Below, piece after piece: positions 1 through 64,000 of a DNA stretch of 64,000 nt (the stretch's first letter is position 1; each line of letters starts with the position of its first letter). This DNA is from Desmodesmus armatus. Lineage: Eukaryota > Chlorophyta > Chlorophyceae > Sphaeropleales > Scenedesmaceae. Below the pieces are notes generated by a model. It was given only the letters and a program-made list of their open reading frames with translations, made no database searches and was not told the DNA's origin. Location: assembly GCA_007449985.2 (NCBI GenBank), contig VIIQ02000027.1:69501-133500 (forward strand). Reading direction: 5' to 3'. The translations under genes were made by a program, and so were the position numbers.

Positions 1-1746
1 CGTGACACATGCATCGATTGAAAGTCAAGACCAGCCTGCATAATGGCATTCGGGTCACGCATGCCTGGCCCAGCAGAAGGCCACATGTTTGTCACCCAGC
101 CTGCATTTGAGCTGCCGGTTGCTGCCATGACCACGCCAGAAACGCATGTTGAATCTTTTGGCTGCCATGAGGGGCTGATGTCCTGCTGCATGCTGTAGGT
201 CCTTGAGTTGAAAACTGACCCGTCCCGCAAGCACCCGTCCTAAGTTGGGACTCCCAACCCATGTTTCTCAGAAGGAGAATGTGGGTTGGGGCAAACAGGT
301 TGCTGGCCCTGTAGCTGTCAAGTAGGGCAGCTACAGAGAGTGCTACAACTAGTGAGGTGCCACGGTGTCATGGCCTGCAAGCTGCAGCACCTCCATGTTA
401 ACCATCGTTTCCGACAAGTATTAGTGCTCTGGTTGAAGAGTGCCATCCATTGACCCCTCTGGTTGAAGAGTGCCATCCATTGACCCCTCTGATTGAAGAG
501 TGCCATCCATTGACACCTGATGTTCAATTACTGTTTGCATTACCAAGGTCGCGAGGCCACAGACAAGTCACTTGACAAACATATACCCCCCCCCCCCCCT
601 TCTTTCCTGCAAACATGCACATGTGGTGTCACCAACAGTGCATCACGGGGGCTGCACCTGCTCATTGTCAATTACACATATTGGCAACAAGAACCTGCCA
701 CCAGCCGCACGATGCTGCACCAAACCCAACAAGCATCACATTCCGCCACACACAAGGAGCCAACACAGCTGATGGGGTGTCGTGAGCAAATGCAAGGCAC
801 AGGCGCACCACAGATCCTGAACATGGTGGTGCTACACCCACACATGTGATTCATGATGCTGGCTGATGCACTCCATGGTGCATGGGAGTGTGCTGACAGC
901 TCCTGCTAAGGTAGCGTGTAGTGCAGGGTTGCTGCACTGTGTAACAATCCTAACAATGCTCGCGCTACAAGCGCACCGTGCAGGCAAGTCGCGCTGTTGT
1001 GCTATCGCGCTGTGGGCCTGGGCTGTTCAGCTCCCCCTACTGCTACATTAGTATTACAGTGGCACCATCCAGGCAGGTACGCCCTACCCCACCATGTCGA
1101 TGCTCGCTCTGACACACCTGTCACCAACGCCGCACCACAACACATTCACCCGCACACCCCAAGAAAGCATGTGCAGCATGGTCCGACAGGACGGGTACAT
1201 GCAGCCACACACCTTGCATGCTGCAGCGACATGCTGACAATGCCACAACCACCACACACGAGGCGAATTCCATTCGACATCGAGAGCACCAGCTGCCACT
1301 ACTGTGGCACAGGCAGCTGCGTTGCCACAGCTGGTTGTGGGCAGCCCACAGTATACCTGCAACTGCATCCTGCTATGCTCAGCTATCAAGTGTCTGTATA
1401 CATGTACCCTAGAAATGTGTCCGTGCACCAAAACACAACAGCAACCAACCTGCAACATGACTTCAACCTGCATTGTGCTGCCGTCCAGTTGTCATATAGT
1501 GACTTGACTGTAATCTGTGGCTGCTCCTGCAGCCTCCAAGTTGTCAGGCAAGCCAGCAAGGAATGCTGCCCACTGCAAGCAACGAGGCCCTTTGGATGGT
1601 CCGACTATGCACAAGGTGTCTGCCATACAAACGTAACCTAGCCAAAGCCCAAAAATACAACAGGCACAGCCACCACCGCACAGCTTCAGCCATCTGCACG
1701 ACCCCTGCCTACATCATGCAGGCAAACAGGGGCTGCCACTGCCGAA
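1..1746. other. No supported gene; left flank
   Basis: Both strands were read. The only long open frame is a plus-strand stretch at 997-1641, whose His/Cys/Thr-rich translation resembles no family I know and shows no matching splice sites. The stretch holds a 30-bp tandem repeat at 427-516 and a poly-C run near 586-599. Its right end probably belongs to the 3' UTR of the minus-strand RING gene. Confidence 0.6.
427..516. repeat. 30-bp tandem repeat, three copies
   Basis: Three consecutive 30-bp units, differing at only a few positions, lie at 427-456, 457-486 and 487-516. They are in the apparently gene-free left flank. No function is evident. Confidence 0.9.
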
Positions 1747-1751
1747 TTACA
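1747..1751 (-). terminator. TGTAA polyadenylation signal of the RING gene
   Basis: The plus strand reads TTACA, so the minus strand carries TGTAA, the usual green-algal poly(A) signal. It lies about 340 bp beyond the stop of the RING-finger gene. Position and motif fit, but without transcripts this is a suggestion. Confidence 0.45.
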
Positions 1752-2086
1752 GCTGCTGGCACCTCGATAAGTAACATGAACCAAAGCGCGCCAGCCCACC
1801 CACAGGTCTGTCAGTCAGGACACCAGTACCAAACCCTAACCGAAGCAGTACCTCGACTCACTGCCCAACCACACACACAAAGACGCGCTGCCACACCAGA
1901 CAGAACTGCCCCAGAACTGCCCGAAGGCTCACTCTGAGTCCGAGCTGATGACAATCACCTCCGTCTCGACAGCTGCCCTTGGCATGCGGCGGGCAGCAGG
2001 GCGCCTGGCAGCCCTCCCTAGGCCAGGAGCAGCCACCCGCCTGCCAACAGACCCTGGTGCACCACCACCAGCAGCAATAGCAGCCG

Positions 2087-5000
2087 CTAGAGCACTGCCT
2101 CCCCCTCCCTCTGCAGCAGCAGCAGCGGGCCCACCAGTCCTCCCCCAGGCCCCCGAGAGTCAGCGGTACGCTGCCACAGGCGTCCTGCACGCATCCTGTT
2201 GTTGGCCGTGTCGGCCGCTGGCAACTGCTGTGCGTGGAGTGGTGGTGGTGGCGCAGCAGCTGCTGCAGCACCCCCACCCCACCTGCTGTTCGTCCTGGGC
2301 GCCACCATCCAACCGGGCATCGGACCACGCAGCTCGTCTCCCCAGGGTGGGGTGATGTGCTCTGTGGCCTCGTCAGAGGAGTCTGCTGCTGCTGCTGCCG
2401 CTGCCGGGGCCTCACGGTCAGCAGCAGGCTGCCCCACAGCGCCCGCCTCACCCTCTGCCACTGCTCCAGCTGCTGGCAACCCTGCTCCTGCTGCTGCGGG
2501 TCCTGCTTCTGCTGCTGCTGGTGCTGCCGGCCGTGCTGCAACGCCGGCAGGGTTCCTGGGCCGGCCAAGGATAGCAGCAGCAGCGGCAGCAGGTGCAGCA
2601 GGGGGCGACGCTGGCGCTTCTGGTGCCGCCGCTGCAGCAAGACGGTCGGCATCCCTCTCTCTCATGTCAATACTCAGTCTGGCCCTTGCCCACACTCCCC
2701 ACTCAGCAGGGGTAGCTGGCGGTGCACGCCGACCCCTGCGCACAGGGCCCACACCCCCTGGCTCTTCTGCTCCTGCTGCTACAGCTGCGGCAGCAGTGGC
2801 GGCTGCGACAGCAGCAGCAGCCGAGCCAGGCTGGTGGTTGCGGCTGGCGGCATTCTGGCGCTCCGGTGGGGCCAGGGCAGGCCCTGGCCCTTGTTGGCCC
2901 TCCACAGTGAACCTGACGTGCGCCAGGGGGGCCTCACCTGACCTGCGCCGGATGGTGATGCGGGGGCGAGCAGCAGCTACAGCTGCTACAGCCGCAGTGA
3001 GGCGCTGCACATCCTCCCCCGCCTCACGCTCAGCCCTGCGCCGACCCTGCTGCTGCTGCTCCGGGGCTTGGTCGGCTGCTGCTGGTGGTGGTGCACGCGC
3101 TGCTGCTGCTCCTATACCTGCTGCTGCCCCCTCCAGCAGCACCTCTATATCATTCCTCCGCTGAAGTGCGCCTACTCCAGCCCTGAGGCCCCCAGCTCCT
3201 CCAGCAGCAGCATCCGCAGCAGCATCCGCTGCTGCTGGCCGTCCAGCAGCTACCCGGCCCTCCACCATCTGGCCCAGCGCTACTGCTGCTGGAAGCAACC
3301 GCGGCCCCAGGGGCCTCCCTGCCCTCTGCTGCGGCCTGCTCGCTGGCAGTGCCAGGAACTCGTAGGGGTTCACGCGACCGGGATGGTCGGCAGCTCCCCT
3401 GGGCCTCTGTACCAACGGAAGCCCACTGTCGGCCTCGTCGTCAAGCTCGTCAGTGTCAAGGTCTTGAAACAACAAGGGGTCCTGGAACAGCGGCAGCTGT
3501 GCCACAGCACTGCCCGGCGATGCGCGGCCACGCATGGCAGCAGCTGCTGCTGCTGCCCCCTCGAGCAGCGCCTCTGCTGCTGGTGACACCCCTCCTCCTG
3601 CTGCTGCTGCTGCAGGTGGTGGTGGCAGCCCTCCTGCCGCCCTTGCTGCTGCTGGTAAGGCCTGTCCCCTTCCTGGTGTTGCCTCCGCATCTGCAGCTTC
3701 TATCGCCAGCGCTGCTTCTCCAGCTGCTGCTACGAGGGCAGCAGCTTCTGCAGCGACTGACTCTGCTGCTGCCTCTCGCCGCAACCCTGCTGCGGCTGCC
3801 TCCCGTCTGGCGCGTCCCAGCATACCTCCTACTGCCGCATCTGCATTACCCATTGCCATCAACTGCCTGGAGATTGCCCCCCGCCTTGACATCGCAGCCC
3901 AGACTGGCTGTGCCTCTGCTGCAGCTGCAGTGGCTGGAGCCCTGCCTGCTGCTGGCAGAGCACCTGCTGCTGCCACAGTCCCAGGCTGATGGCTCTCATC
4001 ATCACCATCAGCAGCAGCAGCGTCTGGCAGCCGCTGCGCACGTTCTACGCCATCCATCGCAGCCCACACTGGAGCGCGTCCTGCGCGACCCCTGACGGCA
4101 CCAGCAGCAGCAGCTGCGGCGGACTGAAAGGGCCCCCTGCCGGCCCGGGGCTGCTGCTGCCGTGCTGAGGGGCCGTCCCATGCAAAAGCCTCCAAAGCTG
4201 TCGGCGAGGAGGGTCGTCCACATCAGGGCTGCCGAACAGGTGGTTCATGTCCACGTCGAGCTCTAGGTCAGCTCCAAGATCAACGCTGAAGTCATCCATG
4301 CCGCGAATGTTGGCAAACATCCCACCGCTTGGCCTTGGTGCTGGGTCCGTGTGATCTGTACCGCCCGCTGCTGCTGCTGACTGGCGCGCGGCTGGCAGCG
4401 CTGCAGCCCCTGCTGCTGCTGCTGCTCCGGGGCTGTGTCAGCTGCGGCAGGGTTATCCACAGCATCAGGAGCCACAGCAGCAGCACTGCCATCTGCAGCT
4501 GCTGTCGCTGCTGTACCCTCCTGCTGGCGGTGGCGCCGCCAGGGAGCTTGACTGTACCTGTCACGGAGTGCTCCCCGAGCTGCTGCGCCACGCTGCTGCC
4601 GCTGCAGCAGCTGCTGCGTCTCAGCTAGCAGGTCTGCAATGTCTGCCGAGATGTTGTGGACAAACTCCAAGTCGGCGACAGGTGCCGCGCCTGCTGCGGC
4701 TGCTGCTGCTGCGGCCGCTGGCGCAGCAGGTGCTTCCTGCTGACCGCCTGCTGCTGTTGGTGCTGCTGCTGCTGGACCGTCAGCGGGAGCCGCTGCTGCT
4801 GCTGCGCGGTCGGCACGAGCCGCTGGCGTAGGTGCTGTTGCTGCTGCTGGCGCTGGGACGTCACCGCGACGCAGCCGGATCCTGGGCCCCTGAGGGCGCT
4901 GCACAGCCCGCTCCACTGGCTGCGGCCCTGCTGGCCTGCCGCCTGCTGCCGCGCCCGCAATAGCCTGATGGGTTGCCTGTGCCCTCCGCATGGCCGCCTC

Positions 5001-6923
5001 GAAGCTCGCCTCTGCATGCTCCATAGCTGCCCTCGCCCTCGCCCTTGCATCTGTCATGGCCGCTGTGATGTCTGCTGCATCTGCAGCAGCAACAGGTCCT
5101 GCAGCGCCACCAGCACCACCAGCGGCAGCAGGTGCCGCAGCAGCACGGGTGGCGTCAGGGGCTGCGGCTGCTGCCCCACTGCGGCTGCGAGTGATGCGGC
5201 CTGCCGCGCGGTGGTGTGCCTCCATGAGCGCCTGCACCCGCGCCATGCTCCTCCTCCTGCCCTCATCCATCGCTGCCGCCGCTGCGGCAGCAGCACCATC
5301 ACCCCCTGCTGCTGCCGCCGCAGCCGCAGCCGCTGCCACGGCTGCACCACCGGCGCGCGCCCCAGCTGCGAGGGGTCCCTGCCCTGCGGCATTCGCTGCT
5401 GCGCGTCCGTACAGGGTGCTGGTGCTGCGCTGGATGAGGTTCAGCACGTGGCGCCCAAAGTCGTCATCGTCCAAGCCGGGCGGGAAGAAGGGGTTGTGCT
5501 GGGCGAGGTTGGCGTTGGCTGCTGCGCGCTGCGCGGCCTCTGCCTCTGCCTTAGCTGCGGGGCAGCAACAAGAGTGACAGACAGACACAGCAGCACAAGG
5601 AAGGAAGCAGTCCTCAGCACCACGTAGACACGCACACACATCCCTTGCAAACCTTTCAACCGGCACGTCAACTTGTCTCGAGTGACTGCAGATGCTGTGT
5701 GTACACAGTAGCAGCGCTGAACCCCAGGCGATTACTGCTAAACCCGATGCAGCAGCTGCTCGTGAGCGCGACTGGCGTGTGCGTGTAGTATGTGTGCACC
5801 ACGCATGCTATCCAAGACAACTGACGCCTTGGCACGCCACGACACTTTGACAGCATTACGGGTGTTAGTGTAATGAGAGAACGCAGAATTGTTCTCATGA
5901 GGCTAGGTCACAGCAAAGAAACTACGGCAACAGCAGGTAAGCTCCTGCCCAACCCTTGTCCCCTCCCCTCAGTCACTCACCCTTCTCCCTCTCCCGTTCC
6001 TGGTCCACCTCGATCCTGCGCTGCTTGCTGCGGCGGGGGAACAGTCGGTTGATGAGCTCCTTGAGCTTGATGCACACGCCTAGCAGCAGCAGCAGCGGCA
6101 AGGATGGACGACAGAAGACTGGTGAGGGGCTTGGGAAGTGCTTGTCATGGTGGACAATTGCATGTAGGGTCGTCACGGGCACACCCTGCCATACAGGCGT
6201 GAGAGCCGCAACAACAAGTGAAGGGCGGGGGTGCACAAGGACAGCGTCAGGTGTGCTGGCCTTGCCTGGGGTGTGTCCAGGAAACTGAATGCGCACCCTG
6301 CCATGCCAGTGGCAGAGCCACCACTAAGCCTCTGTGTATAGACCATTGAATGCCTGTGACCGTGTGGGGCTCTGTAGCATTGTTGTCCCAGGGACTCACC
6401 CAGCTCGGCACTGCTGCTGCCCCTGGATGTCAAGGCTGTCCTGCACACAGGGCAGGAGGGCTGGTGGTAGCGCTTGCGGGCTGCATCGCACACTTGGTCC
6501 AGGCAGAACTTGCAGAAGTCGTGGCCGCACTTGCTGACCACTGGATCGACCATCAGGTCTGCATGCAGGACAGGCAGTAAGGACACAGAGGAGGCAAGGT
6601 ACCCGTCAGCTGGAGGTGCCATGTGCCTGCGAACCCAAGCGTAATAACCTTCCACAGACAGCATATAGTAGCCCCACGCAGGCTGTTCAGGAGCTGTATT
6701 GGGCTAGGGTAGGAGTAGCAGTGCACAGGCATGATCACTCCTTGAGGCACTCACCACAGCAGATGACGCACTCAAAGTCCTCGCAAGACAGCTCAAGGAC
6801 GCTGTCTGCATCTCCATCTCCTTCCTTGGCGCGCTTGTGCTCTGATCCTTCGCCTGCTTCTGCTTCTTCTCCGGGCACGTCCCCATCCCCATCTCTGTCC
6901 CTCACAGCAACTGTACGTTTCAT
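2087..6923 (-). CDS. RING-finger (C3HC4) E3 ligase-like protein with a very long Ala-rich tail
   Basis: Exon 1 (6755-6923) starts with MKRTV, an acidic linker and the first RING pair, CVICC. Exon 2 (6400-6558) supplies KCGHDFCKFC and CPVC. Joined in phase they give a full C3HC4 RING at about residues 53-100, so a ubiquitin-ligase role is likely; the substrate is unknown. Exon 3 (5981-6079) is a basic helix. Exon 4 begins at 5554 and runs through thousands of bases of Ala/Gln-rich low complexity with islands such as LEFVHNISADIADLL and DLDTDELDDEADSG. Donors are GTGAGT for the first three introns. The tail does not stay in one frame: the sensible translation shifts near 4350-4440 (a CAG tract) and again near 4195-4225 before stopping at 2087. 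These breaks may be assembly indels, unseen introns or real damage. The RING half is well supported; the tail boundaries are not. Confidence 0.65.
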
Positions 6924-7291
6924 GTCGCCCCCAGGCCCGTCCAGATGTGGCGGGAGCTGTTCAAGAGGTTATTTCAAGGGCCCAAAGAGCCAGGGGCAGA
7001 GAGCAGCTTCAAGGTGGGGCAAGAAATTTGCACAGCAAAATGGCAAAATGGGGCAAGAAATTTGCACAGCACCTGGGCAGTGGTGCAGGAGCCTAGGAGC
7101 AGACTGGATATGGTCAGTAACAAAGTAGGGTTACCTTGCTGGCCTCTGGTCAGCTTTCTGGCATGCTTGGATACACCGCGCAACCAGTGTCCCACTCCTG
7201 GTCAGGTCTCAACGTTGAGACCTGGCCCACACACACAACACCCAATTGCAACCAAGGTTATCCATCAGCACCCATCAATCCAAGCAACAGT
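6924..7291. other. Intergenic: RING 5' side and MMS19 3' side
   Basis: No coding exon is seen. A direct repeat of about 23 bp occurs at 7014-7036 and 7049-7071. The stretch must contain the 3' UTR of MMS19 and the promoter of the RING gene, both read on the minus strand; I could not find a TGTAA signal for MMS19 here. Confidence 0.5.
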
Positions 7292-10200
7292 TCAACTGCT
7301 GGACCAAGATCCTCTGCACACCACCGCTGCCTTCCTAACAGCCCTGCTGTCATCATCCAGCGCCACCATCACCGCTGCCAGCACCTGCCGCCGGTGTGGG
7401 TGCAGCAGGTGATACGGCAGGCTCATGCAGCTCGTCAGGCACATCACACCAACTTCTCTCACACCCGCTGCCAACTGCACCACCCTCCGCCTCAGCTGCT
7501 GCTGCTGCCAGCTTACTGCCGCCGCTGCGCCGCGCGCAGGGGTCAGCACAGCACACCCACACAACGTCTGCAGGAGAACCTCAGCATGCGCACCAAACTC
7601 TTCAGCACCAGCCTGACCACCAGAGGACAGAGCGTCCCCAAGCATCAGCAGAGAGCAGCGCAAAAGGTCCAGCAGCCGAGCCTGCTGCTCTCCCACCTGC
7701 CCACCACCCTCACAAGTCCTGCCGTTAAGCCCTCCTGCACTCTCCTCCCCCTCATTTAGACTCCCACAGCTGCCATCCACCCCTGAGATCGCATCCCAAG
7801 CTCTCAGCAAGTGCACCACACTCTGCATCAGCAGCACGTGATGCTCTCCTGCAGCCGAAAACGACCCTGGAGCTGCACTTATCAGGCTGGCGATCGCAAG
7901 CCACACACCCTCCCGCTGCTGCTCCGGCTGCGCCTGCAGCTGCTGCTGGGGTGCGGCTGCGGCTGCCTGCAGTGCTTGCAGTGCCAGCACAAACGTCTTC
8001 TGCTGCCAGAGGGGCCGACCCATGCAGTGAAGGCTCAGCCGGTGTCCTAGGCTTGAAGCATCAACCAAATCCCCACTGCTGCCGCTGCTGCCGCTGCTGG
8101 TGCCGCTGCTGGTGCCGCTGCTGGTGCCGCTGCCGCTGCTGCTGCTGCTGCTGCTGGCAGCAGCACCCTGAGGTGGACCGGCTGCAGACACCAGCACAGA
8201 AAAGAAGTCTGCGGCAGCCCAGTCCATAGCAGACAGTGCTGCCGCTGGTGCTGCTCCCTGCTGCTGCTGCTGTGTAGGGGTACCTTGAACCCCGACCTCC
8301 AACCCAGCCCGGTCATTCATCATCAGTACTGGCAGCACCCACTGCTGCATGATGTTCTGCCAGCCATCATGCCTTTGCAGGGCTAGCCCCCTAGCTGTCC
8401 AACCCAACGCCCTCACAGCAGCAGCACCAGCGGCCGCGAGTGAGCCTTCTTGCACCAACTGCTGCTGCTGCTGCCGCTGTTGCAAGGTCAGAAGAGGCTG
8501 TGTGAGCACAGGAAGAACAGCCGCTAAAAGCTCCTGCCCCTGTACTGCACCCCCGCCAGCTGCTGCAGCAGCAGCTACAGCGGCAGTACCCTCACCCCTC
8601 TGCCGCTGCAGCTGCTTATGCAGCCCCAGGCTCTTATTCAGCACACCACCCACTGCTACAGCTGCTGCTGTGCTGTCTATCCAACTGCTGCTGCTGCTGA
8701 TTGCAATGCTGGACATAGCTTGCACCAGGTCCAAGGTACTAGGAGCGGTAAGTAACCCTGGCCGGCCTCCTGACAGAATCGACAGTGCAATGCACACAGG
8801 GCCAGCAACAGGCAGCTGTGCATCAACATCCATTCCTGCAGCATCTGTCCCTACTGCTGCTGCTTGCGTGATCCATGCACACACCGGCAGCAGCAGCCGG
8901 CGTTGGTCGTCCAAGCTACAGCGTGCCGTCAGCTGCCCAAGCAGCAGACAGCTCTGCAGAATTGCATCTGCTGCAACCGACACCTCACTGCTGCTGTCGC
9001 TACTGCTGCCTGGCAGCAGCAGTGACACCACCAACTGCTGCTGCTGCTGCTGCTGCTGCTGCCAAGCCTCGAGGAGGTCACCGCAGAAGGCAGCGGCTTC
9101 GGCTGAGTGGGGGAGGCTGAGGTTTTGCGGCAGGGCTGGCAGGCAGCTGTTGTTGAGGATAGGTAGGACTGTGCTCAGCTCAGCCTGCAGTTACATTGGG
9201 AGGAGAGACAAGGCAGTCGGTGCATGTAAAGTAGCTGAGCTTGCACACATGAGGATGTGTTGTTGGTGTCAGACTAGTAGATGTGTGCAAATGTTGTGAA
9301 TGCTTCACTCCTGTGAGATCAGCACCCATCCTGGTGTAGTACCGCACAGTATACAGTAGTACACAACAGCACTGTGCAGTACAGTGCGGTACAGAACAAA
9401 GCAGTACGGTGCAGAGTTGGGCATGGGATGTCACAGACTAAGTGCGGCACGCACAATACAGTGCAGTAGATACGGTTGGTGGCCAGGCCCAGCACTCACC
9501 GAAGCCGCTTGCTGCACAATGCAGTGCAGTAAATGCAGTGCAGTACAACCTAACGCAGTACAGCCTGATGCAGTACAGCCAGCCCCAGCACTCACCCAAG
9601 CCGTTTGGTGCACAATGCAGCACAGTCAATTGCAGTGCAGTGCAGCGTGATGCAGTACAGCCAGTCCCAGCACTGACCCAAGCCACTTGCTGCACAATGC
9701 AGTACAATTAGATGCAGTGCAGTACAGCCTGATGCAGTACAGCCAGCCTCAGCACTTACCCAAGCAGCTTGCCGCACATGCAGCACCACCTGCTGCTTCA
9801 GCCACTGCAACACCTGCCAGGCTGCTGCTGGACCACTGCCTGCCAGCAGCCCCAACAGACCCACGGCCCGTGACCTCAGCAAGGCACTGTCACCTTCAGC
9901 AGCAGCAGCAGCAGCAGGAGCAGCAGCAGCGGGAGCAGCAGCAGCAGCGTCGCTGGCCCTACCTTGCAGCAGCTGCAGCAGCTGGTCTGCACAGCTGCTA
10001 AGCGCAAGCATACTCGGTAACGCGCTGGCATCTGCTGCTGCTGCCGCTGCTGCTGCTGCTGCTGCTGTGTCTTCGGCCCCTGCTGGCGGTGGCCAGGCAG
10101 CAAGCTTCACCAAAGCTGCCGCTGCTGCCCCTTGCTCCGATACACTGCTGCCAGGTGCCAACTCCAACCCAGTGTCACCACTGCTGCCGTGTAGAGCCAG

Positions 10201-11570
10201 CAGCAGCAGCTGCTCAGCCGCCGCTGCCAGCTGCTGCTGCTGCAGCTGAGAGACACCCCCGGCAGAGACAGGAGGTCCTGCCAGAGCAGCAGCAGCCACA
10301 GCTGCAGCTGCTGCAGCTGCCAGGTGTCCTCGTGCTTACTGGGCAGCAGACCTGACAAGCCGCCGCCGCTGCCTGAACCACCTGCTGCCTCACCCTGCTG
10401 CTGCTGCTGCTGCTGCTGTGTGATCAGCGCTTGCAGCTGATTCAGCAAAGTGACGACTTGTGGCATCAGTTCGGATACTGCTGTAAACTGGTCTGGCGCA
10501 CTCGCAGATGCTGCTGCTGCTGCTGCTGTGAGGCTTTGGTGTAGCACACATAGCACCCCACAGTTGGCCTGAAGGGGCCGGACAGGCCTCTTCCCTGCTG
10601 CTGCTGCTGCTGCTGCTGAGGGAGCGTCTGCTGCTGCTGCTGCTGCTGCCGAGGGCACTGCTGCCAGTGATGCAGTGTCTGTGAAAACTGCTGCTATGGC
10701 TGGCGCCAGTACTGCACTACAGGCAGCAGCTGTGCAGCCGCTGCCAGCGCCAATCACCTGCAAAATCATCATGCACGGGCACACAAAGGTCTTGAGATGG
10801 ATGGCTGCTCAGGCGCAGGATCTGCTACTGTTGCTGAAAACTCTGCAGGTGCAGGAGCGGCTGCGGCTGCTGAAAACTACTCGCGTACAGTAGCTGCTGC
10901 CGCTGAAGGTTGCTCAGGGCTACGAGTCTGATGTTTCCACCCACCAAAAGTGATGCCCTACTGTCAATTAGTCCCCCACCAAGCTCTCATTGCACCCACT
11001 ACACGCACAAAACACTCAACAGATTGCCGCTACTCCAACTGTGCTGTTTTGACAACGGCCAACACAAACTCACCGCAGCCACACAGCTTGCAATGCAGGC
11101 CAACCTCCTCTGCGCTCTTGCCGGTAAGTGCCAGCCTTCCGCCTCACCCCCTGCTCCACCTCCTCCCTGCCTGTCCCCCTCCACACCCCCTGCCTCTCCC
11201 TCTGCCTGATTAGTCATCCCCCACGGGGGGTTGACTAATCCCAGGTATTGCATAAGGTCCTCAACTGCCACATCGTTCAGGACTTGTTGGTCCAACAGGC
11301 CGGGCCCCAGTGCTGCAACAGAGGCTTGGAGGGATGCTGCTGCTTTGACTGCGAGGTCTTGCTTGGGGTTTAGGAGCTGCTGCTCCTGCTGCTGCTTGGT
11401 GTCTTCGAGGGCAGCAGGGGCCATCAGCTCAGCCTTGAGCATCAGCCACACCTGCAAACGGTCACAACAGTGAAGGACAGGATACTGTGGTAAAGTACAG
11501 TGCAGTACAGTGGGGTACAGTACATTGCATTACGTTACATGACAATACTGTACAGTCAACAACTTGCGCG

Positions 11571-11606
<36 letters not shown>

Positions 11607-14318
11607 AGAATGATGCAGACAGGCATAGATGCTTGGTGTGTGTGTGGGGAATGTGTATGCATGTCTGTCCGTCTCCAGCCAGCCAGCCAGCCAGCCAGCT
11701 AGCCTTGTTGCCCAGTGTGCACCCACCGCTTGCAGGTGTGGCTTGACTGCTGCTGGGCCCCAGCTGCGCAGACACACCGGCAGGGCCACTAGGGAGTCAT
11801 CCTTGGCCTGCCTGCAGCAACAAACCAAGCAGTGAGTGAGCGAGCTAGTGAGTCAGCAAGTCAGTGAGTCAGCAAGTCAGTGAGTGAGGGAGTGAGTCAG
11901 CAGACCGGCAGGGCCACCAGGGAGTCATCCTTGGCCTGCCTGCAGCAACACACAAAAGTACAACATCATGTTGCTGTGACAGCCGACATGCTCAAGTATA
12001 TGCAGTACACCATACCAATGGGTGTGTCCGAGATGCACACATACAGCCATTCAGCCGCTACCTGGGTTTGCAAAACTAGGGGCTTGCTAAATTCACCATC
12101 CACCTATCCAGCGAGCCAGCCAATACATTGGTGATACAGATCATCCGCGCCCGCCCCCACTCCCGCTAACCCCCCCCCCTCCAGGGCCATTCACCTGAGG
12201 CTTGACCCCAGCTTTTCACTGAGCACAGGGATAGCCAGGGGTGCAAAGTCAGGGCAGCAGGCCATTGCCGCCAACACCCGCTGCAGCAGCATGTCCCTGG
12301 TGATGCGGTTGCTGTCATTCTTGGGGGCTGTGAAGATCACCGGGAAGTAGGGGGCCACACAGGCATCAAATAGATCCTCGTTGTTGTCTTGAAGGTGGCT
12401 GGCTGAGGAGGCAAGACTGGGATGGTGGTACAACTTGCCAACAGCCTGCATGGTGTGTGTGTTGAATATGCGGTGTGACCATATATTACAGGACCGAAGG
12501 GGGTCATACATGAGCACTAAGTGTGCGTGTGTGTGTGTGTGTGTTGGGGGAGGGGCAGGGGGAGATGGCGGTCAAGCACAACAAACAAGACTAGGTTGGT
12601 GGTGAAACTTGCCGACGGCCTGCATTGTGAGTGTGTGCAGGGGGGGGGGGTCGGGGGAGGATGGCAGCCGGCGAAGCGCAACACATGCAACATGTTGCTG
12701 CATTACCACCGGGCTGGTGCTGTGAGAGACCTGACACCTGATGCATTGATGTGAGGGGGGAGTGCCGTGTTGCACAGGCACACGCACCTCCACACATTGC
12801 AGTGCCACCAGCAGGCACCTCGGGTCCGCTTCGTTCTCCATGGCCACCACTGTGAAGTAGGCTAGGTCTGTGCCCGCCAACACACTCGGCGCAGCAAAGG
12901 GACCCTGCCAGAGGACACCAATCAAGGCAACACAACAAGGGAATGATACAGAGACAGAACAAAGGCCTAGGTACCAGACGGCGAGGGGCCCTCACGTTAC
13001 CATACAGTTCTACTTGCAGGCTGGATGTCAACCCTCTGTATGTCAATATGCCAGTAGCAGCAGCAGCAGCAGCAGCAGCAGCTCACCTTGAGCAGCTCCA
13101 GCAGCAGTTCATAGCAGGCCAGTCGTCCCTTGTAGTCCAGGCCCTGAACGTGAACCTTCACCAGCTGGGACACTAGCTTCACTGAATCGGGCTCAGGCAG
13201 GGGGGCCAGGCTGGGCTGCCGGTGCCGCTGCAGCAGCGCCAAGCAGCCGGGGACAGCCACTCCGAGGCAGCGCCTGCGATCAGGACCAGCAACAGCAGGG
13301 ACGCAGGGACACGTTGGTTGTCCACTGTTATGTGGCAAGACGCTTACTATACCTCAACAAACAGGCGGCCTCACCCCTGAAAAGCCGATGTATACCCTTC
13401 AAAGGCTGCCTACAGGCGCACGCCCCAAAACCCAAAACCCCAGGCAGTGAATTAATGTGCAACTGTTGTAGGGAGCGAAAGCACCTTGTGGCGTAGCAAT
13501 TAAAATTAAATGCACGAGGTGATTGCCGTGTCACGCTGCTGCTCACCAGTCTGACAGTTTGCCTGCCAGGAAGTCAGCCAGCACACCCACATCCCCAGGT
13601 CGCAGGGCTTCAGGGGCCTCTGCAGCCAGCTGCACAGCAGTAGTGAAGCAGTACAGATGTTATCAACACCAACCAAGTGCAGCATAACAAAGAACAGCCA
13701 GTCCATCACAACCACAGCCAGTTGCAGAGACCCTGCATGTACTCAATGCATGTATCATAAAGCGCGCAGGAGGAGATTTCAGCTGCATCAGCAGCTGCTT
13801 GCAATTTTTGAGTCCAAAGCACGAGGGAATCTCGCAACGTTTGTCGTCATTGCTGGCCAATGAGTAAGACCCTTGCTGGCACCGTATTGTTGGAGAGCAT
13901 GAGCATGCCTCACCTGAGACAGCAGCTGCACAGCTCTGGCACGGCCCTCATGATCGACATCATCTGTCAAGGGGCGCTGCAGCAGTGCTACCTGGAGACG
14001 AGCAGAGGTGACGGAGGGTGTGGGAGGGCCAGGCACACTTGGCCATCCATGCCAGGCTGGCAACCCCCACCATCTGACTGGCAAACAACTGCACACCACT
14101 GCTTTGCACAAGCCCTCTGCACTTGACAACAGGCAGGTTTGAGCTTGAAATGTACAAAGTTTGCAGCAGCAGCAGCTTCTTCTCACCAGCTTCAAGACAC
14201 TGAGCGATCCTTGTCGCAGAGCTGACAGCACAGCAGCAGTAGCACTGCCCGCCTCATCTGACTGGCCTGCTATCACTTGATGCACACTATGATTTATGCC
14301 ATCTTCATGTATGTCCAT
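7292..14318 (-). CDS. MMS19: MMS19 nucleotide excision repair / cytosolic Fe-S assembly protein
   Basis: HEAT-repeat scaffold that in other eukaryotes hands Fe-S clusters from the CIA complex to nuclear DNA-repair and replication enzymes. Exons: 14187-14318, 13914-13991, 13547-13629, 13087-13273, 12788-12904, 12195-12445, 11727-11811, 11074-11451, 9760-10757, 7292-9184. Phases agree at every junction. Family landmarks are an N-terminal helix pair (GRARAVQLLSQ), the block EDLFDACVAPYFPVIFTAP followed by the NRITRDMLL region, CLRSWGPAAVKPHLQ, and the terminal HEAT YHLLHPHRRQVL...ALDDDSRAVRKAAV. Poly-Gln and poly-Ala inserts lengthen it to about 1390 residues, against roughly 1030-1160 usually. 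Exon 9 changes frame at 10317-10339; removing those 23 bases, which begin GTAAGC and end CAG, restores the frame, but an indel is equally possible. The start at 14318 is the first ATG of the only suitable frame. Confidence 0.88.
9472..9770 (-). repeat. Echo array of the MMS19 exon 9 end and donor
   Basis: The true end of exon 9 with its GTAAGT donor lies at 9754-9760. Degenerate copies of this edge lie in the following intron near 9663-9690, 9583-9612 and 9487-9515, about 80-97 bp apart. Two copies keep GTGAGT and one reads GTCAGT. The spacers are rich in the pentamer-like string GCAGTACA. Confidence 0.85.
11837..11955 (-). repeat. Minisatellite plus echo of the MMS19 exon 7 start
   Basis: About 50 bp at 11902-11950 repeat, nearly exactly, the start of exon 7 and its acceptor (11771-11820). 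Between the two lies a short minisatellite made of GTGAGTCAGCAA-like units at 11833-11895. The echo is intronic if the inner acceptor is used. Confidence 0.85.
12583..12640 (-). repeat. Echo of the MMS19 exon 6 start
   Basis: This intronic stretch repeats the acceptor and first ~35 coding bases of exon 6 (true copy 12405-12450). Read on the minus strand it would give AVGKFHHQPSL against the true AVGKLYHHPSL, then it stops. It is a decayed partial exon copy. Confidence 0.8.
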
Positions 14319-15074
14319 TTGTCACTCCAGATGTAGCGGACTGACTGCAGGAAGAAAGTTGGCTCAGGATCTTGATCTGGTTGGAAACCGACGGACTGAA
14401 GCAGCCTAAGGCTTACGTTCAAAAAATCACAAAAACGATGAATCTTGCAAAGCTATTGGCTGCTGCGGCCCTGCTATGGTTGGGCGTCCAAACCAGCAGC
14501 AAGCCGGTAACGGTCCCTTGTGTGAGTCTCGTGTTTGCATTTGAGCGTGTCTACGTTCATACTGCAATGATTCACTGAATTCCACCAGGTGGCAGGAACG
14601 GTACATGGGTGTCCATGGTTGGCTGGGAGGGCTGCAAGGGATGTGCACTGCAGATGCAAGCCTGATAGAGAGAAGCCACAGCAAACCACACTGGGCCCCA
14701 TCCAGCAAAACAAGCACCGGCGACGACTCTGAGTTGGGTGCAGTGCACATCTTCCCAGTTTAGCCATCCCCCTCAACGGGCCTGACCAGACCCTGTGTGA
14801 TGCACCAGCCTGATTTGCACCACATCACAGCCAGCCAGTTACACAGCTTAGCGCTCACAGCTGCAGGCCCTGCAGCATGTCTGTGCCTTCAAGCCGGCAA
14901 CCAAGCGTCACGCAACAGCTCCTCCAACACTCCAACCACAGCAGCAACACCCCTCACACTCTTCAACAACACCCTCACACAAGCAGCAACAACACAACCC
15001 AACCTCAACCCTGCCTGTCTGCATCAACAGCAAGGGTCAAACTGGGTCAAACTTCAGTCAAACCTCAGTCAAAC
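14319..15074. other. Intergenic: MMS19 promoter side and DBP3 3' UTR
   Basis: The stop of DBP3 is at 15075 and MMS19 starts at 14318, both on the minus strand. The stretch contains the DBP3 poly(A) signal and a plus-strand micro-ORF with a signal-peptide-like start (14438). Nothing else is supported. Confidence 0.6.
14839..14843 (-). terminator. TGTAA polyadenylation signal of DBP3
   Basis: TTACA on the plus strand, hence TGTAA on the transcript, about 230 bp after the DBP3 stop codon. The distance is typical for green algae. Confidence 0.6.
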
Positions 15075-21085
<6,011 letters not shown>

Positions 21086-21589
21086 GTTGGTAATGAGCCC
21101 TGCCAGCACAGCACCACAGCAGCACCACACCCACCAGTGAGCAAAATGCACATGGGCCATAACAGTCCGTGTAGGGTTGCGCGGTACCCTAAATACACTA
21201 TCGCAAGCCCTAAAAGCAGCTCACCTAGGCGAGAACAAGCTGCTCGGCAGCCGTCAGGCCTGTATCGGGCTTTAGTCAGGCGTGAAGCCTGTCGTTACAG
21301 CTGAAATCTGCTGTATCGAAACGAAAAGGAGCGAGCCATCGCGCTCAACCGCGATTCTGGCCCTGTCGCAACGGTTACGGTTGGGTCACACCCATGACCA
21401 TGTTCAAGCGTTCTGCCAACAGCTCGCTGCCCAGCTGGTGTCATTCAGCTTTCGGCACGAGTGTGCCGTCCCTAATGCTTTGCCAACCGGAGCACTGCAG
21501 CTTTGCCCGCAGATTTTGAATACCCCACCATCAACAGCAACAGCAACCCCAACCGCACCATCAGACCTGATCAGTGCAGTTGTGGTGCC
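21086..21589. promoter_or_regulatory. Divergent promoter between DBP3 and the dynamin gene
   Basis: The start codons of DBP3 (21085, minus) and of the dynamin gene (21590, plus) are 504 bp apart and point away from each other, so both promoters and 5' UTRs must lie here. The sequence is a little less repetitive than its surroundings. I see no convincing TATA box. Confidence 0.6.
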
Positions 21590-24500
21590 ATGTCTACACC
21601 AGGAGGAAAAGGTCGAGACCTGTTCGACAATCAGGAGTCGCAGCTACGCTATGAGGCATACTCAAGGCTACAAGCAGCAGCTGTGGCTTTCGGTGACTCT
21701 TGCACCTTACCAATCCCAGAGATCGTGGCGATAGGAGGACAGTCGGATGGCAAGAGCTCTCTTATGGAGGCGTTCCTTGGCGTGAGTGACATATCTAGCA
21801 AGAGTCATGACAAGCATGCTGGTGGGGTGCTTGTGCAGGACGCTGCTGTGTCGACCGATGAAGCTGCTGTGTCGACAGCCCAGCACCATTTGGATCCTTG
21901 TTGCACCTGCAGTTCCGCTTCAACGTGCGTGAGGTGGAGATGGGCACAAGGCGTCCTCTGATAGTGCAGATGGTGCACGACCCCTCTGCACCAGAGCCAC
22001 GCTGCAGGCTGCAGGATGAGGACAGCGAGGAGTATGGGCCTCCCATCATGCCGGAGACAGCAGTGGCAGACGCAATCATGAAGCGCACCAAGGAGCACCT
22101 GCGGCAAAGGGGCAACGCAGCGGTGTCAAGCAAGCCCATCGTCATGCGTGCTGAGTAAGTGTGCAGCAGCATCCACAGCCTGTCACTACTGCTGGCGTGC
22201 CTCATGCGAATTCAACGCGCGTGCCGCTTCAGCAGTGTAGTGCAGTGCGCACCAGCTGTGACTTGTGCATGTTGTTTGCAGGTACGCGTACTGCCCCAAC
22301 CTGACCCTCATCGACACCCCTGGCTTCATCCTCAAGGTAACAGGACAGGGCTTGGCAGGTCTGATCAGGCACCTCCAGAAGTGAATGGTGCGGCAATACT
22401 TGTCAAACATGCACAGGCTGCACTTCATCCTTCAGCAGCTGTGCAACTGTGTAAAAACCCCTTATGTTCCTGCAGGCACGCAATGGGGAGGCAGACAGTA
22501 CGCCGGATGAGATCCTGCAGATGGTGAAGCAGCTGGCAGCACCACCTCACAGGTACTGTACTGAGTACGCCGCGAGCACTGCGAGCACCACTGTCACACC
22601 ACGCCCTGTCAGGGGTTGCCAGGAGGCAGGGCAGGTGTTTCCGCGCTCATGCTGCAGCCACCCCATTGCTGCATGCAAGCTACCTCCTGTCCTACACAAC
22701 GACTGCCATGCTGCTGTCTGTCCTGCAGGCTCATTCTGTTCCTGCAGCAGTCGTCTGTGGAGTGGGCCAGCTCACTTTGGATCAATGTGGTGCAGGAGTT
22801 GGACCCACAGTACCAGCGCACGGCAAGTGTCATGCTGTATGTGACAGCACCTGTAGAACCCACGCAGGAGGCCGGGCAGCCAAAGTAGCTGTTGTCTCAG
22901 GCATTCCTGGGGGGGGGGGGATTCATTACCCGGCACATGTTGAGCGTCAGAAAAGTGCACAAAAGCCGCCTTCCGATCTGCTGCTGAGTTGCTTTCCATG
23001 GACTTTGCCCACTGCCACTGGCACTGCTGCTACAGGTGATTGTTGCCAGCAAGTTTGACAACAGGCTGAAGGAGTTCTCAGAGCGCTGGGAGGTGGACAA
23101 GTACCTGAGTGCCACAGGGTACCTGCCAGCCAACGTGAAGCCTTTCTTCATTGCACTGCCCAAGGTGAGCATGGCGCCACACAGTACTTGTCTGTCCACA
23201 AGAGTGTTCTGCCTCACTGTGCACCTACAAATGCCACATGACAATGAGCAGAGTAGGCGGGGCCAGCGTGCAGCCAACATACCCATGAGCTGCCCGTGTC
23301 ATGCTGTGCAAAGAGAAGGACTGAAAGAAGAAGCAGAAGAGGATCACAGATCGGCCAGCAATTGAACTGTGTCGCAAGCCTGCTAAATCAGCAGCAGCTC
23401 TTTGTTATGCCCGGTGATGTCTGCAGGAGCGCAACATCCAAACCAGCGCAGAGTGGCGGCAGCAGATGGGTCAGGTGGATGTGTCCATCCTGCAGCACAT
23501 GCGCGACAACATCAAGGGGGGCTTTGACGAGGAGAGGCATGCACCACGCGTGGGCTTTGGCAACCTGAAGAGGTGGGTAGGTCGGGCTGTTGCGTGCAGT
23601 TTGGCAGCCTATGGTTCACCTCAACCATATTGCTGGCGCGCTGCAATTGATTACCTCCCACTCGCAGCTGTCAGTCTGCTGTTGACTTGGCCACTGCGGC
23701 AGCTATGTTCGTGTCTGGGGCAGCGATTGCAGGCTTGCTGGTTCATGCCACAACACACAGAGAGAAACAGCAGCTGGCAGTGAAAACCCAAACGTACCTG
23801 TGCCCTGGTGTCCTGCCTCGCCAGGTTCCTGGAGGACGAGCTTGCCAGGCGCTACCGTGATGCCGCACCTGGAACACTGGCGTTGCTGCAGGTGGGCTGG
23901 TGATAGCTGGTACCTGCTGCACCCATCGCAGCTCTCGGGACACTGCCAGGCCCCTGCTGGGGATGGCATACTACACAGCGTCAATGTCAATACCAACCAC
24001 CGTTGTGTGCTTTCAATGAGCTTCAACAGACGCAGACAACCTGCACCTGCTCAGCACAGGTGTCCAAGTGTCGGCATGCATGTGATGGTCGTGTGTGACA
24101 TGCTGGGACTGCAGGAGCGCTGCGAGGTTTTGGCGAAGGAGCTGCTGGCGGTGGACGGCAGGCTGCAGGCGTGCATGGATGTCGCAGCTCTCCGCAAAGC
24201 AGGTATGTGGCTTGGCATGGCATTGGCACAGTCCTGTGTGAAGCTGCATACAGCTTTCCTTGTGTTTGCTGCGACACCCGTCGCTGCATCAAACACTGTT
24301 GCCACACAGTAGCGGCTGCTTGTATTGCCCACACCGACTTTTATTAGCAGTATTGCCTATGTATGCCACGCATGCGGGTCTCATTGTCCATGTTGAACTC
24401 ACGTGCATGCAGGCATGCAGCACGCTGCTGCCACAGGGAAGATGCTTGAGGAGATCCTGGCCGGCTGCACCAACCCTGACCCAGCACAGCACGGCATGAC

Positions 24501-27500
24501 AACAGAGGAGGAGCGCACAGCGTCCAACGTGCAGGTAGCAAGGACTCTGCTGGATGCCTGAGCTTCCGCAGGGTCGACTTGTGTGTACCCCTGCTTGAGC
24601 TGTTGCTGTGTTGAAAGTGCAGCATGGTTGCCTGTACTGGCCACCTACCTCAACGGTGGTGCCAGCATCTCGTGTGTCATCGTTGTGATCTGTAGGTGGC
24701 TCAGGACCCTGTCCCTGTGCTATGATGTGCTGTGCTGTGCTCTGTTCCTGCAGTGGCCTGGCTGCCTGGATGCGGTGAAGCCGCCCAATGCCGGCCTCAA
24801 GCTGTTTGGAGGTGCAGCCTTTGAGCGCTGCCTGAATGAGTTCCAGGTGGCCGCCAACACGCTGGCCTTCCCCTCATGTGAGTGATGAACTCTGAGTGCA
24901 TAGGAAAGCGGGCCAGTTGGCTGTCCCTCAAACAGGCAGACTCATGTTATGCTACGCAACCATGTTTGGTGCTTGCTGCTGCTCATCATGACTGTCTGCA
25001 AATCTTTGCACTGTCATGCAGACTGGGCCCCCGGGTACTGACTGAGCGTGTGCTGTGTGCTGGTGCACCGTTGTTTTCTCGCCTGTGCTCATTGCAGCTG
25101 CAGTGGCTCGTGACCGCGTGGCAAACGTCCTGTTGGCATACAAGGTGCGCACACGGCCAGCAGCCTGCAGCCTCAGCTGGTGCTGTCACAACCCTAGGTA
25201 CAGCAACAAGCAAGCCACCGTGCTGCATGCCTGTGAGGCTATTCAGCCATGGGGTGCTGACACCCAGCACAACAGACAGCACAAGTCAACAGCAACCTGT
25301 CACTGCAGGGCCAGCACAACAGACAGCACATATTAGCAGGAACCTGATGTTGCGTTCACCCTAGTTGTCTTGCTGGGCTGCAGGGCAAGAACCACCTGGG
25401 GGGTGCGGCTCGTGCAGCTGAGGACATCGCCCGTCAGACAGCCAGGGAGCTGCTGGGGCCCCTGCTAGACGCAGCATGCAGCAGGCTGGCCTTCATTCTG
25501 CGGCGCGCACTGGACATTGCAGCTGACAAGTGCCTCAAGCATGGTGGGTTTGTCTAGGCGCTGTGCTGCTCCTGGCGATGTGGGTTGGGTGGATGGACAC
25601 AGCTGCTATGGCCTTGCCTTGGCAGCGGCTTCCCACCTGCACCGCCATTCTGTGTCTGACCAGGTGCCCGGGAGAAAGGACAATGGTATGCACACAACAT
25701 CCAGCTGGGTGCTAGCTAGCACTGTAGATGCCATATGGTGTTAGTGGTGGTTGTCCGGCAAGCATGTCGGTGACCCTTTGGTGAAGGCGAGGCTGTCTTT
25801 TCCCTGCCTACAATGGTCTGTTGCATGCTGGTGTGCGTGTGGTTGCTGAAGGCCCTGCCAAGGAGGCGCTGCAGCCCTATGTGGCTTTTCATGCAGCCCT
25901 GCGCTCCGCCCACATGGCCTTTGTCTCCCGCCTGGAGACCCAGGCCCGCACCCTGCTGCGCCACCACCTGGACACAGCCACCAGCGAGTTTGCACTCAGC
26001 CTGCTCATGTCCACGGTGTCGCTGGAGCCAGCAGCAGCATACCAGCAGCAGCCAGCGGGAATGCTGCCGCCTGGCAGCAGGAGGGCAGCGGCGGCGGCAG
26101 CAGTAGATGAGGGCGAGAACGTGCCCCCGCAGGACGATGGCAGCGATGAGGGACAGCAGGTGCGAAGGCTGAGCCACGGCTTAGCAGGGTTTTGATCATG
26201 CATGGCAGCACACTGGTGTGTGTGTGTGGGGGGGGGGGCAGGGGTTGCTGCAGCTGTTTCATGGCATCCCTGGGTGCCTATGTGGTGGCAAGTTTCAACA
26301 CTCAATGGCTGGGAGTGGAGTGCGTGGGCTGACTCAGCGCTGCGCCGCTCGCTCGTCTGCTGTTGCGCAGCTGTCACTGGCGCACAGGACGCCCTACAGG
26401 CCCATCCAGATGACAGTGCCTGAGACGCCATCACCAGAGGTGCTGATGCAGCAGCAGGCAGTGGTGGGCACCAGCAGGCGTGGGGGGCCCGGCCGCCATG
26501 TGTCGGACACCACCCCCAGCAAGGGCAGGATGGCCAAGGCGCAGCGCGTGGATGACGGAGGCATGGGAGGTGAGGCGGGGATAGTGATCGGCATCCCACC
26601 CACATACAACACACACAGAACTGCTGCTAGACACTACACAGGACCCTCTGTGTCCGCAGCTGTAAGGGTTGAGGACTTGCAGATTGCCACGCCGGCCGCA
26701 CTGACCCCAGCAGCATTAGCGTGGGACGATCACTGAACTGCCCAGGATTGACCAAGGCCAAAACATGAAGACTGTTGCTGGTTTTGCTGCAGGCGGTGTG
26801 CTGTATGACGGCCGCGGCACCTTCAATGACGTCATTGGCTACGCAGAGAGGCTGTTTGGCCGCATCAGGCAGACGGTGCGTCGGCATTTTGGGCAGCAGG
26901 CAACAGTTGCGTATGTGCAGCTGTCCTGTACCAGTGTCTTCATGCCGAGCTGGCTATTGCCAACTGCTGGCTGTTTGGTAGTCGGCATTACACCAATGCT
27001 CGGCCGCCTGGCAGTATGCCGCATTAGCTGCAGCGCTGCTCAGATGATTGTTTGTCTTGAACCCTGCGCTGCTGGGGTGCGCAGGTGGCTGGCCAGGCTG
27101 CACCCGCCACACTCAAGTCTGCCTTCCTGGACCCGGTGTCTGACAGCATGTCCACAGACGTGGCGCTGCAGCTCTTTGCCAAGGCAGACGCAGAGTTCAT
27201 GCAGATGTTTGCAGGTACGAGGCATGCGTTGCTCAGAGCAATGGGGCCGGGACGACTGTCCAACAGATGAGATGCAGTCGCCTGATGGGGCACATCAGGC
27301 CAACGGTGCATGACGCTAAACTGCACATTTCATCGATCCCCCCCCCCACACACACACAGTACCCCACCCCCCTCATGTACAATATGTTCCTTGTTGGGGT
27401 GGTAGTTGACTCGTCCACACTATTACTCTCCCTGCCGCTGTCTTGGTGGCTGTTTGCAGCTGCTGGTGCGCTGGCCGCGCTGCAAAGCAAGCGTGACAGC

Positions 27501-27569
27501 CTGCACAGGCGTTGCGAGGGGCTGCTGAAGTGCAAGAACGAGTTTGCAGAGCTGGCTCGGGCCTTGTGA
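21590..27569 (+). CDS. DRP5B: Dynamin-related GTPase of the DRP5/ARC5 (plastid division) class
   Basis: Large GTPase that in plants constricts the outer plastid envelope (DRP5B/ARC5) or acts at the cell plate (DRP5A). Exons: 21590-21781, 21913-22154, 22282-22336, 22476-22552, 22729-22822, 23036-23164, 23427-23572, 23825-23891, 24115-24202, 24413-24534, 24754-24877, 25098-25144, 25384-25543, 25852-26159, 26371-26569, 26793-26875, 27085-27214, 27460-27569; 790 residues. Motifs: P-loop GGQSDGKSS, TRRP switch, DTPG in LTLIDTPGF, ASKFD for the guanine base. The order of later blocks (NAGLKLFGGAAFERCLNEF, KNEFAELARAL end) follows ARC5 closely and the length is similar. A possible extra exon at 26661-26736 resembles ARC5 but would end in a stop, so it is left out. 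The intron after 22822 starts GCAAGT. Start: the first ATG upstream of the GTPase block. Confidence 0.86.
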
Positions 27570-27677
27570 CACCCAGGACCATCGGGGCCGCCCTACAGGA
27601 GTGTGGTGACTTTGGTGTAGAAGCATGTCTGCTGCAGTGCCGACTGGCATGCTGGGTTGCGTGACCTGAGCGACACC

Positions 27678-27682
27678 TGTAA
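27678..27682 (+). terminator. TGTAA polyadenylation signal of the dynamin gene
   Basis: TGTAA lies about 110 bp after the stop codon at 27569, a typical spacing for green algae. Confidence 0.6.
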
Positions 27683-27993
27683 CGTACATGTTGAGAGAGC
27701 TTTGCCACTTGATCCTGTGATGCTGATGTAGAAGTGATGCACAGCCTGATCTCAAGTGTCAAAAAACACTTCCACCCAACTTGCACCCTACCCGGTCTAT
27801 GGCTGGCTCCAGATTGGAGTTACATAACACATTAGCAAATGGACAGCTTAGAGAGCCAGAAGCTGCCAAACCTGCACCGCGCGGTTTAGGTTCCTGAACA
27901 TTTGCTCACCAGAAGCAAAGTCTGGCCAGTCCGTTGCAGGAGCCCTCTTTCCCTTGCAAGCCGTTTGAAGTCTGCCCGCTTCAGACGCGCAGA
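27683..27993. other. Intergenic: promoter side of RPS27
   Basis: Short stretch between the dynamin gene and RPS27 on the same strand. It must hold the RPS27 promoter and 5' UTR; no further element is recognisable. Confidence 0.5.
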
Positions 27994-30676
27994 ATGGTGA
28001 GAGCCGACGCCTGGCTGGACGTTTTGCAGGGTGGCTGCTGTTCTTGGCCCCTCGCGCAGCACACAGACCGTGTCACTGTTCAGCTAGCCAGATATGCGTC
28101 GGCGCTGCTACTGGATCAAATATCGCCAAACAGTTGCTGGCGCCCGTGGTGGTGCCGCATGGAGCATTGATGGCTCCACAGCAGCAGCAGCTGTTGGCAT
28201 GCTGGACAGCGGCGTGGGCAGTAGAACTCTGGCAGCATATGTGACAGTACCTGGCAGCTGATCAGAGCTGTGTTGCTGCTGCAGGTGCTCCACAGTGATA
28301 TTGATCTGCTCAACCCTCCAGCTGAGCTGGAGAGGACCAAGCACAAGCTCAAGAGGCTGGTGCAGTCACCCAACAGCTTTTTCATGGATGTGAAGTGCAC
28401 AGGATGCTTCAGCATGTGAGTGGACGTACAGCACACAACACTTAAGGGGTGCTGCCTGCAGGCAGCACTGGCTGGCAGCGGAGGTTCTGGGGTGTGTGGC
28501 TTCTTGTTTGCGAGGTTTATGCTGGCCAGAAACTCAGCCAGCAGAGCAGTTGTCATTCGTTGTACCGGCTGCCCTGGCTACGACTAAATATCTGTTGTGC
28601 TTGTGTCCCCTTGCTGCTTCCTGCAGCACCACCGTGTTCAGCCATAGTCAGGTAAGCCGTGCGTCGTCAGCAACAGGAGCAGTGTTTCTCAGTCACAGTC
28701 GGCTTTGCAGCAGCCAGTGCAAGAACAGTCGCACAGCATGTCCAGCATATGGAGCAGTCACAGGCCATGCTGCTGGTGGCGCTGGCAACAGGAGCACTGT
28801 CGGCATGCATGGGCAGTTGGTTGAGGCAGCAGGAGCGGCTGTGGCAGCAGCAGCACCAGCCATGCAGCGGGTACCACTGCACTTGCGTCAGTTTTGCATG
28901 GGATATGCAGAGCATGCACAGCAGAGCACGATGCAGAGTGCTGATCAAGTGTGTGTTCCGTGCTCCTGCAGACGGTGGTGCTTTGCGGCAGCTGCTCAAC
29001 AGTCCTGTGCACACCCACAGGTGGCCGGGCACGCCTGACAGAGGGTGAGTGTGGGGCGGTGCTCTGAGGTAGACGGCTCCTGATGAGCAGCGCATGGCAC
29101 TTTTGTTGCGCCGCATGTGTGTGCTGGCAGCGATGCAACGGCGGGCGATGGCGGTAGTTGCATGTTGGTGGGCAGCACACCCTCAGTGCGTCTGGATGCC
29201 CCCCATGCCAGCTGGTTGGGGGGTACTGCTGAGGCGTGCATCAATCAAACCCAGCAGGTCGAAGTGCTGTGCATCATTTGTGATGATCTCACACCTTTGA
29301 CTTGCTGGGTATCACTGAAGCAACGCCGATAGCTGTACAAGCGTTGCGCCAGAGGTGTCAATAAGCAGCGTGTTTGGTCCTCCAGTAGCGCACAGTCACA
29401 ACCAAGCTGTAGACGGCTCCAATGAGCAGTGCCTGGCATGATTTTTGCGACGCATGTGCGCGCAGGCAGCGATGCAGGGGGGGGGGTAGTTGCATGTTAG
29501 CGGGTAGCACACCTTCTGTGCTTCTGGATGCCCCCCCACGCCAGCTGTGGGCCCTGCCGTCAAAGTGTGCATCAGTAGAGCTCAGCAGGTCCGAGTCATC
29601 AGATCCACGTGGATCTCGACTTCTCTGACTTGTTGGGTTTTACAGAAGCATGCTGGCAGCAGTGCAAGCATTGTGCCAGATGGTTCAATGGGCAGCGCAA
29701 GTTGGTGATTATTTCTTGCTCCTGTGGCGCACAGTCGCACCCAAGCTGTAGTAGAATGAACTCCAGAACAAAAGTGCAGTGTAGTTGGCCTTAACCAGAG
29801 TTGCGCAGAACAGGGCAGGGCACGCTGCATGTTGATAGCAGCGACAGCGCCAGCTGGCTTGCATCCATGTAGAGGTCAGCACACCCTGCTTATGGGGGAG
29901 GGGTGTAGGTTGTTACAAGTGGTTACTTTCACCGCTGGGCGGTACTTTCCACAATTGATGAACTCGGAATTCAATGACAATGCCAATTTGACGGCATGTG
30001 AGGGGTGCTAGTCAGCACACTCTGTGCACCTAGTTGCCCCTGATTGATGCTGTCGTGTCTGTTGTGCATGCGCGGCATGGCTTTGGAAGACCGTGCATAG
30101 CATATGCAAGGAGTGCAAGCGCTTTTGCCAGTAGCAGCAGAGCAGTGCATGTGTTGGTGCGCACTTGTTGCAGCAGGATGCAAGCAATATGGGCAGTAGC
30201 AGCAGAGCAGTGAAGCTGGTGGCACGTACTGGTAGGCAGCATCGTGTCATCTCATTTCTGGCACGATCAGCAGCGTTGGTCGAGCTGGCTTGCTTGCCCC
30301 CCCCCCCCCCCCGGAAAACACCCACACATATGTACCTTTGTCCTCCTCCCCATGCTACCCATGTTTCGTCCAGTACAGTCTGGACAGTATAGTGCTGCTG
30401 TCGTGCCTGTACTGGACTGGAACATGGGCAAAAAGGGGGAAGGCTTTCAGCAAGTGCGGCTGTTTGCTGGTGCCTATTAGCACTGGGTGGGCTTATTGGC
30501 ACGGGGTGGACAAGACATGGCCTGAGCCATGCCAAGCAGCATGAGGGTTAGCCTAGATGCTTCGACTCCTCCCCAAACTTGTCACAATGTCAATGTGTTG
30601 ACTTGCCCTCACTGGTGCGGCCACTGCCATGCTTTCCTGTCTCGCAGGCTGCTCTTTCCGCAGGAAGGGCGACTAA
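27994..30676 (+). CDS. RPS27: 40S ribosomal protein eS27
   Basis: Zinc-binding protein of the small cytosolic ribosomal subunit. Five exons: 27994-27996, 28285-28415, 28627-28651, 28972-29044, 30648-30676, which join in phase to exactly 86 residues, the usual eS27 length. Recognisable blocks are [20 protein letters not shown], the zinc ligands in VKCTGC and CGSC, VFSHSQTVV, and the end CSFRRKGD. Two features are odd: the first coding exon consists of the ATG alone, followed at once by GTGAGA, and exon 3 is only 25 bases. The last intron (29045-30647) is about 18 times longer than all of the preceding coding exon and carries a tandem duplication. Identity is certain; the ATG-only exon rests on phase and on the family's conserved MVL start. 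Confidence 0.96.
29067..29750 (+). repeat. Tandem duplication of ~340 bp in RPS27 intron 4
   Basis: A unit starting GTAGACGGCTCC at 29070 begins again at 29409, and a decayed third start is seen near 29748. Shared blocks include the ATGCCCCCC and GCATCA segments and a CGCACAGTC block before each restart. The copies are diverged by point changes and small indels. Confidence 0.75.
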
Positions 30677-31007
30677 GCAGCAGCAGCTGGCTGGCGGCGT
30701 CTGTGGATCTTTTGAGTGATGCTGCACGCTGGGCAGGGCTGCAGTTGTGAGCCGATGCCTGGGCTTCATGCCAACTCCAGAACACGTGTGATGCCGCCAG
30801 AGCATTGCAGGACCTCAACACAGAGCGGCACCAGCAGTTGGTGTGCAGCCTCCCCTGGCTGTGAGCGCCACTGCAGATGTGCACACACAGCCATGACTTA
30901 GTACAGACGGGAAGGGTCGGGCACCGGTCAGGTGCCTGGCTTGGTGGCGGTAGGGGGGAGAGCTGACGAGCAGTGTTTCAGCTGGCGTCAGCGGCCCAAG
31001 GTTGTTG

Positions 31008-31012
31008 TGTAA
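31008..31012 (+). terminator. TGTAA polyadenylation signal of RPS27
   Basis: First TGTAA after the RPS27 stop, about 330 bp downstream. Confidence 0.5.
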
Positions 31013-31727
31013 CAGTTGTGCTGCTGAGGGTGTGTGCCTTTGGCGCTAGTGCATGACCAGCAACATGTTGGTCTATGGCATGGGTTGTTTAATCATACAT
31101 ACTCGTCATTTCGGTAGCTTTGTTATGACATGAATGTTATGACATGAAGGCAACTAGTTGACAAGGTTATGATCCAGGCTTTCCATACAATTTCCCAATA
31201 CGTCAGGTCCAAGCACAGCAACATGCTCAAACTGTGCTGCCCAGGAAGTGCAAGGAAACTCTGTTGGGCAGGGGGATTGGCTGGAAGCAATGAGGAAGTA
31301 GGCAGACGTCTTGGAGGTTGGGATTATGGTTGATGGCAAAAAATTGGAGTTGGGCAGTATGACTGATAGCAGTGCCACTGCCAGTCATCAGTCAGACTGA
31401 TGGTCCAAGGTCGGCAGTTGTGATCCAGGGTTCTGGAGGCCCAGGTTGAAACGCCCGCAACAGATACAGCCTCAATATTTACGTTCTTTGTGTCAATACT
31501 CAGCGTGACGTGACGTGCTGCATGGTGCACCGAGGCCGTAACAAGGGAGCAGGGCAACTGATCTAGCCAGACAGAATCCGTGATACGTCGGGGATATGCC
31601 GTCCAGTTGATCGTCTTTGAAGCATTCGTCCCAGGCACAGCTGATCAAGTGGAGTTTGGCAGCAACAAGGCCGTGTGTGCCACTGCTGGTGGCATTCTGG
31701 TGCCAGTCTGGTGCATAGGTCCCCACC
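31013..31727. other. Intergenic: AMPD promoter side
   Basis: Less repetitive, more AT-balanced stretch between RPS27 and AMPD. It contains a short direct repeat (TTATGACATGAA, twice near 31125-31147) and no coding exon that I can support. Confidence 0.5.
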
Positions 31728-32861
31728 ATGTCTTCCGACAGCAGTCGAAGCTGGCTGCTCTTTGCGGGAGGCGTTATCATCGGCTCAGCCACAGCTGCTG
31801 GGGCTGCCTACGCCTTGACATCGCACCTGCTGACCACTAGCCACAAGCAGCAGCAGCACGTTGAACAAGTATCGTCCGCCAGGCCCAGGTATGGAATGCA
31901 AGGCAGGCTTCATCAACAGTACATCTCGTAATAATAAATCAATCAACTTGTGGATCATCATGTGCAAGAGTCGTGCTGCGGGTGCTGTTTGCATGTAGGC
32001 CGGGCAGTCCTACCAGACGTGTTCGAATGAGGCCTGTGAGGGTCACCAGCACACCAGGAGCCTCCTTAGCAGGACAGCAGCAGCAGCAACGCCCACAGCA
32101 GGTGCGGTTGCAACACAAAAGCACCACCAGCACCTTTCGTGAGCGTGGGCATGTCAGCAGTGCACACGCCTGCCCCTGCACATGCATTCCGATGATGTTA
32201 TTGGGGGGAGGTTGTTACAATTAGATACTTTCACCGCAAAGCAGTACTTATGTTATGGCCTCTGGCAACCCACTCTCTGGCTGGTTGCGCAGCAGGGTCA
32301 CATGCTTTATCTAGATCGGTTGCAGAGGTGCCTGATTCATGGGGTACAACCCCTTGCCGTAACAGCCACGATTTGCTGTTGTGTCTGCAGGCAGATGCCA
32401 ACGGCACTTCACTGCAGCAGCAGGGCTCTCCTCGTGTAGAGTGGCTGGCAAGGGTAAGCCCCTGGCTCGCTGGCTAGTGCCGCGGTCGGGACCTTGTACC
32501 CCATACGTTGCCTTTACTGTCCTGTTGCAGAAGCAGCACCCTCCTCCTGCTGGCAGCACTTGCACCACGAAGAGGCTGGCAAAGACGGGCTCATCACCAT
32601 GTCTTTCTGCAGCAAGACAGCAACAGTAATAGCTAGTTGGACTTGTGTCTGTGTGCAGTGTCCCTCTTTGTTGTTGCAGCACCTGCATGCTCCTGCACAC
32701 CGTCCTTCACGATGTTCCCTCCTGCTTGCCCAGCCACAGCAATGCCGCCTCCTCTTCCAGAAGGTCTTTATAGATGGTCCCAGCAGTATAGTATCTTAGA
32801 CTGCACACTGGCTATGCTCATGGTGCGGCACCTGCTTGCTGCTGCGCAATCCTGCTGCTGC

Positions 32862-32902
<41 letters not shown>

Positions 32903-33895
32903 ATGCAGGAAGACGTGCACCATGACGAGGCTTACATTGATGGCCCCAGCAACAGCACCCTGCCAGACCACTGGCGCAACTTCAGTGATGCTGCAGCGGC
33001 AGCAGCACGCAGCAGCAGCAGCAACACAGCGGCGGCCTCCAACTGTCGAGGAGGTTTGACTCAGCAGGACAGTCAGGTCTTGGGGCTCACTGGGACAGCA
33101 GCAGCAGCAGCAGCACAGCCTGCGGGGGCAGATGGAGGCAGGGTAGGTGCTGCTGTTATGTTACGTCAGCACCCACCCTGGCCTGAAGCTCTACGAATAT
33201 GGGGCAGCAGGTTTTTCTGCTGTCCCCGGGCAGCTCGTCTTCCTGCTGCAGACCATCACAACAAACACGTACAGACACGCATTGCTTGACTGTCATAGTG
33301 TTGCGACTCGCATGTACTCTCTTTGCTGAAACACACCCATGCCCATACACACAGGCCAGCACTTGCAAGTGTGACCTTATCACTTTTTTACTGCTGCCCC
33401 CCCCCCCATGCAGGTACAGCCCTTGGCTTTCAGTCCTTCGTTGGGCCGACCAGCATTACCTAATGCAGCAGCAGCAGCCGGCAGCAGCTCAACAGCACTT
33501 GTCAGCAGCCCCAGCCTTGGGAATGCAGCAGCAGCAGAGATGATGCGGACTGCTTCTGGTGCGCAGCAGCTGTTGGGAGGGGCAGCGGCGGCCGGCAACA
33601 ACTCGGCGGCGGCAGCGGCAGCGCAGCAGGGCTTGTCGGGGCACCAGCAGCAGCAGCCAAAGCTGCCAGTGGCGACCTTGGCTGACAGGCTGGCAGACAC
33701 TGGCAAGGTGGGTTTGAAATATCTGATATTTTGCATAGTTTTGAATAGTTTGGTTTGTCACACATAGAAGAGCAGCAGCAGCAGCCAAAGCTGCCGGTGG
33801 CGACCCTGGCTGACAGGCTGGCAGACATTGGCAAGGTGGTTTAGAAATGTCTGATATTTTAGATAGTTTTGAATAGTTTGGTTTGTCACACATAG

Positions 33896-33938
<43 letters not shown>

Positions 33939-36900
33939 AAAGCTGCCGGTGGCGACCCTGGCTGATGGGCTGGCAGAAACTGGCAAGGTGGGTTTATAAT
34001 ATCTGGTATTTTAGATAGATTTAAATGTTTTTTTTCTTTGTTTGTCAGCAGCAGCAGCAGCCAAAGCTGCCGGTGGCGACCCTGGCTGATGGGCTGGCAG
34101 ACACTGGCAAGGTCTGTGCGGCTCTGGGCTGTGGGCAGCAATGGACAGAGGGCCTAAGTGCTTTCGTATCAACCATGTAGTAGAGGCAGCTGCGGCTGCT
34201 CTTCTCCGCCTGCAGCTGTGATCAAAAAGGTGGCAGGGATTGGGTGGCAGGTCAGGGCTTTCAGGGTTTGATTAGGTATGCACTGCCAGATGCTGAAACG
34301 ATGCTGTCCACAGTGTCAGGCAAATTTGCCCGCAAGACATGGCACTGTCATTGTCCCTGCGGCTAACAGCTGGCCCGGCATTGCTGTCACAGCCTGTTCT
34401 TGTGGTGATGGCAGCGCTAGCTGCTGCTGCCCCATGGCAGCATTGGAAGCTCCACCGTGCAAACCCACTAAAACCCAGTACTCCTATGCGCCTCCATGAC
34501 ACTCCTGTGGTGATGCCTGCAGGCCATCAGTTGCTGCCATGTTGTGTGGTAGCTATTCCCATGAATCCTTGTGTGTTGTGTGTTCCGCTGCTTTGCAGGC
34601 TATTGAGGCTGCTGCAACACTCTATGATGACTACTGCAGGGTCATTACGCCTGAGAACCTCCTCACAGAGGAGAGCGAGGAGGTGAGGCAACTGCTGTGT
34701 GTTTGTGCGCATGTTTTTTGGGGGGGGGGGGTCTGAAGATCAAGGGTTTAGGGTAAGGGCCTGTGAGGTTGTGGTGCTTGGCAGGAAGACTACTGCAGGG
34801 TCATAACCCCTGAGAACCTGCTCTTAGAGGAGAGCGAGGAGATGGGGCAACTGTTGTGTGTTTGTGCGCATGTTTTGGGTGGGTTTGAAGATCGAGAGTT
34901 TAGGGGAAGGGCCTGTGAGGCGATGGTGCTTGGGAGGAAGATTACTGCAGGGTCATAACCCCTGAAAAGTTAGGCACAGAGGAGAGCGAGGAGGTGCGGC
35001 ATTCGTGTTAGGCGCACGTGTCGGGGGAGTCAGGGGTGTGAGAGACCCCTGAGGGGTTAAGGACTTGGAGATGTATGATGGTGGTGCTTGGCTTGCTGGC
35101 TACTGCCGCGTCAAAATGATCGACGCCTGAGCAGGAAACTGGTGCAGCTTTGTGATAGCAAAAAGGCAGCAAAGCTGGGCACAATGACTGCGGCTGCGGT
35201 GTGCTGTGCTGTGCTGTGCTGCTCAGGTGTGTGCCATGCTGGTGGAGTGCCTGGAGTTGCGGCGCAAGTGGCTGTTCAGGGCAGAGCTACAGCCAGAGCA
35301 GCGGCGGGTGAGTGTGCCTCAAGGGAGAGCTCACATCTTCTGAGCTGAGCCTCAGAAAGCTGAGCTTCAGAAGTTGTTGCGTGCCCTGCACCAGGGACGC
35401 TCACCAGAGTAGAGTATTGTCGGGGGCTTGGGGAACAAGCTATATAGCTGTCCTTGCCGGCGTATGACCTGACTCATTGATGGGTGTCCCAAAAGCTGAG
35501 CCTCACAAAGAAAGGAAAGCTGAGCCTCACAAAGTCGATCCTCAGAATGCTGAGCCTGTGAAAGCTGCCACCTGTAGGGTTAGCACTGACTTGGGTGGAC
35601 TGCCTCGATTGTCATGCATGCACGAAGGCGCAAGCCGCTTGTGATTGCACATGGGCTGCATCGCCATAGCACTGCTTGGGCACAATGTGTTGGCTGTGCT
35701 ATCTTCTAGCCGGTGCCTGACCCCAATGCTGCACCTCAGGAGTTGTTTCAGCCACAACCGTGGCAAATTGAAGCTTCCTGCGTGCTGCAGCTTCTGGTAC
35801 AATCGCTGGGCGCTGATTGATAATTGGAGGTTTACAGCTTGCCGTGACCATACAGCCCGGCCCGTTGGGCATCTAGAGGTCTAGGTTGCTCTGCTGCTCG
35901 TCACGAGGCCCCGTCTTTCTCTCTTGTCTTCTTGCTCATGCTGGCTCTTCAATACCTGGGTCATGCACTGTACTGCACTGCTGTACTGTCTTGTCCCAGG
36001 CTGTCTTCTTGATCATGCTGAATCTGCAACACCTGTACCATGCACTGTACTGTACTGCACTGTACTGTACTATGCTGTACTGCTGTACTGTCTTGCCCCA
36101 GCCTGAGCCTGAGAGGGCTGCCCCCCTTGAAGTAGACCCTGATGCAGTGTGCTGTGCTGTGCTGTACTGTACTGTACTGATGCACTGTACTGCTGTGCTG
36201 ATCTTCTACACTGTCTCTTCCTTCCCAGGCTGAGCCTGAGCGGGCTGCCCCCCTTGAGGTTGACCCTGATGCAGTGTGCTGTACTGTACCGCACTGATGT
36301 ACTGTCCTGCTGTGCTGTACTGCTGTACTGTCTCTTCCTTCCCCAGGCTGAGCCTGAGAGGGCTGCCCCCCTTGAGGTTGACCCTGAGCCCTTCCGCTAC
36401 CAGCCCCAGCCTGCCAGCAGCCACTACACCGAGATGGTGGACGGAGTGGTGCGCGTGTGGCCAAACGCAGAAGCAAGGTGTGCAACATTTCCACGCTGCC
36501 TGACGTTGCCCCCAACTTGCACAGCAGATCCCACCCACCCTCCTCACATCCTGCTGTCTGCATCACTGCTGCTGTTGCTGCCTTGAGCCTGCGCGTCGAT
36601 CCCGAGCGGTTAGTCCTCTTCGAATTGCAGCCAAAGCCTGACGTCTTTTCCAAGCAGTGACAATATGTGTGTGCTGGACTCCGTGGGTGTGCTGTTGTGT
36701 GCTGCAGGGCACAGGGCCAGCCAGACCTGTTTCCACTGCCGGGCACTGCCCCCGACTTCTTCACAGACATGCACAGGGTGCTGCGCTATGCCAGCCTGGG
36801 CCCCGTCAAGAGCTTCTGCCACCACAGGTGTGTGTTATTTATTTTGATTTATTTTATTTTATTCCTTTTTTATTCTTGTACACATGTGTGTGTTGCTTGT

Positions 36901-39900
36901 TTTTATTGGGTACAGGGGTGGGGTCAAATTGTGCCGCCTCGATAGCAATCAGAGGCCAGATGTGTGTTGCTGGTTGGTGCTGTTATCTGTTGTGTGTTGC
37001 CGCCAGTGGCTGGCTGTGGCTGACATGGCAGGGCCAGAGCAGCCCTCTGCCACCACAGGTGTATGTTGCTGGTGTTTTTGTTTCTGGGTACTACCCAGGT
37101 ACTGGGATTTTGGAAAAACAGGGGTGGGGTCAACTTGTGCCGCCTGGACGGCAATCAGAGGCCAGATGTGTGTTGATGGTTGGTGCTGTTATCTGATGTG
37201 TGTTGCCGCCAGTGGCTGGCTGTTTGCTGACATTGGAGGGCCAGAGCAACCTTCTGCCACCACAGGTGTGTGTTGCTGGGTGTTTTTGTGTTTGCTTCTA
37301 CGGGAATGATGTCAATTTGTAGCGAATGGACGGTCTCTGTCACTCCTGGAGAGCAATATAGAGGCCGGATATGCGCTGCTGGTCGATGCTGCCATCAGTC
37401 GTGACGATTGATGACGGCCGTGGTGTCTTTGGGCAGCCGACATTGATGACTAACCCCTCTTGACACCACCACCCTCCATCTCCTCCTCCCTCAGCGTCAA
37501 CCCTACCTATGAGTGTTTGACAGCATTCAATTTCAACGTCGTGCCGCAGGCTGATGCTGCTGAACTCGACTTGGCCCCCTTGACAGCACCACCCCCCTTT
37601 GAGACCGTCTCCTCCTCCTCGTTGTCAACCCTAGTGATGTCCCAGCACACACAGAACTCCTTACCGCAGGACTACAACAGTCACATTGAACTTCGTGCCG
37701 CAGGCTGATGCTGCTGGAGCAGAAGTTCAACCTGCACGTGATGCTCAACGCAGACAAGGAGTTCCTGGCACAGAAGAGTGCGCCACACAGAGACTTCTAC
37801 AACGTCCGCAAGGTGCGTAACACCTTCAAAGGAACTCCTTGGACCACACATCCATCGTGTGATGTGCGTCATGGCACAGTTTTGCAGTGACTGTGTGAGA
37901 TGAGGGGGGAGGGGGGTGATTGAAACCTTTGTACCTTAAATTGCCACATCAGTGTAGCAGCAGGGTTTGGCAAGGCAAAGTGCATGTGCTTAGCTGTGGC
38001 ACACCCCCCCCCCCAGTGCAGTCCAACAGCTCTGCAGCTCAGGCCCCTAGATAGTAAAGCTTGCCACGGACCTTCTGTCTGTACGTCTTGGTCAGCAAAG
38101 AGCCTCCATCCCCCCAAGGAAAGCTCCCCATTGCATACTGTAGACCACTGCTACTGGCAAAGGGAGTTGGTGAGTTTCCCGTGGTAACACACATCAGCAC
38201 CAATCGCCCAGTTGTTTGGTGTTGTGTGCTGGGGTTGCTGTCCTGCACTTCATTCTGTTTAACCGTAAACCTGGGGTTGCTGTCCTGCAGGTTGACACGC
38301 ACATCCACCACAGCGCCTGCATGCACCAGAAGCACCTGCTGCGCTTCATCAAGAGCAAGCTCAGGAAGGAGCCGGACGAGCTGGTCATATTCAGGTAGGA
38401 CCTGCGGCCCCTTCTTGCCTTGTGTTTGGGGTCAGAAGTTTGAGGTTTAGGGTTTGGGCTCAGGGCGGAGGGTGTCTGTAAGATAGGCACACAGGGTCTG
38501 ATAAGGTGTCATCTTCAGGTGGGACCTGCGGCCTCTCTTGCCTTATTTTTGGGTTTGTACTTGTTATGGGGTGCAGGGTTGAGGGTGTCTGGAAGGTTGT
38601 TACACACGGGGTGAGGGGTGTACTTGGGGAGGTGACGCTCTGCCCTGGTCCCCGGCGCTAGCAAGCAGGGACCCCTTATGCCAGGGTAGTACGACTTCTG
38701 GCTGTGAACGGGCAGGTGTTTTTTTCTTCAAAAAAAACATATGCTGCTGTGCTGACAGTGCCAGTTTGTCCTGTGCTGCTCTGTGCAGGGACGGCAAGTG
38801 GTTGACGCTGAAGGAGGTGTTTGTATGACACCTAGGGAGAGTTGGTGCATATACCCAAGAAATCTGCTGAGCAAACCTGTTATAATGATGGTGTGTGCAG
38901 GGACGGCAAGTGGTTGACGCTGAAGGAGGTGTTTGAGAGCCTGCGCATGACTGGCTACGACCTCAACGTGGACACACTGGACATGCACGCAGACAAAAAC
39001 ACCTTCCATAGGTGAGGCTGGCCCACGGGATCAGGCTCTCTAGTGTCCTAGGTCACTGGTCGCCTGGTTGCGTCTTGCTTGTCTTTCACCAAGGTTGATT
39101 TGCTGCTGTATTCGCAATGAACCTGGCCGGAGACACGTGTAATGATGATAGGTGAGGCTGCATGTGTGTTGCTGGATGTGTACTGCCGGGTATGAAGTGG
39201 AGGGAGGTGGGTACAACTGGATAGGTTTACTGCCGGGCAGTACTCTCCTGCACTGCGGCACTTGGTGCTAGTGTGCTCCTGTGTGTCAGTTGTGTTAGCA
39301 AGTGTCACAGGTCAGGCTGCATGTGGAGTTACTGGGTGTGTCCCGGGGGGCAACTAGCAGTGTGAGTGGTTGAGAGGGTTGGTTTCGCGGCGTTGTCCCA
39401 GTCGGACAATGTCAGATGCAAGTCTGGCAGTCTGGCAACTGCTTCCAGTGGAGACCGGGTCATCCGGCTCATGAGTTATATGCGACTGATAGTATGGTTG
39501 CACTCAGTGCTCCATCATGGGCTTGTGCCTGGTGCTGTGCTCCCACACCTGTGTGTCTCTGATGTGTGTGCTGCCTCAGGTTTGACAAGTTCAACCTGAA
39601 GTACAACCCCTTTGGCCAGAGCAGGCTGCGGGAGATATTCATCAAGCAGGTGGGAGCGCTACAGCCAGAGTCCTCCAGCTATGGCGCAAGTTCTTTGGCA
39701 GTAGCAGAGTCAGGCCTGCTTGAGGCGATGTTGTGAGACAAAGGATGAGACCAATTGGTCCATTGTGTCAGCCGGGGTCTGCGGCAGATATCAGTGGGTG
39801 GCTTTGAAGCATGATGTTCACCGCCTGCACAAGGGCCCATGAATTCCCATTGCGCGGCCTTGGTTCAATCATCACATGCAACACTACCGGCCTATGTTCC

Positions 39901-42900
39901 CGTTCAGCAAGTTATAAGTACTGTGCTATACTACACACTGCATCGTACTGCACTGACCTGTGCTGTGCTGTACTGTACTGTACTGCGCTGTGCTGCCATG
40001 TACTGCAGGACAACCTAATTCGTGGCCGCTTCCTGGCTGAGCTGACGCGTGAGGTGTTTGGGGACCTGGAGCAGAGCAAGTACCAGCACGCGGAGATGCG
40101 CATCAGCGTGTACGGTCGCAAACAGGTGAGATAGGGACACTGGTTGCCGATTGTGAAAACGAAGAGCCAGCCAAACCCGGGGCCCCATGGAAAGGTTTCA
40201 TCCACATCCCAGGAAGTGCCCAGTGCCTCCCCCACTCACACTCAAATGATGTGGCTCTAAATCAGCTGGGATGGGTTGTGCATGTCTAACACGGGGTTGT
40301 GTCTATCTGACACAGAATATGTGCATGTTTAACAGGAGGCTGTGCCCCTGTGTGTTGTTGGTGCTGGTGCAGGTTGAGTGGGACATCCTGGCTGCCTGGG
40401 TGGTTGCCAACAACCTGGCCAGCAACAACGTGGTGTGGCTGATCCAGATCCCACGCCTCTACAACGTGTACAGGGACCAGGGCATCATCGAGAACTTCGC
40501 GCAGGTGCGCACGATATTGTGACAACAATGGACTTCAAGTTGAACTGCACTGAAAGCTGTGGGGGTCGTGATTTGTGTGCCGCAGTGCATGCTTGCTGGA
40601 CCTATCTATCTTGCTGTATTGGGGAACACTTTGCTGCATTGCACCGTCAACTGAGCGGTTGCGTGGTGCCATGGCTCTTGCTTACTGTTACTGTTTACAT
40701 GGTTAAGGCCGTGCGTAAACACCTTGCGGCGGTAGGTTTTACTGCATGTCATGATGTTGGGGCGGCGTGAACACACGGTGCTGTCATAGAACGTGCGCTG
40801 TGCTGAGACTCACAACAGCCGATGTTGTGTTGTGCTGTGTTGTGCCGTGCTGTGGTGTGATTTGCTGTGTGCAGATGCTGGAGAACATCTTCAACCCTCT
40901 GTTTGAGGTCACACTCAACCCTGAGAGCCACCCACAGTTACACTGCTTCCTCTCACAGGTGCGTGCCTGTCCTCAGTGTGCTGGCACCCAGTTCTCTCCG
41001 CCACCTCAGTGGTAGTGGTAGTACTTCGTGCAGGGGGCTATATGTCTCAGCAGCATGCTAGCCACGCTTGCAAGATGGGCAACACGTTATACTGTCGGGC
41101 ATTGGAGCTGGCAACTGGCTGGCTGCCACTTCAGGTGCGTTCAAAGCAGTTTTCCTACTGTGAAGCATGCTGCTTGTCTGCTGCATGCTGCTGTCTGCTG
41201 TCTGCCCAGGTGGTTGGCTTTGACATGGTGGACGATGAGTCTAAGCCGGAGCGCAGGCCCACCAAGCACAGCCCACTGCCACAGGTGAGTAATGGCAGTT
41301 AGTAACAGTTAGTAACAGCAGTTAGTAACGGTTTATTGAACATTGTTTGTCATGGTGGTGGAGTTAAACTTCAGCTTATGTGTACCTGGCATGGCACAGG
41401 GTTTTGCTGTAGCAACAGACAATGCACGACCCCCTCTGTCATGCCACTGGCATGCTTTGGCAAACCCAACCCTAAACTTCCAAACCTATCTAGTACAGCC
41501 CAATAACATCATTGATGCTTTACCAGAGCCGTGTGGACCAGAGGAATCCGGTGTTAGAAGACTTGCAGCCTGTTGGCATGTTGCAACAACACCAATCCCC
41601 TTGATTTCACCCAGATCTGGTGCAGGTGTCAGGTGTCGCTGGGCTGCACGGCGCAGATGTACGTGTCGGTTCAGATAGATGGGCTGCACGTGTCAGGTGT
41701 CGCTGGGCTGCACTTCACAGCCTGCAGCTCCTACTCCATTTGCGCCTGGCGCAGCAATCAGCAGTACTTGATGGCTCCATAATGTCATTTTGGCCCTATA
41801 CTATCATGAGTCATGCCCTGCCATCTCCACCCCCACTCACGTTGTCTGCTGCCCCCCCCCCCCACCCCCACCCCCACCCCCCACTCACTCACGTTGTCTG
41901 CTGTCTGCCATCTGCCCCCCCCCCACCACCACCACCACCACCACCACCACTCACGTTGTCTGCTGTCTGCCCCCCCCCCTCCCAGGACTGGTCCAGCAAC
42001 CACAATGCAGCCTTCAGCTACCAAAGCACTTGCCGCGCAGTGCGCTTGGCATGGCATGGCAACTTGTTCAACTGTGATTGCATTGCTGACTCCACAACAC
42101 CTCATGCATTCCCACCCCACCCACCCACCTGACCACAATCTCTGATACATTCCCACCCCCACCGACCCACGAACGTTCACATTGCATGCCCCCCCCCCCC
42201 CCCCCCCGCCCCCACCAGGACTGGTCCAGCAAGCACAATGCAGCCTTCAGCTACCACAGCAGTTGCTGCGTTGTGCGCTTGGCATGACAATCACTTCACC
42301 TCCGAGTTGCATTTGCGTACTGCACAATATGCCATGCATCCCCACCCCCACCCAGCCACCAGCCCACATATTGCATGTCTCTTCACCCCCCCCCCCCCCC
42401 GCCGCCGTGTGTGTGCTGTTCTGTACTCCAGGACTGGTCCAGCAAGCACAATGCAGCCTTCAGCTACTACGCGTACTACATCTACGCCAACCTGTACGTG
42501 CTCAACAAGCTGAGGGAGAGCAGGGGACTCAACACATTCACATTCAGGTGCGGTCAGGGGGGTAAGGTAGGGGTTTTGGAGGGGGGGGGGGGCTCAGCAC
42601 ATTCACCTTTCGGTATGTTCGAAAAGGTGGGAGGCCCCGGAAGGGGGGGGGGGGCGTGAAATATTATTTTGGAGGTGGGGGAGGTATCAGCTGCCCTTGC
42701 TTAAACCCTCTCCCGAGGGGTCGTCCAGTGTGACATAATTTTGACATTCTTGCAAAGTGAAGGGCTGCAGAGGCGCACGTGCACGCCTTGCTACACACAC
42801 TTGTCACATTTACATTTAGATATGTGACAAACACGTCACGCAACATGTTATGTGACGTGTCACGTTTCCTGCAGGCCGCATGCTGGTGAGGCTGGTGACA

Positions 42901-45265
42901 TTGACCACCTTGTGAGCGCTATGTTACACACATGCGTTATTTTTCATGTTACATATATGTCACATAACATCTTCGTAACGTGTCATGTTTCCTGCAGGCC
43001 GCATGCTGGTGAGGCTGGTGACATTGACCACCTCGTGAGTGCGCTGATGTTGTGTGAGAACATTGCGCACGGCATCAACCTGCGCAAGAGCCCTTGCCTG
43101 CAGTACCTCTTCTACATGGCACAGATTGGACTGTGCATGAGGTGAGGGGCTGGCGGCTTTTGGGGGAAATAGTGCACTTGGGGGCTGGCGGGGGTTGGGG
43201 GAGGGACGGAGAGAGAGGTGGAGAGAGGGGGTGGGGGGGGGGGGGTGTTAGTGGACTTTCCTCTGCTGGGAGTGGTGATTTTGGCACAAGTGCTGTAAGT
43301 AAACTTTCATCCTTTGCTGGATGTGGTGTCAATAGCGCAACTGCCTGAGAGTCCTCCGATATGGTCACAGTGCCAGCCGGCAGTACCTCTTCTATATGGC
43401 ACAGATCGACCTGTGCATGAGGTGAGGGGGAGTTGGGCAGGCGGTCGACTGGGGAAAGGGGGAGATGGGCAGTCAGTTAGCGGGGCAGGGGGGGGCTGGT
43501 GGGAAGGAGTAGAGAGGGACTGGCAGGGGTTGGAAGCATCAGCGGACCGGCACGGTTGCCATACTGGGTCTTTGGTGCGCGACGGGCTGTTTGGGAGCTC
43601 GCCCGTCGCTGTGGTCTGCTTGCGATTGTCCTTGGCAGTGCACCGCCTGTTTACGGAACAGCCTGTTGCTGTACCGCTACTGTGAACGCTTGACATTCTC
43701 CCTTCCCCTCCTGGCAGGATTCAGCCTCAAGCATCCCCTTCACTGAGCACTGCATGCAGACCACTGTTCTGTCCCTGCCGTGTGTTCCTGTCCGCACAGC
43801 CCGCTGTCCAACAACAGCCTGTTCCTTGACTACCACAAGAACCCCCCCCCCCCCCCAACATACACACACCAACACACCAACACTGCTTATTCAATGCTGT
43901 TTGTGTGCAGCCCGCTGTCCAACAACAGCCTGTTCCTTGACTACCACAAGAACCCCTTCCCCGCCTTCTTTGCGCGCGGTCTGAGTGTAAGCCTGTCAAC
44001 AGACGACCCCCTGCAGATACACCTCACCAAGGAGCCACTGGTGGAGGAGTACAGCGTGGCAGCACAGGTGGGGGGGGGGATGCAGTACGCAACGGTTGGA
44101 GTGTTGTGTGTGTTTGCAACCCATGAGTTACATCCATCAAGTGCTGCTGGTGCACCCTGTGGACATAGTTGTGTTGGCGTGTACCTGAGTGGGAGCATCT
44201 GCAGCGCACAGGAAGGGGTGTGTGGGGGGGGGGTGCCGGTGTATGTTGGTTTTGATAGGGCTGTGTGCCCCTCAAAAATGGAAGCTGAGCAGCCCACTAA
44301 TGCATCATGCATTCACATACTAGAGGGCTATACACCCACCCATTTACTTACTGCAATGTATTGCTGCGTACTGCACGACTCCCTCAGGTGTGGAAGCTGA
44401 GCAGTACAGATCTGTGTGAAATCGCGCGCAGTGGTGTGCTGCACAGCGGCTTCCCCCACGCCTGCAAGAAGCACTGGGTGGGGTCAGACTACTGGCGGCC
44501 GGGGCCTGAGGGCAACGACATACACAAGACCAACGTGCCCAGCCTACGCATGCGCTTCAGGTGGGTGTGGGGGGGGGGGGGGAACTGGAGCCCGGGGGGG
44601 GGGGGGCAGGCCTTGCAAACGCCCGAGGAGGCAGGGTACGTGTGGTTGTGTATGGCGCACCCTTCCACAACTTTCTTTTACCGCTGAGATGATCTGGAGG
44701 GGGTGGGGTCAGACTACTGGCGGCCGGGCCCTGAGGGCAACGACATTCACAAGACAAACGTGCCCAGCCTGCGCATGCGCTTCAGGTGGGCGTGGATGGA
44801 GCGAAGGAGGGACCGGGGGGGGGGGTGAATGACTTGACAGGCAGTGTTTGTGGTTGCGGATGGTTTGAATCTTTGCAGTGATCAAGGCGTGGGGAAGGAT
44901 CTTACTGACCTGACGGCCAGGGCTTCAAGGGCAACCACATCCACAAGATGAGCATCGCACACCTATGTGTTTCTTTGCCACGCAGTGGCACTCAGTGCTG
45001 ACTGTGGTATATGCTATGGCATCCTGTGCTGTGCTGTGGTTGCATGCACGCCACTCAGGAGACCAGGGTGTGGCTGCTGGTGGGCGTCTCATTGTAGCGC
45101 TCACTATTGACGCTACTGTATGCTGTGGCTTGCTGTGCCGTGCTGTGCTGTGCTGTGCTGTGCTGTGGTTGCAGGCACGACACGTATCAGGACGAGGTGC
45201 GGCTGCTGGCGGGTGGTGCAGTGGCGCATGCCACACGCAAGCAGCTGATGGGACCCCGTGACTGA
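31728..45265 (+). CDS. AMPD: AMP deaminase, plant type with N-terminal membrane anchor
   Basis: Zn-dependent hydrolase turning AMP into IMP plus ammonia. Twenty-two exons join in phase to 917 residues: 31728-31888, 31999-32101, 32391-32453, 32909-33142, 33414-33707, 34599-34682, 35227-35307, 36347-36477, 36708-36827, 37704-37812, 38291-38394, 38901-39011, 39580-39649, 40009-40125, 40373-40504, 40875-40958, 41210-41284, 42432-42547, 42998-43141, 43911-44067, 44388-44560, 45175-45265. Residues ~9-29 form a transmembrane segment, as in the plant enzyme. A variable Gln/Ala-rich region (exons 2-5) follows; its exon choice is the least certain part. The catalytic half is very conserved: [10 protein letters not shown] with metal-binding histidines, [48 protein letters not shown], and the family signature [11 protein letters not shown]. 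Most introns contain echoes of the adjoining exon edges. Confidence 0.95.
33640..34115 (+). repeat. Four-copy array of the AMPD exon 5 end plus donor
   Basis: The end of exon 5 (true copy 33640-33713, encoding [16 protein letters not shown] and then GTGGGT) recurs at about 33772-33840, 33905-33993 and 34047-34115, each time followed by a similar AT-rich intron stretch containing TTGTCA. The number of CAG units in front varies from 4 to 13. The last copy has GTCTGT in place of the donor. Confidence 0.92.
34783..34998 (+). repeat. Two echoes of the AMPD exon 6 end
   Basis: The coding stretch for [18 protein letters not shown] (true copy 34627-34682) recurs at 34785-34843 and 34937-34996. The first echo has lost the donor (ATGGGG), the second reads GTGCGG. 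Spacers are also repeated, so the unit is about 150-160 bp. Confidence 0.9.
36100..36275 (+). repeat. Two echoes of the AMPD exon 8 start
   Basis: Copies of the acceptor side and first ~45 bases of exon 8 (true copy starts 36347) lie at 36100-36146 and 36229-36275, each followed by CTGTACTGTACTG microsatellite DNA. The period is about 120 bp. Shorter GCTGAGCCTCA fragments at 35340-35555 look like older remnants. Confidence 0.88.
37028..37280 (+). repeat. Two echoes of the AMPD exon 9 end
   Basis: The last bases of exon 9 with donor (true copy 36806-36840, ending TGCCACCACAG then GTGTGT) recur at 37028-37070 and 37226-37280 in the same intron, with a repeat unit near 200 bp. Confidence 0.82.
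38786..38827 (+). repeat. Echo of the AMPD exon 12 start
   Basis: An acceptor plus 38 coding bases ([11 protein letters not shown]) identical to the start of exon 12 (38897-38936) lies about 112 bp upstream, then runs into a stop. It is one of the least diverged echoes. Confidence 0.93.
41985..42260 (+). repeat. Two echoes of the AMPD exon 18 start
   Basis: The start of exon 18 (true copy 42429-42470, encoding [12 protein letters not shown]) recurs with its AG acceptor at 41985-42022 and 42217-42260. Each is preceded by long C-rich tracts. Period about 210-230 bp. Confidence 0.93.
42861..43430 (+). repeat. Echoes of both edges of AMPD exon 19
   Basis: The exon 19 start with its acceptor (42986-43040) is duplicated at 42861-42915. 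The exon 19 end (43100-43147) is duplicated downstream at 43381-43430 with an intact GTGAGG donor. The exon therefore has a copy of its own edge on each side. Confidence 0.93.
43796..43845 (+). repeat. Echo of the AMPD exon 20 start
   Basis: Acceptor and first ~45 bases of exon 20 (true copy 43908-43955, encoding [15 protein letters not shown]) are present 112 bp upstream, continuing into a run of C. Confidence 0.93.
44697..44960 (+). repeat. Echoes of the AMPD exon 21 end
   Basis: The last ~85 coding bases of exon 21 plus GTGGGT (true copy 44476-44566) recur at 44699-44791 with few changes and a GTGGGC donor. A much decayed third copy is visible at about 44885-44960. Confidence 0.92.
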
Positions 45266-45410
45266 GCTGGCAGCAGCAGTTGGTGTTGTTGTCGCAGCAG
45301 CAGCAGCAGCAGCAGCAGCAACCCCATGACTGTCATGACTGAGCAGGCAGCAGCAGAGGCAGCAGTGACCTTGTGACTGAGCTGGCAGCAGCACCAGCAG
45401 GGACCCCTTG
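45034..45410 (+). repeat. Echoes around the last AMPD exon and stop codon
   Basis: The start of exon 22 (45172-45215) has a copy at 45034-45087. The region of the stop codon (45252-45280) is followed by three decayed copies near 45320-45350, 45365-45398 and 45398-45430, each with a CCCxTGACxGAGC-like core and CAG repeats. Confidence 0.75.
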
Positions 45411-45430
45411 ACCGAACGGGCAGCAGCAGT

Positions 45431-46659
45431 CCAGCCACGCCACTGATGCGGAGAGGAGTCGCCGCAGGCTGCTCACCCCATCTTGGGGCGGATCCGCCCG
45501 GAGCTCTGAGCATTCAGCACAGCATGTCGTCTCGCTGCTGCCGACCGACTTCCGTCGTGCTGATGCTGCAGCGTTCAGCCGCGCAGCCTAGTCTGCGGCT
45601 GCTGCTCCTGCTGCAGAAGCAGTTTGGTGTGCTGGACAGGTGCCCTCAGCTGCCTGTGGATGCTTCAGGAGGCTCATGCAGGCTGTAGGGATGGTTCAGG
45701 AAGCAGTTCAGTTCAGTTATTCAGTTGTTGATTGCTTAGGTGGGTGTTGGGCAATGCAGGAAGCAGTACTGTCGCTTGTATCAAGCAGCTAGTGTCGCTG
45801 AGATGGAAGCACCTTTTCGCTTTGTGTCTTGTCTGGGTCAGTGTTCAGAGAGGATGGTTGCAGCAAGAGTTTGCATTGTCTGTATGGTATGCCAGCATGC
45901 CAGTACCCCCACGTGGCCTGTGGGGTTGTGTTCCACAAGCTGTGCTCCATATTTCTATGAATGATTGGATTCAGCACAGCAAGCTGTTGCAGTGTGTGTG
46001 TGTGTCTCCATTGGTAGGCAGCACAGCAAGCGGGTGCAGTGTGTATGGCGCATTGTGTATGGTGCAGTGTGTATGGCGCATTGGTACTGCCAATGAAGTA
46101 GTCAGCACAAGCAGGGGTTTGTGCTGACCACTGTTGCCTCTTGAGCTTATCAGCATCCTGCCATGTCTCTGCACCCCCTCTGCTGTACCCTTCACACCTT
46201 CTCAAGATGCTCTGCAGCATGCTGCACCAGCAGCCCTGTCATGCAGTATATCTCTGTCTTGTTTGTTCCCAGTGAGTGCTGCAAAGCACCCTCGACATCC
46301 CTGGCTCGCTCTCTGCTCATGGTAGCATGTGCAAAGGTCGCAGTGCTGCTGTGCTGAGTTGGTGCTTGGCACCCACGCCCCTTTTGAGGCACAGCTGCCT
46401 GCACCTGGGTACAGGCTGCAGGGCCGTGTTGGCTGAGACAGCTGCCTCTAACCCTGTGCTTGTACAAATGCTGGTGCATCTTTGTAAGTTGTAAGTTTTT
46501 TTTTGTAAGTTGCCAATTTCCAGCTCTTGCTTGCACCAACGAGAGCACTTCACTGTAAAGTACTCTGAGGATCACGTAAACAAATTGGAGCAGCTGTATG
46601 CCTGCTCAAGAGCACACCAAGGCACACATACACCCTCAATAACGGTCCAGACACACACC
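45431..46659. other. Convergent 3' region of AMPD
   Basis: No coding exon is supported. AMPD and frataxin are transcribed towards each other across this stretch. The first TGTAA strings for AMPD occur as a cluster at 46483-46494, about 1.2 kb past the stop, which is long for a 3' UTR and therefore doubtful. Confidence 0.5.
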
Positions 46660-47400
46660 CCTGAAGCAAAATCTGGCGTGCTGGCCACCAACTGCTGCAG
46701 CTGTCCCCTGCACACCTGCTGAGTCTGTCGTTGACAGACATGGCAGCTTCAGCCTCTGCGATCTTACTACAACACCTGCTGAGCAACACACATGTCCCAC
46801 AACATGACTCAACGCCAGCCAGCACACCCCTCAAGAGCCCAGATCTGGCACGCTGAACTCCAGCTGCCGCAGCTCCTGCTGCAACTCAAATCAGCAGCTT
46901 TGTGCCAACAAAACAAGGTGTATCAGCAAGATCATGCACCAGCCAGCGCAACCCTCACTCTGCAAGATCTGGCGTGCTGCCGTCCAGCTGCTGCAACTGT
47001 CTCAGCAGCTCCCTGCCAACACATAATGTGCATCAACAAGACCATGCACCAGCAGGCATGACCCTCAATCCACAAGATCCGGCGCGCTGCCCACCAGCTG
47101 CTGCAGCTCCTGCTGCAACTATCTCAGCAGCTCCGCTCTGCCGCCAAAACAAGCTGCATCAACAAGATCATGCACCAGCAGGCATGACCATCACCCTGCA
47201 AGATCTAGCGCGCTGCCTACCAGCTGCTGCACCTCTTGATTGCACTGCATGCTGCCCATTCACTCCTGCTGTTAACACGATGCTCATGGAACATCCCCAT
47301 GCACCAAAGCCCTCAAGCCCCTCAAGAACCCAGATCTGGCGCACTGCCCACCAGCTGCCGCAGCTCCTGCTGAAGCTGACTCAGCAGCTCCCTGCCGACA
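46660..47400 (-). repeat. Array of about six frataxin C-terminus echoes
   Basis: Segments resembling the last ~75 coding bases and stop of frataxin (true copy 47446-47523, encoding [15 protein letters not shown]) recur near 47318-47398, 47190-47240, 47066-47145, 46955-47020, 46832-46895 and 46665-46725. They lie beyond the stop codon, in the same orientation, about 110-165 bp apart, each separated by ATCATGCACCAGC-like spacers. Confidence 0.85.
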
Positions 47401-47445
47401 AACAAGGTGCACCTACATAATCATACACCAAAGCCCCCAAGCCCC

Positions 47446-48885
47446 TCAACAGCCCAGATCCGGCGCACTGCCCACCAGCTGCTGCAGCTCCTGCTGAAGC
47501 TGACTCAGCAGCTCCCTGCCATCCCTGTGGTACACCCAGCCGCCTTTATGGTAGTCATATCTGAAGGGACCCGACAGAGGGCTTGACAGCCAGATCTGTC
47601 GGTTGGGCGTCTGCTTGTTAATGACGTAAGTGCCATAACTGCCAAGCTTGACTGTCAGCACTCCTTGCTGGGGTGGCGGGAAGACAGCAGGTGCACAGCG
47701 GGGCAGAGTGTAACCTTGAGTGAGATCTGACTGTCAGACTGCACATGGCTAATGGATGATTTTGTCCACACAAAACAACAGCTTCAAAGTGAAACTGCCA
47801 GTGCCAGAATGCAATTAGCTGGTGACGAATAAACATAGTCAAGCGGGCAGGCAACACTACACCAGAGAGTGAGCAATGCCTGGCACTCTTGCCTTGATAA
47901 CTGCCAGTGTTTCAGTGAAAGCTGGAGCAACCGGATCAAGGTGAACTGCTGCCACTGCAGTACCAAAACTCACCGCATGCTCTACATCTGCACCATCTAT
48001 GTCTTGGTCCTCCACAAACACCTGGCAGGATCATATGGCAAGGGTGTGTCAGCATCAGGACAGACCCCCGTGGACATAACACAGGGGCGTGCAAGCAGTG
48101 AGGCCTGTTGGTGACCATCTTGCAGGCTTGGGCACAACCTGCTGCTGCTGCTGCTGCTGCAGTTGTTGCAGTTGTACTACACTGCTGCTGCTGCTGCTGC
48201 AGTTGTGGACAGCGTGCAATACCTTGTCCTGCATAGCAAGCAGCCTGGCACTTGCTGAGTTGTGCACAGGCCAGCCTTTGCTGAGGCATACCTCCAGCTT
48301 TTCCTGCAGGAGGTCCAACGTCTCGTCAGCTAGTCTGTGATACTCGTTTTCAGTCATCTCTGCTTGCCTGCAACAATGGGTTTGACAGGACAACATTGAT
48401 TTCTTGTATGTTAGTGGCTCCAGCAAGACTGCTCAAGACTACCCAGACCACTGACAGGCACACACGTGTCACCACTGCTCAGCAGAATCCTCCAGACAGC
48501 GTACTGTTCTGTAAGATGCAATTGCTGCTTAAAGGCGCCAACGTTTTGAGTTTGATCCAACCAGCGACACTCACACTACACGGAGGTCCTCCTCAGAGCA
48601 CCTCTGAGAGCTTGTGCTGAACAGCCTTGCTGCTGCCCACTGCTGATGAGGCCAAAGGCCTCCATGTGCGTGCTGCTGCCCTGCTGATAGCGTCCAGCTA
48701 CTGTATACGCGCGATTCCAGCTGTGATTGGGCTATTGGCGTGGCTGAAGCAGCAGCATGCAGGGCTGCAATGTAGAGTTGACTGGATAGGCTCTGTGGCC
48801 CTAGCTGAAGCTGGCCGCAAGTCTGGCTGTGCTGAAGGGCTCTGCTGCATGTCTGAGCAGCTAGAATCAACTGGCGCCTGCACAT
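47446..48885 (-). CDS. FXN: Frataxin, mitochondrial
   Basis: Small mitochondrial protein that stimulates Fe-S cluster assembly and handles iron. Exons 48575-48885, 48292-48367, 47974-48021 and 47446-47667 join in phase to 218 residues. The N-terminal third is Arg/Ala/Gln-rich without acidic clusters and contains RLFSTSSQ, as expected of a matrix-targeting peptide. The mature part begins [15 protein letters not shown], continues with an acidic helix ([15 protein letters not shown], the likely iron-binding ridge) and the diagnostic [27 protein letters not shown] and GWVYHRDG. The start at 48885 is the first ATG of the open frame. The gene's 3' flank carries repeated copies of its own C-terminal segment. 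A donor at 48286-48291 reads GTATGC. Confidence 0.93.
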
Positions 48886-49215
48886 TTTGCACGCAGCTGT
48901 GCGAGTGCGTAGGAGGGTAGGGAAACGATCTGCGATCTGAGTGGATGGTCGGCCTGAAGGTGGATTGCAAGCTATGCAGACGTTCAATTTTTACATAGAT
49001 GCTGTAAAGCCGAAGGGAGCCACCCTGCTGGACTTGTGTGTGACCATGAACCCTCATCAGTATGCCCAGTCACTGTCTCACATGTGTCTTTCGACAACAC
49101 CTGCTTTGGCCATGTGGAGCACGTGACAAAGACAACCCAAAACATCTCTTACACAATCCTTATGCTGTGTGTGGAAGCACAACCAGATGTATCTGTGCCA
49201 AGCCCACAGTCAGCT
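48886..49215. other. Intergenic: frataxin promoter side and AASDH 3' UTR
   Basis: About 330 bp between the stop of AASDH and the frataxin start, both minus strand. It holds the AASDH poly(A) signal; nothing else is recognised. Confidence 0.5.
49149..49153 (-). terminator. TGTAA polyadenylation signal of AASDH
   Basis: TTACA on the plus strand gives TGTAA on the transcript 63 bp after the AASDH stop codon. Confidence 0.55.
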
Positions 49216-50242
49216 CTACCGCAGCATGCAGTACAAGTTGTCGTCCCGGCACCCAATCACCACCCACGGCCCCAGCACAACAGGACTGGAAAACACCTCC
49301 CCCGGCAGCACCACCACTTCCTGCTGCCGCTGCTGCTGCTGCTGCTGCTGCTGCTGCAACTGCTGCTGCAAGACCGCATGTCCCCTGCCACCCTCTCTGT
49401 CTACTTCCTTGCTATTCAGTTCTCCGTATCTGCAGGTCCCATCCTCATTCTGTTCCACAGCCACAGCACATGGAGCTGCATGCAACGGCTGCTGCAATTG
49501 CACATGCAGCAGCCGCAAGGTCCCGTCCGTGCTGCACACCAACACCTTGTTCTGAGCAGTAGATCCATTACCTGCAGGCCAGGTCAGCACTGGCTGCTGC
49601 CGTGCTGTGCTGTGCTGTGCTGAGGAGACCAAATCAGCATTGCCGGTAGTATCTCCGTGTCCAGGAAAGCTGGTAGAGTGCAGCAGCTGCTGAATGTCGA
49701 TCAAGGGGGCAGGTGCTGCAGAGAACCCTGGGGCGCCAAGGTCAAATCCAAACACCTGCACATTGCAGAGAGAAAGACCGTTTTAGCAAGCTGAATGGTG
49801 CAGTCAAAATTAACTCAAGTCAAATCAAATCAAAGTCACAAGTCTGGCAACCGAGAGAGCACCTTGGCTGCAGAAAGGTCGCGTGTTGTTGGTGAAAATA
49901 GCTGCAAGGATAGCCTATTCACACAACTGCAGGGTTTGAAACACTGGCTACCCAGCGGGGTATGCGCAGCACCAAGGGCTTGTCAACGTGACCGCAGCTG
50001 GGCCAAATCAGGCCGGCAAGCAGCCCAGGAGGCTTTACAGAACCAGCAGAACTGGCGGCGGGGGTCCAAGGGGGCAGTTAGCCCCCTGCGTTACAGGGCC
50101 AGCAAGTGGCTGCGCTCAATGCAGTGCAGCAACACAGTAAGTAGTGGCGTGAGGGCCCTTGCCGCGCTCACCTTGCCGCCTGTTTTCATGTCGAGGCCGA
50201 TAACCCCACCACCCTTCATAGCCACAACCACCAGGACCTTCC

Positions 50243-50274
<32 letters not shown>

Positions 50275-50421
50275 GGTGGGAGCACATTGACTGGCACTGC
50301 ACCCCCCTGCGGCACCACCTGCACCTGTGCTGACGGCTGCTGCTGCTGCTGCTGCTGCTGTGGTGGGAGCACATTGACTGGCACTGCACCCCCCTGCGGC
50401 ACCACCTGCACCTGTGCTGAC

Positions 50422-50466
<45 letters not shown>

Positions 50467-53400
50467 GAAAGCGCACCGGCCGTCACTCCTCCATCCCCCT
50501 GCGGCGCCTGTGCTGACGGCTGCTGCAGCAGCAGCAGGTCTGCAAAGATCTGCCCATGCAGCTGCACCCGCCACACCTGTCGCCCTGTAAGAAGCTCCAA
50601 TCCTGTCACCACCCCATCTACTGCTGCTGACACAACCAACCCCTGCTGCTCATTGATGGCAGGGCTACCAAAGATGGGTGCAGAGCCCTTGACCTGCCAC
50701 AGCACTGACAGCGCAAGCTGATGCTGGTGCTGCCGCTGTGGCGGCGGCGGCTGCAGCGACTGCAGCGGCGGCTGCGGCGGCGGCTGCAGCGGTGGCAGCT
50801 GCGGCGGCGCCTCCTGCCTGCTTCTGCTGTCATCCTGCAGGCCGCACCTGCTGTGCTGAGCCAAACCTGTGACTGCAACGCAGCACAGCGTGCCGTCCAG
50901 AAGACCCAGCACAGCACACCTGAGCTCATGTGGATCTGAAGGGTGGGGAGACCCGCTGCTGGTGGGTTCAGGGAGGGGCTGCTGGGTACTGCACTGGTAC
51001 TGAGTACTTCTGCCAGAGGCAGCGGAGCAGCCAAAGGCTACTGTGGCAGAGCCGGCTGCTGGCAGCGGGAGCCTGGGGTAACACAGCAAGCAGCAGGCAG
51101 TGTGTGTGTGCGTGGGGGGGTGGGGGTGGGGGTGGGTGGGTGTGCCATGCATTGAGGAAAGACAGGAAGAAGGTTGTACCTGGGAGGAAGGCAGCTACAC
51201 TGCACTGTCCCCCTGGCATCCATTCCCAGCCGCGTCAGGCACTGGGTATTAGAAGTACTCATGCCCAGTTGCAGCTGAGCATCCAAAGGCTACTGCAGCG
51301 GAGCCGGCTGCTGGAAGGGGGCGCCTGGCCCAGTGGGGTGACTCAGCAAGCAGATCAACCCAGGAGGCGTCGTTGCAGCCTTGTTCCAGTAGCGTCACTG
51401 CTTCGTGACCGTGCAGGTTCGATGTATGGAGTATTGCCATATCAACTAGATATCGCACTGTCCTGGAGCATCCGGTGAGCAGCAACATCGAGCTTTCAAC
51501 CACCAAAAGCACCTCCTGGTATAGGGTGTGCGGCGTCCCTCACCGGTGAGGCTTTGCCTCCGGTCCCCGGCAATCGAGTTTACTCGGCTGAGTTGTGTGT
51601 GGCCAGCCGGTGTGGGGGGGTGCCCCCCTGGAACCTTCCAAAAAAAATAAAAGCAGATCACCTGGGCGGTGTGCCCAGGGCAGTGCGCCCAACAGTGGAT
51701 TGCTGGCAGTTGATGCAGTTTAGAGGGTCCAACGCAATGTCTGAATGCTGAGATGAGAGCATGGAAGTTGAAATTTCAAAAAGGTGGGGGGGGCAGTGTC
51801 AGTCAAGTTCTTCTGTAGTACAGCATTCAAACATGCAATCGCTCACAACATCAGCGAAGGGCTTAGCACTGCACATGCTGTGGTTTATGGTTGCGTTACG
51901 TTTCCTTCAATGGTCACAGTACTGTGTGCTCATGACATGCGTTTCAACTGGTCCACATACGCAGACCAGTTCGAACGTGGTGTGCATGGCAAATTGACGT
52001 TGTTGACGGCACCAGTCTCAGCTTCATGCTGATCTAGCATTGCTGTCAGCTTCAGAAGCTTTCCACCCTGGCAGTGGCACGGTCTGGCGGCAACTTCTCC
52101 ACATGCTCAGCTGCAGTTGACTCCAAGGCAGAAGCACCCCCCCCCCCCCCCACACACACACACACACACAACTGCCAGGGACCTTGGTTGGGCTGTGCCG
52201 ATGTGTCTGGCGTGCAGCACATGCCTTGTCCAGCCCTAATGATAATGGATCATATTGAAAAATATTGATCTGTCATGTCAGTTCTTTAGAGGACATATGA
52301 GCTGCTCTGCTGCTCTGCTGCAACTGGGACTGCAACCTGGATTGGTCTTTTGGTCAGATGAGGGGTGAATTTCCAAGGCTAGCTGCGTCTAGGAGGTTGT
52401 CCAGGCAAAAGGATCCACGACGTGCTTCTGAAAATGTACACAATGCAGGAAAGGCCAGCGCGTTGTTGCTCTGCTGGGACAAAGGACCTGACCATGATCT
52501 TGACATTTTACTTGCAGCTGCTATGTCTGCATGCTTTCTAAAGGGCTCTGAACGTATCCCAGACATGAAAAAAGATCATGTTTGCTTCAGCAGCGCTGCA
52601 GGTGCCCGGCTGCTCTCCCATCGGACTCACTCAGCAGGCAGCACACAGCCAGCACAGTCACTGAGTGCTGATGGGGGGTTCAGGTTATGAAGCCATGGAA
52701 GCCGTGTGGCCCTTGAAACATGATAATGCTAGTACACCGGTGGGCAGAAGCAGGAAGCAGCAGTGGCAGGAGTCGGACACACAGCAATAGACTATTGACA
52801 AGTTGCCAAAGCCCTTCGCGCAACCTTCGCTCCGCCTTGGGTTCCCGGTATGCTCTCTTTGACTCCGCTCAACCAGTTTAGTTTAGCGGTGCACTGCCTG
52901 GCACTGCCAAAACCCTCGATAGAGCTTTAAGCCTGAAACGGCATTTAAAGCTCCAGGTCGCATACCACAGAGGTATTTGACAAGCATCCCCCCTTAGTTT
53001 AAAGTCCGTTGGAGAAGAATGGAGCCGGTGACTCGACGTTGGCCCCTTGTGGCCTTGGTTTTAGGGAGTTGCCGGACACTGCCGGACCTACACGCTTAGA
53101 ACCAGCCGGACAACTCCCGGACGATGGCAAACAGTGAGTACACGCATATGTTGGTTCCAGATGCCCATCCGGCCGCTTCAAGCCACCTTACGGCGACATT
53201 CCAGCGGTGCACCCACATTAGATGAGTGCGCGCCAGGCCGCATCTGGCGAGCTGAAGAGCAGCTTCTGCAGACTCTGTCAGCTTGAAAATTTTATTTTAT
53301 GCTTTATACTGCAGTAACAACGTTTGGTAGCTGTTCTATGCGGCAGCTTCCTGCTGCACGGGCCATCAATGGTGCAAACCAAGACACCGTGTAACCCTGT

Positions 53401-56400
53401 AATGCCTAAAGCTGTGTCAACAAGCATAAACTATTAAAGTTACAAATATTAAAGTTTACATCAAGTTTATCAATACAAATTCTGGCCAGTTGGTGTGCAC
53501 ATAAAGTCTGGACAAACCAATGAGCTTGAGCTTGTTTCATTGCCAGCAGTACAGGTGTGACGTGCGTGCATGCATGTTTGTCATTTTGGGGATGGGCAAC
53601 AGCTGTAACATGCATGCGATCTGTTTTGTGCAATGGTCTTCATGTTTCTTGGCCACTGGACCACAACCTTGCTGTGCTGGGACTGTGTTTGGCCGAGGTG
53701 AGTCAAATGAACGTCTTAGTTGGTTCATTAAGCTGATGAAAGCTGCAGAGATCGCCCTGGGCCCCATTTGAGGCCATACATATTCAACCGTCACTCGCAG
53801 TTGCCTCCCAGCGTCTCACATGAGCCGTGCATGCAGTCGTCTGTTTGTTGTGTGCACTTCGGTGGTCGCATAACCGTAGTCCTGACGCACATCCATCACA
53901 TCCGTGGCTGGTCTGGTGGTTGAAAACAGTTTGTTGAAACCCATCTCTATACTGCTGCTAGCACATGTTTGTGTGTTCCCATAAAGCCACGAACGCTCCA
54001 GGAGACCCCAAACGCAGCCTCTCAGCGTGCAGAGCTCATCAATGCATATCCCCCACTCAGTCCAGTTGACTGGCAGCTGCCAGTGAAGTACTGCAGTACT
54101 TCATTCACTACAGTGTAGTACTGTCCCACATGACGGACCGTACTAGTTCAGTGTGGCTGTGGACATGTTGCCCCATTGCTAAGTTTCAAGGTTACCCCAT
54201 GCCCCTGATGTGCTTGGCTGCAGCTCGACAACCACCCCCCCTACGACGCCGAGGGCTTCCAGAGGACCTATGAAGGCTATGACTCACCCCACTATGACCA
54301 CCAGGGTTATGAGAGCGACTCTGGGCCCTACAGCCCACCCCACTATAAGTATCAAGATCATGATGAGGCAGCCTTCTGGCATCATGACGGACCTTACAAT
54401 CAGCCCTCCGACAGGCCCAATGGATACGAAGGACGTCACAAGCATGCAGAGTATCGGGGCAAGAAGATGTTGTGCCCACCAGGTGAGCAGCATCTACGAT
54501 GAAAGTTTGGGACGGTTGGAGCGGACTAGACCAGACACAGCAGCAGCAGCAAGTCGCACCACTGTGCCGCAGCAAAGGCAACAACACAGCTCAATTGTTG
54601 TTGTGACTGTGCGTGTGCCTCTTGCCGCATCGGCCGCCACTGCCGCAGCAGCAACGCCATGAAACAGTGTCACCAGCTCGCTGCCTCTTAAAATTGGGGT
54701 TGGGATTTGCATCTTGACACCCCCCACACCCCCTTGTCACCCCCCCCCCCCCCCAACCCCCAGTCAACACACCCCCCCCCTCCCACAGCAGCAACACCAT
54801 GACACAACGTCACCCACTCTCTGCCTCTCAAGGTTGGGGTTGTCCTGATTTACATGGGTGCATGTGAATGCATGGCGGTGGTGGCAAGCCTCTGTGATGT
54901 CTCTCTGGCCATTACGGTTGCATGTGATGCAAGCGAATTTTACAACTGCCTTACAACATGCTGCTGGCTTGCATCATGACACGATCAGTCCTGCCATATA
55001 GCATCTGGCGCGGCCGTGGTGTCTCGCTCCGGGCGTGGTCTTGCAACACACCTCTCCTGGAAAAACCACAACCCTCCCATGCCCATTTCTGCTCTCATCA
55101 GGTCCCCCAGGGCCCCCGGGCCCTGCTGGCGCCCCTGCCCCAACAGCACCAGCCCTATCTGTATTTGACTACTCGGGCCCAGCGGAAGTCGGCTACGTCA
55201 CCAGAAGGCAGCCGCGCAAGGGCCCCCACGGACGCACCCCTGCACCCACGCGCCCATTCAAGCCTGTCATGCCCAAGCGCAACCAAACAAAGCCAGGCGC
55301 CAAGTAAGTCTGCAATGCCAACCCCGCGTATGCCGACATTGGGGACAGCAGCACAGTGTGCCAGTTCCGCCTCAATGCAGCGGAGTTTTCTTCTGTGTGC
55401 ACTGCTTGGTTCATCTCCCCCAGTGTAGTGGTTACGGCAGGTCACTGTGTTACTGATGGTGATGGACAAGGATACTGGTTGGATCCAGAATATCCAGGTA
55501 AGGGCAGGCTACTATTGACGTGCGTGTCTCATTGCTTTGGCAAGAAAAACTGGGTCACTGTATCACGTGCTACCCATTCTAGAGGGCCCCTGCGGCATGC
55601 GGCATGGGCACTAACCTGATGAGTGACTGACCCATTGCGATCAGTTTGGCAGCCATTGTGGGGAGCTGCATCTCTCACCGGTACCCTCTCCCCCTCCTCT
55701 CGTTTATCGTGGCAACACTCAATGCATATGTCACAAAGCCACTGGAACCCCATTGGGCCAACAGTATGTGCTATGGTCAAATACTTATCTGCGTGATTAC
55801 TTTTCCAGGTACACATGAGGTGCCATGTTGTTGATGCGTAACACTAGCGCCACATGCTCGTGCCGCCCGGAGCAAAACTGCATTCTGGCGCGCAGTCCAG
55901 ACATCCCCACCAGCTAGTTGTAGTGCTCTCTGGCTGGCTGGCTGGAAACCAACTCAAGCATCATGTACTATGCTGCTCTACTGCTGACACAACACGCACT
56001 GCATGATGTTGCTGCTACGCAGGGCACATTTGCTGCAACCCTAACCATGAGACCGCCGACTGCCCCGATGACTCTGTCTTCAACGTTCTCGCATGGGTGA
56101 CCACCAAGGGATATTTCGATCAGCCGTACTACATCGGCTATAGTAACGACGGGGCTGTGCTGCTGGTAGAGCCCGCCAGCGACTCCAACATCATGCCCCA
56201 GCCTCTCTCCATAGCAACATTCAACGGGGAGGAGACCGGTGTACCCCCCCTCGACATCACCACCAGCGGCTATGGCTGCAAGGATCGCCGCTTTGAAGGG
56301 TGCGACGAGGCCTTTGGCCTGAACGATGTGTGTGCAGTGCTGCGTGGGTACACCGTGCGCAATGCATCGCCGATCTTGGACACAAACAACGGCAATGGTG

Positions 56401-58738
56401 ACGCGCTCATCTACACGGGATCGTCCTGCGGCGGACACAGTGGCGGGCCACTTTCTGCACCTGACAATGGCGTGCCTGGGTTTGGTATCCTGGTGTCCGG
56501 TCCGACCGATGATTGTTCCTTGTCTGGACAAACCTCTGGGTCGACCTACACTCAGATCGTTGACCAGAAGCAGAGGCATGGCGTATACGTTGAGGCCCTG
56601 ACATCCGCCTTGACTGCCGTGCAGACCCGTCGTGCTGTGCCCAACCAGACCCGCGCGCCAAAGCCTGCCAAGGGGCCAAATGCACAGCCAACACAGTAGG
56701 CCAAGGCTCCGAAGGTTCTGTCTCATTCATAGCCAGGTCATACCTCAGCTATCAGCTCTGAAATAGTATCATAATTTGTTATTTCCAAGTTTGCTGTTGT
56801 GTTGTTGTTGCGTGTTTGACGTAGGTATGCAGCTGGCTGCGTGATTGTGGGTGTTGTTCGACCCTTGCTGCTGCCAGCACCAGTGGTGGTTACACTACCC
56901 TGAATTTGACTAGAAGCTTGAAGTTGATGCTGAGCACCCACTGGGCCTGTGCTTGCATGGGTGCTGTATTGAGCTACATGGGTGCTGTATCAAAATGTAG
57001 TTGTGGTCTACAGGCTGTCTGCAAGCCTTCTTTGCTCCTTTTTTGACTGTCAGCAGCTGTAGGGCTGTTAATTCAGTGCTTTTTGCAGCACTTCTTGAAG
57101 GACATCTGCTCCATTGCATAGGCAGATGGTGCTCAGCCTTGTGTGTTTTTGCAGGCACAGGTTGATATACATTGACCCAATCCATCCACAACACCCCAAA
57201 GTGCCTTTCAGTATTGTTGTTGGTGTGTTGCTGAGGTTGTTGTTGGACAGTAATTGTTGTCGGCGCTGTCCTTGCTGTTGCTTGGCTGATCTTGGCGTGG
57301 CGGGTTGGTGCCAATGGGCGATGTTGATTCTAGTATTGGGGATGCAGCAGGGCAAGGCATGCTGCCAAGGCTTTGCGGCATGTACGGTGGGAGTGCAGAG
57401 GCATTGGAGGCAATCAAAGCCTGCAGTCACTTGCGGCAGTGTGAAGTTTGCAACGTCCAAGTTTGAAATCACGGCAGGACTAAAGAAAGAGATACAAAAA
57501 TCCCGGTACAGGACCAAACCCTAAACCTGAAGGATTTCACCCGAGGGGAACAGCTAGGGATGCAACACCTCGCAGGTGTGTGAGCCATGCATTGTGGAGA
57601 GAGGGTAGGAAGGGTTGTACATGGGATGCAGGCAGCTACACCACACCGTCATCCAGCGACTGATCCCACCCGCATGAGGTACAACTGCCAGCCTGTGCGT
57701 ACAATGAACACACAAAACATGAGACGCCTACAGCCACAGTTTGAAGAAAGCCAGCTCTTTCACCATCTCTTCACCCACTTGGTGAAGAGATGGTGAACGA
57801 GCTGGCTTACTTCTTGCCTGGTGGCACAAGGCAAAACACCCCAAAGAAACGAACCATACAGCTGCGGTGCTCAGCCCACCCTCTTCACCCACCTTGCAGC
57901 TACAGCCAAACCCTGAGGTTCAACCACCAGCAGCTCTCTGCCATGAGTCACCACCCACCACAACCCCTGCCAAGGGTCAGTACTAGGCGGTGCCCTGACC
58001 TCTGTACCGCAGTCCAGCTGCGAAACGGTACTGCCATCTGCGGTATACAGGCTGTACAGCATGTTGTTGCCTGCTGGTACTGCCAGCCGTGTTGCACATG
58101 GGCTGAGGCACATGCCCACATCTGCTCGGGAGGGCAGGGCAGCGGTCCAACAGTCAAGGCCTGCGGTACAGCGGGGGGGGGGGGAGGCGCAGGGGAAGGT
58201 GGGCTGTGTGGATGCTTGGTGCATTGACCAGTACACCAAAGTGTGCAACTACAGTACTGCATTGAAGCATGCCGTTGCCTGCCGTATTGCACATGGGCAG
58301 AGGCACATGCCCACAACCGCCCGGGAGGGCAGGGCAGCAGCCCAACACTCAAGGCCTGCATCAACAGGTTGCAGGCAAAACTACAGATTAGTCATTCACT
58401 GAGTGGCACTAGTGGTATGTGTTTGTGGCACAAATGGGGGGTGGGGGTGGGCGCTGAGGTGGTGAAAGCTGACACAACTGCCAGGAAAACAGCACTAAGG
58501 GCACTTGTTGTTATCATCTATGACTGCTGCTGCTGTCAGTGAGTCGTTCAGCCAAGGTGTGTGTTGCTGAGCTAAGAATACATACCTGTCAACACGTCCA
58601 CACACTTGACGATGCCACTGTGGCTGCAGGCAAATGCCAACACCCCAAACAGCTCGCCGGCAGCACCACACATACCCCACCCAGCCTCACTGTCAGGCCC
58701 TGCCTCTAAACCTGACCTCAAGTGCTGTCCTTGACCTC

Positions 58739-58770
<32 letters not shown>

Positions 58771-58887
58771 AAACCTGGCGCTGAAACAGATTGAAGCCCC
58801 AAGCATGTCTCATCCGGGCCTTGTGCTTTTCGTGAGCTCGATGGATCAGCAGCAGGAGGAGCGCACACAGGCAGCACAGGCGCTGCG

Positions 58888-58919
<32 letters not shown>

Positions 58920-59635
58920 GGCGGCGGCGGCGGCAGCAGCACCAACAGCAGTGCAGCTGGTGTGCAGGCAGTCATGTGGCTCCACAGGTGACCTGAGCAG
59001 AGCCAGGATGAGGGGCGCTGCATCAACACAGCGACCCATGGGCACACGCCAGTGCAGCTGGAAGGGCTGCTGCTGCTGCTGCTCCTGCTGCGGCGGCAGC
59101 AGCGGCGGCGGCGGCGGAGGCGCATGCGTTGCTGCAGCACGCCCTGAGCCATCACCGCGGCTGCTGCTGCTCAACTGCTGCTGCTGCGGCAAAGGCACAT
59201 GCGTTCCTGCAACATGCCCCAAGCCCCCGCTGCTGCTGCTGCTGCTGCTGCTCAGCTGCCAGTGCAGCACTCGACCAGCAGGGCCAATCACTACTGCAGC
59301 ATCTGCCTGGGCCAGCAGCGCAGCAGCATCCACAACACCTGGCCCAACACCTGGCCCAGCTGCAGAACCCGGCCCAGGCAGATGCAGCAGCGCAGCAGCA
59401 GGCACCGCACCTGGCCCAACACCCGGCCTGTTTTGAGCCCGTGTTTCGAATGGTGTACGAGCAGCAGCTTGCGAAGCCAAGAGCTTGGGTCGCTTGGCAG
59501 GGGGAGGGCCTGTTGCTGCTGCTGCTGCTGCGGTTGCTGCTGCTGCTGCTGAGTTGAGTTGAGGAAGCCTGACCTCGTTGCTCCCAATGTGGGAGTTTGT
59601 AGTCAACTCCCCAACCTCAGCGCCAGCACCACCAC

Positions 59636-59672
<37 letters not shown>

Positions 59673-60406
59673 CCCTTCATATGGCCCAGCCCTCCTCAGG
59701 AATGCAGACAGAGCCCGTGCCGTGGGGTAAGCAAACACCAGGCGCACATCCACCCCCAGGGTTGATGCCACAGCAGCAGCTGCAAGGGAGTCACCACCCC
59801 AGTCTGTGAAGAAGTCCTGGGTGGGCTCCACAGCAGGCAATGGCTGCTGCTGCTGCTGCTGCTGCTGTAGAAGCTGCTGAGCTGTGTCATGGTGAAAGGT
59901 ACTGCTGCTGCCACTTGCCAGAACTGGCACAGCGGCAAGCATGGCTCGCATGACAGCAACCTCAGAGAAACAGGGACTGCCAACCGCAGCTGCTACCTGC
60001 TGCTGCTGCTGCTGCTGCTGTGCCTGGGGGTGTGCCTCGTGACCTGACAGCTGGCTGTGCTCCCGCTGGTGCTGCTGCTGCTGCTGCTGCTGCAATGGTG
60101 GCAGCAGCAGCACACTGCTGGCAGGCTGTGGCAGTTGAGACCTGAGGATCTTGCCGGCAGGAGATGTAGGCAGCCGGGGCATTGCCACATACACCTGCGG
60201 TCTAGCTGCAGCAGGCAGCTGAGCAGCAACATACTGCTGAAATTGCTGCTGCCAGCTGCTGCCCAGTTTATCCCCTGCCGCACTTCCATGCTGCTGCTGC
60301 TGCTGCTGCCAGCTGCCGCTGCTAGCCCCACCCTCCACCTCGATGCCCTGCTGCTGCTGCTGCCAGCTGCTGCCCAATTCACCCTCCACCTCGCCACCCT
60401 GCTGCA

Positions 60407-60437
<31 letters not shown>

Positions 60438-61331
60438 TTGCACCAACAGCTCCTCACGGTGTGCAGGCAGCCGCTGCAGCACTACATATGCCACGAGGAC
60501 ACTGTCTTGCGGCCGCTGTGGGTGTGGCCAAGCTGCTACTGCTGCTTGTGACACCAGGGGGTGCTGCCGGAGGGTCTGTTCAACTTCCAACAGGTCCACA
60601 CGAACCCCCCTGACCTTTGCCTGTTGACTGCAGCGACCTGTGAGGTAGAGGGTGCCTGGCGGACACAGCAGCAGAAGCAGCAGCAGCAGGAGCAGAAGCA
60701 GCAGCAGCAGCAGCAACAGACATGATGTATGGCAGACCTTTTGAGTACTTTTAGATTACAGCTGGGTGGGGTTGATGTGCATTGGGCATGTAACAAGCAG
60801 CCAGAACACATGACATACTGTACATGTAAACACCTGACCTGAGAGACTGAGGTACGACAAGTTGAAGGCCCTTCGGGGCACCCTCATGAGGCCTTGGCTC
60901 GCTGGCTAGTGCTGAGGTTTGTGATCCCCTCCCACAATTACTGTACTGTACTGTAAAGCAGAAGACAAATTGAGCCAGACCGGGAACCAAGACCTGTATA
61001 CGTGCGTGCTAACAATTCATGGAGTGTGCTGGCGCCGGCACTATCTCACCATCTGCTGTCATAAACCCCAAGTCGCCCATCCTAAACCACACCAGCGGCT
61101 TAGCAGCAACATCATCCACCGTCAAGCCAGGCCCCATCACCAGCGACACATGCTGCTGCTGGTGCTGCTGGTGCTGGTGCTGCTGGTGCTGCTGCTGCTG
61201 TTGGGCAACCCCTGCCCCGCCCAGGTGCATCACCTGCTGCTGTATGTTTTGTTCAACAAGAGGCACCTGCAGCTGAGCCACCTGGAAGCGGTCACGGCCG
61301 ATGCCGTGAACAGAGGCTACTGCTGCTGCTG

Positions 61332-61377
<46 letters not shown>

Positions 61378-61728
61378 CTTCGCCTTGACACCCCCAGCAC
61401 CACTATCACCAGCTGCAGCAGCAGCGGTGGTGGCAGTAGCAGCAGCAGTGGGGTGCCCTGATGAAAGCACAGTGTGCTCTGCTAGGTACGCTGCTGCGTC
61501 AGTATCGCCAGCACAAGCAGCAGCAGCAGCGGCAGCAGCCGCAGCGGTGGTGGTGGCATGCTCTGCTAGGTACCCTGCTGCTACACCAGCTCCAGACACC
61601 CACACCTCCCCCACCTGCCCTACTGGCAGAGGCCGCAGGCGGGTGACACTCTGCTGAGTGACTGCTGCTGCTGCTGCTGCTGCTATTGCTTGTTCTGCTG
61701 CTCCTGCTGCTCCTGCTGGTGCTGCTTG

Positions 61729-61774
<46 letters not shown>

Positions 61775-63891
61775 CCTGCTGGTACTCGTGCTGTGGCAGT
61801 GGTTGCTGCTGGGTTACTGGCTGCAGCAGCATCAACATCATCACTGTCAGGTGCGTCTGCTGATACCACAGCCACAGCCATGCAGCTGATGGGTGTGCCT
61901 GCAGGTACCCATGTGCCGCATGCTGCCAGCAGCTGCCGGGTTACTACCTGGCAGGTGACGTCAGCAGACACCTCAGTGGAACCTGAAGGGTGCAAAAGAT
62001 GAAGTCCACAGCAGGGAGGAAGGGCGTGGAGTGGGGAGGCCAGGAGGCCAGGTGAAAGGGGTCCAGGAAATATGGTGATCAGCATGCACGGCATTGTGGC
62101 ATGTGATGGCAGCAGGCACCTCAGTGGAGCCTGACGGCATGAGGTCACACATTGAGGAAGGGGGCGGCAGGGGGGGCGGAAGGGCAGGCAAAAGGCATGG
62201 CAAGAGGCTTTGCAAGAAGCTGTGCAAGAGGCTGCACGCCTTGCGGCAGGAGTTAGTGATGGTCATGCATGCCGTAGCGGCGAGTGACGTCAGCAGACTC
62301 GTCGGGGAAGCCTGCAGCAAGCAGGCATGAGGGCCGAGGGGAGTGTGGCAGTGATGGCAGCCAACTCGACGTGGGGAGGGCAGGCACGCAGGCATGCGGG
62401 CGGTACCCGGCGGCGATGACACACTTGCGGCGTGCTGAACGGTGGACGGGCAAAAGGGCCGAAGATCGGAAAGGGATCCGGCGGGTAGGGCGGGTGTGCG
62501 GTCCAGCAGGCCAGCACTGTCAGTATGGTACTGCCTATGCTGATGTGTCTGCAGTGCAGATCCCAACTGTGTAGTTGCACGCGGGGTTTGAGGATCAAAC
62601 CCTATGCCAAAACCCTTGCCTGCATGATGCAGTTTTACCCTGACCCAGGGGCTCACCGTACAGCCCTCAGACAGGGCGTCCAGCAGCTGTCCTGACAGCA
62701 TACCAGCCAAACCCCGTCCAAACAACCGATCCAGCCGATACCCTGTCCGACTAGCAATCGCCCTATCTGGCAGCATCCAGCCTGTTGTACAGGTGCAGTT
62801 CGCGCCTACCGCCAATCGTGACATGAGAAGTCCATGAGAACCCAGATGCTCACCGTACAGGTTGACCAGTGCACAGCCCTCAGGCAGGGCGTCCAGCAGT
62901 TGGGCTGCCAGCCCCGCAGTGAGGCCCTCACCACTGCTGACCAGCTGCAGCAGCTTCAGCGTGTGCCTGTGCAGCCGCAGCTGCGGCAACCACAGCTCAA
63001 GGACAGAAGGGACGGCCACCTGCGACATTGATACCAGGTAACATGTAACAGGTAACATGAAAAAGTGACAGTCACAGCCACACTGTAACAGTTACAGTGA
63101 CAGTCGCAGACACAGACACTGGCTCAGCAGTTGACAGAGCAAGCCACAAAGGAGCCAGAGGCCCTTGGGGGCAAGAGAGTCAAAAGGGGGGGGGGGCACC
63201 TGCGCCAAGCAGAGGGTGCAGAATTATGGAGTCTGACAGCCTCAACTTGTGAGACCCGACATCATGTGAGATGTCAGCGCTGTGGCCCAATTGCTGTGGC
63301 CCAGTCGATCAAGTGTAGAGAGTACCGCTTTGCGGTGAAAGCATCTACTTTTAACAACCTCCCCCAAAATTGAACGTTCCACTGCCCCACAATCAGGCCA
63401 CAGCTAGGCCTGACTGTCTTCCTCATACCGGAAAAAGTAATGGGGAATGGCACAACGCATGGAACTGCTGATGGTATTTGTCATTCTTAGTGGGTCTCAC
63501 CAGGTGTGTCACTGCCTGCTGTGCCATCAAAGGCACTAGTAGGCCAGGCTGAAGGACCAGGTTGCCACCCCAAGCTCCGTCATCACTGCCTGCAGTCCCT
63601 GCCGCTGCGACTCTTGCCCCTGTCCCTGCGGCTGCCCCTGTCCCTTGGCTGTCTGGCAGCAGCAGCACGTCACTCCCTGCTGTCCCTGCTCCTGCAGCCC
63701 CAGCAACTGCGGCTCCTGCCCCTGTTTCTAAACTGTCTGGCAGCAGCATCATGTCAGCACCAGACAGGAACGGGGCCAGGAGCTCCCAGAGGTGGTCGAC
63801 AAAGGAGGTCGCAGTCTTGAAAGCAACCACATGGCCCGGCTGCAATGGGACAAGACCTGCGTGTGCTGCATGCTGCTGCTGCGGCTGCTGC

Positions 63892-63945
<54 letters not shown>

Positions 63946-64000
63946 ATCCACCGGTATCTGTTGAGGAACCCCTCCTCCCTGCACATGACCCCCAGGGGTC
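49216..64000 (-). CDS. AASDH: AASDH-type acyl-activating enzyme: adenylation, carrier and PQQ propeller (5' end off window)
   Basis: Visible exons: 63501-64000 (runs off the edge), 62854-63019, 61050-61982, 58586-60655, 57893-58160, 50172-51072, 49216-49755; all phases agree. The adenylate-forming domain shows FKTATSFVDHLWELL, VNLYGSTEVSADVTC and, after a long Ala tract, WFRMGDLGF; its C-lobe has YLTGR...KVRGVRVDLLEVE and the lysine motif PTSPAGKILRS. A carrier domain follows with GGDSL, whose serine would carry phosphopantetheine. The rest is a beta-propeller with repeats such as SAPIFGSPAI...VDGVVTGLELLTGRQVW and GEVFSSPVVLGPWVVIGC. This three-part order is that of human AASDH (ACSF4) and plant AAE19, whose substrate is not firmly known. 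Long poly-Gln and poly-Ala tracts are inserted throughout. The intron 51073-57892 hosts a protease gene on the other strand. Confidence 0.85.
51125..51345 (-). repeat. Echo of an AASDH propeller exon start
   Basis: The start of the exon at 51072 and its upstream intron (true copy about 50985-51075) is repeated at 51262-51340, including the block encoding PAAGSAxVAFGCSAA. The intron stretch 51131-51204 has a further relative at 57583-57645, on the far side of the nested protease gene. Confidence 0.8.
51346..54223. other. AASDH intron DNA left of the nested protease gene
   Basis: No exon is supported. The stretch includes a (CA)n run at 52151-52168 preceded by poly-C, and a GC-balanced segment around 52780-53220 with GCCGGAC-type short repeats. 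The missing first exon of the protease should lie here; an ATG at 53019 opens a 26-codon frame with a hydrophobic core (WPLVALVLG), but no phase-correct link to the protease was found. Confidence 0.45.
54224..56699 (+). CDS. Trypsin-like serine protease with Tyr/His-rich and collagen-like N-terminal regions (5' incomplete)
   Basis: Exons 54224-54482, 55102-55303, 55352-55497 and 56023-56699 join in phase. The first visible part is rich in Tyr, His, Asp and Pro (YDSPHYDHQGYES); a short collagen-like stretch GPPGPPGPAGAP follows, then a basic Pro-rich linker and a chymotrypsin-fold domain. Catalytic residues: His in TAGHC, Asp probably in NDGAVLLV, Ser in SCGGHSGGPL. Six or more cysteines suggest a secreted, disulfide-bonded enzyme, perhaps acting on the cell wall or extracellular matrix; that role is inference. 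The N-terminal exon with a signal peptide was not found. An in-frame TAA at 55304-55308 is avoided by a 48-base intron (55304-55351). The gene lies wholly inside an AASDH intron on the opposite strand. Confidence 0.8.
56700..57747. other. AASDH intron DNA right of the nested protease gene
   Basis: No exon is supported on either strand. The protease 3' UTR must be here, but I saw no clear TGTAA on the plus strand. 57583-57645 resembles 51131-51204. Confidence 0.45.
57748..57808. repeat. Short inverted repeat near an AASDH donor
   Basis: 57748-57775 and 57781-57808 are reverse complements with one mismatch and a 5-base loop. Its centre, TCTTCACCCACTTGG, resembles the true donor region at 57881-57896, about 110 bp away, suggesting it arose from an inverted copy of that edge. 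Confidence 0.85.
58268..58365 (-). repeat. Echo of an AASDH propeller exon start
   Basis: The start of the exon at 58160 and its acceptor (true copy about 58085-58165) recurs about 200 bp upstream at 58268-58365, with the CCGCTGCCCTGCCCTCC-like block and the following coding stretch recognisable. Confidence 0.85.
62098..62310 (-). repeat. Two echoes of the AASDH GSTEVSADVT exon start
   Basis: Copies of the exon start at 61982 (true edge 61955-61990) lie at 62098-62138 and, more decayed, at 62283-62312. Both keep the GTxCCACTGAGG-like edge with an acceptor-like CAG nearby. Confidence 0.78.
62652..62705 (-). repeat. Echo of the AASDH exon end at 62854
   Basis: The final coding bases and GTGAGC donor of the exon ending at 62854 recur about 200 bp into the intron at 62652-62705, encoding a remnant of QLLDALPEGC next to a GTACG-GTGAGC edge. 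Confidence 0.88.

Follow-up and report, generated by a model that had tools for sequence, protein, structure and literature searches.

Short copies of exon edges, lying beside the exons from which they derive, are a real feature of this stretch of green-alga DNA. They are probably products of recurrent local tandem duplication, in units of about 100-280 bp that are placed irrespective of exon edges. The AMP deaminase (AMPD) gene, which is also what drew the attention of the original prediction, is an exception: here the excess of copies at exon edges persists after correction for decay.

The window, that is the whole stretch of 64,000 nucleotides analysed, corresponds to C24:69501-133500 in a genome of 115.8 Mb and 831 contigs. 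Counts that go beyond the window cover 264 kb in all, from two contigs (C24 1-163500 and C2 100001-200000). Gene models were obtained with a self-trained gene finder, which converged on a CAG/GTGAGT-like donor and a TGCAG/G-like acceptor (the slash marks the junction). The AMPD and DBP3 genes were also modelled by spliced alignment of homologous proteins, using 4 of 120 listed AMPD homologs and 5 of 120 listed DBP3 homologs, all from other species. DBP3 has 76% identity to a Scenedesmus protein and AMPD 70% to a Haematococcus protein, which points to a chlorophycean alga. All other exon boundaries have the gene finder as their sole support. By construction it prefers coding-like sequence, and it called exons in some of the copies. 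We took out 39 predicted exons closely matching a longer neighbour exon, genuine exon repeats possibly among them, which left 88 genes, 527 exons, and 439 introns.

Copies at exon edges

Two screens were used. In screen 1, 80 bp of the exon side of each boundary were compared with the boundary's own intron (ungapped score of at least 18, simple repeats masked), while screen 2 required that the copy span the exon junction. By screen 1, a same-strand copy was present in the adjoining intron for 18 of 439 donors and 19 of 439 acceptors across the 264 kb, about 4% of predicted edges. The same screen gave 0/1317 donors and 0/1317 acceptors when introns of other genes served as the control, and 0/439 donors and 1/439 acceptors on the opposite strand; the far end of the same exon matched the intron in 1/140 and 0/140 cases. 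With 37/878 edges on the same strand vs 1/878 inverted and 0/2634 in introns of other genes, the predicted existence, common orientation, and locality of the copies are well founded. By screen 2, junction-spanning copies occur at 35/878 edges in the 264 kb vs 0/1756 controls. Such copies carry intron base pairs as well (29, 23, and 100 bp, for instance). An origin from mRNA does not fit, since the copies run past the exon junction instead of stopping there. The distance from copy to exon is 104-280 bp in 28 of 37 pairs, within a full range of 34-746 bp.

In the window itself, 20 boundaries have a copy by screen 1 and 19 by screen 2; their union, counted by hand, is 23 of 206. The number predicted, more than 20 boundaries in five genes, is reached, but unevenly: 12 of the 23 lie in the AMPD region (32988-45300), and the AASDH and frataxin cases involve gene-finder exons only. 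As for the predicted six copies at one boundary, the maximum found was four (screen 2). By the same screen, the AMPD region has copies at 11/38 boundaries vs 24/840 for all others (p=4e-8). Screen 2 also gave 19/374 for the first 133.5 kb of C24 without the AMPD region vs 5/466 for the remaining C24 sample together with C2 (p=6e-4). The multi-exon gene at 21590-28087, near AMPD, had exon-edge copies at 0/36 boundaries by this screen; on reading its predicted protein we take it to be dynamin-like. Local repeat arrays number 6.6 per 10 kb in the window, 4.0 in the left flank, 0.3 in the right flank, and 2.2 in C2.

The four AMPD alignments agree on the junctions from exon 37704-37812 onward, the far 3′ end excepted, and fewer of them agree N-terminally. 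The gene finder matched the AMPD exons from 38291 on with one donor off (44564 for 44560), and called extra exons, several of which are copies. The gene and its copies, numbered by position in the window, are as follows.

34599-45262, plus strand: AMPD gene, exons 34599-34682 to 45175-45262 (spliced alignment of P0001, P0002, P0003, and P0017; match to PDB 2a3l)
33645-34113, plus strand: array made of an exon end (donor 33708) plus following intron, period about 128 bp, three further copies; exon by gene finder only
34626-35001, plus strand: exon end (donor after 34682), copies 34785-34876 and 34937-35001; tandem unit 152-159 bp
36096-36387, plus strand: exon start (exon begins 36347), upstream copies 36096-36142 and 36224-36269; tandem unit about 117 bp
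36813-37274, plus strand: exon end (donor after 36827), copy 37251-37274
37520-37716, plus strand: exon start (exon begins 37704), copy 37520-37562
38384-38536, plus strand: exon end (donor after 38394), copy 38508-38536
38774-38935, plus strand: exon start (exon begins 38901), copy 38774-38823; exon part 35/35 identical, intron side not above shuffles
41982-42470, plus strand: exon start (exon begins 42432), copies 42215-42257 and 41982-42021
42852-43042, plus strand: exon start (exon begins 42998), copy 42852-42919; intron half alignable
43096-43429, plus strand: exon end (donor after 43141), copy 43376-43429 with GT kept
43797-43965, plus strand: exon start (exon begins 43911), copy 43797-43854; intron side not above shuffles
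44476-44795, plus strand: exon end (donor after 44560), copy 44701-44795; within 85 exon bp, 4 sites differ, each of them synonymously

If the AG of copy 43797-43854 were used, it would lengthen the exon by 111 bp and leave the frame open.

Two other kinds of repeat lie in introns of the window. The dispersed element of about 116 bp in an AMPD intron (35375-35491) has 86-92% identity to eight other near-full-length genomic sites, with no obvious terminal inverted repeat at the ends used. TGTACTG-like low-complexity repeats are abundant in the introns at 36034-36200 and 9482-9786, and the stretch 36034-36200 matches many other genomic sites.

The remaining cases in the window are these.

18490-18678, minus strand: DBP3 exon start (exon 18314-18541), copy 18601-18678, period 111; homology-backed
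16131-16912, minus strand: DBP3 exon end (exon 16843-17010), copied twice in the next intron, one of the copies being 16131-16212; homology-backed
17120-17915, minus strand: DBP3 exon end (exon 17869-18118), copy 17120-17169 at a distance of 746, intron side not above shuffles; homology-backed
11769-11956, minus strand: MMS19 exon start, copy 11898-11956; gene-finder exon
12412-12636, minus strand: MMS19 exon start, copy 12586-12636; gene-finder exon
9482-9790, minus strand: MMS19 intron array; its units of 82-97 bp are similar to the donor end of the exon that starts at 9790; junction placed by eye, found by neither screen
46815-47520, minus strand: array of units of about 124 bp touching predicted exon edges near the frataxin candidate; gene-finder exons
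58054-58359, minus strand: predicted exon start, copy 58254-58359, period 195; gene-finder exon

The one frataxin candidate scanned scored 16.9 bits, under the Pfam cut-off of 21.3.

Exon edges compared with other compartments

Tandem arrays are spread over all compartments. With periods of 50-600, the 264 kb hold 17 intron-only, 39 edge-crossing, 13 exonic, and 6 intergenic arrays; the intergenic ones all lie outside the window. Relative to the length available as start positions, the densities are 0.27, 0.60, 0.34, and 0.17 per kb, respectively. The original prediction had named an equal frequency of tandem copies in intron interiors and intergenic DNA as evidence against it. The intron-only and intergenic densities are broadly alike, as far as 17 and 6 arrays can tell, and count in part against the prediction, while the edge-crossing density lies above both.

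How much of this difference requires a process specific to edges? Constraint on the true exon keeps the exon half of a pair recognisable for a longer time, and in a decay simulation with a similar detector edge-crossing units were detectable 1.26-1.30-fold longer. Uncorrected, the share of edge-crossing among edge-crossing and intron-only arrays gives p=0.021 in the window and p=0.058 outside it. With a factor of 1.3, the share outside the window is 20/28 (20 edge-crossing to 8 intron-only; expected 0.59, p=0.25), and edge-specific generation is unsupported outside AMPD. In the window the corrected share is 19/28 (expected 0.51, p=0.09), which divides into 10/14 in AMPD (expected 0.37, p=0.011; p=0.028 at a factor of 1.57) and 9/14 in the window without AMPD (expected 0.56, p=0.60). 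Over all 264 kb it is 39/56, with p=0.06-0.08 after correction. Intron windows beside splice sites, in introns of at least 250 bp, were copied in 12/196 and 8/196 cases, no less than exon edges. Since adjoining intron stretches are copied equally often and the decay-corrected share outside the window is as expected, a general edge-specific process is unnecessary, with AMPD as the exception, and the idea that the density of copies at exon edges, originally described as striking, is special in itself finds no support.

Probable tandem units and their decay

When compared without gaps, the copies appear shorter than the spacing between them. Once gaps are permitted, alignments extend over 0.8 of the period or more in 13 of the 21 pairs examined, with identities of 62-82%; those at 34626-35019, 36064-36387, and 42779-43051 are examples. 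For the junction-anchored intron half, 34 pairs were testable: in 23 it scored above every one of 20 shuffles, and in 11 it did not; three more pairs had no half to test. The tandem part of the predicted mechanism agrees with these 23 pairs. In the same 23 pairs the exon side has 150/1561 differences and the intron side 229/1546, a ratio of 1.54 that is biased toward the tandem reading by omission of the 11 failing pairs. A ratio of about 1.57 is expected if the exon accepts synonymous changes only (27% of substitutions) and all else drifts. The five testable AMPD pairs have 13/273 differences on the exon side vs 70/395 on the intron side, so that the AMPD copies are nearer their exons than the AMPD intron halves predict, a point against the tandem reading. 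Two recent units lie outside the window. One, of period 133, has an exact match of 133 bp, and the other, of period 539, is identical over 150 exon bp and has 7 differences among the intron bp compared.

The pairs that failed point to another possible origin, in which a break within an intron is repaired by taking up an exon edge from close by, inserted together with an unrelated spacer, as in vertebrate repair-mediated duplications. The 11 of 34 testable pairs whose intron half did not rise above shuffles are consistent with it. They include 4 of the 12 young pairs (those whose exon parts have diverged by no more than 5.5%), namely those at junctions 38901 and 43911 and two in the left flank. 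Proximal repair-mediated duplications are indeed known, with a median of 147 bp and some composed of exon plus intron, according to one study (PMC2671141). However, the intron half is present in the other 23 testable pairs, and copying that is blind to edges should also bring pieces from the far end of the exon into the intron, where the far-end control found 1/280. We consider this origin unlikely.

Under tandem duplication, a unit lying wholly within an exon would lengthen the protein, and probably only units with a length divisible by three would escape loss. A unit lying over one exon edge would spare the original exon and splice site, and the extra copy would be spliced out and drift. At the molecular level, the source may be replication slippage or the repair of nicks or breaks that lie close together. 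In exonic arrays, the period is divisible by three in 13/13 cases (chance 6e-7), a figure inflated by the inability of the gene finder to call a frame-broken exon. The periods of intron-only arrays have no bias (7/8/7 by remainder modulo three). Those of edge-crossing arrays lean weakly to multiples of three (18/37 pairs, p=0.055; 20/43 arrays, p=0.075; 15/28 pairs with a period of 100-300 bp, p=0.03).

Of the 270 pooled differences by which copies depart from their exons, 108 (0.40) are synonymous. The share expected is 0.43 for a constrained exon and a neutral copy (p=0.33) and 0.27 if both are unconstrained (p=8e-6). Together with the 13 in-frame exonic arrays, this fit to a neutral copy favours the original suggestion of short tandem duplications purged within exons and hidden at their edges. 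Many copies keep GT or AG, as had been noticed: the junction dinucleotide is retained in 28 of 37, namely 12/18 donor and 16/19 acceptor copies, about the numbers that neutral decay predicts (14.9 and 16.1). When the pairs are split by divergence, 34/53 differences are synonymous in the 19 pairs below 10% and 74/217 in the remaining 18, with the 10% cut chosen once the data had been seen. The closer pairs may reflect some constraint on both copies, and the distant ones some misplaced exons. Constraint on all copies was also considered; the pooled synonymous share does not support it, although in view of the split by divergence it is conceivable for the younger pairs.

Could some of the copies be in use, as alternative splice sites or mini-exons kept by selection, in the manner of the boundary-crossing intron gain in potato? 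The synonymous-rich pairs below 10%, even with their post hoc cut, the weak lean of periods to multiples of three, and copy 44701-44795, whose four differences from the exon are without exception synonymous, would agree with such use. The gene finder also called exons in copies, and the 39 exons taken out resembled longer neighbours, but such calls favour coding-like sequence by construction. Taken together, the differences are those expected of a neutral copy, and when the homology-backed pairs of AMPD and DBP3 are counted by themselves, 22/50 differences are synonymous. The splice site of the copy would be usable in an open frame in 7/28 cases vs 3.3% of 302 control sites, a comparison that is unfair and not relied on, since the copied exon half simply inherits its open frame whenever the period is divisible by three. 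Use of some copies appears quite improbable to us. More speculative still is a broader picture, in which the boundary-crossing duplications would provide a lasting reserve of additional splice sites and mini-exons. The younger copies would enter the mRNA to some extent, subject to a frame filter, and would give rise to shifts of exon edges and to potato-type new introns; AMPD would be an active hotspot.

An assembly artefact is conceivable for the nearly identical arrays outside the window, but is highly improbable as a general explanation: 34 of 37 pairs are 2-29% diverged in the exon part, and an assembler does not invent such differences. Introners or another dispersed transposable element, to which the 116 bp element of the AMPD intron could have pointed, have almost no probability as the source of the copies, because a comparison of 33000-36500 with the whole genome matched that element, a CAG-rich patch, and a TGTACTG-rich patch at about 36034-36200. 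In this search, which was non-exhaustive (40 of 142 candidates were scored and common words were skipped), there was no dispersed match to the exon part of the 34626-35001 array or to the 36347 exon.

Relation to known systems

The pattern is of a known kind, and tandem duplication as its preferred explanation has close parallels; the present case adds another example, from a green alga in which one gene is unusually dense in copies. An algal precedent for exon-edge copies was not among the literature matches listed, which is weak evidence of its absence. In potato, tandem duplication over an intron-exon boundary gave rise to a new intron (PMC4974935). As here, a second copy of the edge and of the splice signals came to lie beside the true one, but the potato duplication made a new intron, whereas the copies described here sit inside predicted introns. 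Among the vertebrate repair-mediated duplications (PMC2671141), four donor sequences were composed of partial exon and intron, and no constraint was detected on the two copied exons that were tested. These duplications resemble ours in being local, of similar size, and sometimes furnished with exons and splice sites. They differ in that donor and copy may be up to 5 kb apart, while here many copies lie head-to-tail in the same orientation. Small tandem duplications are also described as products of break repair (PMC8355091), with natural rice tandem duplications cited there from Vaughn and Bennetzen 2014; the likeness is that short insertions there commonly arise by head-to-tail duplication. 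Introners (PMC9860276), too, bear on intron content, green algae included, but they are dispersed elements, while the copies here match their own neighbouring exon.

The interplay of tandem duplication and splicing becomes countable in such material, where exonic units survive in frame and edge-crossing units as decaying shadows. Some caution in annotation is advisable, for a gene finder may call shadow copies as exons, as the 39 look-alikes taken out illustrate. If the younger copies are spliced, they would offer a natural series in which intron and exon-edge change could be followed.

Elsewhere in the genome, a second match resembling the RuBisCO large subunit, with internal stops (L030 and L031, C76:44538-44915), was found in addition to rbcL and is perhaps a nuclear copy of plastid DNA.
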